Below are positions 1 through 64,000 of a stretch of 64,000 bases of DNA, one piece after another (positions within the stretch are counted from its first letter, which is position 1; every line of letters begins with the position of its first letter). The notes beneath the pieces were generated by a model. That model was given only the letters and a program-made list of their open reading frames with translations, had not been told where the DNA came from and did no database searches. A program made the position numbers and the translations under genes. Source of the stretch: Hymenobacter swuensis DY53 (GTDB lineage Bacteria; Bacteroidota; Bacteroidia; Cytophagales; Hymenobacteraceae). The stretch is from the NCBI RefSeq assembly GCF_000576555.1, contig NZ_CP007145.1, positions 2,728,001-2,792,000 of the forward strand, written 5' to 3'.

Positions 1-257
1 CCACCGGCTTCATGAGTAACCGCGGCCGCCAGAACGTGGCCAGCTACCTCATCCATGATCTGCACCAAGACTGGCGCTGGGGAGCCGCCTGGTTTGAGCA
101 CCAGCTCATCGATTACGACCCGGCCTCGAACTGGGGAAACTGGAAATACATTGCCGGCACCGGCACCGATGTGCGCGACACCGCTTTCGACGTGGACCAG
201 CAGGCCCAGCGCTACGACCGTCAGGGCCGTTACGTGCGCACCTGGCAGCAGCCGTAA
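1..257 (+). CDS. DASH-family cryptochrome / photolyase, C-terminal fragment
   Basis: The reading frame is open from the left edge, so only the last 84 or so residues are present. They contain the FAD-binding core of the photolyase/cryptochrome family: [14 protein letters not shown], then [10 protein letters not shown], then a block with [10 protein letters not shown]. In DASH cryptochromes these blocks contact FAD and line the lesion-binding pocket. The family repairs cyclobutane pyrimidine dimers in single-stranded or looped DNA using blue light. The first internal ATG (position 12) lies inside the conserved block and is not the start. The gene ends just before a strong hairpin at 314-351. 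The family is clear; the DASH subtype rests on the [10 protein letters not shown] and SNWGNW spelling. Confidence 0.85.
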
Positions 258-313
258 GCCCCTCTTCACTCAGATTGCACCCTACTCCGGGTACACACCT
301 CCTGTAAAAACAC

Positions 314-351
314 AAAAAAGGTTCTCCGGATAAATCCGGAGAACCTTTTTT
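314..351. terminator. Bidirectional intrinsic terminator
   Basis: A perfect 17-bp inverted repeat with a 4-base loop (arms 314-330 and 335-351) carries an A tract on the left and a T tract on the right. It can therefore stop transcription from both sides. It lies between two convergent genes; the stop codon of the minus-strand gene is formed by the last bases of the T tract. Confidence 0.85.
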
Positions 352-1300
352 AGCTGGCTTGCTTGGCCACTCGGTGCGCAAGGTCTTCAATATCGGTACA
401 GCGGGCCAGTACCTGTAGCCACTCGGGCGGAATGGCGGCCTCGCCGTAGTACAGGCCGGCCAGGCCGCCGGTTACAGCTCCGGTCGTGTCGGTGTCGTCG
501 CCGAGGTTGACGGCGGCCAGCACGGTTTCGGCATAGGTTTCGTGGCGGAGCAGGCACCAGAGACTGGCCTCCAGCGTGGCCATTACGTAGCCACCACTAT
601 CAATTGCCTTATCTGATACATTCGGCAGACGGCCGCTGAGGATGCGCTCAAACTTGTCGGCTTCATGAGCCGGAATCTTTAGTTCCAGGAGCTGGGCCGG
701 AGCCTGTTGGCACATAGCGGCGTAGGCGGCGGCCGGCGTCAGGCCGCCGCGCAGGTGTCGGGCTACTTCCAGGTACAGGAAGCACGCCACCGCCGACCGG
801 ATATGCCCGTGGGTGACGGCCGAAACCTCACGGATCAGCGCAAACCGTTCCGGTAGCGGGGCCTCGGGCTGGTAGAAGGCCAGGGGCAGAATCCGCATCA
901 GGGCGCCGTTGCCGTTGCTGTATTCATCAGTGCCGCCGGCCAGAATCAGGTCGGGGTTGGATTGCAGGCGGCTCAGGGCCTCACGGGTGGTGATGCCAAT
1001 ATCAAATACGCGGCCGTGGGGCGTCCAGAAGTTTTCGTAGTACCAGCGGCGGCTGTAGTCGGCCGCTTTGGCTACGCTAAAGCCATCGGCAATGGCCTCG
1101 GCCAGGCAGAACGTGAGGGAGGCATCATCGGACCAGGTGCCGGCGGGCTGGTAGTGGGTGCCGTATTCGCGCATCGTCACTACAGGGTCGAGGCGGCGGG
1201 CAGGACGGCTCTGGAATTCTACGGGCACGCCCAGCGCGTCGCCCACGGCCAGACCCAACAGGGAGGCGCGGAGTTGGGCTTCGGAGGAGGGAAATGTCAT
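350..1300 (-). CDS. ADP-ribosylglycohydrolase family protein (DraG-like)
   Basis: This 316-residue protein has the motif series of the ADP-ribosylglycohydrolase superfamily: GLAVGDALG near the N-terminus, TWSDDAS around residue 55, NGNGALMRI around 130, THGH around 165 and NLGDDTDTTGA around 265. The aspartates of the SDD and GDDTD motifs bind two magnesium ions in the family. Members hydrolyse ADP-ribose from proteins or small molecules; the substrate here cannot be read from sequence. The length is typical and there is no signal peptide, so it acts in the cytoplasm. It is a single gene that ends in the terminator at 314-351. The RNA-repair genes that begin 7 kb away suggest a stress or toxin-reversal role, but that is only inference. 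Confidence 0.9.
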   Translation of the reverse strand: MTFPSSEAQLRASLLGLAVGDALGVPVEFQSRPARRLDPVVTMREYGTHYQPAGTWSDDASLTFCLAEAIADGFSVAKAADYSRRWYYENFWTPHGRVFDIGITTREALSRLQSNPDLILAGGTDEYSNGNGALMRILPLAFYQPEAPLPERFALIREVSAVTHGHIRSAVACFLYLEVARHLRGGLTPAAAYAAMCQQAPAQLLELKIPAHEADKFERILSGRLPNVSDKAIDSGGYVMATLEASLWCLLRHETYAETVLAAVNLGDDTDTTGAVTGGLAGLYYGEAAIPPEWLQVLARCTDIEDLAHRVAKQAS

Positions 1301-1360
1301 AACGGGATAGAAAAGGGAATCCGGCCCAAGTATACGAAGCCGTGAGGGGGATGATGAATT

Positions 1361-1477
1361 AGTGACGAGGAAAGAATGTCATTTCGGGTATGATGAATAG
1401 TATGGCAACATCAGCACGCGAGATTCCTCGATTTCGCCTCCGGTTACACTCGGAATGACGTTCTCTTCTTTGTCACT
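1361..1477. repeat. Intergenic inverted repeat, GTCATTCCG family, copy 1
   Basis: Imperfect arms of about 26 bases (1361-1386 and 1451-1477) enclose about 64 bases. The core words GTCATTtCG and CGGAATGACGTTC match those of the element at 8480-8565, so both belong to one dispersed family. It fills the 180-base space between two minus-strand genes. No coding potential is seen. Confidence 0.65.
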
Positions 1478-1480
1478 CCT

Positions 1481-4400
1481 CTATTTCACTACCGCCTGCT
1501 TGCTGGCTGAGCGGCCGAAGCGGGTGGGGAAGTACATCAGCTCGGCTCTGGCGGGGTTGATGGTGTAGCGGCCCCGGTAACGAGGTTGCAGCGCTACCCG
1601 AAAGGTGTGGCGGCCCACCGGCAGCACATCCATAAAAATACCCACCTGATGGCGCAGGTATTCCCGGTGCACCTCGAAGGGGTTCCCGCTGACTTTATCC
1701 CCATAGGAGCAACCGGCCGGAACGGGCACCTCCAGCAGCACGTAGCGCGCCTCCGCTTTTACGTCCACGGTCACTTCCAGCTCGGCGGGCTGACCGGCTT
1801 TGAGCCCGATGCGGCCTCCCTCCTGCCCGGCCAGCCGGGTGCGCACCACAAACGGCGCGGCCACGGCCGTCGGCGCGGGGTTCCAGAACGACTGGTACGC
1901 CGTGGCGTACACCGGCAGCCCGCCCTGCTTGCGCAAGGTGAGCGAACTGGCGGCGGCAAACGTGGTATCGAACGGGAACCGGCTGACTTCCCGGCTCAGG
2001 CCCCCGCTGAGCTGCGCCCGGGCCGTGAGGCCGCCGCTGGCCGGCACCACCAGGTCGGGGCCGATGGTGGCCAGAATCCGGGCGGTTTCGTAGGTGCTGG
2101 CCCAATGGCCGCCAAAGCGGCGCTGCTGGAGCAGGTACGTCCGGATGTGGAGCAGCTCCCGCTCCTGTCCACCCTGGGCGCGCAGCAGCTGGTAAGCCAG
2201 TAGCGTACTGCCCAAGCGGTCGGGCAGCAGGTATCGAAAGAAGGTGCCGGGGCGCAGGGTATCGGCGAAGAACATGCCCCCCAACTCCGTGCGCAGGCGG
2301 TAGCGGCGCAACGTATCGAGCTGGTACGGCAGGCCCAGCTGCTGGCGGAGCCGGGTAAGGGCCAGGTACCGGTCGAGGGGCTGGCGGCCCCGCCGCTCCT
2401 GTTCCAGACGGCGCACAAGGGTCGGAAAATCGGGGCTGGCCCCGAGCTGGTGCAGCAGTTGCAGCAGCCGGATCCGGTCGTCTTCGGTGCGGAAATACCC
2501 CGTGGCAGCGCGGCCCAAGGACTGGCGCACGGCGGCGTCGGCAAAGGCTTCGTCCAGCTGCCCGAGCAGGTAGAGGCGCAGCGGGGCCTTATCGAGGGCC
2601 ACCTTATATCCCTGCTCTTCGGCCTGCAATAGTGCCTCCACCACATGCACCGTAGCCCAGGCACTCACCGGCGAAGTCGGCCAGGTACCCCATAATTGCT
2701 CGGGCTGATGACGGCCACGCAGCAGGTGCCGGATGAGCCGCTCCACGTCACGGCCGCCCTTGAACGGCTGCTGCATTCCCGCCCGGATGCGCTGCTCCAG
2801 CAGCAGCCCTGTAAGTTTGGAGGCGGCCTGCTCGTTGCAGAGGTAAGCGTAGCCCTGCAGGTGGCGGATTTCATCGAGTAGCACCGGCTGCGGGTCGCTT
2901 TCCAGGCGCACCGTCACGGGCCCCAGGTCCGGACGGACAGCCAGGGTCAGCGTGGTGTCGGCGGCGGTGAGGATGGCGAAGGTGCCCACCCGCTCGCGGG
3001 TACCGGCGGGCAGCACCGGCAGCTGGCGCAGCTCCCCATCCTGGTAGCCGTTGGGCTGGAGCAGGCTGAAGCTCACCGCCACCGAGTCCGCATCGGTGGG
3101 AGCCGTGAAGGTTAGCGTATCGAGCACGGCCGTAACTACCCGGTGTTGGCGCGTGGTAGCCGGCCCCGCCCCCACCCGGAAGCTGGTGGTTACCTGGGCG
3201 GTATCGGGCAGGTAATTGAGCGTCTTGCCGATTACCTGGGGCCGGTCGCCCTGAATGAGGAAGCGCGGGGCGGCCAGCTCCCCCATCAGGGCTTTGAAGG
3301 AGCGGAGCTTCTGAGTGAAGGTGCCCGTGCGGGCGTGGTCATCAGAAGCCAGCACGAAGGTATCCCAACCGGTAATGTCATCGGGAATGATGACCTCGGT
3401 ACGGGCCTCGCCTTGCTGGTCGGTGATGAGCGTGGGCCGCCACCAGCCCACGTCGGAAAAGCGCCGGCGCAGCGCCAGGCGCGGGTCGCGGCCGGAGGCA
3501 GCGGGCAATCCGTCGGGGCCCAGCGCCTCGGGCTGTCCGTTGAGGCCGGGCGCGGGGCGGCCGGCCACACCGTTTTTGGTGGTGATGATGAGTACGCCAT
3601 TGGCCGCCCGGGAACCGTACATGGCCATAGCCGACGCGGCTTTGAGCACCTCTGCTTTGGCAATATTTTCGGGGTCTAATTCGGCCATTGAGCCGCTGTA
3701 GGGCAGTCCGTCCACAATCAGCAGGGCCTCCCCCATGCCGGTTGCGTTCCGGCTGCCGCGTAACGTAACGCGGGTACTGCCGTTGGGTAACGTCTGGATT
3801 GTGAGGCCCGCCACTTTGCCCATCAACCCCTGGGCCATACCAACTGAAGCCACCGCACCCGACACCTCCTGCCGCTTCTGGTTGCCGTAGCCAGTTACCA
3901 CTACTTCACTGAGCTGCTTGGAATCGGTCGTCAGAGCCACATCCAGCACCTGGCTTCCCACCAGCTGCTCCATACTCATGTAGCCAATGGAGGAGAAGAT
4001 CAGAACGCCACCGGCAGGTGGAGCCGAGATAGAAAAACTGCCATCCGAATTAGTGCTGACGCCGTGGGTGGTGCCTTTCAGCAGCACCGTCACGCCGGGC
4101 AGACCTTCCCCACTGGCGCGGTCCGTTACCTGGCCGCGCACCACCCGCCAGCCAGGCTGAGGAATGACGGGGTTGGCCACCGGAATTTCGCGACGGTCGT
4201 CCAACTGGGCTACCGGAGCCGGCTGTTCAGCCAGCAGCCGCGCCCGGATTTCGGCCTGAAAACGGCGGTAGTACGCTTGCCGCACCGGGCCCCGCGGATG
4301 CCAGTCCAGCGAATCGAGCTGTACATAGGTGGTGCCGTTGGCCTGTACGTGCAGGTCGGCGGCGGGCGCGAGAATAGAGCTGTCGGCCAGCAGCAGGGCC

Positions 4401-7400
4401 AGGCGGTAACGGCCGGGCGGCAGCGCGTGCAGCGGCGTGGGCAGGTAACGCAGCAGGCGGCTGAACTGCCGGTTGCCGGGCTGGGTGAGCAGCGTGTAGG
4501 CCACCGGCGGCAGCAGCGAGCGGCCCGTAACTCCCGACACGGGCAAACGCCCCTCCACCCGCCCCTGCCCGAGGGGCGTGCTACCGGGAGCGGGCAGCAG
4601 CGGCTCCCGGCGCGGAGGCTGGTAATAATTGGTAGCGGGGCGAGGCTGCAGATCGGCTTCGGTGAGGGCGAAATCCGCAAACGGCAGCACCGCAAACGCC
4701 ACCGAAGCACCCAGGTTTCCGAATGCATCAGTGCCCGATACGCAGCGCATTTTCAGCAGGCCGGCCGCGAAAGTGTAGCGGTAGCCCGGTTCCCGCAGAA
4801 ACTTCTGCCGCAGGCCATCGGAGCGGCGCAGCAGCACCGAATCGGGCCGAAAAGGGCCGCCGAGCAGCGTGAGGTTGTCCGAGCCGTAGGGGTAGCGGTA
4901 CGGGCGGGGCGGACGGTTGGGCAGCTGCGGTAGCCCCGCCCCCAGGGCCTGGAGGCGGTTGCCTTGGCGCAACAGCACCCGCTCCTGGTAGCTACTGCGG
5001 TCCAGCAGCAGCAGGAAGCGCGCCAGCTCGGCCTGCTCGGCGGGCGTTACGGGGCCGCGCTTTTCCACCGTCAGCTCCCGGCAGGGCCGGTTCGGGTCGA
5101 TGCTGAGCGTGAGCTTGTGCAGGTGCCGCAGGTACACGTCGCGGAGAGTGATGAGGCGGTCGGGCGTGCGGATGGCCACCGCGTGGTGGCCGCTGTCGGC
5201 CACCAAAGCAAAGGGCTCGTCGCCGTTGACGGCCGCCATGTACACCGGCAGACCATCCACGTACACGGCCACCGTAGGCTGCACCCGGCCCGAATCGACC
5301 ACGAAGGGCGCGAACTGAGTGATACCGCCGGGAGCCGGCTGATAGTCGTAGAACGCGCCGAAATCGGGGTACAAAAACCGGTAGAACCGCAGCGAATCGA
5401 GCCCCAGACGCTGCCGCCACGCGCCCCAGGGCAAGGGCTGCCGCGCGGGCTCGGCGGCCTGGTTTTCAAACCCCGCTCCCAGCCCGAACCGCCGCACGGA
5501 AACACGCCCCAGTACGGTCGGCTCAAAATCAGGCAACTCCGGGGCCATTGGCGTTTCAAACCTGCTGGTGTGGGCGTAGGCCGTGAGGTCGGCGCGGGGC
5601 ACGGGGCGGCCCGCGCCGTCGCGCACGGTGTAGCGCAACTGCACTTTCTGGCCCGGATATACCACCTCCGGCTGGTCGGCTTCAATGACTAACTGGTGCT
5701 GGGGCAGCGGCACGTTATATTCGGCCGTGCGCAGCTCCCCAGCCCAGTAATAGTGCACCGAGGCGTACCAGGTTTCGGGGCCGGGGGCAGGCAGCTGCAG
5801 GGCCAGCTCCGTGGCGTAGCCCCGCTGCACTAGCGCATTGCCCCGGTAGAGGTAGTACCAGAACCAGAGTCGGCGCGGGTTTTCTACGCGCAGCCGGATG
5901 GAGTCCGGCGTACGGTCGGAGCGCAGCAGCAGGGCGGCGTTATCGGCTGAGAGCAGCAGCTCAGCGGCGGGCAGCGGGCCGGCGGTGAGGCGGTAGCGGG
6001 TTGCGCGCGGATCCAGGAGCCGCCGTAGCGGCAGCGGTACCGTTTCGCGGGTAGTTGCTTCGCCCTTTTCGGGGGTGCTGGTGGTAATTTCCAAGGTAGC
6101 CGAGACGGGCCGCGACTGCCCCCCCGCCACGTAGCGGGCCACAACGGAATCCTGCTGCAGGGCCAGTTGCAGCTCTCCTTCTTCCAGCGCATACGCCACC
6201 GTGACGGCCTGGGTGCGGCGCTCATTGTCGCCGTTCAGGAATACGGCCTGCACCTGATAATTGAGGTTGGCGGCGGGCAGCGCCGTGGCGGGCAGGTTGA
6301 GGCGGGTTTCGCCGGTGGCATCCAAGGGTTGGGCTAGAGTCCAGAGGGTATCGGGCACGAATACCTGGCGGCCAGAGAAACGGCCCACGCCGGCGGGCGT
6401 CACGCTCAGGCGCACCCGCGCCTCCAGCAGGTTCAGCTCGTTGGCATCCTGTCCGCGCAGAAACAGGGCCTGCGTGGTACCGGCGCGGTGCGTAGTTTCG
6501 GCGGGCCGCAGGGTGTAGCGGGTGTTTTTCAGCTCGTAATCCTCCAGCCGAAAGCTACCTGAAGCCACCGTTTGACCGGGGCGGCCCGGCGGCGTGAGAG
6601 CTACCCGCACGGTCTGATCGGCGCGCAGGCCCAAGGTATCGAGCAGCGGCAGCGTGTACTCGTAGGAGCCGCTGGGGCCGGGCCGCAGCGTGGCCACGAA
6701 ACGGGATTTACTATCCTGTTCGGCAGTGAGGCGCAGTTCCAGCGGGCGGCGATAGGGCCGGCCGTAGCGGTGCAGCACGCGAGCCTTCAGCTGCAGCGTG
6801 TCGCCCTGGGGGCGGTAGCGGGGCTTGCTCAGCACCAGGTAGGGCCGCCATTTTGCGCCACGCCGGCCGGCGCGGGCGTCCTGGCGCTGTTCCCGCACAT
6901 CGGCACTGAAAGCGGAGCGCAACAGCCCGACGGGGCCAGTATGGGTGTAGGCCGCGTGGCGCAGCTGCCCGGCCAGCGTGCGGACCGGCCGGGTGAGGTA
7001 GCCCAGCGGAAAGCCAAACACCACCCGCTGGTACACCCGCCGCCAGGTCAGGACCTGCTGCCCTCGCACCCGCCGAGCCGGAAACGTCTGGGTTAGGGCG
7101 TGGTAGGTGGTGCGCCCGCCCTGCTCCACGGCCAGCAGCCCGGGCCGGCCGGCGCGGCCGGACAGGCGGTAGGTTTGGGTGGCGGCATCGAAAGGAATGG
7201 TGCGGCCACGGGGCAACACCAGCCGGGCATCGGGCAGCAGTTGGCCCAGCGAGTCGCGCAGCAGCAGCGTGAGGTCTACCTGGTTATCGAGCACCGTGAG
7301 CTGCCGGCCGGTGCGGGCGTGCAGCCAGAATACCAGCTGCGGACCTTCGGTGTGGACCACCAGGTAGTAGCCCGCCGGCAGATGGCTAAGTCGCGCCCGG

Positions 7401-7633
7401 CCCAGGCTGTCGGCGGTAGCCGTCGGAAACGAATCAACGGGCTGGGCGAAAAACTCCGGGCGGACGGCGCTCAGGTCGTGCTCGTAGAGGTGACGGGTCT
7501 GCGGATCGGTAAGTCGGAATACTTTGGTCAGATAACTTTGCTGACGGGCACTGGCCAGCCGCTGAGCCGGGGCGGAGAAGGCCCCTACCAACAGAATCAG
7601 GCACAAAAAAAACGGTCGTAAGAATGAAGACAT
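1481..7633 (-). CDS. Alpha-2-macroglobulin-like protein with embedded carboxypeptidase-regulatory and TonB-plug domains
   Basis: A very large exported protein (2050 residues) with a signal peptide (LCLILLVGAFSAPAQ). The first 1100 or so residues look like repeated macroglobulin-type beta domains. Around 1164 a carboxypeptidase-regulatory-like domain begins (VRGQVTDRASGEGLPGVTV). It is followed at about 1244 by a SusC-type plug (EVVVTGYGNQKRQEV, LLIVDGLPYSG, NGVLIITTKNGV, to about 1357). The A2M core then resumes at about 1398 (GWWRPTLITDQQGEA, IPDDITGWDTF). A CNEQ motif at Cys1599-Gln1602 corresponds to the A2M thioester site. No TonB beta-barrel follows the plug. A2M proteins trap proteases with the thioester; an envelope defence or surface-assembly role is inferred. 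It stands alone, with 158 bases separating it from a divergent small gene. Confidence 0.85.
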   Translation of the reverse strand: MSSFLRPFFLCLILLVGAFSAPAQRLASARQQSYLTKVFRLTDPQTRHLYEHDLSAVRPEFFAQPVDSFPTATADSLGRARLSHLPAGYYLVVHTEGPQLVFWLHARTGRQLTVLDNQVDLTLLLRDSLGQLLPDARLVLPRGRTIPFDAATQTYRLSGRAGRPGLLAVEQGGRTTYHALTQTFPARRVRGQQVLTWRRVYQRVVFGFPLGYLTRPVRTLAGQLRHAAYTHTGPVGLLRSAFSADVREQRQDARAGRRGAKWRPYLVLSKPRYRPQGDTLQLKARVLHRYGRPYRRPLELRLTAEQDSKSRFVATLRPGPSGSYEYTLPLLDTLGLRADQTVRVALTPPGRPGQTVASGSFRLEDYELKNTRYTLRPAETTHRAGTTQALFLRGQDANELNLLEARVRLSVTPAGVGRFSGRQVFVPDTLWTLAQPLDATGETRLNLPATALPAANLNYQVQAVFLNGDNERRTQAVTVAYALEEGELQLALQQDSVVARYVAGGQSRPVSATLEITTSTPEKGEATTRETVPLPLRRLLDPRATRYRLTAGPLPAAELLLSADNAALLLRSDRTPDSIRLRVENPRRLWFWYYLYRGNALVQRGYATELALQLPAPGPETWYASVHYYWAGELRTAEYNVPLPQHQLVIEADQPEVVYPGQKVQLRYTVRDGAGRPVPRADLTAYAHTSRFETPMAPELPDFEPTVLGRVSVRRFGLGAGFENQAAEPARQPLPWGAWRQRLGLDSLRFYRFLYPDFGAFYDYQPAPGGITQFAPFVVDSGRVQPTVAVYVDGLPVYMAAVNGDEPFALVADSGHHAVAIRTPDRLITLRDVYLRHLHKLTLSIDPNRPCRELTVEKRGPVTPAEQAELARFLLLLDRSSYQERVLLRQGNRLQALGAGLPQLPNRPPRPYRYPYGSDNLTLLGGPFRPDSVLLRRSDGLRQKFLREPGYRYTFAAGLLKMRCVSGTDAFGNLGASVAFAVLPFADFALTEADLQPRPATNYYQPPRREPLLPAPGSTPLGQGRVEGRLPVSGVTGRSLLPPVAYTLLTQPGNRQFSRLLRYLPTPLHALPPGRYRLALLLADSSILAPAADLHVQANGTTYVQLDSLDWHPRGPVRQAYYRRFQAEIRARLLAEQPAPVAQLDDRREIPVANPVIPQPGWRVVRGQVTDRASGEGLPGVTVLLKGTTHGVSTNSDGSFSISAPPAGGVLIFSSIGYMSMEQLVGSQVLDVALTTDSKQLSEVVVTGYGNQKRQEVSGAVASVGMAQGLMGKVAGLTIQTLPNGSTRVTLRGSRNATGMGEALLIVDGLPYSGSMAELDPENIAKAEVLKAASAMAMYGSRAANGVLIITTKNGVAGRPAPGLNGQPEALGPDGLPAASGRDPRLALRRRFSDVGWWRPTLITDQQGEARTEVIIPDDITGWDTFVLASDDHARTGTFTQKLRSFKALMGELAAPRFLIQGDRPQVIGKTLNYLPDTAQVTTSFRVGAGPATTRQHRVVTAVLDTLTFTAPTDADSVAVSFSLLQPNGYQDGELRQLPVLPAGTRERVGTFAILTAADTTLTLAVRPDLGPVTVRLESDPQPVLLDEIRHLQGYAYLCNEQAASKLTGLLLEQRIRAGMQQPFKGGRDVERLIRHLLRGRHQPEQLWGTWPTSPVSAWATVHVVEALLQAEEQGYKVALDKAPLRLYLLGQLDEAFADAAVRQSLGRAATGYFRTEDDRIRLLQLLHQLGASPDFPTLVRRLEQERRGRQPLDRYLALTRLRQQLGLPYQLDTLRRYRLRTELGGMFFADTLRPGTFFRYLLPDRLGSTLLAYQLLRAQGGQERELLHIRTYLLQQRRFGGHWASTYETARILATIGPDLVVPASGGLTARAQLSGGLSREVSRFPFDTTFAAASSLTLRKQGGLPVYATAYQSFWNPAPTAVAAPFVVRTRLAGQEGGRIGLKAGQPAELEVTVDVKAEARYVLLEVPVPAGCSYGDKVSGNPFEVHREYLRHQVGIFMDVLPVGRHTFRVALQPRYRGRYTINPARAELMYFPTRFGRSASKQAVVK

Positions 7634-7791
7634 AGGCCGGAAAGAATATGATTTCTACCCGTCTGATGCCGTTCTTCACCTTTTTCCACAATCCAACGCC
7701 GACTTTTTTTGCGTACTCTCCGTATTCTGGCCGAATACTTGCCGTTTGGAGTCCTAACTTCGCCTCCCGTTTTGCGGCTTACCTTCTTTTT

Positions 7792-8070
7792 ATGCCTAGA
7801 CTTCTTCTTGTTCTGTGGCTGGTGCTGATGGCACTGGCTGATGTAAGCCCGGCTCTGGCCCAGGGTGGCCCTGCGGCGCGTGCCAAAATGCGCGGCAAAG
7901 TGTACGTACACCGCCCCAACTACCGCACCTACAAAGGCCGCAGCAACAAAGTCCGCCGCAAACGGACGGTGCGTTACCGCCAGAAGTGGTTCCAGTTCTG
8001 GCGCCGTAAGAAGGCTAAATCCACCACGCCCCGCCGCTCCCGCAACCAGACGATTGGCAACAGCCAATAG
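7792..8070 (+). CDS. Small basic secreted protein, paralogue A
   Basis: This 92-residue product is not a family I recognise. The ATG at 7792 is preferred over an upstream in-frame codon at 7648 because it places a clean signal peptide (LLLVLWLVLMALADVSPALAQ) at the N-terminus. The mature part is strongly basic and carries ARAKMRGKVYVHRPNYRTYK near its start, followed by an Arg/Lys-rich tail. The same block occurs in the next gene (8221-8460), so the two are tandem paralogues. The charge suggests binding to nucleic acid, lipid A or an acidic surface polymer; that is a guess. A strong terminator follows at 8093. Confidence 0.7.
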   Translation: MPRLLLVLWLVLMALADVSPALAQGGPAARAKMRGKVYVHRPNYRTYKGRSNKVRRKRTVRYRQKWFQFWRRKKAKSTTPRRSRNQTIGNSQ

Positions 8071-8092
8071 TCCGCGTTCCGGCGGCCCAGTT

Positions 8093-8137
8093 ACCGCTCT
8101 TCTCAACCTTTTGGGGTTGGGAAGAGCGGTTTTTTTG
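8093..8137 (+). terminator. Intrinsic terminator after the first small basic gene
   Basis: Arms 8093-8108 and 8115-8130 form a 16-bp stem with one G-T pair and a 6-base loop, followed by seven T residues. It separates the two paralogous small genes, so each is probably transcribed on its own. Confidence 0.85.
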
Positions 8138-8220
8138 TAGCCGGACAGGTACCCGGGCCAGCCAACGCAATTTTAGTTACCGGAACAGAGTTATCCGACA
8201 GAATGCCAACCAGCACAGCC

Positions 8221-8460
8221 ATGACTCGCTTCCTGCTTCTGCTTTTCGTATTGCTGCTACTCGGCGGCCCTGTTTTGACGGCCGAAGCGGGCCGGCCAAC
8301 CCGCTACGCCCGAGCCAAGATGCGTGGCAAATTCTACACTCACCGGCCTTCTTACAAGCACTACAAAGGCCGGAAAGCCAGCAAAAAGCGGCTGGGGTTC
8401 TTCCACAAAAAAGCCCGCAGCCAGTCGTCGTACAGGGTAGGCAGCCACTCCACGCGGTAG
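8221..8460 (+). CDS. Small basic secreted protein, paralogue B
   Basis: A 79-residue exported protein with signal peptide MTRFLLLLFVLLLLGGPVL and a cut expected after AEA. An in-frame ATG at 8203 would add six polar residues before the hydrophobic stretch, so 8221 is preferred. The mature protein contains YARAKMRGKFYTHRPSYKHY, matching paralogue A at RAKMRGKxYxHRPxYxxYKGR. The rest is basic with a Ser/Arg tail. No known domain is recognised. The small size, export and duplication suggest a lineage-specific surface or periplasmic peptide. Confidence 0.7.
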   Translation: MTRFLLLLFVLLLLGGPVLTAEAGRPTRYARAKMRGKFYTHRPSYKHYKGRKASKKRLGFFHKKARSQSSYRVGSHSTR

Positions 8461-8479
8461 TCGGCAGGCGCTACGCCAT

Positions 8480-8565
8480 AACGTGTCATGCCGGGCGGAA
8501 CACGGAATCTGGGACAACCTCTCGTGGATAACTTAGATTCTGCGCTCCACCCGGAATGATACGTT
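8480..8565. repeat. Intergenic inverted repeat, GTCATTCCG family, copy 2
   Basis: Two 31-base arms (8480-8510 and 8535-8565) pair with about six mismatches around a 24-base centre. The arms read AACGTRTCATKCCGGGYGG towards GAATCT and share their core with the element at 1361-1477. It lies between the convergent genes at 8460 and 8580 and may also act as a transcription barrier. Confidence 0.75.
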
Positions 8566-8579
8566 CTTTATTTGCGGTG

Positions 8580-9656
8580 CTATTTCTGCCCCGCGTACCA
8601 CGACTGCCGCACCCGGATAAGGAGTTGCTCGGCGGCTTCCCGGTCGGGTGTTTCGGGTAAAGCAGACGTGGCAAAAGCAGCTTCTACCTGCGCTACCAGG
8701 GCATCGGCTTCGGTTATCAGCTGCTCGTACTCGAACTCGCCGCGGCGAATCTGGAGCAGGAAGTCCCGGTTGGGGCGGCGGACATGGAGGCGGCCGGTGG
8801 TGGCAATTTCCAGGGCCATGCCCAGCAGCCGGAATACGTGGAGCATATTTTTGGCGTCGTAGTTTTTGCCGTGCTGCACGGTGTTCTGGTACCGTTCGGG
8901 GTTGCGCTTCTGCTCCCACTCCTGGTACTCCCGAAACACGCGGCAGTAGGTGCTGTAGCCGTTACGGTTGAAGCTCAGATACGCTACCGGCGTCTCCCCC
9001 TTCGGCACGGCCGAGAGCAGCACGTCCTGGGAGGTTTCCGCGTCGCGCAGGAGGCCCCGGTAGCTGTGGCGGCGGGCGGGCGTTTCGTCCACGAACAGGG
9101 CGTACAAATCATTGAGGTGGTTCACGTTGGCCAGGCCGCACTGCGTAGGCAAGTAGCCGCGCCGTTCCAGCCAGGTGGCTACCGGCTGCGCGCCCGCACC
9201 CACCGTCACGTAGCAGAAATCCAGCACCGATTTGCGGGCGGGCGGCTCGGGGTGATTGATTTTCTTGTTGAGGCCCCGGGCCTTCCGGATCTGGGCCACG
9301 GCGTACTCGGCGAAGCTCTGGCGGCACAGCTGCGAGAGGAAATCCTCCACCCGAAACGCCTCGAACAGCGGGTGCCGGTACCGTACGCAGTCCTCGGGCG
9401 AGGCCAGCAGCTCCAGGGCCGTGGGGTTGCTCTTGAGCAGCAGTTCCACGAAGCGGCGCAGCTCGTAGTACACCTCATCGTTAGTATCATTGGCCACCTG
9501 GGGCACGTAGTCGAGGCCGTAGAACTCGGTTTCGGGCAGGATGAACACGCCTTTCAGGTCGGTGTCGGAGTGAGGCAAATCGGTACCGTAGGCGCGGCTG
9601 CCGCTCAGGGCCTCAAACAGAATCAGGCCGCGCTGGCGCAGGTCGTCGATGGTCAT
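8580..9656 (-). CDS. RlaP/YcgL-like nucleotidyltransferase (358 aa)
   Basis: A polymerase-beta-type nucleotidyltransferase. Near the N-terminus are the signature GS (19-20) and the DxD-type pair Asp31 and Asp33 in SGSRAYGTDLPHSDTD, which bind the metal and nucleotide in this superfamily. The long C-terminal part (KARGLNKKINHPEPP, NRNGYSTYCRVFREYQEWEQ) is typical of the larger proteins of the PF10127 family, named RlaP from its gene association with RNA ligases. The ATG at 9656 is chosen because an upstream extension to 9758 is translated from the inverted repeat at 9664-9771. A second, shorter relative is encoded at 10455-11222, and Pnkp and Hen1 lie further along, so RNA end processing is the likely role. 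The exact reaction is unknown. Confidence 0.8.
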   Translation of the reverse strand: MTIDDLRQRGLILFEALSGSRAYGTDLPHSDTDLKGVFILPETEFYGLDYVPQVANDTNDEVYYELRRFVELLLKSNPTALELLASPEDCVRYRHPLFEAFRVEDFLSQLCRQSFAEYAVAQIRKARGLNKKINHPEPPARKSVLDFCYVTVGAGAQPVATWLERRGYLPTQCGLANVNHLNDLYALFVDETPARRHSYRGLLRDAETSQDVLLSAVPKGETPVAYLSFNRNGYSTYCRVFREYQEWEQKRNPERYQNTVQHGKNYDAKNMLHVFRLLGMALEIATTGRLHVRRPNRDFLLQIRRGEFEYEQLITEADALVAQVEAAFATSALPETPDREAAEQLLIRVRQSWYAGQK

Positions 9657-9663
9657 AGTAGAA

Positions 9664-9771
9664 CGATTGTAGAGACGCGACCCTTCGCGTCTCGTCGTTG
9701 CTGAGGTTGTTTGGTTAGTTCGGCTCCGGTCGTTCTGGCGGAAGACGCGAAGGGTCACGTCTCTATAATCG
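9664..9771. repeat. Palindromic intergenic element, GAGACGCG family
   Basis: Arms 9664-9692 and 9743-9771 (29 bases, two mismatches) flank a 50-base centre. Each arm is itself nearly palindromic around CGCGaccCTTCGCGTC, so the element can fold as one long hairpin or two short ones. It lies in the divergent space between the nucleotidyltransferase and the acetyltransferase genes. The form resembles REP or small MITE-like elements. Confidence 0.8.
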
Positions 9772-9876
9772 TTTAATTAATCGTAATCGGTAACAAGCGG
9801 TGTGGTACTAGGTGTATTTTCTACTTTTGATCAGCGCCTCTTTTCACGCCTGACCACGGCCAAAACTAATTCCAAC

Positions 9877-10356
9877 ATGTCAAACCAGCAGGTAACGCTA
9901 CGACCAACGGAGGTAGCTGATCTGGCTGTATTATTCCAGTTTCAACTGAATGAGGAGGCAGCGCATCTGGCGGCCTTTATGCCCAAAGACCATACCGACC
10001 AAACGGCCTACCTCGCCAAATACCGCCGCTTCCTACTCGACCCCACCATCCACATGCAGAGCATTCTGGTGGACGGCGTGCTGGCCGGCAGCATCGCCAA
10101 GTTCGAAATCGAAGGCGAGGCCGAAATTACGTATTGGCTGGACAGGCGCTACTGGGGCCGGGGCGTGGCTACCGCCGCGCTACGTGGCTTCCTGCAGCTG
10201 GAGCCGGCTCGTCCGCTCATTGGCCGGGTGGCCTTCGACAACTTCGGCTCGCAGAAAGTCCTCACCACCTGTGGCTTTCACAAAGTGGGCACTGATAAAG
10301 GATTTGCCAGTGCGCGCCAAGCCGAGATAGAGGAATTTATTTACCAGCTCTCCTGA
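9877..10356 (+). CDS. GNAT acetyltransferase (RimJ/RimL-like)
   Basis: A 159-residue protein of the GNAT_3/RimJ type. It opens with VTLRPTEVADLAVLFQFQLN, has the acetyl-CoA-binding turn YWGRGVATAALRGFL around residue 93, and ends with the substrate-proximal segment VAFDNFGSQKVLTTCGFHKVG. The ATG at 9877 is used because the family begins about five residues before the LRPxxxxD motif. Enzymes of this type acetylate N-termini, amino-sugar antibiotics or small amines; the substrate is not predictable. It lies between the two RlaP-like genes but on the opposite strand, so it is not in their transcript. Confidence 0.85.
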   Translation: MSNQQVTLRPTEVADLAVLFQFQLNEEAAHLAAFMPKDHTDQTAYLAKYRRFLLDPTIHMQSILVDGVLAGSIAKFEIEGEAEITYWLDRRYWGRGVATAALRGFLQLEPARPLIGRVAFDNFGSQKVLTTCGFHKVGTDKGFASARQAEIEEFIYQLS

Positions 10357-10366
10357 CCGGTTGCCC

Positions 10367-10450
10367 GTAGCGCGAAGCCTTGGTTCGCGTATCGTTGCAA
10401 CTACCCATAATTGCCGTTCGACAGTATGCGAAGCAACGGCTTTGTGCTAC
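10367..10450. repeat. Palindromic intergenic element, GTAGCGCGAAGC family, copy 1
   Basis: Left arm 10367-10395 and right arm 10421-10450 pair imperfectly; both contain GTAGCrCrAAGCC and TTCGCrTA words. The same GTAGCGCGA...TTCGCG logic reappears in the larger element at 16704-16818. It fills the 98 bases between convergent genes. Confidence 0.6.
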
Positions 10451-10454
10451 AGCA

Positions 10455-11222
10455 TCACGGTTGCGGCTGCAGCCACGCCCGAAACACGGCATCCAGCGCC
10501 GACGCTGGGTTGGGCTGATGCGGGACGGGCAATGTAGCGCGGGCGGCCTGGCTAGTGGTGTATTCCTGCTGTAGAAAGGCGACCAGCGCACCCGGGCGCG
10601 GCGCGGTGGTTTGCTCGTCGGCGGTGGCTTTTTGAGTCAGCAGCTCATCGACTACGCCATCCAAAGCCGCCGGCAGCAATTCCCGCAGCATAGCAAACTC
10701 CATCGGCGGCACTTGGTCAGGATGACGTTGAATCCAGCTGGCGGCCAGCGCCGAGCGCAGGGCGTAGAACAGTCGCTTGAGGCGCACCTGTTCGCCGGTC
10801 AGGTCCTCCACTACCCCACGCCGCAGCTGGCCCAGGTAGTGGTGCAGGCCGGCGCGCGGGTTCCAGCAGGCCGGCAGCAGCGGCCCCAGCGCCGCCCGAA
10901 GCCCGGCCGCCTCCCGATACACCACCGGCGACTGGAGCCACTCAAACAGCGCCGCGTTGGAGCCGCGCAGCAGCTTCAGAGCCTTCCGCAGCTCCCAGCC
11001 GGCCAGGTCCAGCTCCGCATCCACGGGAAAGTTGAGCGTGTCGGGGCCGTCGTCGAGGGTGAGGTACCAGTCGGCCGGATGGCTGTAGATGAAGCGCACA
11101 TCATAGTCGGAATCCGGCGAGGGGAAGCCCCAGGCCCGGCTACCTGACTCGCAGGCATATAAGATGCGGATGTTGTGCTGGTCTTCGAGCTGGGTGAGGG
11201 CGGTTCGGATGCGGGCGTGCAC
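10455..11222 (-). CDS. RlaP/YcgL-like nucleotidyltransferase (255 aa)
   Basis: The second member of the same polymerase-beta-like family. ESGSRAWGFPSPDSDYDVRF carries the GS signature at residues 27-28 and metal-binding Asp39 and Asp41. The next segment, YSHPADWYLTLDDGPDTLN, is characteristic of YcgL-type PF10127 proteins. It lacks the extra C-terminal region of the 358-residue relative, so the two are diverged rather than duplicated copies. No signal peptide is present. The enzyme probably adds nucleotides to an RNA end or a protein in concert with RNA repair; substrate and acceptor are unknown. The start at 11222 agrees with the family's short leader before the GS motif. Confidence 0.85.
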   Translation of the reverse strand: MHARIRTALTQLEDQHNIRILYACESGSRAWGFPSPDSDYDVRFIYSHPADWYLTLDDGPDTLNFPVDAELDLAGWELRKALKLLRGSNAALFEWLQSPVVYREAAGLRAALGPLLPACWNPRAGLHHYLGQLRRGVVEDLTGEQVRLKRLFYALRSALAASWIQRHPDQVPPMEFAMLRELLPAALDGVVDELLTQKATADEQTTAPRPGALVAFLQQEYTTSQAARATLPVPHQPNPASALDAVFRAWLQPQP

Positions 11223-11368
11223 GGGCAGAACGGGTAATGGAAGGCGAAACAGGTTTCAGCAGTGCAAGGTAAAGTGCCGGGCCACTGTTTCGATGCGTAT
11301 GGCTACCTCATTCTGCCCACTATATTTGGCTGCCGCGCACCGCTTCGCTGGCTGTAACGCCTCATTCT

Positions 11369-12169
11369 GTGAACTACCGCATCCTTTTCTGGCTGCTGCC
11401 CGGCCTGCTCAGTGCCTGCACCCCCGATACTCCTGCTACCGAGCAGCCAACCCAGGACCCGGCGGCCGTGGGCACAGTGGAGGCGCCGACAGATGCAGCG
11501 GCCGATACGCTGGCTACTTTGCACTGGGAATCTGAGATGTGCACCTACACCGGGCGCTACGATACCCGCAAATACACCGCCCAGCAGCTCACCGACACCC
11601 ACGACCTGCTCAGGGGCGGGCAGCTCTCCACCTCAGCTACCGTCTTCAGGCCCGAGGATATTGCGAAGCTGAGTGTAGATACGCTGGAAGCGGAGTACAC
11701 CAAAGTGTTGGCTCATATCAAAGGGCTACAGCCCGTGCCGGACGCTCCGTGGCGGGAGTTAAAACGCCGCAAGCTCCAGGAAATCAACGACCAGTACCGT
11801 GCTACCAAGCTGACCATTCTGGGCTATGCCAACCCCAGCTTATTGGTAAACTCCACCTACCCGGCCGCGTGCAAAACCTACGTCAGGGGCCTGGCGGCCA
11901 ATAACGACAGTATGATCATTGCCAGCTGGCAGCAGTTGGTACGGGAGCAGCAAAAAAACAACAGCATCCCGGAAAGCCTGCAGGAGCAGTTTCAGCAGGA
12001 AGCCACCGCGCCCAACTGGCACGAATACGCCCAGGTAGCGCTGATTAGCTTCGGCTGGTGGAACTGCGTGAACAAAACTATCCGGAGCGCAGAGCCAACC
12101 GAGAAAATGTACCGGCAGTACGAACAGCTATTTGTGCATGTGGAGTCGGAATGCGAGGACGTAGACTGA
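11369..12169 (+). CDS. Lipoprotein of unknown function
   Basis: A 266-residue product that begins with GTG at 11369. The start is supported by a compact lipoprotein signal: hydrophobic ILFWLLPGLLSAC with the lipid-bearing cysteine at about residue 17. A Thr/Pro/Ala-rich linker follows, then a mostly helical, charged region (EYTKVLAHIKGLQ, WRELKRRKLQEINDQYRATK). Five further cysteines occur in the mature part. I recognise no family. Nothing suggests cotranscription with the peptidase gene 145 bases downstream except shared strand. Confidence 0.75.
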   Translation: MNYRILFWLLPGLLSACTPDTPATEQPTQDPAAVGTVEAPTDAAADTLATLHWESEMCTYTGRYDTRKYTAQQLTDTHDLLRGGQLSTSATVFRPEDIAKLSVDTLEAEYTKVLAHIKGLQPVPDAPWRELKRRKLQEINDQYRATKLTILGYANPSLLVNSTYPAACKTYVRGLAANNDSMIIASWQQLVREQQKNNSIPESLQEQFQQEATAPNWHEYAQVALISFGWWNCVNKTIRSAEPTEKMYRQYEQLFVHVESECEDVD

Positions 12170-12314
12170 TACTCCCTCTCTCTTAAATCAACCTTCTCCA
12201 CAACTGCCTGCGCGGGTACCAATGGGTACTTGTTGTGAGGACTAGCGCGCACCGGACGGAAGTTCACCACGCAACTTCCGTTACCTTACTCTCCTGAATT
12301 AACCCTCTACTTTT

Positions 12315-14009
12315 ATGGCACCGTCTCGCCTGCTTTCCGCTCCCCTCCTGCTCGGCCTGGCCCTGGCCGGCTGCCAATCGAAGCCCGCCGCCACCGAAAC
12401 GGCCGCCACCGCTGCCCCGACCGCCGCGCCGGATACAGCTGACGCCATCAGCGCGGCCAGCATCAGTAAGTACCTGCAGGCGGTTTCTTCGGATGAGATG
12501 CTGGGTCGCAAGCCGTTTACGGCGGGCGAGCAGCGCAGCACGCAGTATCTGGCCGATGAGTTCAAGCGCCTTGGGTTGCAGCCCGGCCCGAACGGCACGT
12601 ATTTCCAGCCGGTGCCGCTGGTGGAAATTACGGGTATGCCTTCCGCCACGCTGCAAATCAAGGGCAAAGGCCAGCCGCTGAACCTGGAGTACAAGACCGA
12701 TTTCGTGGCCTTTACCCAGCGCGAGCAGCCCGAGGTGAAGGTGACCAACTCGCCACTGGTGTTTGCCGGCTACGGCGTAGTGGCCCCCGAGTACGGCTGG
12801 GACGACTACGCCGGCCTCGATGTGAAGGGCAAAACCGTGGTGGTGCTCGTTAACGACCCCGGCAACGCCGGCCAGGATTCCACCCTGTTCAAGGGCCGGG
12901 CCATGACCTACTACGGCCGCTGGACTTACAAATATGAGGAAGCCGCCCGCCACGGCGCCGCCGGCCTGCTCATCATCCACGACACCCAGCCGGCCGCTTA
13001 CCCCTGGAGCGTGGTGCTAAGCGGAGCCACCAGCCCCAAGTTGCGCGCCCAGACCGCCAACAAAGGCGCCGACAAGTGCGCTCTGGAAGGTTGGCTGACT
13101 CTGGACGCGGCCAAAAAGCTGTTCCAGACCGCCGGCCTCAGCTACGACCAGCTCTACGCCGCCGCCAATACCCGCGGGTTCCGCCCCCGGCCGCTGGGCG
13201 GGCTCACACTCACGGCCAGCATCCAGAACAAGCTTCGCCGCCAGACCTCACGCAACGTGCTGGCCGTGCTGCCCGGCACCACCCGCCCCGATGAATACAT
13301 CCTCTACTCGGCCCACTGGGACCATTTCGGGGTGGGCAAAGCCATTGCCGGCGACTCCATCTACAACGGGGCCGTGGACAATGGCACCGGCCTGGCCGCC
13401 CTGCTGAGCATTGCCGAAGCCTTCCAGAAAACCAAAGAGAAGCCCCAACGCAGCCTCGTGTTTCTGGCCGTGACCGGCGAAGAGCAGGGTTTGCTGGGCT
13501 CGGCCTACTACGCGCAGCACCCGCCCTTCCCGCTCAACAAAACCGTGGCCGACCTAAACATGGATATGCTCTGGCCCTACGGCCCGATGAAGGACCTGAC
13601 GGTTATCGGCTACGGACAGTCGGAACTGGAGGACTACGCCCGCGCCGCCGCCAAGGAGCAAAATCGCTACCTGCTGCCCGACCAGACGCCCGAAACCGGC
13701 ATGTTCTACCGCTCCGACCACTTCAGCTTTGCCCACGTGGGCGTGCCCTCGCTCTACGCCAGCGGCGGTTTCGAGAGCCGCACCGGCGGCAAGGCCACCA
13801 TCGCCCAGCAGCGCCAGAACTACACCGCCACCATGTACCACAAGCCCGCCGACCAGTTCGACCCCAGCTGGGACCTCTCGGGCATTGCCCAAGACGCCCA
13901 ACTCTACTTCCGCGTCGGCCAGCGCCTGGCCAGTGAAACCACGTTCCCCAAGTGGCGCGAAGGCTCGGAGTTCAAGGGCGCGCGGAACAATAGCATGGGT
14001 GGGAAGTAA
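12315..14009 (+). CDS. M28-family zinc metallopeptidase with PA domain, lipoprotein
   Basis: A 564-residue exported peptidase. The lipobox LALAGC places the lipidated cysteine at about residue 19; an Ala/Thr linker follows. Residues 140-290 form a protease-associated insert (VFAGYGVVAPEYGWDDYAGL, GAAGLLIIHD). The catalytic domain shows the M28 zinc ligands and bases: SAHWDHFG (about 335), GAVDNGTG (about 355), TGEEQGLLGS with the Glu-Glu pair (about 388), LNMDM (about 415) and RSDHFSF (about 475). It is an aminopeptidase or carboxypeptidase acting on peptides in the periplasm or at the surface. It heads a same-strand run with the metallo-beta-lactamase-like and S41 genes. Confidence 0.93.
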   Translation: MAPSRLLSAPLLLGLALAGCQSKPAATETAATAAPTAAPDTADAISAASISKYLQAVSSDEMLGRKPFTAGEQRSTQYLADEFKRLGLQPGPNGTYFQPVPLVEITGMPSATLQIKGKGQPLNLEYKTDFVAFTQREQPEVKVTNSPLVFAGYGVVAPEYGWDDYAGLDVKGKTVVVLVNDPGNAGQDSTLFKGRAMTYYGRWTYKYEEAARHGAAGLLIIHDTQPAAYPWSVVLSGATSPKLRAQTANKGADKCALEGWLTLDAAKKLFQTAGLSYDQLYAAANTRGFRPRPLGGLTLTASIQNKLRRQTSRNVLAVLPGTTRPDEYILYSAHWDHFGVGKAIAGDSIYNGAVDNGTGLAALLSIAEAFQKTKEKPQRSLVFLAVTGEEQGLLGSAYYAQHPPFPLNKTVADLNMDMLWPYGPMKDLTVIGYGQSELEDYARAAAKEQNRYLLPDQTPETGMFYRSDHFSFAHVGVPSLYASGGFESRTGGKATIAQQRQNYTATMYHKPADQFDPSWDLSGIAQDAQLYFRVGQRLASETTFPKWREGSEFKGARNNSMGGK

Positions 14010-14074
14010 GCCCTGGGGCCGGCTATTTACCGACCATGTTCTCTCTACTTTATCAGGATAATTAGTTAGGTACT

Positions 14075-15532
14075 ATGCGGATTTTCTCTTCTCTGTTGCT
14101 CATCATCTGGCTATTGCTTCCGAGCGAAGTACAAGCCAAGCCCAAGGATTATCTGCAAAGATGCTGGAACCAACAGGGGAAAGACTTGGACGCTGGCTAC
14201 CTGACGCTCAGGTATCAGGAAACGAGCCACGAGCTGGAACATAGCCAATACCCGTGGCAGCAAACCCGCTACGACAAGAAGGGAGTGGCATGGCTCAATG
14301 TCAGTAACTTCCTCAAGCAGGATACACTCACGCAAGACAGCAAAACCTACTATTCGAAAAGCCAGCTTAGCCCCGCCGAATTGCTGCTGCTGGACTACGG
14401 CGACAAAGAGCTACTGGCCGTTACGCCCGCCATGTTTGCTGGCTACGTTCTTACCACGGCCCGCTACTCACCCGCGCTGCTACTCCACTATTTCGTGCAG
14501 CATCCCACCGCCGTAACGAAGTCAACTGACCAGGATTTTGCAGTGTACAAGGCCCCCGTTGCCGACGGGAGGGTAACGCTGTTCATCCGCAAAGCCGACG
14601 GCCTGCTGGACCACACTACCGTGCTGCAAGCCGATGAGTTATTTGGCGACGTGCTGACCACGTATACATACCAGAACTACGCCAGCACCGGCAAAGTCCG
14701 GTACCCAACCACTATCGGCATCAGCAAACTCAACGGCCGGATTCAGGATGAAGTGAGCGTGTTGGCGGCTGTTATTGCGCCAGTGGCAGCGCCCGTCCTG
14801 AACCGTCCCGATGGCTATCAGATGCGGGCGGCCAGCTCTTCTGTACCGCCCATAGCAGTTCAGAAATACAGCCCGCAGTTACACTTCCTAGAGTTGAAGC
14901 ATACCGACGACCGGGTGTTAGTGGTGGAATTCAACGACTTTCTGGTGGTAGCCGAAGCCCCGCTTACCAGTGAAAACGGGGAAGCCATTCTGGCCGAAAC
15001 CCGCCGCATTGCGCCCGGCAAACCCGTTCGGTATTTCGTCTTCGGTCATTATCATCCGCACTACCTGGGCGGCCTGCGCCCCTTCGTTCGGCATGGCGCC
15101 ACCATCCTCTGCGGCCCCGGTAGCGCCGACTACGTCCGCACACTCGCCAGCGCCCCGCGCACGCTACGCCCCGACAGTCTGCAGCTACACCCGCGCCCGT
15201 TGCAGGTGGAAGAAGTGACGAGCAGCAAAACTATCACCGATGGTCAGTTTGAGATGCAGATTCATTTCATCGGGGCTAAATCGGCGCACACCAACGATTA
15301 CCTGGTGTACTACTTCCCGAGCGAGAAGCTGCTTTTTGAAGACGACCTAGTGTGGATCAAACGCACGGGACCCGCTCAGAAACCCAGCGCCCGTCAGGCC
15401 GGCCTCTATCAGGCCGTCAAGTCCCTGAACCTGGATGTAAAGACCGTGGTGCAGTCGTGGCCCGTAGCCGACTATGGCGTCAAGACCATCATCCCGTTTT
15501 CGGATATCGAGCAGGCCATGCAAGTAAAGTAG
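14075..15532 (+). CDS. Exported metallo-beta-lactamase-fold protein with altered metal motif
   Basis: A 485-residue protein with signal peptide (SLLLIIWLLLPSEVQA). The N-terminal half has no family I can name. The C-terminal 230 residues look like a metallo-beta-lactamase fold: a strand-rich entry (VVEFNDFLVVAEAP), FVFGHYHPHYLGGLRPFV around residue 325, KSAHTNDYLVYYFP around 410 and LFEDDLVW around 425. In active enzymes the first motif is HxHxDH; here it reads HYHPHY, so the aspartate and last histidine are replaced by His and Tyr. Later His and Asp ligands seem kept. Metal binding may be reduced or altered. It follows the M28 gene by 65 bases. Confidence 0.7.
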   Translation: MRIFSSLLLIIWLLLPSEVQAKPKDYLQRCWNQQGKDLDAGYLTLRYQETSHELEHSQYPWQQTRYDKKGVAWLNVSNFLKQDTLTQDSKTYYSKSQLSPAELLLLDYGDKELLAVTPAMFAGYVLTTARYSPALLLHYFVQHPTAVTKSTDQDFAVYKAPVADGRVTLFIRKADGLLDHTTVLQADELFGDVLTTYTYQNYASTGKVRYPTTIGISKLNGRIQDEVSVLAAVIAPVAAPVLNRPDGYQMRAASSSVPPIAVQKYSPQLHFLELKHTDDRVLVVEFNDFLVVAEAPLTSENGEAILAETRRIAPGKPVRYFVFGHYHPHYLGGLRPFVRHGATILCGPGSADYVRTLASAPRTLRPDSLQLHPRPLQVEEVTSSKTITDGQFEMQIHFIGAKSAHTNDYLVYYFPSEKLLFEDDLVWIKRTGPAQKPSARQAGLYQAVKSLNLDVKTVVQSWPVADYGVKTIIPFSDIEQAMQVK

Positions 15533-15641
15533 TGGCGCGGTGGTCAGCTTCTGGGCGCCGCCGCAACTACGAGCGTTATTTACCCCAGCATAAAGTACCC
15601 TCCCCAACCAACCCTACCGGCCGAATCCGCATCTTCCCGGC

Positions 15642-16682
15642 ATGAAAAGACTATTGCTCGTGACCTTATGCGCGGCGGCTTCCTCCGGAGCCCGCGCCCA
15701 AACTACCCCGGCCCCACTCCCCGATTCCGTACAAGCCTTCCTCGATAAGAGCCTGATGCTGCTGGAAACGCACTCTTTGGAGCGCAACGCCGTGAACTGG
15801 CCGCAACTGCGCCAGGTGGTGCAGCAGAAAGCCCAGGGCGCGCAGTTGGTGCGGGATTTGCTGCCCATCTACCCCTATGTATTCGAGCAGCTCCGGGACG
15901 ACCACGGCTGGCTGACCTATAAGGGCAAAACCTACAAGTGGCGCAACCCCGCCCGCCCCGCCTACGCCAACACCGCCGTAAAAGCGGCGCTGGCCCAAAA
16001 GCCCGGTCTGGTTATCCGGATGCTGCCCGGCCGCGTCGGCTACGTGCAGCTGCCGGGCATCAACGCCGGGGGCAGCCTGCAGGCCATGCGCGACGCGGCC
16101 CTGGTGGTGCAGGATTCTTTGTGCCGCGTCAACCCCGACCGAGCGCGGGCCTGGATTATCGACCTGCGCCTGAACGACGGCGGTGCCATGGCCCCCATGC
16201 TGGCCGGCCTCGCCCCCATCATCGGCGACGGTCACCTGGGCGGCTTCGTGGACAAAGACGGCAAGCCCGACCAGCAGTGGTACCTCCGCCAGGGCAATTT
16301 CTACATGGATACGATGCGGGTCACGACGCTGCAAAACCGCTGCCCCGTGCGCCGCACCGATAAGCCCGTGGCCGTACTGCTCAGCGGCATGACGGCCAGC
16401 TCGGGCGAAATCGTGGCCATCAGTTTGCGGGGCCGCCCCGCCACCCGCTCGTTCGGGGAGCCCACCTACGGCGCCACCACCGCCAACGAAAGCTACCGCA
16501 TCAGCGGCAGCAGCTACCTCACCATTGCCGGCATGCAGGAAACCGACCGCAACAAAGTAGTCTACAAAACCATCCTCACCCCCGACGTCCTCATCCCCGG
16601 CGGCGACAACTTCACGGACCTCGGCCAGGACGCCAAAGTAGCCGCAGCGCTGAAGTGGCTGAAGAAGCAGAAAAGTCGGTAG
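15642..16682 (+). CDS. S41-family peptidase (C-terminal processing protease-like), exported
   Basis: A 346-residue protein with signal peptide (LLLVTLCAAASSGARAQ). It has the S41 core: VGYVQLPGINAGG, AWIIDLRLNDGGAMAPMLAG (about 170-190) and VAVLLSGMTASSGEIVAISL, where the first Ser of SGE (about 252) is the expected nucleophile. No PDZ domain is seen between the leader and the core, so it is the short form. The usual catalytic lysine region after the nucleophile reads FGEPTYGATTANESY, without a clear Lys, as in the tricorn-like branch. It probably degrades peptides in the periplasm. It is the last gene of the same-strand run and is followed by a long palindromic repeat. Confidence 0.85.
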   Translation: MKRLLLVTLCAAASSGARAQTTPAPLPDSVQAFLDKSLMLLETHSLERNAVNWPQLRQVVQQKAQGAQLVRDLLPIYPYVFEQLRDDHGWLTYKGKTYKWRNPARPAYANTAVKAALAQKPGLVIRMLPGRVGYVQLPGINAGGSLQAMRDAALVVQDSLCRVNPDRARAWIIDLRLNDGGAMAPMLAGLAPIIGDGHLGGFVDKDGKPDQQWYLRQGNFYMDTMRVTTLQNRCPVRRTDKPVAVLLSGMTASSGEIVAISLRGRPATRSFGEPTYGATTANESYRISGSSYLTIAGMQETDRNKVVYKTILTPDVLIPGGDNFTDLGQDAKVAAALKWLKKQKSR

Positions 16683-16703
16683 CACGTTGCCGGCTGACGA
16701 TTA

Positions 16704-16818
16704 GAGCAGCTTCGGAGGTAGTAGCGCGAGCTTTGTAGTTCGCGTCCCCGCGCCATCTGGATGATTTCGTTCCGGGGCGCGAACTACAAAGTTCGCGCTA
16801 CTGCCTCCGAAAGCAGCT
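16704..16818. repeat. Large palindromic element, GTAGCGCGA family, copy 2
   Basis: Arms 16704-16750 and 16773-16818 pair over about 46 bases with few differences around a 22-base centre. Inside each arm TAGCGCGA, CTTTGTAGTTCGCG and CTCCGAA words can be seen. Between convergent genes it could serve as a transcription barrier, but its length and internal symmetry suggest a mobile REP/MITE-like unit. Confidence 0.8.
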
Positions 16819-16839
16819 TTAAAAAGCCATTTGCCCGGA

Positions 16840-18087
16840 TCATTCTACTTCCTGCACTGCCTCCACGGAATCAGCAAGCGGTAAGGTGCTGTCGGAAGTG
16901 GCTGTTGCTGGATCAGTAGGGTACTCTTGTAAAACTGCTTCGCGGCTCCAGTTGATTTTGATGGCCTGCTTGCCGGTGAACAGCAGGCAGGACGTTTCGC
17001 CCTCTTCGCTGGAATCCATGTTTACCAGCGTGACACCCGCATCGTAGGCCGTCGTGACCGGGTTATGGGCGAACAGATTATCGTGAAACAGCGGGTCAAC
17101 GGCGTAGAAAGTCCCGTTTTGCCAGGTGGCCAGGAAAGCCGTGCTACGCCAGTTTACCAGGTACAGCAGCTGCTCGTTCAAACGAAAGCCCGCTAACAGC
17201 AGCAGATTCTGGTAGTCGAACAGGGTCTTGCCGCGGCTTAGCTTGGCCCCTTGAGTTCGGGCAAAATCCCGGTCCTGCGGCCTGGTTTGGCCGACCCAGC
17301 GCGTCAGCTGAGTTGGATTGTCAATCTGCTGCGCATCCGCCGAGCCCACCATGTGCGCCAATGATGAGAGCACGAGATATTTACCATCCTGCTTCACAAC
17401 CGCAGCGGGGCAGGTTGCTTCGGCCAGGTAATAGGTTTGTTGCTGCTTGTCGTAGAAGTAGACTTCTCCGCCCCACTCGCCATTACAGTGGCCACAGACG
17501 ATGTAGCGGGCATCTTCGAACAGCTTGGGCTGCCTGCTGAGCGGCATCGGGCAGGTGTAGGGCTGCCAGCCTTTTTCTTCGGAGAAGGCCAGGTAGCGGC
17601 CACTGGATAAGGCAACCAGCTGCCCGTTCAGCACCCAGTGATACGTGAAGCTCCGGGTATTCAACTGCTTCTCCAACAGCTGATTCCTGGCCATATCCGG
17701 CAGCCGGTAACAGGCAAAGCGGCCCGGCTCAAACAGGACAATTAGGTTGCCCCGATAAACCACCGAAAACGACAACGGGTAAGGAGCCGCCGCAAACGGA
17801 TTGCGCAACACCACTTGCCTTTTACGCAGGCTCAACGGCTTGTCCGCTAACGCAACGGAGAAGTCAGTCGGATCTTGCCGCTCATAGACCAATGGCAGCG
17901 CGGGCGGAGCTTCCTCGTTCCGCAACTGCAGCCGCTGAAACCGCTTCAGCAGCTTCCGCAATTCCGGCGGCGCGGCGTACTGTTCATTGCGGAGCGCAAT
18001 TCCCATTGGGGAAAAGTACGCATACGCCCCTGCCGCCAGGACAAGCACTAGCCCCAGCAGACCCAGTAGCGACAGTAGCTTTTTCAT
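16840..18087 (-). CDS. Membrane-anchored propeller-like protein, downstream of pnkp
   Basis: A 415-residue protein. It starts MKKLLSLLGLLGLVLVLAAG at 18087, giving one membrane anchor or signal; an upstream extension to 18162 overlaps the end of pnkp and has no leader character. The rest is made of short beta-strand blocks of the kind VVYRGNLIVLFEPGRFACY, LNGQLVALSSGRYLAFSEEK and QNGTFYAVDPLFHDN, which suggest a beta-propeller, but I cannot assign a family. It starts 20 bases after the pnkp stop codon on the same strand, so the two are probably one transcript. An involvement in RNA repair is not otherwise supported. Confidence 0.65.
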   Translation of the reverse strand: MKKLLSLLGLLGLVLVLAAGAYAYFSPMGIALRNEQYAAPPELRKLLKRFQRLQLRNEEAPPALPLVYERQDPTDFSVALADKPLSLRKRQVVLRNPFAAAPYPLSFSVVYRGNLIVLFEPGRFACYRLPDMARNQLLEKQLNTRSFTYHWVLNGQLVALSSGRYLAFSEEKGWQPYTCPMPLSRQPKLFEDARYIVCGHCNGEWGGEVYFYDKQQQTYYLAEATCPAAVVKQDGKYLVLSSLAHMVGSADAQQIDNPTQLTRWVGQTRPQDRDFARTQGAKLSRGKTLFDYQNLLLLAGFRLNEQLLYLVNWRSTAFLATWQNGTFYAVDPLFHDNLFAHNPVTTAYDAGVTLVNMDSSEEGETSCLLFTGKQAIKINWSREAVLQEYPTDPATATSDSTLPLADSVEAVQEVE

Positions 18088-18107
18088 AGTCCGCAGTAAA
18101 GAACACT

Positions 18108-20774
18108 CTACAACCGCGGGTCCACGGCTTCGCTTTCCAGCGCCAGCACGCCGAATACGCACTGGTGCACTTCGCGCAGCGGGGCACCGGCCACGAACCG
18201 TTCCAGGCCTTCCACGCCGAGGGTAAATTCGCGCAGGGCGAGGTTGCGCTTGGATTTCACGTTTCGCTCGCGCAGGCGCTCCAGATTGCCGGGTAGCAGG
18301 TAGTCGGGGCCGTAGATGATGCGTAGGTACTCACGGCCCCGGCACTTGAGGGCGGGCTGCACCAGCGTTTTGCGGCCACCGGGGATGAAGTCGTAGGGCT
18401 TCACCACCATGCCTTCGCCGCCAGCCGCCGTGAGGTCCAGCCACCACTGGGTGGCGGCTTCCACGTCGGCAATGTCCTGGAGGTGCACCACGCGGTAGGG
18501 CGTGGCCCGCAGCAGGCCTTCATCGGCGAGGCAGATGCCGCGCAGGGTTTCCATGTGCCAGGCGTGGTCCTTGTCGAAGTAGGTGCGGCCCTCGGTGGCG
18601 AGCAGGTGGAACGGGGCCAGGCGCAGATCAGCGAGGCTTTCCACGGGCCAGCAGTAGCGGCGGTAGGCGTCGGCGTAGTGCTGGGCGGCCGACTGGCGGG
18701 CGGTGGTGCGGGCCAGCAGCGCCTCCACCCCGTCGAGGCCGCGGGCGGCGGCCTGGGTGAGGACGGCCGCCGCTTCGGGCAGGGCGGCGGTGGCCGCCGC
18801 GGCTACCGCGGCGTACTGGTTCTTGATCAGCTCCTGGGCCTTGGCCGACCACGGCAGCAGCTCGGCATCCAGGCAAACCCAATCGGTGCTGAACCGCTTC
18901 CAGAAGTTACTGGCCGTGAGGGCGTCCTGCAGGCGCGCGAGGAAGGCGGCTTCCAGCGCAGCATCAGTGAAGAAGTTGCGGCCGGTGCGGGTGTACACCT
19001 TGCCCGGCCCCTCGCCTACCACCCCGAAGCGGCGGCGCGCGGCGTCCTCACTGCGAGCCACCACCACCACCACGCGACTGCCCATGTGTTTTTCCTCGCA
19101 CACCACCCGCTCCAGCCCCTGGCGGCGGAAGTAGTCGAAGGCTTCGGCCGGGTGCTCCAGCATATCCGGCAGCGCCGAGGTTTCCGACGGGCTCATGGTG
19201 GGCGGCAGGTACAGCAGCCACTTCGGATTCAGGGCAAACCGGCTCATCACCTCCAGCGCCGCCGCCGCGTTTTCCTCCCGAATGGTGACCGACGGCAACA
19301 GCCGCGTCTTAATGATCTGCTTGCCCAGCACATCCTGCAAATCCAGCAGGTCGTCGTGGGCTTGCTGGGCGGAAAGTTGCGTGGTCTGTTGTTGGTTGTC
19401 CGTTGTCAGCCCGTCCTGGTTATCGGCTATGCCTTCACCAGCAACTGACAACTGATTTCTGACAACTGACAATGGCCGGACCGGCTCGCAGTATACCCGC
19501 TGGGCGGGCACGGATACCAGCTCCCGCTCGGGGTAGCGCAGGGCGGTGAGGCGGCCACCGAAGACGCAGCCGGTATCAATATCGATGGTGTTGTTGAGCC
19601 ACTCGGGGTCGGGCACGGGCGTGTGGCCGTATACCACGGTGGCCCGACCGCGGTACTCCGAGGCCCAGTTGTAGCGCACCGGCAGCCCGAATTCGTCGAT
19701 TTCGCCGGTGGTTTCGCCGAACAGCGCGAAGGCCCGCACGGCGCCCGAGCCGCGGCCCTGCATTTCCTCGCGCATGCCCGCGTGGGCCACCACCAGCTTG
19801 CCCCCATCGAGCACGTAGTGGCTCACCAGCCCATCCAGAAACTGCCGCACCTGGCTTTTGAACGTGTCGGATTCCAGGGCCAGCTGCTGCACCGTTTCGG
19901 CGAAACCGTGCTTTTCGTTGACCTGCTTGCCGTTGAGGTAGCGCAGTAGCTTGATGTCGTGGTTGCCGGGCACGCACAGCGCCAGCCCGTCGCGCACCAT
20001 GCTCATCACCAGCCGCAGCACCTGCGGTGAGGCCGGCCCACGGTCCACCAAATCGCCCAGAAACAGGGCCCGGCGGCCGGCCGGAGCCGTTACGCGCACG
20101 CCCAAATCCCGCACGTCCGTTACGGGCTCGGTTTCCACCGCGTAGCCCAGCTCCGCGAGCAACGTCAGCAGCTCGTCGTAGCAGCCGTGCACGTCGCCGA
20201 TGATGTCGAAGGGGCCTGTTTCCTGCTTGCGGTTGCTGTAGAGCGGGTCGCACTGCACGGTTTGTACCGCGTCGATTTCCTCGGGGCCGCGCAAATGGTA
20301 CACGTGGCGGAAGCCCTCCTGCTTAAGCGACTTCAGACTACGGCGCAGCTGCTGGCGCTGGTTCGGGATGACGTGGCGGCCCAGGTGCTGCCGCTCGGCG
20401 CGCTGGCGGTTGCGGTCCTCGGCCAGGCGGTCGGGCACGTCGAGGACGACGGCGGTGGGCAGCACGTGGTAGTCGCGGGCCAGCTGCACGAGGGTTTTGC
20501 GGGCTTCGGGCTGCACGTTGGTGGCGTCCACCACCGTCAGCAAACCGCGCTTCAGGCGCAGCCCCACCATATAGTGCAGCAACGCAAACGCCTCGGGCGT
20601 GGCCGACTGGTCGTTTTCATCATCCGCCACCAATGCCCGGCACTGGTCCGACGACACAATTTCGGTGTCCTGAAACAGCCGCCGCGCAAACGTGGATTTG
20701 CCCGCCCCGGAGGTACCGATGAGCAGGACGAGCGAGAGTTCGGGAAGCTTGAGGGAGGTAATAGGCTGGGGCAT
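18108..20774 (-). CDS. pnkp: Polynucleotide kinase-phosphatase-ligase, bacterial RNA repair (Pnkp)
   Basis: An 888-residue three-domain RNA repair enzyme. Residues 12-170 are the 5'-OH kinase, with P-loop GTSGAGKS at 20-27. Residues 188-425 are the metal phosphatase that removes 2',3'-cyclic and 3' phosphates: GDVHGCYD (193-200), GDLVDRG (240-246), GNHD (270-273), His331 and GHTP (383-386). Residues about 475-888 are the ligase/adenylyltransferase: EKHMGSR with the AMP-accepting Lys562, and GEGMVVKP later. Length and order match characterised bacterial Pnkp. The ligase is known to need Hen1, which is encoded at 25072-26487. Residues 434-465 form an unusual Gln/Asn/Thr-rich insert read from a repeat (19381-19474). 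A divergent gene starts 47 bases upstream. Confidence 0.96.
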   Translation of the reverse strand: MPQPITSLKLPELSLVLLIGTSGAGKSTFARRLFQDTEIVSSDQCRALVADDENDQSATPEAFALLHYMVGLRLKRGLLTVVDATNVQPEARKTLVQLARDYHVLPTAVVLDVPDRLAEDRNRQRAERQHLGRHVIPNQRQQLRRSLKSLKQEGFRHVYHLRGPEEIDAVQTVQCDPLYSNRKQETGPFDIIGDVHGCYDELLTLLAELGYAVETEPVTDVRDLGVRVTAPAGRRALFLGDLVDRGPASPQVLRLVMSMVRDGLALCVPGNHDIKLLRYLNGKQVNEKHGFAETVQQLALESDTFKSQVRQFLDGLVSHYVLDGGKLVVAHAGMREEMQGRGSGAVRAFALFGETTGEIDEFGLPVRYNWASEYRGRATVVYGHTPVPDPEWLNNTIDIDTGCVFGGRLTALRYPERELVSVPAQRVYCEPVRPLSVVRNQLSVAGEGIADNQDGLTTDNQQQTTQLSAQQAHDDLLDLQDVLGKQIIKTRLLPSVTIREENAAAALEVMSRFALNPKWLLYLPPTMSPSETSALPDMLEHPAEAFDYFRRQGLERVVCEEKHMGSRVVVVVARSEDAARRRFGVVGEGPGKVYTRTGRNFFTDAALEAAFLARLQDALTASNFWKRFSTDWVCLDAELLPWSAKAQELIKNQYAAVAAAATAALPEAAAVLTQAAARGLDGVEALLARTTARQSAAQHYADAYRRYCWPVESLADLRLAPFHLLATEGRTYFDKDHAWHMETLRGICLADEGLLRATPYRVVHLQDIADVEAATQWWLDLTAAGGEGMVVKPYDFIPGGRKTLVQPALKCRGREYLRIIYGPDYLLPGNLERLRERNVKSKRNLALREFTLGVEGLERFVAGAPLREVHQCVFGVLALESEAVDPRL
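19381..19474. repeat. Repeat sequence inside pnkp coding region
   Basis: On the plus strand GTTGTTGGTTGTCCGTTGTC is followed 43 bases later by CTGACAACTGATTTCTGACA and a further ACTGACAA. These are inverted copies of a short GTTGTCAG unit, with two more CAGTTGTC units in tandem on the right. The reading frame crosses it without a stop and gives residues 434-465 of Pnkp. Similar TTG-rich repeats flank the element at 51842-52040. Confidence 0.65.
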
Positions 20775-20821
20775 CAGAGATAAAACGCTTTATATTTAGC
20801 CGTAATGAATATGCTACAGCT

Positions 20822-21370
20822 ATGAAAATCGACCAGCGGCTCAATACCCTCACGTATCAGGAGTACAACAACTTGCTGAGTCAGCGCCAAAAGTACACCG
20901 ACCTAAATACTCTCGGACTATTCCGCTCCATACTTGAGAACGAAAAGCTCGACCTGCTGCAGAAAATAGCCATTCGCGACCAGGCTATGGCAGCATTTCA
21001 CAAAACCTTCGGGTTTCTTCAGCTCAAAGACCCAGTGACTTATTTTGAGTTAACGACACTGGGGCAGCAGCTTACCGTAGCCGATGAGGCCCAGCGCTGG
21101 GCGGATATCCGAGCTAACCAGCGGAAAATTCTGAGCGACAAAAAGCTGCGTCACCGCAACTTTGGTACTTACTCCAAGCATATTTGCTGGGATGACACCT
21201 GCCCGCTGAACGGCGTGATGCTACAACAGGACCGCAATAAGCGTGCAGTGCGGCCCATGTCGTTCTGCTTTGATAAAAACCAACATACGGTCCGACTGAA
21301 GGCAATAGCCCGCAAGCAGGACCGCAAGTTCTTCAGGCAATCGACGCTCAGTCAATTTGATGAGAAGTAA
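20822..21370 (+). CDS. Protein of unknown function, divergent from pnkp
   Basis: A 182-residue cytoplasmic protein I cannot assign. It starts 48 bases from the pnkp start on the other strand, so the two share one regulatory space. The N-terminal two thirds are helical and charged (LTYQEYNNLLSQRQKY, LDLLQKIAIRDQAMAAFHK). The C-terminal part has a compact motif, FGTYSKHICWDDTCPLNGVM, with a Cys-x4-Cys pair and a further Cys in MSFCFDKN; this could bind a metal. The end is strongly basic. It ends 8 bases before the SUKH gene start, suggesting cotranscription with it. The base composition is a little poorer in GC than its surroundings. Confidence 0.65.
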   Translation: MKIDQRLNTLTYQEYNNLLSQRQKYTDLNTLGLFRSILENEKLDLLQKIAIRDQAMAAFHKTFGFLQLKDPVTYFELTTLGQQLTVADEAQRWADIRANQRKILSDKKLRHRNFGTYSKHICWDDTCPLNGVMLQQDRNKRAVRPMSFCFDKNQHTVRLKAIARKQDRKFFRQSTLSQFDEK

Positions 21371-21377
21371 GGCGTGC

Positions 21378-21818
21378 ATGACTATTCAGCAACTCATAGC
21401 AACCCTCAAAGCAGATCTGCCGCAGACAGATATGACGCTGTACCCGTCCGCCAGCGCACAACTGATGCAGCAACTCGAGGCAGCGTTAGGCGTAGTCCTT
21501 CCTTCTGACTTTCGGGAGTTTTACGTCTTTTGCAATGGGTTTGAATCAGCTGAATTTCTGTTCCATGTCACTCCAATTGAGGAAGTTATCCATTTCAAAG
21601 ACTACCGGCCTCATCAATTCCTCTTTGCCGAGTATGGAGCTTGCGTTGATTTTTGGATGGTGAAAATACTACCGGAGAGCAGCGGCTACCGGATTTTGAG
21701 CCAGGGTCCAGATGGAGAAATGGTCTTTCTTACCGATTCGCTGGCTTTATTCATTTACCGGTTCTTACAGGGCGGCGTTTTTAAATTGATTGACTGGGCG
21801 TCTGAGCTTACCGACTGA
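21378..21818 (+). CDS. SMI1/KNR4 (SUKH) family protein
   Basis: A 146-residue protein of the SUKH superfamily: LEAALGVVLPSDFREFYVFCNG is the family's hallmark N-terminal segment, followed by the beta meander LFHVTPIEEVIHFKDYRP and a C-terminal SLALFIYRFLQGG helix. ATG 21378 is used; earlier in-frame TTG 21357 and ATG 21360 overlap the preceding gene. SUKH proteins often act as immunity proteins against secreted toxins, including nucleases, but lone copies are also common. No polymorphic toxin is encoded nearby. The 182-residue gene before it is its only close partner. Confidence 0.88.
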   Translation: MTIQQLIATLKADLPQTDMTLYPSASAQLMQQLEAALGVVLPSDFREFYVFCNGFESAEFLFHVTPIEEVIHFKDYRPHQFLFAEYGACVDFWMVKILPESSGYRILSQGPDGEMVFLTDSLALFIYRFLQGGVFKLIDWASELTD

Positions 21819-21880
21819 CTACTGGTAGAAGCGCCAATGCGTACTATTGATGCCTGACAAGCACCCTCCTACCGCGCGTG

Positions 21881-22813
21881 ATGCGGAATTTCCCCACTAC
21901 CCAAGTTTTCTGCTCAATGCTCAATGCTATAGCCAAGCTCGATGTATCGGCCCATGAGAGCACACACGCACTGCTACTGTACGATTACCAGCACCAGCGT
22001 CAGGAAGAATGGCCGGAGTTTGCGGGCTACCAGGTGCTTGATATTGCAAACAACGGCGCATTGCTGGTAGTGGCCAGATCCTGCGTGCAGCGGGGCGCGA
22101 GCAAGAAAGAACTGTTGGTAGTTAGTCGCCCCGAGCGCAACATCGCATTTGCCACGAGCAAATATTATGTGTACGACGCCAAGCTTGATACCACCGCGCA
22201 AAAGCTCCTGGTGGTAGCGCAGGGTAAGAAGCCCTTTTGCCTTGATTTGCCTTCTCAGCATATCATCGGCGAGATGCCCGCTACCATTCGCACGTTCAGG
22301 GGCGACGCGCACCTACCCACCAATACCTTCTACGCCCCGAGCGAGCTAAAGAAAAACAAGCTATACCTACTTAATTTCGACACGGGCAGCATCACCGAAG
22401 CGACGCTGCCCGTCAACACTGGTATTACCCGGCTGCGTTTCTCGCGCGACCAGCAATTCTTGTACTGCGTTACCCAAAGCAACGTCCTCTGGTGCTTCGA
22501 TAGTGAGTTGAATTTCCGCTGGCAAACCGACTGTAAAGCCCTCGGTAAAAAGGACGGGAATATTTCCGCCGCCGGCATATTCCTGTCGGAGGACGGCCGC
22601 CTGCTGTGCTTACCCGTTAGCGCCACCGAACGCAACAACTGGGGCGAGGAATACGTGTTCGACGCCGCTACCGGCGAATTGCTGCGGCGGTTAGCTAACT
22701 ATCCGCACAGAGGACGGGTAGCGGCCGCCTTCTTTGGTTCCGAAGTGCTGCTGCACGGCGGCCACACCTTAAGCCTGGAATCCGGCCACGTTTCGGGGCA
22801 ACCCGCGTGGTAG
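21881..22813 (+). CDS. Propeller-like protein of unknown function
   Basis: A 310-residue soluble protein with repeated short-strand blocks: HALLLYDYQHQRQEEWPEFA, ITRLRFSRDQQFLYCVTQSN, VLWCFDSELNFRWQTDC and EYVFDAATGELLRRL. This is the pattern of WD40 or PQQ-type propellers. A start at 21917 (MLNAIAKLDV) is possible. No enzyme motif or signal peptide is seen. It is the last gene of the three-gene plus-strand group that begins divergently from pnkp. A second propeller-like protein is encoded just downstream of pnkp, but the two are not obviously homologous. Confidence 0.6.
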   Translation: MRNFPTTQVFCSMLNAIAKLDVSAHESTHALLLYDYQHQRQEEWPEFAGYQVLDIANNGALLVVARSCVQRGASKKELLVVSRPERNIAFATSKYYVYDAKLDTTAQKLLVVAQGKKPFCLDLPSQHIIGEMPATIRTFRGDAHLPTNTFYAPSELKKNKLYLLNFDTGSITEATLPVNTGITRLRFSRDQQFLYCVTQSNVLWCFDSELNFRWQTDCKALGKKDGNISAAGIFLSEDGRLLCLPVSATERNNWGEEYVFDAATGELLRRLANYPHRGRVAAAFFGSEVLLHGGHTLSLESGHVSGQPAW

Positions 22814-22865
22814 TCCCTCCCCCCGTCCTTCAGCAACCAAGCCCCCCATATGCTCATCCACGCTC

Positions 22866-24836
22866 CTACAGCCCGCCCGTGATGCGGAACTCCACGCGAC
22901 GGTTGAGGCGGCGGGTGGCTTCCTGCTCGTTGCTGGCACGGGGCTCGATGCCGCCGAGGCCGAGGCCGGTGATACGTTCGGCCGCCACGCCGTGGCTGAC
23001 CAAATAGGCTTTCACGACGGCCACGCGCTGCTCGCTGAGTTGCACGTTCAGCTGCGGGTCGCCCTGGTTATCGGTGTGGCCGCGCAGCTCGATGGTCAGC
23101 TCCGGGCTGGTGGCGAGCAGGTCCACCAAGCGGTTGAGATCGGGCGCTGACGAGGGCAGCAGGACAGCTTTGCCCTGCTCAAACTCCACGTTATCGAGGC
23201 GCAGCAGGACGCCGGGGTGCAACGGCCGCAGCACAATATCCTGAAAGGAAGGGCCGGCCGGCAGCTGATAGACGGTATCCAGAGGCAGATAGCCCGGCAG
23301 CTGCACCCGCACCTGGTAGGGCTGGGCAGGCACGCCGGTCACCAGAAACTCCCCCGCCGCCGTGAGCGTACGCCCGGCCGCCGAAGTTCCCGGTCCAACC
23401 ACCGACAGCCGCGCCTGCGGCAGCGGCGCTTGGCTGTCCGCCGCCAGCACCCGCCCCAGCCAAGTGGCCGCCGGCGGCGACGGCGGGACGGGGAGGCTGG
23501 CCGCCTGGTTGGGACGAAACAGGTTGCAGCCGGCCAAGTCAGTGTACACGCCACGGCGCACATAGGTGGCCTGCTGGCGGGCCAGATCTATTTCGTACAC
23601 TGATTTGGGGCCGGCCACGTACAGCCGCCGCCGGCCGCTGGTATCCTGCTGCATCAGCAGGTCGCTGTAACCGCCCTGGGCTGGCAGCCCGGTCAGAGGC
23701 AGCGGAGCCGGAGCCGGCTGCTGCGTGTGCAAATCGATTTTGAGCAGCGTGCCGTTGGTGCTGTACACTTCGTAAAGCGTGCCGGTATCATCGAGGCAGA
23801 AGTTAGCGTGCGTGCCCGCGCCGGCAAAGCCCACAGCCGGAAAGTACGGGGCGTTGCGCAGCGGGTCACGGCCCCAGACCACCGTCACTGAGTCGGTTAC
23901 CGGGCTGACGCGCACCAGCAGGTTGGCGTCGTTGGTGATAAACAGCAGATTACCCCGGACATCGGTGGCGGCCGAAATCCAGACGTTGCCGGAGCCCTGG
24001 GCCGGCAGTTCCCAAGTGGTGTAGCCGCCCTGGCGCGTGGTGGGATTATAGCGGTACACCCGTTCGGGCTGGTCGGTGGGTGATTTGGTGACGGAATACA
24101 GGCAGTTGTCAAACCCTTTGGCCAGCGCGTACGACTGAAACGGCAGTACCCGCCGATGTACCCGGGGCGGAGCCGTCAGGTCGGCCGCCGCAAACTCGTG
24201 AATAGTGCGGCAGTCGTCTTCCCAAATGCCATCATGCACCCGCAAAGCGGCAATACCATACAGCTTATCGTCGCAGAGCTGATCGGCGTAGCGGCGGCTG
24301 GGCCGGCCGGGTCCGACAAACCCGAAGGAGGCAACCAACTGCCGCCCCGCCGCCAGATACTGCGCATCATGAGCGGCAGCAGCCCGGTATTCCAGCTGAA
24401 ACTGGTAGCCGCCCCGCCATAACAGCCGGCCCACTACGCGGGTGCGGGCTGCCGTATCGGCGTACGTATACTCGTAGTGGAGTTCCTGGTACGGGCCGGC
24501 ATCGTGCTGGTCGAGGCGCACTACCCGGACCTGCGGCAACAGCAGCAGGGCCTGCCACACCGAGTCGGCCGGGTCAGCTGCCAGAGGCGGCTGGTTCAGC
24601 CGGCTCGCGGGCAGCGGCTGACTCGTGAGCTGCACCACGGCAGGGGCCGCTGCCCAGGCAGTACCCGCGTAGAAACTCACGTTGGGCGCGGCCTGCTCCC
24701 GTACCTGCCAGCCGTGCGGATATGTGACCTGGTAGCCGGTGCCGGCATCGGTAAACGTTTGCCAGTCGGTAAGGGCCTGCGCCCCGGCCGGCCAGCTAAC
24801 CACAACCGCACCCAGCAGCAACGAAACAAAACGCAT
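22866..24836 (-). CDS. OmpA-family outer membrane protein with propeller and regulatory-like domains
   Basis: A 656-residue exported protein. ATG 24836 (MRFVSLLLGAVVV...AGA) is preferred over ATG 24866 because a TATTTTTGC promoter element at 24870-24878 would put transcription start near 24866. After a lipid- or carbohydrate-style N-terminal domain (WQTFTDAGTGYQVTYPHGW), the middle looks like a propeller. Around 460-540 is a carboxypeptidase-regulatory-like domain (WLGRVLAADSQAPLPQARLS). The last 115 residues are a peptidoglycan-binding OmpA domain (VEFEQGKAVLLPSS, IELRGHTDNQGDP, LSEQRVAVVKAYL, NRRVEFRI). It likely tethers the outer membrane to the cell wall. It separates Pnkp and Hen1 but has no evident role in RNA repair. 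Confidence 0.9.
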   Translation of the reverse strand: MRFVSLLLGAVVVSWPAGAQALTDWQTFTDAGTGYQVTYPHGWQVREQAAPNVSFYAGTAWAAAPAVVQLTSQPLPASRLNQPPLAADPADSVWQALLLLPQVRVVRLDQHDAGPYQELHYEYTYADTAARTRVVGRLLWRGGYQFQLEYRAAAAHDAQYLAAGRQLVASFGFVGPGRPSRRYADQLCDDKLYGIAALRVHDGIWEDDCRTIHEFAAADLTAPPRVHRRVLPFQSYALAKGFDNCLYSVTKSPTDQPERVYRYNPTTRQGGYTTWELPAQGSGNVWISAATDVRGNLLFITNDANLLVRVSPVTDSVTVVWGRDPLRNAPYFPAVGFAGAGTHANFCLDDTGTLYEVYSTNGTLLKIDLHTQQPAPAPLPLTGLPAQGGYSDLLMQQDTSGRRRLYVAGPKSVYEIDLARQQATYVRRGVYTDLAGCNLFRPNQAASLPVPPSPPAATWLGRVLAADSQAPLPQARLSVVGPGTSAAGRTLTAAGEFLVTGVPAQPYQVRVQLPGYLPLDTVYQLPAGPSFQDIVLRPLHPGVLLRLDNVEFEQGKAVLLPSSAPDLNRLVDLLATSPELTIELRGHTDNQGDPQLNVQLSEQRVAVVKAYLVSHGVAAERITGLGLGGIEPRASNEQEATRRLNRRVEFRITGGL

Positions 24837-24869
24837 CAGCCGCAGCCAACCCGGGATAGATACCATTCC

Positions 24870-24878
24870 GCAAAAATA
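24870..24878 (-). promoter_or_regulatory. Bacteroidota-type -7 element for the OmpA gene
   Basis: The minus strand reads TATTTTTGC, matching the TAnnTTTG element of Bacteroidota housekeeping promoters. Transcription would begin close to 24866, which favours the start codon at 24836. Confidence 0.45.
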
Positions 24879-25071
24879 CAGAAGCGGTTGTTATTTTCGT
24901 TTCCCGCAGTCTTTCACCTGTTTTTCAGGCTGGTTATCCGCCTGGACACTTACACTATTTCTTTACAAAATCCTATAGCATCACAACACCTACGCGGGCC
25001 ATCGTCACCGTATCGGCCTGCGTATAGCGAGTGAGCAGGCCATGTTCTGACAAGAACCTAAGAAAGCAGGC

Positions 25072-26487
25072 TTACTGCTCAAACACGGCCAACTGCGAGG
25101 GCGCGCCTACTTCCGCGTATTCCGGGCCCAGCGGCTCCAGGCGCACCCGGTAGCCGTGGCGAGCAGCCACACCTTCGGCCCAGGCCGCAAACTCGGCCCG
25201 GGTCCACTCAAAGCGGTGGTCCTGGTGGCGGAACTCACCGGCCGAAAGAGTTTCGTAGCGCTGGTTGTAGTCGGCATTGGGGGTGGTGACGAGCACGCTG
25301 CCGGGCCGGGCGCGGGCAAATACTACCTGCTCGAAGGCAGCCAGCCGGTTTTCATCGAGGTGCTCAATTACTTCCACCACAGCCGCCGCCTCGTAGCCAG
25401 CCAAACGTGCATCGTGGTAGAGCACCGAGCCTTGGGCCAGGGTGAGCCGCTCGCGCTGGCGCGGGGGCATTTCCGCAACGTGCAGCCGCTGCTGGGCCCG
25501 TTCCAGTTCCCGCCACGACACATCCAGGGCCAGAACGTGCTCAATCTGCGGGTTTTGCAGCAGCCGGCGCACCAGCTTGCCTTCCCCACAGCCCAGGTCC
25601 AGGACCCGCTTAGCCCCCAACCGCCGGATTTCTTCGGCCACGCGGTCCAGGCGCAGGTCGTGCAGCTTCTGCTTTGCCCCTACCGCTTCCGGCTCGTGCC
25701 GGGCTGCTTCTTCCGCCACCAGCTCCAACACCTCATCCGAGGCTTCCGCGTCGGCGGCCAGCAGGCGTTCCAGCGTGGGATTCACGTACTCAGCAAAGCG
25801 CAGGTAACGCCGCGTAATAAACTCCCGCTCAGGGTGCTGCGCCAGCCAGCCGGCACCCCGGCGCAGCAGCTTTTCGGCTTCCTCCCGGTTAATCCAATAA
25901 TGCTTATCCCCCCGGTCCAGTACCGGGATGAGCACGTACAGGTGACTGAGCAGATCCTGCAGACGCAGGGCCGGGTGGCGCAGCCGCAACGTGAAGTAGC
26001 GGCTGCTTCCCCACTCCGGTCGGGTCGGGTCGAGCAGGTGCGCTTCGGTTTCCACCGCGTAGCCCAGAGGCGCGAACAGCCGCTGCAGCTGCTCGGCGCT
26101 GGCGGCGGGCATCACCGCCACGGTGGCTTCGAGGGGCAGCAGCGTATCGGGCAGCTCGGGCCGGTCTTTGCAGGTGCCGTTCATGGCCGTATTGAAGGCT
26201 CTCGACAGCGCGGTGCTCAGGAAAGAAGAAGCCACGTAGGGCCGGTCGTTCACATACTGTTCCAGCGCGAAGCCCTCCCCGGCCGGCCCCCGGTGGTTGC
26301 GCACCAGGGCCACGGGGTCAATGTCAAGCAGCAGGGCCACGGTGCAGCGCTCCGCCGTGGCTTCGGGGTAAAAGATGTGCGCCTGGCCGGCGGTTATGTC
26401 CACCGTCTGGAGACGGGCGGGGTTCTTGTGCAGCAGGTAGCCTAAATCGGTGGCGGGCTGGTGGGTGGTAGTGATGGTAAGGAGCAT
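25072..26487 (-). CDS. hen1: Hen1, 3'-terminal RNA ribose 2'-O-methyltransferase
   Basis: A 471-residue two-domain protein. The N-terminal 240 residues (LLTITTTHQPATDLGYLLHK, GTCKDRPELP, IPVLDRGDKHYW) are the bacterial Hen1 domain that activates the Pnkp ligase. The C-terminal domain is the methyltransferase: SAM motif LDLGCGEG at 296-303, the metal-binding set Glu372, Glu375 and His376 in EVIEH, and His424 in RHQDHRFEW. It methylates the 2'-OH of the 3'-terminal nucleotide at a ribotoxin cut before Pnkp seals it, so the repaired RNA resists a second cut at that site. The ATG at 26487 matches the conserved MLLTITTT start. It is about 4.3 kb from pnkp on the same strand, whereas the two are usually adjacent. 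Confidence 0.96.
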   Translation of the reverse strand: MLLTITTTHQPATDLGYLLHKNPARLQTVDITAGQAHIFYPEATAERCTVALLLDIDPVALVRNHRGPAGEGFALEQYVNDRPYVASSFLSTALSRAFNTAMNGTCKDRPELPDTLLPLEATVAVMPAASAEQLQRLFAPLGYAVETEAHLLDPTRPEWGSSRYFTLRLRHPALRLQDLLSHLYVLIPVLDRGDKHYWINREEAEKLLRRGAGWLAQHPEREFITRRYLRFAEYVNPTLERLLAADAEASDEVLELVAEEAARHEPEAVGAKQKLHDLRLDRVAEEIRRLGAKRVLDLGCGEGKLVRRLLQNPQIEHVLALDVSWRELERAQQRLHVAEMPPRQRERLTLAQGSVLYHDARLAGYEAAAVVEVIEHLDENRLAAFEQVVFARARPGSVLVTTPNADYNQRYETLSAGEFRHQDHRFEWTRAEFAAWAEGVAARHGYRVRLEPLGPEYAEVGAPSQLAVFEQ

Positions 26488-26577
26488 GGCCTCTAGCAGA
26501 TAAAATACACGAGGCGGCAAGATACGCAGCCGCTAACCGGCACCAAGCCCGCGCCGACGCCTACAGCCACGCCCCCG

Positions 26578-28452
26578 CTACCAGGCGGCCGCCGTATCGG
26601 TGAGGGCCAGCAGAAAGGCTTTGAGGGCTTTTTGGTCGGCGGCGGAGAGGTGGAGCTTATCGGGAGGCAGCGTCTGGTTGGGCACGTTCAGGCCCAGCCC
26701 GCTGCCGCCGCCTTCGTTGTAGAACTCAATAACCTGCTCCAGGGTGCGGTAGGCCCCATTGTGCATGTAGGGCGCGGTAAGGGCCACGTTGCGCACCGTC
26801 GGAATCTTGAAGGAATGGCGCAGCTGCGGCAGCTGCACCTGGGCGTAGCGGCCCTGATCGGCATCCAGGTGGCGGGCGGCGGGCGTGGCCGGCACCCCCA
26901 GCACTTCCGATTCGGCCTCGGTGAAGCCCGGCGGTACAGTGCCGTTGAACAGCGGCGCGAAGTGGCAGGTACCGCACTTGCCAGCCCCCATAAACACGTT
27001 GAACCCCCGGATTTCCTCGGGCCTCAACACCCCGCGCCGGCCGCGCATATGCTGGTCGAAGCGGGAATTGAGCCGAATGAGGCTTCGCTCGTAGGCCGCC
27101 AAAGCCGTCTGAATCCGGACCGGCGTGATGGTGGGCTCCGCGCCTACCTCACTGCCCGGAAACGCCGCCCGGAACTGCCGCACGTAGGCGGGGCTACGCT
27201 GCAGCTGGCGGGCCGCCGTTTCCAGGGAGCCGTGCATTTCGTCGGGGTTGCCGACCACATCCACGGCCTGGTTTTCAAGGGTAGCGGAGCGTAGGTCGTA
27301 GAACTGGCCGGCCTGCAGCGCGGCGTTGAGAATGGTGGGCGTATTGCGGTGAACAAGGCCGCCCGGCGTGAGGGTGGCGTTTTTGGCGAGGCCGTCCGTG
27401 AAGGCCTTGTCGGGCTGGTGGCAGCTGGCGCAGGAGCGGCCATTGCCCCCCGACAGCACCGGGTCCTGGAACAACTGGCGCCCCAGGGCTACGCGGGCGG
27501 CGGTGCGGTAGTGGCGGGCGGTGGGGGCATAAAAGTCGGGGTCGAAGGCAGCCGAATCGAACAGAGTAGCGGCATCGGGCCGCAGGGCGCGCACCTCCCG
27601 GAAGGGCGCAATGCCCAGCCGCTGCTGGCAGGCCAGCAGCGCCCGGCCCAGCGGATTGGCGTGCTCGGTGATGAACGTGAGCCGGTTGAAGTCGGAGAAG
27701 CCGGGGTGCAGGCGCACGTAGCGTTCCGCCTGGGTCAGCTGCCGTTGCGCCGTTTCGTAGGCCCCCGAAGCCGGAGCGGCAGGGCTGGGAGCGTAAGAGC
27801 TCAGGATGGGGCGTAGTGCCGCCAGCGCGGCGGCCGTTTCGGGCAGGGTGGCGGCGGGGCTCAGGGGTGTATCAAACCCGCTGACACCCAGGGCCACCAC
27901 CCGGAAAACCTGGAGCCGCAGCACGTCGAATACGTGGGCATCGGTGAGCTGCTGCACCTCCCACCGGGTGCGGGCGTTGTTGATTTCCCGGTGCAGCGCC
28001 ACTACCTCCCGCACCAGATCGGCCTGGCGCCCAGGCTCGTACCGGGGGTAGAGCAATGCTTCTATCACCTGCAGACCACCGGGCTCGAAATCCTTGTTTT
28101 CGGCCACTTCCACCTCCCCGATGGGCGGGCCGTTGAGCAGGCGGGCCGTGCCAGGCATGTAGTATTCGGTAAACGGTTCTACGCGCTTGTAGAGCAGCCG
28201 CGCCACCCGAAAGCTGCGGCGCAAGGAGTCGGGCGAGGTGCCGCGCCGGGCCAGAGGCAGCAGCTGCTGGTGCACATGCTTCCCCAGGCGGGCCAGGTCC
28301 TGCGCTACGTGCTGGTGCACGCGTTGCGCGGTGCTGTTAACGGCCCCGGAAGCCGGGGCACCCGAGCGGGAACAGGCCCCGGCAAATGCCAGCAGGACGG
28401 CAGCTACCAGTGGCGCGCACGCGCGAAAGGCAATAAAGAGCGGTTGAAACAT
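26578..28452 (-). CDS. Di-haem cytochrome c peroxidase (MauG/CcpA-like) lipoprotein
   Basis: A 624-residue protein. ATG 28452 starts a lipoprotein signal with lipobox FAGAC. Residues about 30-290 form an N-terminal helical region before the peroxidase core. The core has two haem c sites, CASCHQPDKAFTDGL (about 338) and CGTCHFAPLFNGT (about 492), with the family's other landmarks GRQLFQDPVLSGGNGRS, NTPTILNAALQAG and PTVRNVALTAPYMHNGAYRT. Such enzymes reduce peroxide or oxidise protein side chains in the periplasm. The N-terminal extension is the form seen in Bacteroidota. The next gene on the same strand, upstream, is a PhoX-like phosphatase 108 bases away. Confidence 0.93.
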   Translation of the reverse strand: MFQPLFIAFRACAPLVAAVLLAFAGACSRSGAPASGAVNSTAQRVHQHVAQDLARLGKHVHQQLLPLARRGTSPDSLRRSFRVARLLYKRVEPFTEYYMPGTARLLNGPPIGEVEVAENKDFEPGGLQVIEALLYPRYEPGRQADLVREVVALHREINNARTRWEVQQLTDAHVFDVLRLQVFRVVALGVSGFDTPLSPAATLPETAAALAALRPILSSYAPSPAAPASGAYETAQRQLTQAERYVRLHPGFSDFNRLTFITEHANPLGRALLACQQRLGIAPFREVRALRPDAATLFDSAAFDPDFYAPTARHYRTAARVALGRQLFQDPVLSGGNGRSCASCHQPDKAFTDGLAKNATLTPGGLVHRNTPTILNAALQAGQFYDLRSATLENQAVDVVGNPDEMHGSLETAARQLQRSPAYVRQFRAAFPGSEVGAEPTITPVRIQTALAAYERSLIRLNSRFDQHMRGRRGVLRPEEIRGFNVFMGAGKCGTCHFAPLFNGTVPPGFTEAESEVLGVPATPAARHLDADQGRYAQVQLPQLRHSFKIPTVRNVALTAPYMHNGAYRTLEQVIEFYNEGGGSGLGLNVPNQTLPPDKLHLSAADQKALKAFLLALTDTAAAW

Positions 28453-28559
28453 GGTAAAAATAGGCGCGAATGCCAAAGCAGCGGAACCCAATAGCCCTCC
28501 ACCGATGCACCGGCGGAGGGCTGAGAAAACGTAGAAATCGGATAGAATAACAGCCGGCT

Positions 28560-30041
28560 CTAGCGCTGCACGCCGCGCACGATGACTACCTGCCCGCCTT
28601 CCTTGTTCTTGTTGCGGGTTTCGGCGGAGCCGTCGGCATTCAGGTATTTATCGTCCTGCCAGGTGTGGGGGTGCAGGTTCAGCAGGAACGTATTGGGCAC
28701 GCCCACGAGGTCGGAAATATCCTGCATGGCCCCATACTCCCAGGAGCTGAGGCGTTGGTCGTTGCTCTTGTTATACTTGGCGTTGAAGGTGGCATCGGTA
28801 CGGCGGTGGTTCATTTCCAGCATGGGTTTCAGCTGCTTGCTGCTCATGCCATACTGCCACACCCGGCCATCGTGTTTATTGTTGGTATAGTACGAGTCGC
28901 CGTCTTCCTGCACGTACACAAAGTCTTGGGTTACGCACAGGTTATCGGGGTTCACGATGCTGTTGCCGGGGTCGGCGGCGCCATCCACGGCTATTTCCAG
29001 CTTGCCTTTCAGCACGTTATCCGCCTGCATGGTCAGCTTGTACACGCGACCCCACATGGTGAAGCCGGTCACGGGCGTCACCTTATCCGACTGGCTGACG
29101 CCGGTGGCCGTGAAGTATACCTCGCGGCCGGCCCCGTTGCCGCCCTTACGGTAGTCTACATCCTCCACGCGGGCAAACTGAATGGCACTCTTGGCTACGG
29201 TTTGCGCGGCAATCTGAGCCCCGGTCAGGGTTTTAGCGTTTTCGATTTCCACAAATTCCACATCGTACTGCTGGCCGGCGACCATGCTCGTTTCAATGGG
29301 GTCGGCGCTGGTGCGTTTGAGCACGTACAGCTTGCCGTTGTCCAGGTCGCCCACGGTATTGCTCACGTAGGCAATCAGCTGGCCGGCACCCACCCGGCTG
29401 CTTTCGTCTTCGCCGATAAGAATGACGGTTTTGCCAGGGAAGGCGTCTTTAGGCAGCGGTACCGCGTTTTCCATCGAGCCCTTACCCAGGGCCGGCTTCA
29501 TGCGGGTGCGGTCCTTCTTGTTCACTGCACCCAGCGGGTCGAGGGCGTGCACCATGCTTTCGCCGTCGGTTTCGCCGGCGGTCAGGAACATCGGGCCAAA
29601 GCCGTGCTCCTCAGGCGTGGCCAGCGTGGCCGAGCACAGGCGGAAGTTGCCGCCGTCGCCGTCCAGAATGTACTCGCCCTTCGTGGGTTTGAAGGTTTTG
29701 TCGAGGTACACCCTGGAAACCGAGAACATGATTTCGTGGTTGTTGATGAGGATGTAGCCTTCCCCGTTGGGGTTTTTCAGCAGCCCCGAGCCATCGGGCT
29801 GGGCTCCGAAGATGAAGTTGGGCGACTCCGGCAGCACATCGTCGGAGCTGATAAGAGGCAGGATTTCCAGGCTCTCGAAACCGGGCAGGGCCTTCACCAG
29901 AGCCGGGTTTACAGAGTGGGCCTTCAACTCTACCTCAGAAGTCGGGTCCGATTCGTTTTCGGAGTCGTTGCAGGCTCCTAGCAGGACCAGCAGCAGCAGG
30001 GCCGGCAGCTTGGGTACAAAGGCGTAGCGGTTAAGATACAT
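28560..30041 (-). CDS. PhoX-like phosphatase (DUF839) lipoprotein
   Basis: A 493-residue lipoprotein (LALLLLVLLGAC, with the lipid-bearing Cys at about residue 24). Motifs of the PhoX/DUF839 propeller phosphatases are visible: YILINNHEIMF at about 95, ILIGEDESS at about 215, FTMWGRVYKL and NPDNLCVTQDFVYVQEDG at about 365-385. PhoX enzymes remove phosphate from phosphoesters with a calcium/iron centre. Several lineage-specific members have no proven activity. It precedes the di-haem peroxidase gene in the same direction. A 250-base gap with a terminator separates it from the choice-of-anchor gene. Confidence 0.82.
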   Translation of the reverse strand: MYLNRYAFVPKLPALLLLVLLGACNDSENESDPTSEVELKAHSVNPALVKALPGFESLEILPLISSDDVLPESPNFIFGAQPDGSGLLKNPNGEGYILINNHEIMFSVSRVYLDKTFKPTKGEYILDGDGGNFRLCSATLATPEEHGFGPMFLTAGETDGESMVHALDPLGAVNKKDRTRMKPALGKGSMENAVPLPKDAFPGKTVILIGEDESSRVGAGQLIAYVSNTVGDLDNGKLYVLKRTSADPIETSMVAGQQYDVEFVEIENAKTLTGAQIAAQTVAKSAIQFARVEDVDYRKGGNGAGREVYFTATGVSQSDKVTPVTGFTMWGRVYKLTMQADNVLKGKLEIAVDGAADPGNSIVNPDNLCVTQDFVYVQEDGDSYYTNNKHDGRVWQYGMSSKQLKPMLEMNHRRTDATFNAKYNKSNDQRLSSWEYGAMQDISDLVGVPNTFLLNLHPHTWQDDKYLNADGSAETRNKNKEGGQVVIVRGVQR

Positions 30042-30226
30042 CGGCAGGAAAGAGGTTGGTAGAATGATGCCGCAAAGGACTTAGCGGAGCGTTATTCCAG
30101 CGTTACGCCCCCGTTATTGAACTGCTACTTTCCCGCTGGCAACATCTTATTCTGATAACACTTAGGCAACGTGTCACCCCTTGTCCGACCGCTCGACTGC
30201 CGACGTTCTAAACGACTTCACAATAA

Positions 30227-30254
30227 AAACGCCCTGGCTACAGCCAGGGCGTTT
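30227..30254 (-). terminator. Intrinsic terminator after the T9SS gene
   Basis: A 13-bp perfect stem (30227-30239 with 30242-30254) is followed on the minus strand by a run of T. It lies 40 bases after the stop codon of the 913-residue choice-of-anchor gene. Confidence 0.85.
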
Positions 30255-30293
30255 GTCCATTTATAGAAAAGCGTATTAGCGTCTCTCCCTCAC

Positions 30294-33035
30294 CTACCGC
30301 ACTACCAGTTTGGAACTGGCCCCATCCTCGGCGCGGAGTACGTAGACGCCCGGGGCCAGCCCGGCCGTTTCCAGCTGGCTGACCTTGCGGAGGGTGCGTA
30401 CCGGGCGGCCCAGCGCATCGTGCAGCGTGCCCGATACGGGGCGGCTCAGCTGCACCCGGCCCTGCGTGGGGTTGGGGTAGAGCTGCAATGGGGCCGCATT
30501 GCGGGCCTGGGCCGTGGACGTCAGAGGGCCGCGCGTCCGGATATCGTACACCGATACCGTGCTGCTGATTTCATTGGCGAGCAGCAGCAGCGGCTGGCCG
30601 GTGGGGCTGTTCGAGCCCGCAATGAACACGATGCCCTCGGGGCCCTGGTCGCCGGTGCCGGCCGTGAGGCTGCGGTTGTTCACGTACTGCACCAGTTTGG
30701 GCTGGGCAGGGTCGTTCACGTTGAATACGGCCACGCCCCCAATCCGCTCCAGCGACACAAACGCGTACGTCGTGTCCCGAATCATGCCCGTCGTTACGCC
30801 CTCGGGCTCGGGGCCTTTATCGTCGGAGCGGTTCTTGCGGGCGGGGGTGCCGGTGGTGTTACTGGCGTTGAAGATGGCTCCGTACGTGGCATCGGTGCTG
30901 GTCAGGCGCTCCAGCAGGTCGCCGCTGTCATGCACCAGCGCGCCGGACGTGGCGTTGAAGATGCTGAACGAGCGGCCCCCAAAGGCGTAGATTTCGTCGA
31001 AGTCCCCGTCCCCGTCGGTGTCCCCGAGCTTATTGGTGACGTTGAGGCGGCCCAGGACCTGGGCGTTCTTGAGCAGCGCGGCCTGCGGGAAGCGCGTGGC
31101 GTCGAGCACGTACCCAGCGTCGCTGAGGCGCACGGCTTCGGTCAGGGCCGAGTACTCGCGGGCGTCGCCCTCGTTGGCCGTTAGCAGGTAGTGCTGGCCG
31201 GCTACTTCAAACGTAGCCAGCGCATCAGGCAGGCGCATGCCTTTAATGGGCCAGTTAGCCAGCAGCACATCCGGGGTCTGGTCGGAAGCATCCAGCGCGA
31301 ACCCAGCCTGGGCGTGGTCCTGGTAACCCACCGGCCGTAGCGCGGTGAACTGTTTGGTCGTCAGGTCCAGGGTAGCAATGGCATTGTTTTCCTGCAGCGT
31401 GATGTAGGCCAGCTGCGAGTTGGCCGACACAGCCACGTACTCGGGCTCAAAATCCTGGGCAACGGTGCTGGGCGCGGCGGCCGTGCCCCCGTACAGGCGG
31501 ATGCCCTGCTGGCGCAGCGCGGCGGCCTGCCCGTTGTAGCCGGCAAAGCCCACGGTGGTCACGCTGGCCTGCGTAACACCGGCTACGCGCCCGCTATAAT
31601 CAATCACCGACACCGAGCCCTCGGGGTCCACGGAGTAGTCCGACTTCGGCTCACCCTCGTTGGCCGTGATAAGCAACTTGCCGTCCGGCGAGAAGGTAAT
31701 CATGTCGGGCAAAGCTCCCACCGTCACCTGCTTGAGAAACGCGCCGTTCTGGTCGAAGAATACCACCGAGCCGTTCTGCTGAGGATCCGTGTTTTCGATG
31801 GCGCAGGCTACCACCCCGTCGCGCACCGCCACCGAGTTGATACCGCCGTAGGGCCGGATATCAATGGAAGCCACGGCCGTCAGCCCACCGGCCGCACCCA
31901 GGCTCAGAATATCGAGCTTGCCTCCGATGGAGTTGGCCACGTACAGGCGCTGGGTGCTGGGGTCGTGGGCCACAATTTCGGCCGAGTTGGTGCCCGCCGC
32001 GCCGTTCTGGTACGAGCCCAGGCGGTTGAGCGTAAGGTTACGCGTTTGGGTGGGCGCGGCGCTTTCGTTGTCCTTGATGTACACCAGCACCTCCGTCGCG
32101 CCGGCCGTGAGCGTGCCGTTGGTAGGGTTCTGCAGGCGCAGCGTGAAGTACTCCGCGCCTTCGGTCAGGGCGTCATCCGTCAGCGGGATGGTCAGCGTCT
32201 GCGTCCCGTTGGCAATGGCCGGGAACGTCAGCGTCTGCGTGGCGGCGTAGGTGAAATCAGCTCCGGCCGTGGCGGTGCCTAGGCCGGGCACCAGGGCCAG
32301 CTCCACGGTAGTAGCCGTAGTAGCCGAGGGGTTGGTGATGCTCACCGGAATACTCACGGTGCCCGCGTTTTCGTTTACCACGGCCGTAGCCGAAGCCAGG
32401 CTGAGCGAGGGCACTACTGCGGGAGGCGTGGTGGTCGTGCGGCCCAGCTCCACTTCGTCCCAGGCGGCCCAGTCGTCGCCGTTCTGCTTGGCGGCCAGGC
32501 GCAGCCGGACATGGGTGGCGGTAGCAGGCACGGCCACGGTTACGGTCTGGTAGGCGCGGGTGTCTTTGCTGAGCTGGGTGTAGGTTTTGGGAGCGGGCCA
32601 GTTGGTGCCGTTGTCGAACACCACGGCGTAGGCCAGGGAGTCGGAGGCATCAAACCCGTTGCTGAAGAATTTAAACGACACCTGATTGGCAGCCGTAGCG
32701 CCGCTCTGAACAGCTACCGGCGTAAAATCCAGATAGTGCCACACGGCCAGGTCGTTGGTGACGGGATTCTGCAGGTCCTGCATACCCCAGAGCAGCGCCC
32801 CGGCGGAGGGCACCGCCTGCACGCCGTTGCTGCCGGTGGTACCCACAGTGGCTACCGGCGCCCAGATATCGGTGAGGCTGGGGAAGTTGTAGGTAGCCGG
32901 CGTAGCCACGAAGCCCCACGTGTCGGTGGCGGAGCTTTCAAAGCCCTGCCGCAGGCTTTGCGCGGCCGCCGGAGCGGTGCAGGCCGTCAGCAGAAACAGG
33001 CCGATTTTCGGGCCGGAAAGTAGTAGTGGGCGCAT
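30294..33035 (-). CDS. Choice-of-anchor I family protein with Calx-beta domain and T9SS sorting signal
   Basis: A 913-residue secreted protein. After the signal peptide (LFLLTACTAPAAAQ) comes a jelly-roll-like region (to about 205), a Calx-beta domain at about 215-325 (SLSLASATAVVNENAGTVSI, LTDDALTEGAEYFTLRL), and a long choice-of-anchor I propeller (SAEIVAHDPSTQRLYVANS, PDMITFSPDGKLLITANEGE). The last 70 residues (LQLYPNPTQGRVQLSRPVSG, GVYVLRAEDG) are a type IX secretion C-terminal domain, which is cleaved as the protein reaches the cell surface. The propeller is related to secreted phosphatases and nucleases; the enzymatic role is unproven. The minus-strand promoter TAGCTTTGG lies 28 bases upstream. 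Confidence 0.9.
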   Translation of the reverse strand: MRPLLLSGPKIGLFLLTACTAPAAAQSLRQGFESSATDTWGFVATPATYNFPSLTDIWAPVATVGTTGSNGVQAVPSAGALLWGMQDLQNPVTNDLAVWHYLDFTPVAVQSGATAANQVSFKFFSNGFDASDSLAYAVVFDNGTNWPAPKTYTQLSKDTRAYQTVTVAVPATATHVRLRLAAKQNGDDWAAWDEVELGRTTTTPPAVVPSLSLASATAVVNENAGTVSIPVSITNPSATTATTVELALVPGLGTATAGADFTYAATQTLTFPAIANGTQTLTIPLTDDALTEGAEYFTLRLQNPTNGTLTAGATEVLVYIKDNESAAPTQTRNLTLNRLGSYQNGAAGTNSAEIVAHDPSTQRLYVANSIGGKLDILSLGAAGGLTAVASIDIRPYGGINSVAVRDGVVACAIENTDPQQNGSVVFFDQNGAFLKQVTVGALPDMITFSPDGKLLITANEGEPKSDYSVDPEGSVSVIDYSGRVAGVTQASVTTVGFAGYNGQAAALRQQGIRLYGGTAAAPSTVAQDFEPEYVAVSANSQLAYITLQENNAIATLDLTTKQFTALRPVGYQDHAQAGFALDASDQTPDVLLANWPIKGMRLPDALATFEVAGQHYLLTANEGDAREYSALTEAVRLSDAGYVLDATRFPQAALLKNAQVLGRLNVTNKLGDTDGDGDFDEIYAFGGRSFSIFNATSGALVHDSGDLLERLTSTDATYGAIFNASNTTGTPARKNRSDDKGPEPEGVTTGMIRDTTYAFVSLERIGGVAVFNVNDPAQPKLVQYVNNRSLTAGTGDQGPEGIVFIAGSNSPTGQPLLLLANEISSTVSVYDIRTRGPLTSTAQARNAAPLQLYPNPTQGRVQLSRPVSGTLHDALGRPVRTLRKVSQLETAGLAPGVYVLRAEDGASSKLVVR

Positions 33036-33062
33036 CCAGGGGAAGGTTGGTGAAGGAATGCG

Positions 33063-33071
33063 CCAAAGCTA
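33063..33071 (-). promoter_or_regulatory. Bacteroidota-type -7 element for the T9SS gene
   Basis: Minus-strand TAGCTTTGG matches TAnnTTTG and has a TTG about 20 bases further upstream. It is placed 28 bases before the start codon of the 913-residue protein. Confidence 0.5.
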
Positions 33072-33145
33072 CCGGGGCACTGTTACGGCAAGATGATGAA
33101 CCGATTACCGAATCGTGAAGGCCATTTCACTCCACCTCCGGCTTC

Positions 33146-34549
33146 TCAGCGTGGCAGCCGGACCTGCTCCCCCGCCAGAAACCGCCCGTACCAGTGGCCG
33201 GAGTCTTTTATGGTGCGCCGCTGGGTTTCGTAGTCGACATGCACCAAGCCAAAGCGGGGCGCGTAGCCCTCGGCCCACTCGAAGTTATCGGTGAATGACC
33301 AGGCGAAGTAGCCCTCGACGGGTACTCCCTCCTGCCGGGCCCGCAGTACCTGCCCGATACAGGCCTGCAGATAGGCCTGCCGGGCCGCGTCCGGGACGCT
33401 TCCCATGAGGTTAAGCTGGTCGGGGAAAGCCGCGCCGTTTTCGGTGACCAGCAGGCGCGGCGCGTTGGGGTAGGCGGCAAACTGCCGCAGCATATAGTAA
33501 AGGCTTTCAGGATACACCTCCCAGCCCATGTCCGTGAACGGCACGCCCCGGGCGGCGGCGCCCACCAGCCGCGCCCATAGCAGCGGCACGTAGGGAGCAT
33601 GCTGCACTACTTCGCGGGTGTAGTTCTGCACCCCCAGAAAGTCGAAGGCAAACGGCAGCCGGTCCTCGTCGCCGGGCTGGTGGTAACGGTCCAGCCAGTT
33701 AAGCAGGGGCAAATCGGCCACGGGGTAGCCCAGCCCCAGGGCCGGCTCCACGAACAGGCGGTTGAGCAGGGCATCGGCCCGGCGGGTGGCGCGCTCGTCC
33801 CGGGCCAGCCCAGGCCGGGCGGGCGTGAGGTAGGAGCAGGAAAACGTGGTACCGATGCGGGCCGTAGCGGGCAGGGCCGCGCGCAGGGCCCGGCCCCCTT
33901 CGGCCTGCGCCAGCGTGGCGTGGTGGGTAGCCGCCAGAAACCCGCCCAGACTCCGCCGGCCCGGCGCATGCACGCCCAGCAGGTGCCCGGCCCCGGTGAA
34001 TACCATCGGTTCGTTGAGGACCATCCAGTGCTGCACCCGGTCACCGAGCCGAGCGGCCAGCAGTTCCACGTAATCCGTAAACCAGCCCACCACGCTGCGG
34101 TTGGTCCACCCGCCCAACTGTTGCAGCGCCAGAGGCAGGTCCCAGTGGTAGGCTGTAAGCCAGGGGGTGATGCCACGCGTGAGGCAGCCGTCTACCAACC
34201 GGCTATAAAAATCTATTCCCTTTTGGTTAACAATACCCTTTCCCTCCGGTAAAACACGCGCCCATGCCACTGAAAACCGGAAATCATCTATACCCATTTG
34301 GTTTAGCAAGTCCAGGTCCTGCGGCCAGCGGTGGTAAAAGTCAGCCGAAATTTCGGCTGTTTCACCCCGCTTAATCCGGCCCCGCCGACGGACAAACTCA
34401 TCCCAGATGCTAGGGCCTTTGCCGTCCGTGTTCCAGGCGCCCTCCGTTTGGTAGGCCGCCGCCGATACGCCCCACCGGAAGTCAGCCCCAAAGTCGGAAC
34501 GGGAAAAAGTAGTTGGTGCAGAGGCAGGATAAAAAGCGGGAGGAAGCAT
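33146..34549 (-). CDS. GH1 family beta-glucosidase-type glycoside hydrolase
   Basis: A 467-residue enzyme of the usual GH1 length. It starts at ATG 34549, shortly before FRWGVSAAAYQTEGAW, which forms the first substrate subsite (Gln/His/Asn binding). The acid/base Glu180 lies in LNEPMVF and the nucleophile Glu370 in VTENGAAF. GYFAWSFTDNFEWAEGY is the aglycone-side signature, and RFGLVHVDYETQRRTIKDSG closes the barrel. It hydrolyses beta-linked glucosides or galactosides. No signal peptide is evident, so it is probably cytoplasmic and acts on imported oligosaccharides. The 97-base gap after the glycosyltransferase gene holds no clear terminator. Confidence 0.94.
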   Translation of the reverse strand: MLPPAFYPASAPTTFSRSDFGADFRWGVSAAAYQTEGAWNTDGKGPSIWDEFVRRRGRIKRGETAEISADFYHRWPQDLDLLNQMGIDDFRFSVAWARVLPEGKGIVNQKGIDFYSRLVDGCLTRGITPWLTAYHWDLPLALQQLGGWTNRSVVGWFTDYVELLAARLGDRVQHWMVLNEPMVFTGAGHLLGVHAPGRRSLGGFLAATHHATLAQAEGGRALRAALPATARIGTTFSCSYLTPARPGLARDERATRRADALLNRLFVEPALGLGYPVADLPLLNWLDRYHQPGDEDRLPFAFDFLGVQNYTREVVQHAPYVPLLWARLVGAAARGVPFTDMGWEVYPESLYYMLRQFAAYPNAPRLLVTENGAAFPDQLNLMGSVPDAARQAYLQACIGQVLRARQEGVPVEGYFAWSFTDNFEWAEGYAPRFGLVHVDYETQRRTIKDSGHWYGRFLAGEQVRLPR

Positions 34550-34646
34550 GCGCACTAGTGGAGTTGGAAAAGGACAGCCGGCAGCGCCGGGCCGGATCGG
34601 GCGGCTACTGGCATACGCAGCCCCGGCAATTCAGCAGGTCGGTCCG

Positions 34647-35690
34647 TCACACCCAGAAATCCGCCACTTGCCCTTTCACAGCTTCCCCACCCGCTACCCG
34701 TCCCGCTTCCAGCAGCAGCTTATCCAATATACTGGCCGTCTCATCGGGATACTCCACTGCAACGGGGCGGCCGTATTGCAGCCAGTGGTCGAGGACAGCC
34801 AATGACTTGTCTTTGAGGTTACGTACTACCGGCACCCCCATGTGGGCCAGGGCCGTCGCGTTGCAGGCCTGTTCGTATTGCTGTTTCATGGGCACTACCA
34901 ACAGCTTTTTCCCGAGGTACAATGCCTCCGCCGGGGTTTCGAAACCGGCCCCGCACAGGACGCCCGCGCTCCGGGCCAGGCTATCGGTGAAGGCGGCTCC
35001 GCTGACCGGGCGCACCCGCACGTTGCCGTGCTCCGACTCCTGCCGGCTGTGCTTACTGAATACTTCCCAGCGCACCGCGCGGCTAAGATAGCGCAGCCGG
35101 CTAACCAGCGTAGCTTCATCAAAAGCGGGCAGATACACGGTATAATGGCTTTCGTGGTGGACCGTAAGCTCGCGCACCTGCCGCCGGATAACGGGCGTGT
35201 GAATGTGCGGCTCGTAGGGCTGGAAATGGAAGCCATACTGCCAAGTTGTCGGCGCGTAGTGACGCAGCACGGCCCGGCCCACAGGGTCGGGCACACGGGG
35301 CTCGGGGGCATATTCGCTCAGCACTGCGGCCTGATGGCTCAGGGCCACGCAGGGCACGCCGCGCCGCCGGCACGCCCAGGCCGAAACCGGCTCAAAATCA
35401 CTGATAACCAAGTCGTACATTTCCACCGGCAAGTCACGCAGCTCGCGCAGAAACGCCTTGGAGTTGAGCTGCCAGAAGGTTTTTACGAAGTTGATGCCCC
35501 CCTTCTTCCCAAAAACAAAGCCCAGCCCGTGGCACCGGTAGCGGACGGAAAAGGGCAGTTCAATATCGGCCGGCGGGCCGCTCACCAGCACATCTACCCG
35601 TTCGGCCCGCTGCTGCAGCAGTGGTACAATATCCAGGGCCCGGCTCAGATGCCCGTTGCCGGTGCCCTGAATGGCATATAGTATGCGCAT
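34647..35690 (-). CDS. Glycosyltransferase of the GT-B / MurG-like type
   Basis: A 347-residue protein that opens RILYAIQGTGNGHLSRALDI, the glycine-rich loop of GT28-like enzymes. The C-terminal nucleotide-sugar site reads AGVLCGAGFETPAEALYLGK followed by LLVVPMKQQYEQACNATAL, as in MurG and diacylglycerol glucosyltransferases. Acceptor and donor are unknown; a lipid or cell-envelope acceptor is likely. It lies 64 bases downstream of the LpxH-like phosphoesterase gene on the same strand. These two genes are commonly paired in Bacteroidota, which suggests one envelope-lipid pathway. Confidence 0.85.
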   Translation of the reverse strand: MRILYAIQGTGNGHLSRALDIVPLLQQRAERVDVLVSGPPADIELPFSVRYRCHGLGFVFGKKGGINFVKTFWQLNSKAFLRELRDLPVEMYDLVISDFEPVSAWACRRRGVPCVALSHQAAVLSEYAPEPRVPDPVGRAVLRHYAPTTWQYGFHFQPYEPHIHTPVIRRQVRELTVHHESHYTVYLPAFDEATLVSRLRYLSRAVRWEVFSKHSRQESEHGNVRVRPVSGAAFTDSLARSAGVLCGAGFETPAEALYLGKKLLVVPMKQQYEQACNATALAHMGVPVVRNLKDKSLAVLDHWLQYGRPVAVEYPDETASILDKLLLEAGRVAGGEAVKGQVADFWV

Positions 35691-35754
35691 GAAGTGAAGA
35701 TTGGCAGTTGTTATTGTTGGATAGTACCCCGACTGGCCCGTCTGAACCGCGCGC

Positions 35755-36630
35755 TTAGCTCATCCCGATTTCGCGCAACAAATCGGCCAGCAGCGCGGCG
35801 GCCGGGGCATCGGCGGCGGCATCCTCCGCGTCGGGTTCGGCAGGTTCCGGGGGCTGGGGCTGCTGCATGCGGGGGTCGTCGTGGTAGCGGTAGAGCTGCC
35901 AGCCGGCCGCAGCAGTGTACTCCAGGGCTGTCAGGTTTTCCACCCAATCGCCGGAGTTCAGATACGTCACCGGCCCCTGTGGCGTGTGCAGCTCCTTTAT
36001 TTCGGGACAGTGAATATGGCCGCAAGCCACGTAGCGGTAGCCCCGGTCGGCCGCAATAGCAGCGGCCGTCTGCTCAAAGTCGCTTACCAGACTTACGGCA
36101 CTCTTCACGCGGTCCTTCACCGCCTTCGACAACGCTACCCGTGGCCGGCCCAGGCTGGTGAGCCCCCAGTTCACGAGGCGGTTGAGCAGAATCAGCAAGT
36201 CGTAGCCGTGACTGCCAAGGCGGGCGAGCCACCGCGAATGGCGCATGGTTACGTCGAATATGTCGCCGTGAAACAGCCAGGTACGGCCGTGGGGCAGCTC
36301 CAGCACCAACTTGTTATCGATGCGCAGGGCCCCGAGCCGGGTGCCGGCAAACTTGCGCAGCAGCTCGTCGTGGTTGCCGGTGAGGTAATGAATCCGGGTA
36401 CCCTTGGCGGCCAGACTGGCCAGGTAGCGCACTACCCGCATGTGGGCGGCGGGCCAGTAGTTCTTGCTGAACTGCCAGATGTCCACAATATCCCCGTTGA
36501 GGACCAGTTCCCGGGGCCGCACGCTTTTGAGGTAGCGCAGCAGCTCGGGGGCATGGCAGCCGTAAGTACCCAGGTGGACGTCGGAAATCACGCACACGTC
36601 GAGGCGGCGCTTTGCGGTTTTCTGCTTCAT
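35755..36630 (-). CDS. Metallophosphoesterase, UDP-2,3-diacylglucosamine diphosphatase-like
   Basis: A 291-residue calcineurin-like phosphoesterase. The metal-binding series is complete: ISDVHLGTYG, NGDIVDIW, TGNHDELLRK, LFHGDIFDV and ACGHIHCPE. The NGDxVD and HGDIFD spellings match the LpxH-like branch. That branch hydrolyses UDP-2,3-diacylglucosamine in lipid A synthesis, although many second copies have other lipid substrates. Starting at ATG 36630 removes four extra residues. The C-terminus has a Pro/Glu/Ala-rich tail not needed for activity. The glycosyltransferase gene follows 64 bases later, probably in the same transcript. Confidence 0.88.
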   Translation of the reverse strand: MKQKTAKRRLDVCVISDVHLGTYGCHAPELLRYLKSVRPRELVLNGDIVDIWQFSKNYWPAAHMRVVRYLASLAAKGTRIHYLTGNHDELLRKFAGTRLGALRIDNKLVLELPHGRTWLFHGDIFDVTMRHSRWLARLGSHGYDLLILLNRLVNWGLTSLGRPRVALSKAVKDRVKSAVSLVSDFEQTAAAIAADRGYRYVACGHIHCPEIKELHTPQGPVTYLNSGDWVENLTALEYTAAAGWQLYRYHDDPRMQQPQPPEPAEPDAEDAAADAPAAALLADLLREIGMS

Positions 36631-37145
36631 CGAAGGGGGCAAAGGACCATCAGGCGGCCCGCGAAAACAGTCGTTCTACTTGAAGCCTTGCTTACAGCGC
36701 TGGGCGGGCCGAAAATGACGTCCGGGGCCGCACCCGACGGCTACCCGGGGGCTTTTTATCATCGGTGGCGGCGTGGTTGAAGTGGAAAGGCAGCCGTAGC
36801 GCCCCCACGGAGCGCAACAGGTAGGCCAGCACCAGGGCCAGTTGAAACAGCCGGTAGGCTACCGCGCGCACCATCTGGTGGGCCAGCGGGAAAGCAATTG
36901 GAGTCCACATGATTTTCAGCAGTTTAATCCACTGCAAAGAACCGCACGGCACATGACGCGGGCGTTACCGGCGGGTTACGGTATCATCAATTCCGGCCAG
37001 GCAGGCGCTGCTTAATCTGTCGGCGGCCGCGTCCCGTCGAACCCCGTGGCTTGTTGGCCGAAACCGGTGGCAGCGGCCGGGGTATTCCGTATCTTTGCCA
37101 GACCGGAATCCGGCCTTCACCCCCTAGTTGCTTTTATCACTCCCT
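36631..37145. other. 515-base stretch with no confident gene
   Basis: One minus-strand frame (36692-36952) is open and has a hydrophobic segment (AYRLFQLALVLAYLL), so a small membrane protein is possible. It has no clear signal for translation and I do not call it. The right end holds the promoter of the following gene. Confidence 0.4.
37090..37098 (+). promoter_or_regulatory. Bacteroidota-type -7 element
   Basis: TATCTTTGC matches the TAnnTTTG consensus and lies 48 bases before the ATG at 37146, a normal leader length in this phylum. Confidence 0.5.
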
Positions 37146-37706
37146 ATGAAGAAATTTTTCCTCCTCGCCGTTCTGTTTCTGGGCGCCCTGGCAGCCTCCG
37201 CCCAGTACATGCCCGGCAAGCCCCGTAAAAAATACACCTTCCCCAAGAAGGACGAGGAAAGCCCTTACGTGCTCAACGTCACGAAAAACACCGACGAGGA
37301 TGCCGAGGTGGATGCCTGCGTAACCCGCGTGGCCTACCGCCCCTACAGCGAGCTGCTCACCGAAATCAATGAGCTGAAACGCATGAACAGCTGGGCCGAT
37401 ACTACCTACCAGCGCCGCTTTACGCAACTGCCCGTCGGCGGCCAGCTTACCGTGACCATGTACCGCCGGGGAGCCGCCAATGCTGACCCCGCCTACCTGA
37501 GCCTGGTAGCCAAAGACAAGGATGGCAAAGAGGTACTGAACGTCCCCGGGCTGACGGCCGGCAACGGCCGCTTCTGGAACCGTGACCTGTACATGAGCAA
37601 GCGGGTTATCCCATTTGTTAAATCCGAAGCTCCACAGGATATCATCCTGACTATCAATGACGCAAAAACAAAACAGAACTTTGAGTATATCATCAAGGCG
37701 CAGTAG
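37146..37706 (+). CDS. Exported protein of unknown function
   Basis: A 186-residue protein starting MKKFFLLAVLFLGALAASAQ, a standard signal peptide with cut after ASA. The mature part has a basic start (PGKPRKKYTFPKK), a helical segment (YSELLTEINELKRMNSWADT) and a beta-rich end (GGQLTVTMYRRGAA, EAPQDIILTINDAK). A single cysteine occurs in VDACVTRVAYR. I do not recognise the family. It has its own promoter at 37090 and a hairpin after it, so it is monocistronic. Confidence 0.75.
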   Translation: MKKFFLLAVLFLGALAASAQYMPGKPRKKYTFPKKDEESPYVLNVTKNTDEDAEVDACVTRVAYRPYSELLTEINELKRMNSWADTTYQRRFTQLPVGGQLTVTMYRRGAANADPAYLSLVAKDKDGKEVLNVPGLTAGNGRFWNRDLYMSKRVIPFVKSEAPQDIILTINDAKTKQNFEYIIKAQ

Positions 37707-37727
37707 TTTTTAGCCATATAGTCAAAT

Positions 37728-37765
37728 AAGCAGGCCTTGGCTTCAGTAGAAGTTAGGGCCTGCTT
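37728..37765. terminator. Hairpin between convergent genes
   Basis: The 9-bp arms AAGCAGGCC (37728-37736) and GGCCTGCTT (37757-37765) enclose 20 bases between the convergent ends at 37706 and 37781. There is only a short T run, so termination may be partial. Confidence 0.45.
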
Positions 37766-37780
37766 GCGTATAATCCAGGG

Positions 37781-38302
37781 CTAGTTCGCGGCTTCCCGCA
37801 GGCGGGCCCACTGTACTGCCACCAGCGTTTTGGCGTCCTCGAAGCGCGCCTGCCCCAGTTCCTCGGCAGTGAAGGGCACGGCCTCAATCTTTTCGCTTTC
37901 CTCGGCCAGCCCGCCCCCCTGCCCCGACTGATGGCTGACTTCGGCGTAGAACACGGTAATGACTTCCGAACTTGTGCCAGGCGAGGGCAGCAGCCGGGTG
38001 ATGAGTTCCAGCCGGTCCACGTCGTAGCCCAGCTCCTCGTGAATCTCGCGGCGGATGGCGGCCTGCGGTTCCTCATCGCCGTCCACCATGCCGGCGGCCA
38101 GCTCTACTATTTCGTCCTCGGGCCCGATGCGGTACTGGCGGGTAAGAATATACTGCCGGGTGCCGGTGTGGTAGACCAGCGCCGCTACGGCCGTGCCGGG
38201 CTCGAACCGCTCCCGTTTCAGCACGTCCTCCCCATCCTGCACCAGCAGCTGACTGAGTTTATAGTGACCGTTGTAGACTATTTTTCGCTCCGTGACGTGC
38301 AT
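37781..38302 (-). CDS. NUDIX hydrolase, ADP-ribose / GDP-sugar pyrophosphatase-like
   Basis: A 173-residue enzyme. The Nudix box is complete: Gly at the head of GMVDGDEE, then REIHEELG with the metal-binding glutamates. Before it, YILTRQYRIGPEDEIVELAA is the segment typical of the ADP-ribose/GDP-mannose pyrophosphatase branch (NudF/NudK), which has dimer-swapped substrate sites. It hydrolyses nucleoside diphosphate sugars to NMP and sugar phosphate. The start at 38302 gives the expected N-terminal strand (ERKIVYNGHYKLSQLLVQ). Confidence 0.92.
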   Translation of the reverse strand: MHVTERKIVYNGHYKLSQLLVQDGEDVLKRERFEPGTAVAALVYHTGTRQYILTRQYRIGPEDEIVELAAGMVDGDEEPQAAIRREIHEELGYDVDRLELITRLLPSPGTSSEVITVFYAEVSHQSGQGGGLAEESEKIEAVPFTAEELGQARFEDAKTLVAVQWARLREAAN

Positions 38303-38420
38303 AAGAAAGCAGGAAAATAAGGTTCAGAAGTGCCAAGGTATACGGATTTCACCGGGCGCTAGGCGTATCACCCTGCTCTACCCGGGCCGAGGCTACGGGG
38401 TTTTATGTTGGCGGGCGGGC

Positions 38421-38501
38421 GCTATAAGTTAAAAAACCCGACCTTTGCGGGCTCTTATAGCTGTGCCATTTTCGCTGCCCCGGGGCAGCCGCTTTTTTTT
38501 T
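38421..38501 (+). promoter_or_regulatory. Promoter and structured leader of the helicase gene
   Basis: GCTATAAG (38421-38428) pairs with CTTATAGC (38454-38461) around an inner CCCG/CGGG hairpin that overlaps a promoter-like ACCTTTGC. A perfect 16-bp palindrome GCTGCCCCGGGGCAGC (38474-38489) then precedes a run of nine T (38493-38501). The T run ends four bases before the ATG. The palindrome plus T run looks like an intrinsic terminator placed in the leader, which would allow attenuation. Confidence 0.6.
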
Positions 38502-38505
38502 CTAG

Positions 38506-39963
38506 ATGTCGTTCGACGAACTCAACCTGATTGAGCCTATCCTTAGCGCTTTGCGCGAGGAAGGCTACGTTACCCCCACGCCCATTCAGCAGCAGGCCAT
38601 TCCGCAGGTGCTGGAAGGCCACGACCTGCTGGGCATTGCCCAGACGGGCACCGGCAAAACGGCCGCTTTCACCGTTCCCATTCTTCAGATTCTGCACCAG
38701 ACGGCTCAGGTAGAGCGCCACGCACCTGGCCGCATCCGCTGTCTGGTCCTCACGCCCACCCGTGAGCTGGCCATTCAGATCGGGGAAAGCTTTCAGGCTT
38801 ACGGCCGTCATTTGCCCAAATTGCGCTCCACCGTCATCTTCGGCGGCGTGGGCCAGCACCCACAGGTGCAGATTCTCAAGCGCGGCGTAGAGGTGCTCAT
38901 TGCCACCCCCGGCCGCCTGCTCGACCTGATGAACCAGGGCTTCATCGACCTGCGCAACATTGAGGTATTCGTGCTGGACGAAGCCGACCGGATGCTGGAC
39001 ATGGGCTTCATCCACGACATCAAGCGGATTCTGCCCAAGCTGCCCAAGCAGCGCCAGACGCTGTTCTTCTCCGCCACTATGCCCGGTCAGATTCAGGACC
39101 TGGCCGACACCATTCTGCGGCCCAACCCGGTAAAAGTAGCCGTCACGCCCGTGTCGAGCACGGCCGATACCGTGACCCAGGCGGTGTATATGGTGGAGAA
39201 AAACGACAAGGCCGACCTGCTGGAGCATGTGCTACAGGACAAGAACATCCGTCGGGTGCTGGTTTTCACCCGTACCAAGCACGGGGCTGATAAGGTGGTC
39301 CGCACGCTGGAAAAGGCCGGTATTGAGGCCGAGGCCATCCACGGCAACAAGTCGCAAAACCACCGCCAGCGCGCCCTCAGCAACTTCAAGGCCGGCGCAA
39401 CCCGCGTACTGGTAGCTACTGACATTGCCGCCCGGGGCATTGATGTGGATGAGTTGACCCACGTCATCAACTACGAAATTCCCAACGAGCCCGAGTCCTA
39501 CGTGCACCGTATCGGCCGCACGGGCCGTGCCGGCGCCAACGGCACCGCCCTCTCCTTCTGTGATGATGAGGAGCGCGCCTACTTCCAGGACATCCAGAAG
39601 CTCATCCGCCGCCAGATTCCAGTGGTGCAGAATCATCCGTACACCTCCAGCGCTGTGGCCCCGGTGCCGCTTTCGGGCGGTCCGGCCATCAAGCGTCCGA
39701 AAGGTCCGGCCGGTCGCCCGGCGCGTCCGGGCCGCGGGCAGCAACCCGCCGGCTCGGGCCGGCCGGAAGGCCAGCGCAGCCAGGGTGGTCAAGGCGGCAG
39801 TGGCCGTAGTGAGCGGCCTAGCGGCAACTCGGGGCGGGAAGGACAGCGCGGCGGCCACGCGGCAGCGGGCCGGCCGGCGGGTTCCTCACACCCGGAAGGT
39901 GGCAGCGCCGGTGGGGCTGGCCGGGGCGGCCAGCGCCGCTTCCGGGGCGGCGGTAACCGCTAG
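38506..39963 (+). CDS. DEAD-box RNA helicase, RhlE-like
   Basis: A 485-residue helicase with all motifs in order: Q motif (TPIQQQAIP), motif [26 protein letters not shown], then the second RecA domain with ARGID and [10 protein letters not shown]. The [13 protein letters not shown] start fits the RhlE group. The last 110 residues are low in complexity, rich in Gly, Arg, Ser and Gln ([12 protein letters not shown]), an RNA-binding tail common in cold-adapted helicases. It unwinds short RNA duplexes in ribosome assembly or mRNA decay. The leader carries a terminator-like palindrome just before the start, so autoregulation by RNA folding is plausible. Confidence 0.95.
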
Positions 39964-40017
39964 GACGACCGGGCAGGTTCCGGCGCTTCCGGAATTTCCC
40001 TGAACAGCACGTAATAG

Positions 40018-40048
40018 AAACGCCCCGGCCGGTTGGTTGGGGCGTTTT
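40018..40048 (+). terminator. Intrinsic terminator after the helicase
   Basis: AAACGCCCC (40018-40026) pairs with GGGGCGTTT (40039-40047), followed by T. It is 55 bases downstream of the helicase stop codon. Confidence 0.75.
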
Positions 40049-40148
40049 ACGTTGCCCGGTTTCACGGCCGCCGCATAAACATTCCGGGCCACCTGTTGCT
40101 TACTTTCCCAGATGCCCCGAGGGCAGCTTTCACTTACTTTGTTTCGTT

Positions 40149-40631
40149 ATGGCACAACGCACGCTTCCCGTCATTCAGGCCCTGCGCGACACGGCCCATC
40201 GTCTCAGCAGCCAGGCTCCGTACCAGTGGGGCCATATGGGCAGTTGTAACTGCGGCCACCTGGCCCAGACCATTACCCGGCTTACCAAGGCTGAAATTCA
40301 TGCTCGGGCGATGGAACGCTACGGCGACTGGGAGCGGCAGTTGACCGACTACTGCCCCACCAGCGGTCTGCCCATTGATGCTACCATTGATGAGATGCTG
40401 GCCCTGGGATTCACCCGCCAGGATCTGACGCATCTGGAACGCCTCTCCGACCCTACCATCCGGGCTGCCATTCCCTTCGAGCGCCGCGACGCCCTGCGCC
40501 ACAACCAGCGCGATGACGTCGTGCTGTACATGCGCACCTGGGCCGACCTGCTGGAGGGCGAATTGCTGGCCGGCATTCAGCTCTCGGCGCTGCTGCCGCA
40601 GCCCACGCCGCAACTCGTAATGGCCCTGTAA
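40149..40631 (+). CDS. Conserved protein of unknown function
   Basis: A 160-residue cytoplasmic protein. A compact motif (YQWGHMGSCNCGHLAQTI, residues 25-42) has two cysteines and two histidines and could bind metal. The rest is helical, with WERQLTDYCPTSGLP and a repeated acidic segment (IDATIDEMLALGFT). I believe proteins with the GHMGSCNCGHLAQ block are widespread in Bacteroidota, but I know no function. It is monocistronic, bounded by the helicase terminator and a long perfect hairpin at 40659. Confidence 0.75.
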   Translation: MAQRTLPVIQALRDTAHRLSSQAPYQWGHMGSCNCGHLAQTITRLTKAEIHARAMERYGDWERQLTDYCPTSGLPIDATIDEMLALGFTRQDLTHLERLSDPTIRAAIPFERRDALRHNQRDDVVLYMRTWADLLEGELLAGIQLSALLPQPTPQLVMAL

Positions 40632-40658
40632 GTACGCTGGCTTGCGGCTTTGCGCCAC

Positions 40659-40713
40659 CCTGACACACAAAAGCCCCGCCGGCCAACTGCCGACGGGGCT
40701 TTTGTGTGTCAGG
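40659..40713. terminator. Strong bidirectional terminator
   Basis: Two perfectly complementary 20-base arms (40659-40678 and 40694-40713) with an A run before and a T run after the GC core. It lies between the convergent genes ending at 40631 and 40734. Confidence 0.9.
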
Positions 40714-40733
40714 ACCGGTCGGGGCCGGGGAGC

Positions 40734-40904
40734 TTAGTAGTTCACGTTGCTGCGCTGCGCCTCGCGGTAGCCCTCGGTGCGGTGGCTGCGCTTGTAGGCG
40801 GCGTCAGCGTTGGGGTCTTTCTCCGCGTCAGGAGCTTGCGAGCAGGACGACAGAAACAGCGAGGCGCCAGCGGCGAACAGGAGGAGCAGACGAAGATTTT
40901 TCAT
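40734..40904 (-). CDS. Small lipoprotein
   Basis: A 56-residue lipoprotein. MKNLRLLLLFAAGASLFL is followed by the lipobox SSC. The mature peptide (SQAPDAEKDPNADAAYKRSH onwards) is hydrophilic and short. ATG 40904 is chosen over 40949 since it starts the hydrophobic signal. A promoter-like TACCTTTGG lies at 40908-40916 on the minus strand, very near the start codon. Two TACAnnTGTA palindromes lie 82 and 131 bases upstream and are shared in type with the XRE gene, so the gene may be regulated by it. Confidence 0.7.
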   Translation of the reverse strand: MKNLRLLLLFAAGASLFLSSCSQAPDAEKDPNADAAYKRSHRTEGYREAQRSNVNY

Positions 40905-40985
40905 AGCCCAAAGGTAAGCACCACCCCGAATCCGGACAAGCACTAACACCCGGGATGTAGCAGGAGTATTTCGCCAAGATCGAAT

Positions 40986-40995
40986 TACAGATGTA
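40986..40995. promoter_or_regulatory. Putative operator TACAGATGTA
   Basis: A TACAnnTGTA palindrome 82 bases upstream of the small lipoprotein start; one of five such sites within 1.4 kb. Confidence 0.5.
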
Positions 40996-41034
40996 ACTCC
41001 GCTTCCCGAACATGCTACCCACGCCGCTGCTATT

Positions 41035-41044
41035 TACAAGTGTA
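41035..41044. promoter_or_regulatory. Putative operator TACAAGTGTA
   Basis: A second TACAnnTGTA palindrome, 131 bases upstream of the small lipoprotein start and 49 bases (nearly five helical turns) from the first. Confidence 0.5.
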
Positions 41045-41649
41045 GACGAAGCAACTCCATACGCTCCTCTGCTTGGCGGCAGAAAAAGCAAGGTTGTATT
41101 TGTAAACAGCCCAAATCGTCTCCAAGGCTTCCGGTATTTCGCTATTGAGCCGTTTTAGCATCCTGTACCGGATTCCGGTTCTCCTGCCAGATATTCTCCT
41201 GAGTAAAGCAGCAGAAGCGTAGTATCACTTTACAACCATCTACGCTCGTCAATCAAATTAGCAAACTGGGCTGCTTGAAAGGCCCTCCCATAGGCTGTAT
41301 AACTCATTCTCGCTATTAAAACATTTCCTATACTTCAGTTATTCAATCCCAAACTATATAAAATGAACCAACACTTAATATTTAACTTTTTAACCTGCTG
41401 ATAAACTTACACTTAACTATCTATAAACCTATTTGCTAGCAACCCTATTAGCAGATAATATTATATCACTATATCGCCAAAACGCATTCACTATCCCGAC
41501 ATCACGGCCATTCTTAATGGACTCGTTTCAGCAGTGTACCCGGAACTGTAAACCTGGTCTGCCAAATTGCACATCAGCACTATAAACTGCACACCTGCTT
41601 AGATCAGGCCCTACTTTTCGGGGCCCAGACTACCACGAGGGTTCCGATT

Positions 41650-42249
41650 CTACCGCGTGGTTTCGGGCTGGTAGTCCGCGAATGTGCCGTCCTGGTAGAA
41701 GATTACTATACGGCGGATTCTTTTACCCGGATCAGCCAGGCCCTGCGCTATATCCACGCCGTTGGAAACTGAACTAGCTGGGGGAGGGCCTATCGGCTCC
41801 GGATCCTGTTTTAGTGCCGGCTGCCCTGGTAGAGTGGCAGGCTCTGGCAGGGCAGCCGGCACTAAAACAGGATCCGGAGCAGGTGCCGAGGCCGCAACGA
41901 GGAGTACGGCGGGCTCTGGAGCGGCCGCAGGGGCTATAACAGGGGCCGTAGCGGCCACTAAAGACGGGATAGGAGTAGCATCGGGAGCGGCACGCCGACG
42001 CGGAGCGTCGGGCGGCCGATTTACCCGCTCCACAGCCTGTACTTCCAGCATCGAACCACTGCCATTCAGCAACCAACTCACCGATACATCGGGGAAGGCC
42101 GCCAGAACCTTCTGTACTACCTCCAGGCTGGGCTTATTGCGGCCGCTCAGGATATGGCTGATAACCGGCCGTGATACACCAATGGCATCCGCGAACTGGG
42201 TAGAAGTAAGCTGACGAGTTGTTAACAGCTCTCGAATCCGGTCAAGCAT
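41650..42249 (-). CDS. XRE-type helix-turn-helix regulator with Pro/Ala-rich linker
   Basis: A 199-residue regulator. Residues 1-65 are a Cro/CI-type HTH (TSTQFADAIGVSRPVISHIL, then SGRNKPSLEVVQKVL and VSVSWLLNGSG). Residues about 75-165 are a Pro/Ala/Val-rich, low-complexity linker. The end (KRIRRIVIFYQDGTFADYQ) is a short conserved strand pair common in Bacteroidota XRE proteins. Part of the linker is encoded by a perfect 33-bp inverted repeat (41796-41880). Three TACAnnTGTA palindromes lie within 160 bases upstream, consistent with autoregulation. Confidence 0.88.
   Translation of the reverse strand: MLDRIRELLTTRQLTSTQFADAIGVSRPVISHILSGRNKPSLEVVQKVLAAFPDVSVSWLLNGSGSMLEVQAVERVNRPPDAPRRRAAPDATPIPSLVAATAPVIAPAAAPEPAVLLVAASAPAPDPVLVPAALPEPATLPGQPALKQDPEPIGPPPASSVSNGVDIAQGLADPGKRIRRIVIFYQDGTFADYQPETTR
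41796..41880. repeat. Perfect 33-bp inverted repeat inside the XRE gene
   Basis: Left arm 41796-41828 and right arm 41848-41880 are exact reverse complements with a 19-base centre. Both arms are coding, in different frames of sense, giving residues such as APDPVLVPAAL and GQPALKQDPEP. A 33-bp perfect stem is much longer than expected by chance in coding DNA. Confidence 0.95.
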
Positions 42250-42266
42250 GGTGAGTTATGAAGATT

Positions 42267-42276
42267 TACAAATGTA
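42267..42276. promoter_or_regulatory. Putative operator TACAAATGTA
   Basis: A TACAnnTGTA palindrome 18 bases upstream of the XRE start codon, placed to block its own transcription. Confidence 0.55.
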
Positions 42277-42355
42277 CGTAGCTCGTTCTCATCTTCAACA
42301 GGTTCTTTGCTGTGTTTACTTTTGTTTCGCACCTCATATACACTCTCTCGGTATT

Positions 42356-42365
42356 TACATTTGTA
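42356..42365. promoter_or_regulatory. Putative operator TACATTTGTA
   Basis: Exact reverse complement of the 42267 site, 89 bases further upstream of the XRE gene. Confidence 0.55.
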
Positions 42366-42396
42366 TTTACAATGTCTATATCACTAAATTGCTGAA

Positions 42397-42406
42397 TACA
42401 ATTGTA
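42397..42406. promoter_or_regulatory. Putative operator TACAATTGTA
   Basis: A fully symmetric TACAnnTGTA site 41 bases (about four helical turns) from the previous one. Confidence 0.55.
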
Positions 42407-42730
42407 ATTCATTCGTTAGCTGCTTACTCCTTTCTTTATTTAGCCCTAAAGCAGCTATACCGTGCGTTGCGCTGGACTCTACGTTGTCATTTCCTGAGCA
42501 CCGCGCACCTGCCAGTCACCTAGATTCGCTCAGCGGTTTAGTTTTTCGGCGTGGGCGGGCCTTGCCCAGAAAGTATCCCTGCTCCTCTCTGCGTCACGCG
42601 CTGAGACGGACTGTATTGAACGCAACAGCCCCCGCTAACCGGCTGACAAAGCAACCGGGGCGGGGGCTGAAATAACGGATGGCCGACAGCGCGGCAACAC
42701 CCGAAAGGGCAATGGTGCTACTACACCACG

Positions 42731-44494
42731 CTAGTTGAAGTACTCTTTGGCCAGGGCCTTGTCGTGGCCGTAGATATCGTCGCGGAAGTGAACCTTGCCG
42801 GCTTCATCTACCCAGGTAGTGAAGTACACCAGATACACGGGCAGCTTCTCGGGCAGGGTTACGTACTTCTCCCGGCGGCCGGCAATGGTATCCATAATGG
42901 CTGTCCGGTCCCAGTCGGGCTTGTCACGCAGCAGGTATTCGGCCAGCTTAATGGGCTCGGCTACCCGCACGCAGCCATGGCTGAAGCCGCGCTTGGTCTG
43001 GCTGAACAACTCGTCGTGGGGCGTATCGTGGAGGTAGATATCATTGGAGTTCGGGAAGATAAACTTCACGTCGCCAAGGTCGTTTTTGGGGCCGGGCCGG
43101 CGACGCAGCGTATACTTCCAGGTCTTCTGGCTTACGTTGGCCCAGTCGATGCTATTGGGGTCGACAGGGGTAGCTTTGGCCCCCCAGCCTTTCACCACTT
43201 CCATATCGAGGCGGTCGAGCGTGGCCTGTGCATTGCCCACCAGCTTGGGCCGGAGCTCTTTGTCGATGATGCTGAACGGCACGTTCCAGTAAGGAGCCAG
43301 CACCACAAATTCCATCTTGTCGCTGAAGACCGGTGTGGCGTTGAGCGTCTTGCCCACGATGACCGGCATGGTGAATTTCTCCTTGTTCTCCTCCACCACA
43401 TGCAGGGTGTATTCCGGAATGTTCACGAGCAGATAATTCGGCTCAAACTTCTTCGGAATCCAGCGCCAGCGTTCCATGTTCAGCGTAATCTGATCGATGC
43501 GCTGGGCCACCGAAATGTTGAGCAGACGCAACGTCTCACCGGTTACGATACCATCCGGTTTCAACCCGTTCATGGCCTGAAATTCTTTCACGGCAGCTAC
43601 CAACTCGGCATCGTACGCCTGGGCAACCGGGGCGGCAGGAGCAGCCGGCTTACCGGGGTTGTTGGCCACGGCTACGGCCGGCGTGCCAGTCGTCGGAGCG
43701 GCAGCATCAGGGCCCAGCAGTCGGGTCCGCAGCACAGCTACGGCGGCCGAAGTGGCTCCCGGCTTCAGGCGAGTGGTAGCCGGCAACACTGGCCAGCCGC
43801 CGTTGCGCTGAATGGCGCGGTAGTCGGCCAGGGCCTTTTTCAGCCGGTCATACTCAGGGTGCAGGGGTTCGAAATCATAGTAGCCGTAGGTGCTTTCCCG
43901 CTCCTTCAGAATGGTCATCAGCGCCTTGTGCAGCTTGATTTTGTTGCGCTTTACATTCCAGTCAATGGCCTTCACGGCGCGCGGATCTACGGTGCCCCGG
44001 TAGAAGTCGGAAGCATAGTTGAAATAGGTCCCTGACAGCGCCACGTCGATTTCCTTTTCCAGCGTATTACGCTTGGTTGAGTCCCCCTGGGCGGCTTCGA
44101 GGTCCTTGAAAAGTTTCTCGAAGTCCTTGGTTTTGTACTCCTTAGGATCCAGCCCTTCGTCGGCGGCTTTGTTGATGACCCCAAGCAGAGTGCGGGCCTG
44201 TGGTACCAGCTCGTGGTTGCGGAACCAGCCCAGGCGGAAGCCCCGCTCCCGGTAAAATTTCTTGGCCCATTCGGTCTGGTCCTTGAATTTAGGCTCGGTG
44301 CTCATGTACTTTACAATGTACACGCTGTCGAGCTTAGGCTGGGCTCCGCCGGCTTTGGTGAAGCCGCCGGGCAGGGCTTCCTTCAGCTGCGCCTTCTGGT
44401 CCTGGCTGCACGACACCACGGAGGTGCACAGCAGCAGGCCCAGCAGCCAGCAGCAGAAAGTAGTAAGAAAAGTAGGACGATGGAATTCGTTCAT
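42731..44494 (-). CDS. L,D-transpeptidase (YcbB/LdtD-like) lipoprotein
   Basis: A 587-residue cell-wall enzyme. After a lipoprotein signal (LLLCTSVVSC) come a scaffold domain (FRLGWFRNHELVPQARTLLG, DPKEYKTKDFEKLFKDLE), a Pro/Ala linker and a peptidoglycan-binding domain (VAAVKEFQAMNGLKPDGIVT). The YkuD catalytic domain ends with IYLHDTPHDELFSQTKRGFS followed by HGCVRV; the Cys near residue 507 forms the acyl-enzyme. PYWNVPFSIIDKELRPK lies before it as in LdtD. The enzyme makes 3-3 cross-links or attaches proteins to peptidoglycan in the periplasm. The length and long lid are typical of this branch. Confidence 0.93.
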   Translation of the reverse strand: MNEFHRPTFLTTFCCWLLGLLLCTSVVSCSQDQKAQLKEALPGGFTKAGGAQPKLDSVYIVKYMSTEPKFKDQTEWAKKFYRERGFRLGWFRNHELVPQARTLLGVINKAADEGLDPKEYKTKDFEKLFKDLEAAQGDSTKRNTLEKEIDVALSGTYFNYASDFYRGTVDPRAVKAIDWNVKRNKIKLHKALMTILKERESTYGYYDFEPLHPEYDRLKKALADYRAIQRNGGWPVLPATTRLKPGATSAAVAVLRTRLLGPDAAAPTTGTPAVAVANNPGKPAAPAAPVAQAYDAELVAAVKEFQAMNGLKPDGIVTGETLRLLNISVAQRIDQITLNMERWRWIPKKFEPNYLLVNIPEYTLHVVEENKEKFTMPVIVGKTLNATPVFSDKMEFVVLAPYWNVPFSIIDKELRPKLVGNAQATLDRLDMEVVKGWGAKATPVDPNSIDWANVSQKTWKYTLRRRPGPKNDLGDVKFIFPNSNDIYLHDTPHDELFSQTKRGFSHGCVRVAEPIKLAEYLLRDKPDWDRTAIMDTIAGRREKYVTLPEKLPVYLVYFTTWVDEAGKVHFRDDIYGHDKALAKEYFN

Positions 44495-44706
44495 GCGGGG
44501 TGGTCGGGAGAAGAATCAATAAAACGGTTTCTGACCAGCGGCAGCCACGGGGCCGGCGCAGTCAGGGCGTTGTACTGATTTCGGTACGGCGGAGTTGTCA
44601 GTACCGGTGCTTCTTGCCCAACGGCGCAAGTTAGACGTTTTGCCCCGACAATTTTCCATCCCTGCCGGCCCCTTTTATCGTAACCCTGAGCCCAGATGGC
44701 AATTGC

Positions 44707-44715
44707 TACTTTTGC
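44707..44715 (+). promoter_or_regulatory. Bacteroidota-type -7 element for the M1 peptidase
   Basis: TACTTTTGC fits TAnnTTTG and lies 49 bases before the ATG at 44764. Confidence 0.5.
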
Positions 44716-44763
44716 CCGACCCGTACGCGCCGCTGCCGGGTGCCTCCTCTCCTGCCCTTCGTA

Positions 44764-46572
44764 ATGATGTCCAACCTGCTTTTCTCCGCCGACCCGCACA
44801 GCCACGCCCGCCCCGCCGAGGTCAGCGTGCATCACCTGCGGCTCCACCTGACTGTCGACTTTACGCAACAGATTCTACGGGGCTCTGCTACCTGGCAGCT
44901 GCGCCGGGCCGCAGACACAGCTCAGGAGCTGATCCTCGATGTGCGCGGCCTGCAGATCGAAGCCGTGCTGCTTGATGGGCCAAGCGGTACGCCAGCTTCA
45001 TTTCATCTTGGTTCCCATGACCCGGTCCTGGGTCAGGCCCTGCACATCCAGCTTCGCCCCGACACTACCGCCGTCAGCATCCGGTACCAGACTACGCCCG
45101 ACGCGGCCGCTTTGCAGTGGCTCAGCCCGGCGCAGACGGCCGGCCGCCGGCAGCCGTTTCTGTTTACTCAGTCGCAGGCCATCCTGGCCCGCACCTGGAT
45201 TCCGTGTCAGGACTCGCCTGGTGTACGCTTCACCTACGAGGCCCGCGTAGAGGTACCCGCCCATCTGCTGCCGCTGATGAGTGCCGAGAACCCGCAGCAG
45301 CTCGACCCCAGCGGCGTCTACCACTTCCGCATGACCCAGCCCATTCCCGCTTACCTTATGGCCCTGGCGGTGGGCGAGGTGGAATTCCGGCCGCTGAGTC
45401 CGCGTACGGGTGTGTATGCCGAACCCATTACGCTGCCCGTTGCGGCCAGTGAGTTCGAGGACCTGGAGCAGATGGTGACCACCGCTGAAGACTTGTACGG
45501 ACCTTACCGCTGGGAACGGTACGATTTGCTGGTGCTCCCACCCTCTTTTCCGTTTGGGGGCATGGAAAACCCGCGCTTAACTTTTGTAACGCCTACCATT
45601 CTGGCCGGCGACCGGAGCCTGACCAGCCTGGTGGCCCACGAGCTGGCCCACTCCTGGAGCGGCAACCTGGTGACAAACGCCACCTGGAATGATTTCTGGC
45701 TGAACGAGGGCTTTACCGTGTACTTCGAGCGGCGCATTATGGAGCAGCTCTATGGCAAGCCCTACGCGGATATGCTGCAGATGCTGGGCCACTCCGCCCT
45801 GCTCCACACCGTGCAGGAGTTGGGCGCTACCAGCCCGGACACGCACCTGCTGCTAAACCTGGCCGGCCGCGACCCGGATGAGGGCCTCAACGAAATTGCC
45901 TACGAGAAGGGCGACTACCTGCTTCTTACGCTGGAACACCTGGTAGGACGCCCTGCCCTCGACACCTTTATAAAGGAGTACTTTGCCCGGCACAGTTTCC
46001 AGAGCATGGACACGGCTTCCTTCCTCACCTATCTGCGCCAGGAACTCCTCGACAAACACCCGGGCCTGGAAGAACAGGTGCAGCTCGATGCCTGGGTCAG
46101 CGGCCCCGGGATTCCGGACGTAGCTCCGCCGGTTTCCTCCGAGCGGTTTGTGGCGGTTGAGAAAGCCCAGCGCGCCTGGCAAAGCGGAACCCCGGCCCTG
46201 GCCCTGGCCACTGCTGACTGGAGCAGCCACGAGTGGGTTCACTTCCTGCACGGGCTACCTGCCGGGCTCCACCCGGAGCAGCTAACGGCCCTGGACGCCG
46301 CCTTCGGGTTCACGCAGTCCGGCAACGCCGAGATTCTGGCTGCCTGGTTTCCACATACCATTGCAGCCGGTTATGCTCCCGCCGAGGAAGCCCTGCATCA
46401 GTTCCTGACGCGGGTGGGCCGGCGCAAGTTCCTGGTGCCGCTGTACCGGGCCCTGCTGGCTACGCCCGACGGGCTGGCCTATGCCCAGCGGCTCTACGCT
46501 GAGGCCCGCCCCAACTACCACGCCGTTGCAACCGTTACCTTCGACGCGCTGCTGGGCCGCCCCGCCGGGTAG
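44764..46572 (+). CDS. M1-family zinc aminopeptidase
   Basis: A 602-residue enzyme with leukotriene A4 hydrolase-like architecture. An N-terminal beta saddle (VSVHHLRLHLTVDFTQQILR) is followed by the substrate loop GGMENPRLTFVTP and the zinc site VAHELAHSWSG (about 292) with the third ligand in WLNEGFTVYFE. The C-terminal helical domain is short and of the LTA4H type (MGR-like armadillo). It removes N-terminal residues from peptides. No signal peptide is seen, so it is cytoplasmic. Start ATG 44764 (or 44767) is preferred to a GTG 24 bases earlier. Confidence 0.94.
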   Translation: MMSNLLFSADPHSHARPAEVSVHHLRLHLTVDFTQQILRGSATWQLRRAADTAQELILDVRGLQIEAVLLDGPSGTPASFHLGSHDPVLGQALHIQLRPDTTAVSIRYQTTPDAAALQWLSPAQTAGRRQPFLFTQSQAILARTWIPCQDSPGVRFTYEARVEVPAHLLPLMSAENPQQLDPSGVYHFRMTQPIPAYLMALAVGEVEFRPLSPRTGVYAEPITLPVAASEFEDLEQMVTTAEDLYGPYRWERYDLLVLPPSFPFGGMENPRLTFVTPTILAGDRSLTSLVAHELAHSWSGNLVTNATWNDFWLNEGFTVYFERRIMEQLYGKPYADMLQMLGHSALLHTVQELGATSPDTHLLLNLAGRDPDEGLNEIAYEKGDYLLLTLEHLVGRPALDTFIKEYFARHSFQSMDTASFLTYLRQELLDKHPGLEEQVQLDAWVSGPGIPDVAPPVSSERFVAVEKAQRAWQSGTPALALATADWSSHEWVHFLHGLPAGLHPEQLTALDAAFGFTQSGNAEILAAWFPHTIAAGYAPAEEALHQFLTRVGRRKFLVPLYRALLATPDGLAYAQRLYAEARPNYHAVATVTFDALLGRPAG

Positions 46573-46823
46573 GTTCCGGCGTTGAGCGGGAGCAGCCCAC
46601 ACGAATCAGCTGTTTTTTGTTGCTTCGGGACAGGTACGCATGCTGCTGCCTGAAACCCTGACCGAACGTGGCGGGTTGTTCATTCTTTTTCTTCCTGAAA
46701 AGGCTCGCGTGGCCCGAACCTTGCTTGTCAGCTGGCCGCCTGCGCTACTGGTGGGCACTGGTTTTTCGGCCTTTGCTACCCGCTGCCGGTCTTTTCTTTT
46801 GTTTGCTTAAGTTGATTTCTGCC

Positions 46824-47762
46824 TTGAAAAACCAAAAACCGCTCGGTAAGCTCATTGCCATTGGAGGCAACGAGGACAAGGGCACCTACCCCAACCCGCG
46901 CACTAAAAAGAAATACTACCTCAATTTTTTTGAGCTGGGCATTCTCAAGCGCGTGATTCTGGAATCGGGTAAGGAGGACCCCGCCATCGAAGTCATCACC
47001 ACTGCCTCCATGATTCCGGAGGAAGTGGCGCGCGTCTATATTTCCTCGTTCACGATGCTCAACTGCAACAACGTGAACATTATGAACATTCGCACCCGCG
47101 ACGAAGCACTGGACCCGCAGTATGTGGAGCGCCTCACCCGGGCCGATATTGTGATGTTCTCGGGCGGCAATCAGTCGCGCCTCACCGAAATGTTTGGCGA
47201 AACAGAGTTTCTGCGCACGCTCAAGCACCGGTACTACAACACGCCGAACTTTATCATTGCCGGCACCTCGGCCGGAGCCGTAGCCATGTCGAAAACGATG
47301 ATTAAGGGCGGCAGCGTACCCGATGCTTTGATGAAAGGAGCCGTGAAAATGGGTGCCGGGCTGGGCTTCCTGGATAATGTGGTGATTGACTCGCACTTCG
47401 TCAAGCGGGGCCGCTTCGGCCGCCTCATCGAGGCGGTAGCCCTGCACCCCAAGCTTATCGGCATCGGGCTGGGGGAAGACACCGGCGTCCTTATCACCGA
47501 AGGCAACCTGCTCGAAACCATCGGCTCCAACCTGGTCATCATCATGGATGGTCATAAGCTGGAGCACAACAATGCCGCCGCCGCTAAAAAAGGCGAGGCC
47601 ATTTCCATCGAGAGTATGCAGCTGCATGTACTGGTGAAGAGTAACCTCTACGATATCACGCAGCGCGAATTCTACCCCGACCTCAAGCTCCGCCAGCAGG
47701 CGGCCGAGTCAGCGCGCCTCACCGCCGGCCAGGGAGCTAACGAGCCGGCCCCGGCCGGTTAA
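46824..47762 (+). CDS. cphB: Cyanophycinase-type peptidase (S51)
   Basis: A 312-residue protein. It starts with TTG at 46824 giving MKNQKPLGKLIAIGGNEDKG, the family's usual opening; the longer upstream frame has no family similarity. Serine nucleophile Ser149 lies in IIAGTSAGAVAMS, and FSGGNQSRLTE and GIGLGEDTGVLI are other S51 landmarks. Cyanophycinase cuts the arginine-aspartate polymer cyanophycin into beta-Asp-Arg dipeptides in the cytoplasm. The convergent neighbour encodes an isoaspartyl peptidase that would hydrolyse those dipeptides. No cyanophycin synthetase is in the window. Confidence 0.9.
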   Translation: MKNQKPLGKLIAIGGNEDKGTYPNPRTKKKYYLNFFELGILKRVILESGKEDPAIEVITTASMIPEEVARVYISSFTMLNCNNVNIMNIRTRDEALDPQYVERLTRADIVMFSGGNQSRLTEMFGETEFLRTLKHRYYNTPNFIIAGTSAGAVAMSKTMIKGGSVPDALMKGAVKMGAGLGFLDNVVIDSHFVKRGRFGRLIEAVALHPKLIGIGLGEDTGVLITEGNLLETIGSNLVIIMDGHKLEHNNAAAAKKGEAISIESMQLHVLVKSNLYDITQREFYPDLKLRQQAAESARLTAGQGANEPAPAG

Positions 47763-47780
47763 CTCGCCTTATCCAAATAC

Positions 47781-47819
47781 ATAAAAACCCACTTTTCTAC
47801 TCGAAAAGTGGGTTTTTAT
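47781..47819. terminator. Bidirectional terminator
   Basis: A perfect 17-bp stem (47781-47797 and 47803-47819) with a 5-base loop, A run on the left and T run on the right, between convergent cyanophycinase and isoaspartyl peptidase genes. Confidence 0.9.
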
Positions 47820-47927
47820 CTTTATACAAATGAGCAATCCGCTTTATTCCGAACTGCAACTTCCAAAGCCGGCCTGAACCGCAGGTCACTCCTTATATAT
47901 ACAGCTGCCGGAAACGACCGATTGGCC

Positions 47928-48878
47928 TCACTTGTAGATGGCTACGAACGGGCCCGTATCGGCGGAGGTAAGGCTGGCTCGGTACATACCTTCGGAGTTG
48001 AAAGGCAGGGCCACGTTACCGGCTGCGTCTACGGCTACCAGGCCACCTTCGCCCCCAACAGGAGCCAGCTTCTCGTGCACCACCACCCGGCAGGCCTCGG
48101 CCAACGAGAGGCCCCGATATTCCATGAGGCAGCTGATGTCATGCGCTACTACGGCCCGCAGGAAAAACTCGCCGTGCCCGGTGCAACTGATGGCGCAGGT
48201 CCGGTCGTCGGCAAAGGTACCGCTCCCGATGATGGGCGAGTCGCCGATGCGGGAGTACTGCTTGTTGGTCATGCCACCGGTGCTGGTGGCGGCGGCCAGG
48301 TGGCCATGCTGGTCCCGGGCCACCGCCCCTACCGTGCCCATTTTCTTTTTCGGGTCTTCGTTGGGCAGGGCCTGGGAATGGTCGAGGCGCATCCGGCCTT
48401 CCTGCAGGGCCTCCTGCAGCTGGTCGAAGCGGTGCTGGGTAAAGAAATATTCCGGTGGCTGCATGGGCAGGTTATGCAGGCGGGCCAGTTCATCGGCTCC
48501 GGGGTAGGCCAGCAGTACATGTTCGGTTTGCTCCATGACCAACCGGGCGGCCCGAATAGGATTCTGCACGGCGCGGGCCCCGGCCACGGCCCCGGCAGCG
48601 CGGTTGCGGCCGTCCATAATGGCGGCATCCATTTCGTGGTGGCCGTCGTGCGTGAATACCGCGCCCCGGCCGGCGTTGAACAGCGGGCAGTCTTCGAGGC
48701 TGCGCACGGCCTGCTCCACGGCATCGAGGGCGGGGCCGCCCTGGCGCAATACGGCCGTGCCCGCCTCCAGGGCCGCCAACAGGGCGCGCTGATAAGCATG
48801 CTCCTTGTCGGGGGTCATCAGGGCGGGCGAAATGGTGCCGGCACCGCCGTGCAGGGCCAAAGCGAAGGAAGCAGTCAT
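47928..48878 (-). CDS. iaaA: Isoaspartyl peptidase / L-asparaginase (Ntn hydrolase)
   Basis: A 316-residue plant-type asparaginase. ATG 48878 places ALALHGGAGTISPALM near the N-terminus, as in the family. NAGRGAVFTHDGHHEMDAAI precedes the linker, and the self-cleaving Thr182 is in KKMGTVGAVARD; it becomes the N-terminus of the beta chain. GRIGDSPIIG-like SRIGDSPIIGSGTFA and SCTGHGEFFLR form the substrate site. The enzyme splits isoaspartyl dipeptides and asparagine. Together with cyanophycinase it could complete cyanophycin breakdown to aspartate and arginine. A perfect TACCTTTGC promoter lies at 48915-48923. Confidence 0.94.
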   Translation of the reverse strand: MTASFALALHGGAGTISPALMTPDKEHAYQRALLAALEAGTAVLRQGGPALDAVEQAVRSLEDCPLFNAGRGAVFTHDGHHEMDAAIMDGRNRAAGAVAGARAVQNPIRAARLVMEQTEHVLLAYPGADELARLHNLPMQPPEYFFTQHRFDQLQEALQEGRMRLDHSQALPNEDPKKKMGTVGAVARDQHGHLAAATSTGGMTNKQYSRIGDSPIIGSGTFADDRTCAISCTGHGEFFLRAVVAHDISCLMEYRGLSLAEACRVVVHEKLAPVGGEGGLVAVDAAGNVALPFNSEGMYRASLTSADTGPFVAIYK

Positions 48879-48914
48879 GGGTAGAAAAAAGTGGTGGGTG
48901 GGCAAAAACGCAAG

Positions 48915-48923
48915 GCAAAGGTA
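48915..48923 (-). promoter_or_regulatory. Bacteroidota-type -7 element for the isoaspartyl peptidase
   Basis: Minus-strand TACCTTTGC fits the consensus exactly and lies 37 bases upstream of the ATG at 48878. Confidence 0.55.
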
Positions 48924-49026
48924 GTCAGGCCACCGGCCCCGAATGGCGGCCCGGAGCCCGAACTAACCGCGTTTTTTTTCGTAGGTTTGGTTTACTGTTT
49001 TCAACTCCCCAAACATATTCAACCTT

Positions 49027-49449
49027 ATGGCTTACGAAGCTACCGGCCGCCTGCACGAAATTTTCGACGAACAGCAGGTGAGCGAAAAATTCCGCAAGCG
49101 CGAGTTCGTGCTGGAGGTCGTAGACGGCCAGTATCCCGAGCATATCAAGTTCCAGTTGGTACAGGATAAAACCGCGCTTATCGACCCCTACAAAATCGGC
49201 GACGAGGTAAAAATCTCCTTCAACCTGCGGGGCCGTGGGTTCAATAAGAACGGCCAGATGCTGTACTTCACCAACCTCGAAGCCTGGCGCATCGAGTCGG
49301 GCACGGGTGCTGCCGCTGCTCCTCAGGGTGGTGGCTACCAGCAGGCGGCTCCTCGCGCTGCTGCCGCTCCGGCTCAGAACTCGAACCCGAACCTGCGCGC
49401 CTCGGCCGCTCCCATTGCTTCGGACGACGACAACGACCTGCCTTTCTAA
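49027..49449 (+). CDS. DUF3127 protein, OB-fold-like with SSB-type acidic tail
   Basis: A 140-residue protein. Residues 1-95 are the DUF3127 domain (YEATGRLHEIFDEQQVSEKF, REFVLEVVDGQYPEHIKFQL, YKIGDEVKISFNLRGRGF), a predicted OB fold found mainly in Bacteroidota. An Ala/Gln/Pro linker follows, and the protein ends DDDNDLPF. This resembles the DDDIPF tip of single-stranded DNA-binding proteins, which recruits repair and replication partners. Nucleic-acid binding is therefore likely, though unproven. A TAGGTTTGG promoter element lies at 48982-48990, and a terminator follows at 49511. Confidence 0.9.
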   Translation: MAYEATGRLHEIFDEQQVSEKFRKREFVLEVVDGQYPEHIKFQLVQDKTALIDPYKIGDEVKISFNLRGRGFNKNGQMLYFTNLEAWRIESGTGAAAAPQGGGYQQAAPRAAAAPAQNSNPNLRASAAPIASDDDNDLPF

Positions 49450-49510
49450 CTCACGGTGCCAACTGCCCCTACCGGGGGGTAGTGTACGGCTCTGCTGATT
49501 TTCGTTTCGC

Positions 49511-49545
49511 AAAAAGCCGCTTCCGAGTTTCGGGAGCGGCTTTTT
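49511..49545 (+). terminator. Intrinsic terminator after the DUF3127 gene
   Basis: AAAAAGCCGCTTCCG (49511-49525) pairs with CGGGAGCGGCTTTTT (49531-49545) with one G-T pair. The next plus-strand gene starts 18 bases later. Confidence 0.8.
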
Positions 49546-49562
49546 GATGGATTACCCGCTCT

Positions 49563-50891
49563 ATGCATACACTCCAACAACTACAGGCCGGGGAACTAGC
49601 CGGAGCCACCCGGCTCGACCTGGCGGAAGGCCTCACCGAATTTCCCCGCGAAATTCTTGCGCTGGCCGATACGCTCGAAATTCTGAACCTGTCGGGCAAT
49701 GCGTTGTCGGAGCTACCGGCAGACCTGGGGCAGTTACGGCGGCTGCGGATTCTGTTCTGCTCTGATAACCGCTTCACCCGCGTGCCGGAAGTGCTGGGCC
49801 AATGCCCGGCCCTGGAAATGGTGGGCTTCAAGGCCAACCAGATCCGGACGCTGCCCGGCGCGGCCCTGCCGCCACTGCTGCGCTGGCTTATCCTAACCGA
49901 TAACCAGCTGGAGACCCTGCCGCCGGAGCTTGGGCAGTGCCGGCAGCTGCAGAAGCTGATGCTGGCTGGCAACCGGCTGCGGGAGCTGCCGCCGGAACTG
50001 GCCCACTGCCACAACCTGGAGCTGCTGCGCCTGGCCGCCAATCAACTACCGATACTACCCGGCTGGCTTTTGCGCCTGCCCCGCCTTACCTGGCTGGCCT
50101 ACGCGGGCAACCCGTGCAGCCGGCATGCCGAAGAGGCGGCCCTGCTACGCTCACCAATTCTCCCCATTGCGTGGTCTGAGCTGGCGCTTCAGGGCGTGTT
50201 GGGGGAAGGCGCATCGGGTGTTATTTATCAGGCCCACTGGCAACGGCCGGCCCTGCCTCCTACCCCGGTGGCGGTAAAGCTGTTCAAAGGGGCCGTCACC
50301 TCCGATGGGTTGCCGCACAGCGAAATGGTGGCCTGCATCAGTGCCGGCACCCACCCGCACCTTATTGCCGTAGCCGGAAAAATAACCGACCACCCCACCG
50401 AAGCGGAAGGTTTGGTCATGGAGTTGATTTCGCCGGACTTCCGAAACCTGGCCGGCCCGCCGAGCTTCCGGACCTGCACCCGCGACGTGTACCCCGCCGG
50501 TACCACCTTCTCGCTGGCAATGGCGCTGCGCATCGCCCAGGGCATGGCGGCGGCGGCGGCACACCTGCACGCGCAGGGCATTCTGCACGGCGACCTGTAC
50601 GCCCACAATATCCTCGTTACCCAAAACGGCGACAGCCTGCTCGGTGATTTTGGAGCTGCCAGTTTCTTTGCCCCAGCTGAAGCTGCAACGGCACGGGCCC
50701 TGCAGCAGCTGGAAGTCCGGGCGTTTGCCTGTTTGCTGGAGGAGCTGCTGGATCATTGCTCACCTGCCGCCACCGAACAGCTGGGGGCCGAGCTACGGGC
50801 GCTACAGCACCGGTGCGCCCAACCCGAGACAACAGCCCGGCCGTTGTTTACCGAAATCGAGGAACAGCTGCGGGTCCTGCAGCAGGCGTAA
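49563..50891 (+). CDS. Leucine-rich-repeat / protein kinase fusion
   Basis: A 442-residue protein. Residues about 15-190 are seven or so leucine-rich repeats (LEILNLSGNALSELPADLGQ and like units). Residues 205-440 are an eukaryotic-type protein kinase: glycine loop GEGASG (214-219), AVK with Lys239, catalytic HGDLYAHN (342-349) and GDFG (361-364). The HRD arginine is replaced by Gly, as in several LRR-kinases and plant RLCK-like proteins; Asp344 is kept. No membrane segment is seen. The LRRs probably choose partners or sense a ligand, and the kinase may phosphorylate Ser/Thr. No phosphatase or obvious target lies next to it. Confidence 0.9.
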   Translation: MHTLQQLQAGELAGATRLDLAEGLTEFPREILALADTLEILNLSGNALSELPADLGQLRRLRILFCSDNRFTRVPEVLGQCPALEMVGFKANQIRTLPGAALPPLLRWLILTDNQLETLPPELGQCRQLQKLMLAGNRLRELPPELAHCHNLELLRLAANQLPILPGWLLRLPRLTWLAYAGNPCSRHAEEAALLRSPILPIAWSELALQGVLGEGASGVIYQAHWQRPALPPTPVAVKLFKGAVTSDGLPHSEMVACISAGTHPHLIAVAGKITDHPTEAEGLVMELISPDFRNLAGPPSFRTCTRDVYPAGTTFSLAMALRIAQGMAAAAAHLHAQGILHGDLYAHNILVTQNGDSLLGDFGAASFFAPAEAATARALQQLEVRAFACLLEELLDHCSPAATEQLGAELRALQHRCAQPETTARPLFTEIEEQLRVLQQA

Positions 50892-50987
50892 GTTCCTGCT
50901 GACGGCCCAACCATCCGGCCCCTGGCTGCGTCTGTAGAGAGTCTCAAGTATGAATTCTATTGTATGGTAACCGCTTCCGTGCTGCCA

Positions 50988-51839
50988 ATGGCGGGCAAAA
51001 CCGCTCTGATAACCGGTGCTACCAGTGGTATCGGGCTGGTTACGGCCCGGGAGCTGGCCCGCCGGGGAGCCCGCGTGATAGTAGTAGGCCGCGACACCGA
51101 GAAAGCCGCCCGTGCCCAGCAGGCCATTCAGCTGGCGGCCGGGCCAGAAGCCCTGGTGCATGTGAAGTGCTTCGACCTATCGTTGCTGCGCAACGTGTAT
51201 ACGCTGGCCCGGGAAATGCAGCAGGAATTCAGCCAGCTGGATATTCTGATCAATAATGCCGGTATCATGCCCGGGCACCTCACCATCACGGAGGAAGGCC
51301 ACGAGCTATGCTGGGCTACTAACCACCTGGCACCTTATACGCTTACCAACTTACTGCTACCGCTGCTGGATGCCGCTGGTCAGGCGCGGGTAGTCACGGT
51401 TTCATCGGTGGCGCACTGGGTAGGCGAGATTGAACCCGACCGGGAAGCCCGTAATTCGCCCGACAAGTACAGCTGGCTCACGGCCTACGCCGATTCCAAG
51501 CTGGCTAACATTTTGTTTACCAAAGAACTGGCCCACCGGCTCGACCTGACCGGCATCACGGCCAATTGCCTGCACCCCGGCATGGTGAACACCGGCCTGA
51601 TGCGCCCGGACACGTCCCGGGTGATGCGCGCCCTCTGGCAGGTGGCCCGCCCGCTGATGGTTTCGCCCGACCAGGGCGCAGCTACCACGCTGCACCTGGC
51701 CACTGCTCCCGAGCTGGCCAGCGTAAGCGGCCGGTACTTTGCCGGCGGCAAGCCCGCCCGCTGCTCCGGCCGCGCCACCAACCCCACTGAAGCCAGCCGG
51801 CTCTGGCGCATCTCGGCGGAAGAAACCGGAGTAGAATAG
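50988..51839 (+). CDS. SDR-family oxidoreductase (retinol dehydrogenase-like)
   Basis: A 283-residue enzyme from ATG 50988 (MAGKTALITGATSGIGLVTA); a start at 50964 would add eight residues. Cofactor loop TGATSGIG, VGRDTEK after strand two (Arg favours NADP), NNAGIM, serine in VTVSSVAH, and YADSKLAN with the Tyr-Lys pair are all present. The C-terminus carries a family-typical PTEASRLWRISAEETG. This group reduces or oxidises retinoid-like, steroid-like or short-chain carbonyls; the substrate is unknown. It is followed by a 200-base inverted-repeat element. Confidence 0.92.
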   Translation: MAGKTALITGATSGIGLVTARELARRGARVIVVGRDTEKAARAQQAIQLAAGPEALVHVKCFDLSLLRNVYTLAREMQQEFSQLDILINNAGIMPGHLTITEEGHELCWATNHLAPYTLTNLLLPLLDAAGQARVVTVSSVAHWVGEIEPDREARNSPDKYSWLTAYADSKLANILFTKELAHRLDLTGITANCLHPGMVNTGLMRPDTSRVMRALWQVARPLMVSPDQGAATTLHLATAPELASVSGRYFAGGKPARCSGRATNPTEASRLWRISAEETGVE

Positions 51840-51841
51840 GC

Positions 51842-52040
51842 GGTTTTTGGTGGGTGATTTTTAGTTTTTGGCTGTCTGCTTTTGTAGATGAAGTATAGAA
51901 AACACGTATAATACTCCTTGCAAACCGCTGCTCTGTTGATCGAAAAGCAATCAGTGGTTTTTGGCTGTTGGTATTACTGACAAGAAGTACGCAGCCCATA
52001 TAACCAACGGCCAACAACAAAAAACTACCCACCAAAAACC
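51842..52040. repeat. MITE-like element with imperfect terminal inverted repeats
   Basis: GGTTTTTGGTGGGTGATTTT (from 51842) is matched in reverse by a 38-base right end (52003-52040) that closes with ACCCACCAAAAACC. The arms pair over about 34 bases with gaps and enclose about 127 bases of non-coding AT-rich DNA. The ATG of the AlbA_2 gene follows by 5 bases, so its translation signals lie in the element. Confidence 0.65.
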
Positions 52041-52045
52041 AAATA

Positions 52046-52678
52046 ATGACGGAGCTACTGGAGCTGATTCGACAGGGCGAGGGGGAGCGGCTGGAATTCA
52101 AGCAGCGCACTACCCACCCCACGCGCATTGCCCGCACCCTGTCGTCGTTGGCCAATACCCACGGCGGCCGGGTGCTGGTGGGCGTGGACGATGACGGCCG
52201 GATTGTAGGAGTGCGCGACGTGGAAGAGGAGTTCTACCAGCTGCGGCAGGCGGCGCAGCACTTCATCGAGCCGCCGCTGCAGCTGGGTTTCCGGGAAGTG
52301 GAAACCGAAAACGGCCGGACGGTTATCATCGTTACGGTGCCGGAAAGCAGCCAGAAGCCCCACCGCGCCCAGGTGGCGGAAGCCGAATGGCGTACGTATG
52401 TGCGGGTGCGCGACGAAAGTGTACTGGCCAGTTCCCTCACCGAAAAGGTGCTGGAGCGACAGGAACCCGCCGGCCCGCAGTTCGAGCGAATTCCCTTAAA
52501 TAAAGAAGAACTAGCCGTACTGGATTATCTGAGCAAAAATCCGCGTATTACGCTGGCCCAGTACATGAAGCTGCTCAACATCGGGGAGCGGCGCGCTTAT
52601 CGGACCCTTATCAAGCTCACCTTGCACGGCTACATCAAGCACCACGACAAGCAAAAGGAGGTGTATTACACGCTCTGA
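52046..52678 (+). CDS. AlbA_2 (Schlafen-like) domain protein with winged-helix end
   Basis: A 210-residue protein. Residues 1-130 are the AlbA_2 domain: GEGERLEFKQ, TLSSLANTHGGRVLVGVDDD, GVRDVEEEFYQLRQ and the basic LASSLTEKVLERQ. Residues 145-210 form a winged helix (LAVLDYLSKNPRITLAQYMK, RAYRTLIKLTLHGYI). This arrangement is usually linked to nucleic-acid binding and transcriptional control; some schlafen relatives cleave tRNA or rRNA, but no nuclease residues can be confirmed here. It is directly behind a repeat element and overlaps the convergent VOC gene by 13 bases. Confidence 0.85.
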   Translation: MTELLELIRQGEGERLEFKQRTTHPTRIARTLSSLANTHGGRVLVGVDDDGRIVGVRDVEEEFYQLRQAAQHFIEPPLQLGFREVETENGRTVIIVTVPESSQKPHRAQVAEAEWRTYVRVRDESVLASSLTEKVLERQEPAGPQFERIPLNKEELAVLDYLSKNPRITLAQYMKLLNIGERRAYRTLIKLTLHGYIKHHDKQKEVYYTL

Positions 52679-53064
52679 GCGGATTCCAGCAAATCCCAGA
52701 GGTTGCCGTACAAATCGGCGAAAACCAGCACCCGGCCGTAAGGCTCCACCACCGGCGGCCGTACGATGCGCACGCCCTGCGCCAGCAGACGGGCATGGTC
52801 GCGGGCCAGATCATCGGTATAGAGAAACAGGGCCACGCGGCCACCGGTCTGGTTACCGATGGCGGCTTGCTGGGTGGGCGTAGCCGCCCGCGCCAGTAGC
52901 AGCTCGGCCCCGCTTGTGCCAGGCGGTGCCACCCGCACCCAGCGTTTTTCGGCACTCAAGGGCGTGTCTTCCACGAGGGTAAAGCCCAGCTTCTCGGTGT
53001 AGAAGCGGATGGCTTCATCGTAATCGGCCACTACCAGGGTAATGAGGGCAATGCGCTGGGGCAT
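52666..53064 (-). CDS. VOC-family (glyoxalase-like) protein
   Basis: A 132-residue protein of the vicinal oxygen chelate superfamily, starting MPQRIALITLVVADYDEAIR at ATG 53064. The two beta-alpha-beta3 halves are visible (FYTEKLGFTLVEDTPLS, then VALFLYTDDLARDHARLLAQ and VVEPYGRVLVFADLYGNLWD). The usual metal ligands (His, His, Glu) are not complete, so it may be a binding protein or a metal-free member. Its end overlaps the AlbA_2 gene by 13 bases, a compact convergent pair. Confidence 0.85.
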   Translation of the reverse strand: MPQRIALITLVVADYDEAIRFYTEKLGFTLVEDTPLSAEKRWVRVAPPGTSGAELLLARAATPTQQAAIGNQTGGRVALFLYTDDLARDHARLLAQGVRIVRPPVVEPYGRVLVFADLYGNLWDLLESAQSV

Positions 53065-53087
53065 GGGCAGTCGGCTGCTTAAATGAA

Positions 53088-53115
53088 AGAGGCTCATCTG
53101 GACAGATGAACCTCT
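53088..53115 (-). terminator. Hairpin terminator after the Lys-rich small gene
   Basis: 12-base arms (53088-53099 and 53104-53115) with one mismatch and a 4-base loop. On the minus strand the hairpin is followed by TTTCATTT, just after the stop codon at 53123. Confidence 0.6.
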
Positions 53116-53122
53116 TACTATT

Positions 53123-53239
53123 TTAGTCTTGCTGACGAGCTTTCAGGGCTTTCTTCTCGTCTTTGGCGGCCTTCTTTTCCTTGGTGGTTTTAGCGGGCTC
53201 CTTTTTCTTCTCTTTGCGGGGTTCCTGGGCTTTGGCCAT
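53123..53239 (-). CDS. Short Lys/Glu-rich protein
   Basis: A 38-residue frame on the minus strand that starts MAKAQEPRKEKKKEPAKT and ends ALKARQQD. It has 14 Lys and 6 Glu and almost no hydrophobic residues, so it should be unstructured and bind nucleic acid or ribosomes. Similar very small MAKAQ-leading proteins exist in many Bacteroidota, often near cold-shock genes (from memory, not checked). A downstream hairpin fits the end. The gene lies between the VOC and DinB genes on the same strand. Confidence 0.7.
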   Translation of the reverse strand: MAKAQEPRKEKKKEPAKTTKEKKAAKDEKKALKARQQD

Positions 53240-53314
53240 GATGGGGTGTGAGTTGAGAGTGAATGGGACGTATATAACGCACCGCCCGGAGGCAGTGTTG
53301 TAAATCGAAACCTA

Positions 53315-53845
53315 TTATTGCAGCCCGGGCAAATACCGCTCGCGCAGCAAATTCAGGTGATGTGCCTCGTGGCCGGACAGAATGTAGGCCAGGGCCCGCA
53401 CGCTCACGGGCTGGCCGCTGGCCGTGCCCAGCCGGCCCACGGCCTCCGCCGTAAACGACTCCAGCAAACTCAGCGTGGCGGCCCGTACGGTGTCGTACTC
53501 GTGCAGGATGTCGGCCAGCGGGCGGGCGTCAGCGCCGGAGGCGGGCACGTAGTCGTCCTGCTCGAAACCGGGCAGGGCCGTTGTGTCGCCCCGACCGATG
53601 CGCAGGGCGCGGTAAGCGAAGATACGCTCCGTATCGAGCATGTGTACCAGATTTTCTTTGATGCTCCACTTGCCGGGGGCATAGCGAAACAGCGTCTGCT
53701 CCTCCGTGAGGCCGGCCAGCAGCTGGCGCAACTCTTGGGGCTGCCGGCGCAACGCTTCCAGCGGGTCGCCGGTGATTAGCTTCACGTAGGTATGGTAGAA
53801 CGGGGCGTACTCGGGGGCAGCGGGCGGCGTGAGAAACAGGCTCAT
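53315..53845 (-). CDS. DinB-family metal-binding four-helix protein
   Basis: A 176-residue protein from ATG 53845 (MSLFLTPPAAPEYAPFY). The DinB fold shows in the helices EALRRQPQELRQLLAGLTEE, WSIKENLVHMLDTERIFAYR and a C-terminal ILSGHEAHHLNLLRERYL. Histidines in NLVHML and the GHEAHH motif form the metal triad. Members act as thiol or bacillithiol transferases, or their function is unknown. The upstream start at 53884 would add 13 residues and no domain. A minus-strand TACTTTCG lies shortly upstream. Confidence 0.88.
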   Translation of the reverse strand: MSLFLTPPAAPEYAPFYHTYVKLITGDPLEALRRQPQELRQLLAGLTEEQTLFRYAPGKWSIKENLVHMLDTERIFAYRALRIGRGDTTALPGFEQDDYVPASGADARPLADILHEYDTVRAATLSLLESFTAEAVGRLGTASGQPVSVRALAYILSGHEAHHLNLLRERYLPGLQ

Positions 53846-53959
53846 AGAAACGAAAGTAGCGGAATCCGGATAACTTCGGGGCACTCCGGTATTCGGAACG
53901 ATGGTCCTAGCGTTGCCGTCCCGCTAGTTACATCCGACCAACTTCATCCCTTCTTCGCT

Positions 53960-54277
53960 ATGTCCCTGCTACGCAAGCCGGTACCAGAGTGGCTATTATG
54001 GGTGCTCACCTTAGTGGCACTGATGCAGTTATTCGGGTACCTCAACCTGGCCGTCAGCTACAAGTACGAAGTGGATATTACCGAAACGCTGGTGAACATC
54101 CATCCGCCCACGGCCATATCCAAGCACCAGAGGAAACAGCAGCTGCGCGAGCGGGGCAGGGAAATTCGCGAAGCCCAGTTTCGCAGCCTGCTGTACGCGG
54201 GCCTGGCAGCCGCTGCGGCCGTCGGTTTGGCCCTGCGCAACCACCGCCTGCAAACCACTTCAGCCGCTACTCCCTGA
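53960..54277 (+). CDS. Small membrane protein of unknown function
   Basis: A 105-residue protein with two membrane segments, WLLWVLTLVALMQLFGYLNL and SLLYAGLAAAAAVGLAL, separated by a charged cytoplasmic or periplasmic region (KHQRKQQLRERGREIREAQF). Its stop codon TGA overlaps the start codon of the following YdcF gene (TGATG at 54275-54279), so the two are translationally coupled. No family is recognised. The function may relate to the YdcF-type envelope protein. Confidence 0.75.
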   Translation: MSLLRKPVPEWLLWVLTLVALMQLFGYLNLAVSYKYEVDITETLVNIHPPTAISKHQRKQQLRERGREIREAQFRSLLYAGLAAAAAVGLALRNHRLQTTSAATP

Positions 54278-54837
54278 TGCGCCGGCTCCTAACCCGAATC
54301 CTGGGCGGTTTGCTGGTGCTGCTGCTGTTGGCCGCCGGTGGCATTGCCTGTTCGGGCCTCACCGTCCGCCCCAAACCCGCCGACTGCCTGGTGGTGCCCG
54401 GCAATACCGTGAACCCCGACGGCAGCCTCTCCCCGCGCCTGCGGGCCCGCCTCGATGAGGCACTGCGCCTGTACCGCACCGGCCTGAGCCCACTGATTTT
54501 TGTGAGTGGTGGGCTGGGTCGGGAAGGGCACTACGAGGGCACTGCTATGCAACGCTATCTGGTGGGGCAAGGCATCCCGGCCCATGCTATTGTGGTAGAT
54601 AATGCAGGCAACAACACCGAAGCTACGGCCCGCAATTTTGCCCGCCTAGCCCGGGCACGCCACCTAAAGTCGGCCGTGGTGGTGTCGCAGTTCTTCCATC
54701 TGCCGCGCACCCAACTGTTGCTGCGGCAGCAAGGCGTGTCCACGGTATCGGCCTCGGCGGCCCGCTACTGGGAGTTGCGCGACGTTTACGCCCTACTGCG
54801 TGAGGTGCCGGCATACGCCAAGGCCTGGCTTTTCTGA
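54277..54837 (+). CDS. YdcF/SanA-family (DUF218) membrane protein
   Basis: A 186-residue protein with an N-terminal anchor (ILGGLLVLLLLAAGGIAC). The DUF218 core is visible: ADCLVVPGNTVNPDGSLSPR, RLYRTGLSPLIFVSGGLGRE, AIVVDNAGNNTEATARNFAR and SAVVVSQFFHLPRTQLLLRQ. The family includes SanA and ElyC, which act in envelope maintenance at the outer face of the membrane. The enzymatic activity is unproven. It is coupled to the small membrane protein upstream and followed by the YkvA gene 67 bases later. Confidence 0.9.
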   Translation: MRRLLTRILGGLLVLLLLAAGGIACSGLTVRPKPADCLVVPGNTVNPDGSLSPRLRARLDEALRLYRTGLSPLIFVSGGLGREGHYEGTAMQRYLVGQGIPAHAIVVDNAGNNTEATARNFARLARARHLKSAVVVSQFFHLPRTQLLLRQQGVSTVSASAARYWELRDVYALLREVPAYAKAWLF

Positions 54838-54904
54838 GGTGGCCGCTGTAACGCCGGCCCCGAGGCAGCCGTACACGCCCCCACACAACCTCAACTATTC
54901 CCGT

Positions 54905-55426
54905 ATGTCCTCTCTCGTCGAAAAAGGTCTTTCGATTTCCAAAAACGCGCTGTTCAGCGTGTTCCTGAACCGCGCCGGTAAGCTGTTGGGCCGCCCTTTT
55001 AAGGTGGTCATGGTGCTCAACGAAGTAGCCAACAAGCTCGCCAGCAAAGATAGCGGCGACAATAAATTCAAGCAGGTGTTCGATGTGGGCCGCACGCTCG
55101 TGCGGCTGGTGCGCAACTACATCAGCGGCGAGTACCGCCAGATTGATACCGGCACCATCGTGTCGGCGCTGGGCGTGTTGCTCTACACTCTGTCGCCGGT
55201 TGACCTGGTTCCGGACTTTGTTCCGGTAGTTGGTTTTCTGGATGATCTGGCTTTGATCAGCTGGTTTATTGAGAAATTCCAGGGCGAAATTCTGCGCTTC
55301 CGGGAGTGGGAAGAAACCCACGCTGCCCAGGAAACGGATGATATTCCGGCAGCTTCCAAAACGCTGAAAGCCTCCAACACCAACGCCCAGAACGCGCCCG
55401 CCGTGGCTGAATTGGGTCACTCGTAA
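54905..55426 (+). CDS. YkvA-family (DUF1232) membrane protein
   Basis: A 173-residue protein. The DUF1232 motif is LLYTLSPVDLVPDFVPVVGF followed by LDDLALI (around residues 100-126), a short hairpin-like membrane segment with conserved Asp, Pro and Asp-Asp. The N-terminal half is basic and amphipathic, and the tail is polar. The function is unknown, but members are often near the cytoplasmic membrane. ATG 54905 is the natural start. A terminator follows at 55472. Confidence 0.9.
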   Translation: MSSLVEKGLSISKNALFSVFLNRAGKLLGRPFKVVMVLNEVANKLASKDSGDNKFKQVFDVGRTLVRLVRNYISGEYRQIDTGTIVSALGVLLYTLSPVDLVPDFVPVVGFLDDLALISWFIEKFQGEILRFREWEETHAAQETDDIPAASKTLKASNTNAQNAPAVAELGHS

Positions 55427-55471
55427 ATCACAGATTACTGCAGATTGAGGCCAATTAACTGGCTTTTGTGG

Positions 55472-55500
55472 ACGCCCGGCCCGTTGTGGTCGGGCGTTTT
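55472..55500 (+). terminator. Intrinsic terminator after the YkvA gene
   Basis: ACGCCCG (55472-55478) pairs with CGGGCGT (55491-55497), followed by TTTT. It lies 46 bases beyond the YkvA stop codon. Confidence 0.7.
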
Positions 55501-55625
55501 GCGTTGAACGGCTCTACGGAACTCCGCGTTTTCCTCCGCGCAACGCTGTGGGAAGTAACGCCCGCCAGCAGCCGAAGCCGTACTTTTGGGTCTTTCCAAC
55601 CACCTCCACCCCATCCACTTCAAGA

Positions 55626-57887
55626 ATGCGCATCCGTACCCGGCTGGCTTTGCTGGCCCTTACCTTCCTGACTGCCCTGCCGGCCGCCCGCGCCGATGAA
55701 GGCATGTGGCTGCCGCTGCTGCTCAAGCAGCTCAACGAGGCCGACATGCAGAAAAAAGGCCTCAAGCTCACCGCTGAGCAGATTTATTCCATCAACCAGG
55801 GCAGCCTCAAGGATGCCATTGTCCAGTTTGGCGGTGGCTGCACCGGCGAAATCATTTCCGACCAAGGCCTGCTCCTGACCAACCACCACTGTGGCTATAG
55901 TCAGATTCAGAGCCATTCCTCCGTCGAGAAAGACTACCTCACCAACGGCTACTGGGCCATGGACCGCAGCCAGGAATTGCCCAATCCGGGCCTTACGGCC
56001 ACTTTCATTGTGCGCATGGAGGACGTGAGCAGCCAAGTGCTGGCTGGCGTGCCTACCACGGGCATTGTGGAAGCGGAACGCGAGAAGCTGGTGCAGGCTA
56101 ATGGGCAGCGCGTGGCCCATGCTGCCGTGCAGGGCACCGGCTATCAGGCCTTTGTGCGCCCCATGTTTAACGGCAATGAGTACTACCTGTTCGTGACGGA
56201 GGTATTTCAGGACATCCGGCTGGTGGGCGCGCCCCCGAGCAGTATCGGCAAGTTCGGCGGCGACACCGATAACTGGGCCTGGCCCCGCCACACCGGCGAC
56301 TTTAGCATCTTCCGCATCTACGCCGGCCCCGATAACAAGCCGGCCCCTTACTCTCCCGATAACAAGCCCTTCAAGCCTCGCCACCACCTGCCCATTTCCC
56401 TGGGCGGCGTGCAGCCCGGCGACTTTACCATGGTGTTCGGCTTCCCGGGCCGCACCAACGAGTACCTCACCAGCTGGGGTGTGGAGGAAACCTATGCCGT
56501 CTCGAACCCGGCCAAAATTAATGTACGCGACGCCAAGCTGCGGGTGCTGGATGCCGATATGAAGGCTTCTGATAAGGTGCGGATTCAGTACGCGGCCAAA
56601 TACGCCAGCATTGCCAACTACTGGAAAAAGTGGATTGGCGAGAACCGGGGCCTCAAAAAGCTCGATGCCGTACGCGTGAAGCAGCAGCAGGAACAGGTGT
56701 TTCAGCAGTGGGCTGAAAGCGGCGACGCTGCCCGCCGCGCTGCCTTTGCCACGCTGCTCCCCGACCTGAAACGCAACTACGCCACTGCCCGCGACTACAC
56801 CCTGGCCCGCGACTACGTAACGGAAGCCGCCCTGGGAGTGGAGCTGATGGCCTATGCCAACAGCCTGCTGCCGTTGCTGGAACTGGCCGATAACAAGGTA
56901 CCCGCCGCCGAATTGGCCGCCGCTGCCGAAAAAACCAGAAAAGGGTCCGTGGGCTTCTTCCGCAACTACAGTGCCCATACTGACCAGAAAGTAGCCGCCC
57001 AGCTGCTGCCGCTTTACGCTGCCGGCACCCCGGCCGCGCTGCTGCCGGCCTACGTCAAAACCCTGCAGGGACAGTACACCGGCCCCGGCGGGTGGACGGC
57101 GTATGCGGCCCAACTATATGGCAAATCAAAGCTTACCACTCAGGAATCGGCCTTTGCGGTGCTGGATGAGGTAGCCAAGGGCAATGTGCAAACGCTTCGT
57201 CAGGACCCGGCTGTGCTACTGGCGCAGGCCATCATCGGGAACTACCGCACGGTCATTCTGCCTACGTATACCGCTGCCACCGATAACATTGCTCTGCTCC
57301 AGCGCACGTACGTGGCCGGCCTGCGCCTGCAGCAGCCCGAGCGGAAATTCTACCCCGATGCCAACTCTACCCTGCGCCTCGCCTACGGCCAAGTAGCCGG
57401 CTATGAGCCCGCCGACGGCACCAAATACGACTTCTACACCACCCTCGACGGTATTATGGAGAAGGCCGACCCCACCAACCCCGAGTTTGAAGTGCCCGCC
57501 CGCCTTGCTGAGCTGTACAAAAACAAGGATTTTGGTCCTTACGCCTATAAAGGTACCGTGCCCGTGGCCTTCATTGCCACCAACCACACCACCGGCGGCA
57601 ACTCCGGCTCCCCCGTCATCAACGGCCGGGGCGAGCTGATTGGCACCAACTTCGACCGAAACTGGGAAGGCACCATGTCCGACATCATGTTCGACCCCGA
57701 CCGGGTGCGCAACATCACCCTGGATGTGCGTTACATGCTGTTCGTGGTGGATAAATTCGCCGGAGCCGGCCACCTGGTGAAGGAAATGACCCTAGTGGGC
57801 TCCGCTAACGACACCGCCCCAGCCAGCAACGGCAAGAAGCTGGAGAAAGTGAAGGTGAAGCGCAAACCAGCTAAGGAAAAAGCGTAG
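55626..57887 (+). CDS. dpp11: Dipeptidyl-peptidase 11-type serine peptidase (S46)
   Basis: A 753-residue exported peptidase with signal peptide (LALLALTFLTALPAARA). GCTGEIISDQGLLLTNHHCG carries the catalytic His (about 86), and GGNSGSPVINGRGELIG the catalytic Ser660. Eighteen residues after that Ser is Arg678 in FDRNWEG; in this family an Arg at this place marks DPP11, which releases dipeptides with Asp or Glu at the second position, while DPP7 has Gly. It takes part in extracellular or periplasmic peptide use. The long alpha-helical insert between His and Ser is present, so the protein is full length. Confidence 0.93.
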   Translation: MRIRTRLALLALTFLTALPAARADEGMWLPLLLKQLNEADMQKKGLKLTAEQIYSINQGSLKDAIVQFGGGCTGEIISDQGLLLTNHHCGYSQIQSHSSVEKDYLTNGYWAMDRSQELPNPGLTATFIVRMEDVSSQVLAGVPTTGIVEAEREKLVQANGQRVAHAAVQGTGYQAFVRPMFNGNEYYLFVTEVFQDIRLVGAPPSSIGKFGGDTDNWAWPRHTGDFSIFRIYAGPDNKPAPYSPDNKPFKPRHHLPISLGGVQPGDFTMVFGFPGRTNEYLTSWGVEETYAVSNPAKINVRDAKLRVLDADMKASDKVRIQYAAKYASIANYWKKWIGENRGLKKLDAVRVKQQQEQVFQQWAESGDAARRAAFATLLPDLKRNYATARDYTLARDYVTEAALGVELMAYANSLLPLLELADNKVPAAELAAAAEKTRKGSVGFFRNYSAHTDQKVAAQLLPLYAAGTPAALLPAYVKTLQGQYTGPGGWTAYAAQLYGKSKLTTQESAFAVLDEVAKGNVQTLRQDPAVLLAQAIIGNYRTVILPTYTAATDNIALLQRTYVAGLRLQQPERKFYPDANSTLRLAYGQVAGYEPADGTKYDFYTTLDGIMEKADPTNPEFEVPARLAELYKNKDFGPYAYKGTVPVAFIATNHTTGGNSGSPVINGRGELIGTNFDRNWEGTMSDIMFDPDRVRNITLDVRYMLFVVDKFAGAGHLVKEMTLVGSANDTAPASNGKKLEKVKVKRKPAKEKA

Positions 57888-57912
57888 CCCGTTTCGCTTG
57901 ATGAATAAAGAG

Positions 57913-57947
57913 ACGCCCGCCGGAAATGTATCTTCCGGCGGGCGTTT
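57913..57947 (+). terminator. Intrinsic terminator after the DPP11 gene
   Basis: ACGCCCGCCGGAA (57913-57925) and TTCCGGCGGGCGT (57933-57945) form a perfect 13-bp stem followed by T. The next gene starts at 57957. Confidence 0.8.
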
Positions 57948-57956
57948 CCGCTTAAT

Positions 57957-58571
57957 ATGGATCTTACACCGCTATTTTCTAGCCTGCAAGCAATTAGCCA
58001 AAGTCTGAGGCACTCCGGCACCCGTTTGAGGCTCCACTACTCAACAACAACTATTCGCCTGCAGAGGCAAGAAGAAACATCCGCGCACCTGCTTTTCACC
58101 GTGCTGTTTTGGTTGGTAGTCGCGGTAGTCTTTTTGCTCCCTACGTTTATTCAACAGAATTATGAGCTTGGAACACTGCTTCTGCTGGCCGGATTGGTTG
58201 TGGCTTGGCACGCATACCGAAAGCGTAACCGCTTTCCTGATATAGAGGAAATTCGCTTGTATAATCATATACTGGTCGACACGCTGGCTCAGTCTATTGT
58301 CGTAGAACATCTGCATCCCTATTTCCGTCAGCAAATTGCTAAAACCAGCACAGTGGCTTTTGGCGAAGTGCTAGAAGTAAGGGTTCGTAAAAGCACCATC
58401 CAGCCTGCTGACGAGGACTACGGCGAAGTGTATCTACTGCTGACCAATAACACCCGCCTGTATCTGGCCGAAGTTGAAACGATGCAGACGACCCGTAGCA
58501 TAGCCCGTGTACTACAGCAGGTGCTGGGATTACCCGTGGAGCCGGAGCCGAAGGCATGGTGTCAATTCTGA
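57957..58571 (+). CDS. Membrane protein of unknown function
   Basis: A 204-residue protein with two close membrane segments (HLLFTVLFWLVVAVVFLLPT and ELGTLLLLAGLVVAWHAYRK). A cytoplasmic C-terminal half follows, made of amphipathic strands (YNHILVDTLAQSIVVEHLHP, EVYLLLTNNTRLYLAEVET). No family is recognised. Such two-segment proteins with a PH-like or beta-rich tail are common in this phylum. Its base composition is lower in GC than the flanking genes. It ends 42 bases before the amidohydrolase start. Confidence 0.75.
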   Translation: MDLTPLFSSLQAISQSLRHSGTRLRLHYSTTTIRLQRQEETSAHLLFTVLFWLVVAVVFLLPTFIQQNYELGTLLLLAGLVVAWHAYRKRNRFPDIEEIRLYNHILVDTLAQSIVVEHLHPYFRQQIAKTSTVAFGEVLEVRVRKSTIQPADEDYGEVYLLLTNNTRLYLAEVETMQTTRSIARVLQQVLGLPVEPEPKAWCQF

Positions 58572-58613
58572 AAGGCCGCGTTACCTTGTACAGCACTCTC
58601 CCCTTCGCCAGCT

Positions 58614-59897
58614 ATGCGTCTTTTGTGGTCTTTTGCAACCGCCCTGCTTTTCAGCATTACCTGGTCAACTTCCGCTCAGACTTCTTCCTCCGCCCCTCAA
58701 CCGGCCCTGCTCCTGCGCCCCGCCGCCGTGTTCGACGGTGAAACCCTGCACCCGGGTTGGGCGGTACTCACGGAGGACAGTAAGATAAAAGCCGTAGGTC
58801 CCGCCGCCCAGCTCCAGGCTCCGGCCGGCGCGCAGGTGCTGGAGTTGCCGGGCCTTACGCTGCTGCCCGGCCTTATTGAAGGCCACAGTCACCTGCTGCT
58901 CCACCCCTACAATGAAACTCCGTGGAACGACCAGGTACTGCTGGAATCGGAAGCATTGCGGGTGGCCCGAGCTACGGTACACGCCCGCGCTACCTTGGCC
59001 GCCGGCTTCACCACCGCCCGCGACCTGGGCTCAGAAGGAGCTGGCTTTGCCGATGTAGGGTTGAAACAGGCCATTGACCAGGGCCTGATACCCGGGCCGC
59101 GTCTACTCGTAGCCACCCGGGCCCTGGTAGCTACCGGCAGCTACGGCCCCAAGCTTTCCGCCGACGTAGACGTGCCCCAGGGCGCGCAGGAAGCCGACGG
59201 CGTGGACAGCATCGTGCGGGCCGTGCGCGAGCAGATGGGCAAGGGAGCCGATATTATTAAGGTGTACGCCGACTACCGCTGGGGGCCCAACGAGTCCAGC
59301 CGCCCTACCTTCTCGCAGGAAGAACTGAACCTGATTGTACAAACCGCCCGCAGTGCCGGCCGCCCCGTGGTGGCCCACGCCAGCACGCCCGAAGGCATGC
59401 GCCGCGCCACGCTGGCCGGCGTGCAAACCATTGAGCACGGCGACGGGGGCACGCTGGAAGTATTCCGGCTGATGAAGCAGCGCGGGGTAGCCCTCTGCCC
59501 TACCGTGGCCGCCGGCGAGGCCATTTCGCGCTACCGGGGCTGGCAGCCCGGTACCACGCCCGAGCCGGAACGCATCCGCCAGAAGCGGGAAAGCATGCGG
59601 CTGGCCCTGCAAAGCGGTGTGGAATTGGCCATCGGGGGCGACGTGGGGGTGTTTGCGCACGGCGACAACCTACGAGAAGCCGAGCAGCTGGTACGTACCT
59701 ACGGCCTCACGCCTCTGCAGGTGCTACGCGGCCTCACCGCCACCAACGCCCGCCTGTTCCAGCTTCCTGACCGGGGCCGCCTCCAGCCCGGCCTCCTCGC
59801 CGACCTCATTGCTGTTTCCGGTGACCCCACCCAGGATGTGGCCGCCCTACGGCAGGTACGGCTGGTGGTGAAAGGTGGAGTAATTACAAAACAATAG
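58614..59897 (+). CDS. Amidohydrolase family protein (imidazolonepropionase-like), exported
   Basis: A 427-residue metal hydrolase with signal peptide (FATALLFSITWSTSAQ). The TIM-barrel metal ligands are in order: EGHSHLLLHP (His-x-His), IIKVYADY (bridging Lys), VVAHAST, TIEHGDG and AIGGDVGVFAHG (Asp). The C-terminal metal-dependent end (LFQLPDRGRLQPGLLADLIA) closes the small beta sandwich. Members hydrolyse cyclic amides, dipeptides or Xaa-Pro bonds; Asp/Lys placement fits prolidase- or imidazolonase-like enzymes. Export suggests that it acts on dipeptides in the periplasm, possibly products of the DPP11 upstream. That link is inference. Confidence 0.92.
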   Translation: MRLLWSFATALLFSITWSTSAQTSSSAPQPALLLRPAAVFDGETLHPGWAVLTEDSKIKAVGPAAQLQAPAGAQVLELPGLTLLPGLIEGHSHLLLHPYNETPWNDQVLLESEALRVARATVHARATLAAGFTTARDLGSEGAGFADVGLKQAIDQGLIPGPRLLVATRALVATGSYGPKLSADVDVPQGAQEADGVDSIVRAVREQMGKGADIIKVYADYRWGPNESSRPTFSQEELNLIVQTARSAGRPVVAHASTPEGMRRATLAGVQTIEHGDGGTLEVFRLMKQRGVALCPTVAAGEAISRYRGWQPGTTPEPERIRQKRESMRLALQSGVELAIGGDVGVFAHGDNLREAEQLVRTYGLTPLQVLRGLTATNARLFQLPDRGRLQPGLLADLIAVSGDPTQDVAALRQVRLVVKGGVITKQ

Positions 59898-59906
59898 CTT
59901 GTAGCC

Positions 59907-60371
59907 ATGACGACTCCGCAGTTAGAGAAGCTTATACTCCAGTCTTTACCACTTTTTGTACCGCATGAAGCAACTGAGGATAGCGTATTTGAACTTCTTT
60001 TAAGAGAGCAAGTTCCCGCTGACCTCGCAACTCAAATTATACTGTTCGTCCCAACAGCTTTTGGGCGAATATTTATGCAAAAATTCCAAGTGGATTTTCC
60101 TGAAACATTCGTTCTACAATACTCCGATGGTACAACGCTGGAAGGACTATCATGGGCCGATGAGCCTGTTTATGCGGCGGCTCAGCGTATAGCGGAAGCA
60201 GCAATAGATAGAGGAGAATGGCAAGAAAATTTTCATTTTGAAATAGCCTCTTGGAGTTCTGAGGTAGGTGTCATCAGTCAAGCGTTAGTTGAGGGGCATA
60301 AACCACAGAGCCTTACCCTCCAAAAATTGCAAATCAATGGAGACATAGGTCCTCGGCCTATTTCCTATTAA
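59907..60371 (+). CDS. Protein of unknown function, low GC
   Basis: A 154-residue soluble protein that starts 10 bases after the amidohydrolase stop codon. It has a helical start (EKLILQSLPLFVPHEATEDS), a strand region (FQVDFPETFVLQYSDGTTLE) and a C-terminal helix (SQALVEGHKPQSLTLQKLQI). I cannot assign a family; the layout is reminiscent of small immunity-like proteins, but nothing proves this. The gene is clearly richer in A+T than its neighbours and uses different codons, a sign of recent arrival. Confidence 0.7.
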   Translation: MTTPQLEKLILQSLPLFVPHEATEDSVFELLLREQVPADLATQIILFVPTAFGRIFMQKFQVDFPETFVLQYSDGTTLEGLSWADEPVYAAAQRIAEAAIDRGEWQENFHFEIASWSSEVGVISQALVEGHKPQSLTLQKLQINGDIGPRPISY

Positions 60372-60378
60372 TGAATCA

Positions 60379-61143
60379 CTACGGCCGTTCAATGCCTTGC
60401 TTCTGTAGCTGCCCGGCGTATTTATCGTAAATGATGCGTAAGTCTTGGGCGTGCTTGTCAGCATCCACGCCGATGCTGACGTTGCTGGTGTGGAAGCGGT
60501 GCAGGTGGCTAATGTGGGGACAGATAACAGGCAGGTGGCCGGCCAGCAGAAACCGCACGTACAGGTCTAAGTCCTCAGCCATTTCAATTTCCTCGTCGTA
60601 GCCGCCTACCGCGTCGAACAGTTCCCGGCTGTAGCACACATTACCCTGGATGAAGTGCTCGGCCCGGAAAATGGCGCGCAGCATATCCTGGGGAGTTTCA
60701 AAGCGCCAAGCGTAATAATCCTCACTGGGCAGGTAACGCCGGTCTTGGTCCACGCGCAGGAAATCGGCCACCAGCCAGGGTCGACCGGGCGCCTGCTCAA
60801 TTTCGCGGGCGTAGTGGTAGAGGGCACGCTGCAGCAACAGGTCGTCGTCGTCCAGGGGTACAATCCAGGTGTCAGCAGGTGCATCTTCCCGAATGAGCAG
60901 GTTGCGGGCAGGGCCCGCCTTGAGCAGCGTAGTCTGGGTGCGTACGCGCACCACATCGTCCTGCTGTTCAATCGTTTCCTCCAGCCATTCGGCGGTACCG
61001 TCGGTGCTGGCGTTTTCGCAGATCAGATGCTCGAAAGAAAAATCAAGCGGAGCCGCAACGGTGGCCCGCACGCTGTCGATGGCTTCGGGCAGGTAGGCGC
61101 GGCGGTTATGGGTCGGGGTAATAACAGTAAAGTGCATGGGCAT
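60379..61143 (-). CDS. Family 2 glycosyltransferase
   Basis: A 254-residue GT-A enzyme. FTVITPTHNRRAYLPEAIDS opens the nucleotide-sugar site, VPLDDDDLLL has the metal-binding Asp cluster (about 97-100), and VGGYDEEIEMAEDLDLYVRF carries the ED catalytic base region. An N-terminal start at 61137 is also possible (MHFTVIT). It transfers a sugar to an unknown acceptor, probably in surface polysaccharide or protein glycosylation. It converges with the low-GC gene, with only seven bases between them. Confidence 0.92.
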   Translation of the reverse strand: MPMHFTVITPTHNRRAYLPEAIDSVRATVAAPLDFSFEHLICENASTDGTAEWLEETIEQQDDVVRVRTQTTLLKAGPARNLLIREDAPADTWIVPLDDDDLLLQRALYHYAREIEQAPGRPWLVADFLRVDQDRRYLPSEDYYAWRFETPQDMLRAIFRAEHFIQGNVCYSRELFDAVGGYDEEIEMAEDLDLYVRFLLAGHLPVICPHISHLHRFHTSNVSIGVDADKHAQDLRIIYDKYAGQLQKQGIERP

Positions 61144-61237
61144 CTATTCTGCCAAACCCCCAAAAAAGTTACACCTGCGCTCCGTACCTCAACCCAAGTC
61201 AGCCGGGCCGCGTTATGCCAGGGTATTCCCCGCATTC

Positions 61238-61537
61238 ATGGCCAAGTTCGTCGTTACCCTGCGTCTGCCCGATTTTTTCGATGAGGATTTCATAGCCCTC
61301 ATCCCGCGTCACCGGGCCTTTATCAGCCGCCTGATCGAAGACAACGTCATTGACAGCTACGCTATTAGTGCCGACCGTACCCGAGGCTGGGTTACCATGA
61401 ATGGGCAGAGCGCCGAGGCCATCCGGGCCGTAGTAGAACAGTTTCCGCTCTACCGCTTTCTGCGCGGCGTCGAAATAGATGAACTGTTTGTATTCGACAG
61501 CAAAGCCAGCCATTTTCCTGCCATCAGCCTCAATTAG
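61238..61537 (+). CDS. Muconolactone isomerase-like small protein
   Basis: A 99-residue protein starting MAKFVVTLRLPDFFDEDFIA. The pattern of two beta-alpha-beta units (AFISRLIEDNVIDSYAISAD, GQSAEAIRAVVEQFPLYRFL) and the C-terminal VEIDELFVFD strand agree with the ferredoxin-like dimeric muconolactone-isomerase/YciI fold. Key catalytic residues cannot be confirmed, so a non-catabolic role is possible. It is bounded by a short inverted repeat just after its stop codon. Confidence 0.75.
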   Translation: MAKFVVTLRLPDFFDEDFIALIPRHRAFISRLIEDNVIDSYAISADRTRGWVTMNGQSAEAIRAVVEQFPLYRFLRGVEIDELFVFDSKASHFPAISLN

Positions 61538-61605
61538 GTGAACTAGTGAGATGGTGAGTCTGCTGTTCGACCTGCGCAAGCGGAACGTCAAGCTCACTAG
61601 TTCAC
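61538..61605. repeat. Short inverted repeat, GTGAACTAGTGAG
   Basis: GTGAACTAGTGAG (61538-61550) and CTCACTAGTTCAC (61593-61605) are perfect inverted copies around 42 bases; a second GTGAA copy lies at the right edge. It begins at the base after a stop codon. It resembles other short dispersed repeats in Bacteroidota. Confidence 0.65.
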
Positions 61606-61681
61606 TACTTCACCTGTCCGGCCCGGTTTATGTTTGGCGGCCTTGTATCTTCCCCCGTCTTACTTACCCTTTCTCTTTTAC

Positions 61682-62530
61682 ATGATGCGTTATTACCGGC
61701 CGTTGGCCGTAACCATGTTGGGGTTCAGCGCCCTGGCGGCCACCCCCGCCGACCCCAAAATCACTACCGAGCAGTTAGTCAGTCGTCTTAGCACTGCTAT
61801 TCAGAACCTAAAAACCCTCCGCTGCAATGTGCGGGCGCAGGAGCGCATCGAGGGCTCGTACCAGCAGGCCCGGACGCTCATGAAAATGACGTTCAGCCCC
61901 TACAAAGTCTACCTGCGCAACCAGAAGGGCATTGAAGTGCTGTATGTAACGGGCCAGAACAACGGCGACGCCTGGGTGAACCCTAACAGCTTCCCCTACG
62001 TCACGCTCAGCCTTGATCCGAAAGGCGCAGTGATGCGCAAAAACCAACACCATAGTGCCCTGGATGCCGGTTACGGCACCATTACTGAACTGCTGCACGG
62101 CTCCAGCCAGCGTCTCGACCGCACCTTTGAGAAAACCTTTCGTTACGCCGGCGACACCACCGTGCAGGGCCGCCCCGCCTACGTCCTCCGCTCCGATTAT
62201 CCGCAGTTTCGCTACGTGAGCTACAAGCCCTCCAAGGCCGAAAGCGTGACTACTATTTCCGATAAATTCGGATGTGGCGAGTACCGGATTCTGGAACGCA
62301 ACGGCCTTTCAGCAGGCGCGGTAGTACCGGCCGGCAAAACGGTGCAGGTGCCCAACAGCTACGGCCGCCGCGTACTCCTATGCATCGACCAGAAGCTCTA
62401 CCTCCCACTGGTGGTGCAGGTAAACGACGATAAAGGCCTGTTCGAAAAATTTGAGTTCTCCGACGTCATCCCCAACCAGCCCATTCCCGCCCAGGAGTTC
62501 AGCAAGGATTTCAAAGGCTACCACTTCTAA
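61682..62530 (+). CDS. DUF1571 family exported protein
   Basis: A 282-residue protein with signal peptide (YYRPLAVTMLGFSALAATPA). The DUF1571 domain begins LVSRLSTAIQNLKTLRCNVR and runs through GIEVLYVTGQNNGDAWVNPN, DAGYGTITELLHGSSQ and RPAYVLRSDYPQFRYVSYKP. The last block (VVQVNDDKGLFEKFEFSDV) recalls LolA-type lipid carriers, so the family is thought to have a half-barrel fold. The function is unknown. Starts at 61682 or 61685 are equivalent. A long perfect hairpin follows. Confidence 0.9.
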   Translation: MMRYYRPLAVTMLGFSALAATPADPKITTEQLVSRLSTAIQNLKTLRCNVRAQERIEGSYQQARTLMKMTFSPYKVYLRNQKGIEVLYVTGQNNGDAWVNPNSFPYVTLSLDPKGAVMRKNQHHSALDAGYGTITELLHGSSQRLDRTFEKTFRYAGDTTVQGRPAYVLRSDYPQFRYVSYKPSKAESVTTISDKFGCGEYRILERNGLSAGAVVPAGKTVQVPNSYGRRVLLCIDQKLYLPLVVQVNDDKGLFEKFEFSDVIPNQPIPAQEFSKDFKGYHF

Positions 62531-62579
62531 TCACGGATCTAGCCAGATTTGTCGGATTTTGTGGACTGTTCTACCGGCC

Positions 62580-62642
62580 AGCAATTTGCCGCAACAAAAA
62601 AGCCGCGCATATTGCGCGGCTTTTTTGTTGCGGCAAATTGCT
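62580..62642. terminator. Very long perfect bidirectional hairpin terminator
   Basis: Two exact 29-base arms (62580-62608 and 62614-62642) with the loop ATATT. The stem has a GC core flanked by A/T runs that suit termination both ways. It lies between the convergent DUF1571 and SDR genes. Confidence 0.9.
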
Positions 62643-62728
62643 ATTTACCAACTTTTTAGTCAGAAGCAGACGTTGCTAAAGGCCGAAAACCAGTCACAAA
62701 ATTTGATACATCCGGCTGAATCCGTGAT

Positions 62729-63610
62729 TTAGCGGCGCATGGTTTTTTCAATCTGGTCCCACATTTCGGGAGTCAGAATTTCGAGCTTGTTAAACTCGCC
62801 GGCCCCGTTGAGCCACTCACCTCCATCAAGGGTAACCACTTCGCCATTCATGTAGGCCGAGAAATCAGACACCATGTAGGCCGCCAGGTTAGCCAGCTCC
62901 TGATGGTTGCCTACGCGCTTGAGTGGCACGTTGGCGGCCGGGTCAAGCTTAGAGGCCAGAGGCTCAGGAAATAGACGGCTCCAGGCGCCTTCCGTGGGGA
63001 AAGGGCCGGGCGCAATGGCGTTGGACCGGATGCCGTACTTGGCCCACTCCACCGCCAGGGAGCGGGTCATGGCCAGCACGCCGGCCTTGGCTGAAGCCGA
63101 GGGTACCACAAACGCCGACCCAACGGAAGCATAGGTAGTTACAATGCTGAGGATGGTGCCGGGACGCTTATCGGCAATCCAACGCTTCCCGAAAGCCAGC
63201 GTACAGTTGTAGGAGCCTTTGAGCACGATGTCCACAATTACATCAAACGCCTTGTGGCTGAGGCGCTCCGTGGGGCTGATGAAGTTGCCGGCCGCATTGT
63301 TAAGCAGCACATCCACGCCCCCGAAGGCATCGATGGTTTTCTGCAGCAACGCCTCTACCTCGTCGTACTTGCGCACGTCGCACTGCACGGCCAGCACGTT
63401 GGCGTTGCCAGTGTGCTCGCGCAGTTCCTGAGCGGTTTTCTCCAGTACCTCCAGTTTGCGGGAGCTGATAACCACGTTGGCCCCGAGCTGCAGAAAATAT
63501 GTGGTCATGGCCCGGCCCAGACCGGTACCGCCGCCCGTTACCACAATGGTTTTGCCCTGCAGGGCATTGTCGCGCAGCATGGGCTGGGCGTAAGGGTGCG
63601 TGAAAGACAT
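62729..63610 (-). CDS. SDR enzyme of the 2,4-dienoyl-CoA reductase type
   Basis: A 293-residue enzyme. TGGGTGLGRAMTTYFLQLGA is the NADP loop and LNNAAGNFISPTERLSHKAF the active-site region. At the usual YxxxK place it reads PSASAKAGVLAM: the Tyr is Ser and the Lys is kept, as in the 2,4-dienoyl-CoA reductase group, where another Tyr serves. SNAIAPGPFPTEGAWSRLFP and GEVVTLDGGEWL finish the fold. It likely reduces unsaturated acyl-CoA in fatty-acid breakdown. A gene fragment ends 40 bases upstream on the same strand. Confidence 0.92.
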   Translation of the reverse strand: MSFTHPYAQPMLRDNALQGKTIVVTGGGTGLGRAMTTYFLQLGANVVISSRKLEVLEKTAQELREHTGNANVLAVQCDVRKYDEVEALLQKTIDAFGGVDVLLNNAAGNFISPTERLSHKAFDVIVDIVLKGSYNCTLAFGKRWIADKRPGTILSIVTTYASVGSAFVVPSASAKAGVLAMTRSLAVEWAKYGIRSNAIAPGPFPTEGAWSRLFPEPLASKLDPAANVPLKRVGNHQELANLAAYMVSDFSAYMNGEVVTLDGGEWLNGAGEFNKLEILTPEMWDQIEKTMRR

Positions 63611-63649
63611 AGGGTGAGAAAGTTGAAGTGGGAAAAGATGGTTCAGGAG

Positions 63650-64000
63650 TTATGGCTGGGGCCGGGGAGCAAACAAACCGGTCAGGCGGGTAACGGTGCC
63701 CTCGGCTACAATATGGCTTCCTTCGCAGTAATAGAAGCTAGTACCGGCACGGATTTTTGACTGGTGCAAAGTCCGGGCTTCGTCAAAAATAACAGCAACG
63801 CGTACGTGCAGCCATTCATCCACCGGCAAGGGCATTTTCTGCCACGAGTCGCCGGTAATCGGGTCGAAGAAATCCGGGTACAGCCACATGTAGACTACTC
63901 TCGGCTTGTCCTGCGCGTACTGAAAATCCCAGCGGATACCGTTATACGGCGGTAACTGCCGCCCACCCTCATCGGCCCGCAGCAGCCGTACGCGGGCTTC
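63650..64000 (-). CDS. Truncated gene, EF-Tu-domain-like protein, C-terminal part
   Basis: The frame is open through the right edge; 116 residues are visible, beginning EARVRLLRADEGGRQLPPYN and passing VVYMWLYPDFFDPITGDSWQ. The RLLxxEGGRxxPPxNG and WLYPDF layout resembles the third domain of EF-Tu-like small proteins found in Bacteroidota, a six-stranded barrel. This link is from pattern memory and is not firm. It ends 40 bases before the SDR gene on the same strand, so it probably leads that transcript. Confidence 0.6.
   Translation of the reverse strand, partial: EARVRLLRADEGGRQLPPYNGIRWDFQYAQDKPRVVYMWLYPDFFDPITGDSWQKMPLPVDEWLHVRVAVIFDEARTLHQSKIRAGTSFYYCEGSHIVAEGTVTRLTGLFAPRPQP

Follow-up and report, generated by a model that had tools for sequence, protein, structure and literature searches.

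Two RlaP-type (PF10127) nucleotidyltransferases accompany the RNA repair enzymes Pnkp and Hen1 on the minus strand of a Hymenobacter genome, within 17.9 kb of the 64,000-nucleotide stretch of DNA analysed here (the window; Table 1), and in related genomes RlaP is mostly kept or lost together with Pnkp and Hen1. We think it somewhat probable that the four genes form one system repairing RNA cut by toxins, probably tRNA, in which the RlaPs add nucleotides before sealing. Pnkp would take off the 2′,3′-cyclic or 3′ phosphate and phosphorylate the 5′ end. If at least one nucleotide had been lost to the toxin or to an exonuclease, RlaP-a or RlaP-b would then extend the freed 3′-OH. Hen1 would methylate the 2′-OH of the (restored) 3′ end, and Hen1-activated Pnkp would seal the break. 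The first and the last two of these steps have been reported for homologous Pnkp/Hen1 pairs and are expected here by homology, and nucleotide addition by RlaP is suggested by family membership and gene context. Our guess is that the two RlaPs, with their unlike C-terminal parts, serve different lesions or different nucleotides.

Table 1. The four repair genes, in positions of the window; open reading frames were taken from their first possible starts.
Feature	Position	Strand	Remarks
RlaP-b (long RlaP), 358 aa from Met	8580..9656	-	Longest ORF reaches 9758; likely start Met 9656
RlaP-a (short RlaP), 255 aa	10455..11222	-	PF10127 full length, 247.9 bits (gathering cut-off 23)
Pnkp, 888 aa	18108..20774	-	PF13671, PF00149, PF16542; TIGR04075 equivalog
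Hen1	25072..26520	-	Met start at 26487; PF12623 + methyltransferase; TIGR04074 equivalog

The identities of Pnkp and Hen1 hold up, as both proteins exceed the NCBI equivalog cut-offs (Pnkp, 1386 bits for TIGR04075, cut-off 750; Hen1, 668 bits for TIGR04074, cut-off 340). Pnkp carries an AAA kinase, a metallophosphatase and a PNKP ligase (601.9 bits) in one chain, and resembles solved Pnkp domains (ligase E 2.4e-159). Hen1 joins a Hen1_L region (353.9 bits) to a methyltransferase and resembles structures 4dqz and 3jwi. Pnkp contains the motifs GTSGAGKS, GDVHG, GNHD and KHMGSR, and Hen1 contains EVIEH and HQDHRFE (H..HRFE). Judged by homology, Pnkp would be a 5′-OH kinase, 2′,3′-cyclic/3′-phosphatase and RNA ligase, and Hen1 would combine a Pnkp-activating N-terminal region with a 3′-terminal 2′-O-methyltransferase.

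The original prediction had also named two different PF10127 nucleotidyltransferases and motifs in all four genes, and both statements were borne out. RlaP-b matches PF10127 at 86.5 bits (cut-off 23), the match covering residues 46-159 of the long ORF but only positions 20-139 of the 249 in the model; in the genome surveys the two kinds were assigned by profile coverage. Each RlaP of the window has a Pol-beta-type nucleotidyltransferase head (GSRAWG...SDYD in RlaP-a, GSRAYG...SDTD in RlaP-b), followed by a C-terminal region without assigned function (about 150 and about 260 aa, respectively). Similarity between the two is confined to some 85 residues of the head, and the C-terminal parts do not align. 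The residues G, S and S and the two aspartates of DxD are invariant in 41/41 aligned RlaP-a and 42/42 aligned RlaP-b sequences. D72 of RlaP-a, also invariant, aligns with D60 of RlaP-b, which is at least 90% conserved, and this position is the likely third catalytic acid. An AlphaFold2 model of RlaP-b reached a pLDDT of 86.7 and a pTM of 0.63. Sequence and profile searches of the PDB gave weak, unconvincing matches or none for either RlaP, and NCBIfam gave no match to either. Against 3-4 close relatives, dN/dS is 0.20-0.26 for RlaP-a and 0.11-0.15 for RlaP-b (0.11-0.26 across the four genes). The possibility of one RlaP being a dead copy was rejected, as the motifs are intact and dN/dS is low.

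The four genes lie on the minus strand over about 18 kb, each where the original prediction had placed it, its outer limit of 26487 being the first Met of Hen1. They are not contiguous, again as predicted: plus-strand genes for an M28 peptidase, an S41 peptidase, a SUKH/SMI1 protein and others stand between them, including within the 4.3 kb that separate pnkp from hen1. A single operon of all four genes was therefore rejected for the window genome. A chance cluster was likewise rejected, as a profile search found only two PF10127 matches in the whole genome, both in the window, and the genes co-occur across genomes. Scanning the window for Rfam families and tRNAs returned no matches, and PADLOC gave only weak ones for 10 window proteins (the SUKH protein and the methyltransferase part of Hen1). 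The dispersal in the window consists of other genes standing between the four. The dispersed layout is accurate for the window and does not serve as a general picture, since across family genomes the span ranges from 5.6 to 25.0 kb and the window lies at one end.

Linkage is common in the bacterial family of the window genome. The four genes fall within 25 kb in 43 of 48 family genomes (the three pieces of RlaP-a in G036 treated as a single gene), and in the other five the two halves of the set are well apart. The order hen1-pnkp-rlaPa-rlaPb is kept, with strand, in 34 of the 43 linked loci, and the intervening genes vary. In G264 the arrangement is hen1-pnkp-X-rlaPa-rlaPb, with longest ORFs overlapping or at most 20 bp apart. 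Across the family and phylum loci, RlaP recurs in 66 genomes and Pnkp in 56, and the next family, an OmpA-type protein, in 16, only some of the recurring families having been named. A further observation near RlaP pairs is a fusion protein that joins a WYL regulator with a PhyH dioxygenase.

A comparison across related genomes, proposed with the original prediction, shows RlaP and pnkp/hen1 mostly kept or lost together in both the family and the order. Among 120 family genomes, 48 have RlaP as well as Hen1, 64 have neither and 8 have one without the other (totals: RlaP 54, Hen1 50, Pnkp 53, all three 48), some of the genes scored as present being broken or split (RlaP-a in G036; Hen1 in G041, G102 and G110; Pnkp in G110). 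RlaP lacks Hen1 in 6 of its 54 genomes, in one of them (G103) as a fragment, and Hen1 lacks RlaP in 2 of its 50 (G035 and G100, where Hen1 and Pnkp are present). G250 also has Hen1 and Pnkp without RlaP; RlaP is optional for genomes with Hen1 and Pnkp. In the window genus, 34 of 43 genomes have both RlaP and Hen1, 2 have RlaP only, 1 has Hen1 only and 6 have neither. On an rpoB tree built from 100 of the 120 genomes (the 20 omitted, all of genus g3, lack all three families, and the G103 fragment was scored as RlaP absent), presence is patchy, with at least 20 changes. In 18 independent pairs on that tree, Hen1 follows RlaP in an average of 13.9, opposes it in 1.0 and does not differ in 3.0 (median p 0.001).

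The pattern extends beyond the family to 80 other genomes of the order, with RlaP in 35 of the 42 that have Hen1 and in 5 of the 38 that do not. The 42 are every Hen1 genome outside the family in the survey, pieces included (Hen1 is partial in G364, G375, G419, G452 and G556); G378 was scored RlaP-positive from a fragment at a contig edge, and weak second matches (G384, G398, G407 and G412) were excluded from RlaP-a. The 38 were chosen by handle number, which is not random, and because they include many small genomes a cut of at least 4 Mb was applied, leaving RlaP in 34 of 40 genomes with Hen1 vs 4 of 13 without. Among the 7 of 42 Hen1 genomes that lack RlaP, Hen1 is present only as pieces in G375 and G419 and is partial in G556. 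Because the genes are linked, most of the co-loss in the family may reflect single deletions. Joint deletion by itself is nonetheless unlikely to explain the co-occurrence, because the halves are apart in 5 of 48 family genomes and linkage was not seen in 25 of 35 order genomes with RlaP and Hen1, drafts in which this may reflect contig breaks; in three, the genes are demonstrably far apart on one contig.

The RlaP pair is also found in other company. Among the best 80 of 554 loci that encode a relative, ranked by likeness to an RlaP-b from another class, RtcB (cluster 4, assigned by a Pfam scan of one member, clustering and a profile search) lies within 10 kb in 31 and Pnkp in 9. The remaining 40 have no ligase by the profiles used, many of these loci being cut by contig ends. 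These counts, with Pnkp in the window, agree with the predicted link of PF10127 to RNA ligases by gene context. Elsewhere in Bacteroidota the pair adjoins RtcB or a Pnkp1-Rnl-Hen1 set (relatives of the latter lie near it in G323 and G140), and for this reason it looks portable; an Rnl together with a T4 Rnl1-type ligase has also been found beside it. Thus the predicted association of the RlaPs with Pnkp/Hen1 stands on co-occurrence, conserved order and, in some genomes, abutting or overlapping genes, but it is not exclusive, since the same pair adjoins RtcB in other Bacteroidota.

RlaP could act with RtcB in the window genome too, because RtcB is encoded there. The pair might then be mainly an RtcB partner that still works with RtcB encoded elsewhere, lying near Pnkp/Hen1 in Hymenobacter because RNA repair genes once shared one large locus. 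We regard this as unlikely, although several genomes of the family's genus g3 do unite RtcB, the RlaP pair, TROVE and Hen1-Pnkp in a single locus, RtcB outnumbers Pnkp in the loci counted above, and the window genome's RtcB (C3:1840143) lies near a TROVE gene, 0.89 Mb from the repair locus. RtcB is nearly universal in the window genus (found in 42 of 43 genomes, among them 6 of the 7 lacking RlaP), whereas RlaP tracks Hen1, and G083 has RlaP and Hen1 with no RtcB match. A scheme that we rate as rather improbable makes the RlaP pair a ligase-independent gap-filling module for unrelated sealing systems (Pnkp-Hen1, RtcB, Pnkp1-Rnl-Hen1), its labour split by lesion or nucleotide; certain lineages would add a PhyH-type dioxygenase, either joined to a WYL damage-sensing regulator or encoded by the gene immediately following RlaP-b, to restore or check a modification on the repaired nucleotide.

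The GS-DxD head is common to the Pol-beta superfamily, which includes MNT-type antitoxins and MenT-type toxins. The RlaPs might thus not mend ends at all, but transfer nucleotides to intact tRNA or protein, which could serve, for instance, to inhibit or regulate either a toxin or the repair enzymes. Their mutually unalignable C-terminal parts would suit such a role, which we nevertheless consider quite doubtful, as the company of several unrelated RNA ligases points to RNA ends. Viral loci add to this in a few contigs: 15 chosen neighbours from the best 80 of 92 viral RlaP-b loci comprise 2 polyA/CCA-type polymerases, 1 Thg1, 1 kinase, 1 DNA-ligase-like protein and 10 that are unrelated or unknown. 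In phage BcepSaruman an RnlA-like ligase lies 0.7 kb from an RlaP-a relative; in phage PTm1 no annotated RNA ligase is found within 6 kb. The other gene families at the family and phylum loci, some of them named, reach at most 16 genomes, far fewer than RlaP or Pnkp. Finally, that the RlaPs and Pnkp/Hen1 are merely carried along in one patchily retained locus, with no joint function, is very unlikely: unrelated genes interrupt the set and linkage eases joint loss, but order and strand are conserved despite varying intervening genes, and co-occurrence persists where the halves are apart or linkage was not seen.

The reading of one repair system with nucleotide addition before sealing has precedents in print, as has the occurrence of RlaP with diverse repair systems. 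The relevant part of PMC7824862 names RlaP, crediting a 2016 paper (Burroughs and Aravind), and predicts that it puts back lost nucleotides before ligation, and a passage of PMC6514570 places it across several counter-RNase repair systems. The literature searched yielded no test of this restoration. The window RlaPs resemble those so described in family, RNA ligase company, range of repair systems and predicted role; unlike in the descriptions given by these two papers, two kinds are adjacent here and were tracked with Hen1/Pnkp in Cytophagales. Bacterial Pnkp-Hen1 repair with 2′-O-methylation, as outlined in part of PMC4411300, is matched by window proteins that score above the equivalog cut-offs and can be aligned with domains of known structure. 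The same section has known pnkp and hen1 genes always sharing one operon, unlike those of the window, which also have two RlaPs nearby. In some other genomes pnkp and hen1 do overlap or lie close. The Pnkp1-Rnl-Hen1 complex of Capnocytophaga gingivalis, in that account, has the same activities split over three proteins, whereas the window Pnkp is fused and the window genes scanned include neither a separate Rnl nor a T4 Rnl1-type ligase.

RloC, according to an excerpt of PMC2610378, removes the wobble nucleotide, a lesion that possibly defies simple healing and sealing. RlaP would be needed for damage of this kind. The T4 Pnk/Rnl1 tRNA repair scheme described there differs in having no nucleotide-restoring step. 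When a cut tRNA has lost a nucleotide, sealing is useless, and RlaP is predicted to close the gap. The locus offers a natural set, a methylating Pnkp/Hen1 pair with two RlaPs, whose compact relatives could be expressed whole. This makes it testable whether bacterial RNA repair restores lost letters, and which ones.

The original prediction of a minus-strand RNA-repair neighbourhood was borne out in gene content. The window encodes Hen1 (by homology an RNA 3'-end 2'-O-methyltransferase), Pnkp (by homology a kinase, phosphatase and RNA ligase), and two nucleotidyltransferases, RlaP-a and RlaP-b, which are the only two PF10127 matches in the 5.25-Mb genome. Pnkp and Hen1 exceed their NCBIfam equivalog cut-offs and can be aligned with solved Pnkp and Hen1 domains, and catalytic motifs were found in the genes checked. 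Across the four genes, dN/dS against close relatives is 0.11-0.26; RlaP-b is 93% identical to that of Hymenobacter sp. APR13 over 91% of the long ORF. Window scans gave no tRNA and no Rfam family above its gathering score. Two multidomain proteins and a SUKH/SMI1-KNR4-type protein are also encoded here, the latter in the pnkp-hen1 interval and with relatives at loci of six genomes, including this one.

Coordinates of features in the window and at other RlaP loci (L-numbers, own coordinates)
Feature	Position	Strand	Match or context
RlaP-b	window 8580-9656 (open frame reaches 9758)	minus	PF10127
RlaP-a	window 10455-11222	minus	PF10127
Pnkp	window 18108-20774	minus	NCBIfam equivalog
Hen1	window 25072-26520	minus	NCBIfam equivalog
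SUKH/SMI1-KNR4-type protein	window 21357-21818
2050-aa protein	window 1481-7633		TonB plug, carboxypeptidase-like, alpha-2-macroglobulin domains
Protein-kinase domain joined to leucine-rich repeats	window 49563-50891
294-aa protein	L209:7498-8382		no Pfam match
Gene group near RlaP pair	L202:6786-9158		TatD-type DNase, DUF434-DUF5616 protein, c75
WYL-WCX + PhyH fusion	L137:17370-19172		Pfam
WYL-WCX + PhyH fusion	L212:7134-9152		Pfam
WYL-WCX + PhyH fusion	L218:2732-4477		Pfam
WYL-WCX + PhyH fusion	L221:6811-8556		Pfam
WYL-WCX + PhyH fusion	L225:7299-9044		Pfam
WYL-WCX + PhyH fusion	L247:6725-8476		Pfam
WYL-WCX + PhyH fusion	L253:1-1854		Pfam
Stand-alone PhyH	L255:11074-11790		overlaps or directly follows rlaPb
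Stand-alone PhyH	L256:11074-11790		overlaps or directly follows rlaPb
Stand-alone PhyH	L294:11074-11787		overlaps or directly follows rlaPb
Stand-alone PhyH	L293:11080-11793		overlaps or directly follows rlaPb

RlaP mostly accompanies Pnkp and Hen1 across related genomes. Among 120 Hymenobacteraceae genomes, 54 have RlaP, 50 Hen1 and 53 Pnkp; RlaP and Hen1 are found together in 48, RlaP only in 6, Hen1 only in 2 and neither in 64. The corresponding counts for Hymenobacter (43 genomes) are 34, 2, 1 and 6. An rpoB tree covering 100 of the 120 family genomes requires at least 20 changes for RlaP and 18 for Hen1; its 18 independent pairs split on average into 13.9 with Hen1 changing with RlaP, 1.0 against and 3.0 without difference. 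RlaP occurs without Hen1 in G003 (RlaP-b with an internal stop), G057, G076 and G115 (RlaP-b only, no RlaP-a). Also among the exceptions are G103, with RlaP only as a fragment, and G056, where Hen1 is absent, Pnkp is broken and the RlaP-b ORF is short. Hen1 and Pnkp occur without RlaP in G035 and G100, and G087 and G113 have Pnkp fragments only.

Outside the family, 80 genomes of the order Cytophagales (42 with Hen1, 38 without) had RlaP in 35 of 42 with Hen1 versus 5 of 38 without, and the difference persisted at 4 Mb or more (34/40 versus 4/13). In the 35 with both, the genes are within 30 kb in 10; linkage was not seen in 25, three of which have them far apart on one contig. The 42 Hen1 genomes carry both RlaPs in 17, RlaP-b only in 15, RlaP-a only in 2 and a fragment in 1, making RlaP-b the steadier companion of Hen1 in these genomes. 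Hen1 was found in 4 and RlaP in 17 of 247 genomes of the phylum Bacteroidota; G250 has Hen1 and Pnkp and lacks RlaP, and G153, G195, G223 and G336 have RlaP-a only.

The four genes lie within 25.1 kb in 43 of the 48 family genomes having them, ordered hen1-pnkp-rlaPa-rlaPb in 34 and rlaPa-rlaPb-hen1-pnkp in 8, with hen1 inverted in 1. In the other five the two halves are separate, either more than 1 Mb apart on one contig (G059, G090) or carried by separate contigs, no closer than about 40 kb to a contig end (G045, G053, G084). rlaPa and rlaPb share a strand in all 48. The dispersed arrangement first noted holds for the window, where the genes are non-contiguous and span 17.2 kb by domain coordinates, but it is not general: spans range from 5.6 to 25.0 kb, and the RlaP-a ORF adjoins Pnkp in G114 and G078. 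The set in G264, a genome from outside the family, is compact: hen1, pnkp, an uncharacterized gene (the 294-aa protein at L209), rlaPa and rlaPb follow one another with overlaps or gaps of at most 20 bp. Because compact relatives exist and the intervening genes vary from genome to genome, the scattered layout is best read as one locus with unrelated genes inserted.

Another RNA ligase, RtcB, could be the partner instead. It is present in 92 of the 120 family genomes (one to six matches in each of the 92) and in 42 of 43 in the genus, including six of the seven without RlaP; in the genus, therefore, RlaP follows Hen1/Pnkp and not RtcB. In the window's genome, RtcB is encoded 0.89 Mb from the locus and has a TROVE gene as a neighbour at about 2 kb. 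RlaP of the genus may also serve with RtcB.

Elsewhere the RlaP pair stands beside other repair systems. Among the best 80 of 554 named loci with an RlaP-b relative (Bacteroidota except one record titled Chlamydiales), 61 have RlaP-a, at 56 of them no more than 100 bp from RlaP-b; 31 have RtcB, 9 Pnkp, 7 Hen1, 7 TROVE and 27 a WYL-model match, and 40 match none of the ligase profiles used. Since the 92 family genomes with RtcB have one to six matches each, RtcB within 10 kb at 31 of these 80 loci is far above an estimated expectation of roughly 1%. Nine of the 247 phylum genomes (same class, other orders) and G329 (another class) carry both RlaPs but no gene matching the PF12623 Hen1 profile. 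In five of these ten, the fetched stretch includes an RtcB relative; this group (cluster 4) numbers 14 genes from 13 genomes, counting those of the family. G323 and G140 have a Pnkp1-type kinase-phosphatase, Rnl, a T4 Rnl1-type ligase and a Hen1 relative, G206 has relatives of the Pnkp1-type kinase and Rnl1-type ligase, and the stretches from G183 (7.6-kb contig) and G329 have no such repair genes.

In another genus of the family, TROVE proteins (cluster 17) occur at six loci. Five loci of this genus (L130, L137, L155, L166, L178) combine the RlaP pair, RtcB, a TROVE/Ro60 protein and Hen1-Pnkp in about 15 kb, four of them with a WYL-PhyH gene. Near the pair at L202 are a TatD-type DNase, a DUF434-DUF5616 protein and an unknown protein of about 230 aa (c75), with relatives at L230, L251, L267, L268, L271, L279, L281 and L282; the latter two proteins recur in 6 and 7, respectively, of the best 80 of 554 named loci.

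Among 50,697 phage records, 280 have RlaP-b relatives and 80 have RlaP-a relatives. Profiles found Pnkp1 at 4 of 80 viral loci, Pnkp at 2, and RtcB, TROVE and RlaP-a at 1 each. Among 15 chosen viral neighbours, Pfam identified polyA/CCA-type polymerases (2), Thg1 (1), a kinase (1) and a protein best matching DNA ligase (1); the other 10 were unrelated or unmatched. In BcepSaruman the RlaP-a relative lies 0.7 kb from a gene for an RnlA-like ligase; in phage PTm1 no gene within 6 kb is annotated as an RNA ligase.

Judged by their sequences, RlaP-a and RlaP-b are different proteins. When profiles of 42 RlaP-b and 41 RlaP-a sequences are compared, the alignment is confined to the nucleotidyltransferase head: 83 columns with 37% identity. 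Neither set shows any variation at the GS and DxD residues; RlaP-a D72 aligns with RlaP-b D60 (kept in at least 90% of RlaP-b), and RlaP-b E65, five residues on, is invariant. Sequence and profile searches of solved structures found none credibly similar to either; the AlphaFold2 model of RlaP-b has a mean pLDDT of 86.7 and a pTM of 0.63.

Published work assigns healing and sealing to Pnkp and methylation and ligase activation to Hen1 (PMC4411300), describes RloC as excising the wobble nucleotide, which leaves damage that may resist repair (PMC2610378), and predicts that RlaP puts such lost nucleotides back (PMC7824862). RlaP would then act after dephosphorylation and before methylation. Our guess is that the two RlaPs serve different lesions or different nucleotides.

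RlaP pairs in several genera of Cytophagales have, no more than 8 kb away, a gene that joins a WYL-WCX transcription regulator to a PhyH-type dioxygenase. Profiles place this fusion at 14 loci (two records probably being counted twice), 7 of them confirmed by Pfam; one fusion checked had no NCBIfam match. PhyH stands alone at four further loci (Pfam confirms one), in Chitinophaga and Flavihumibacter, and there a WYL regulator is encoded separately 3-4 kb further on.

The components and the nucleotide-restoring idea are already published, and RlaP is described from several repair systems (PMC6514570). No paper on the four-gene set was found in a collection of open-access papers that does not include the founding 2016 RlaP paper. 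This analysis adds the tree-corrected co-occurrence of RlaP and Hen1, the two-RlaP pair common to different ligase systems, and the proximity of the WYL-PhyH fusion to that pair.
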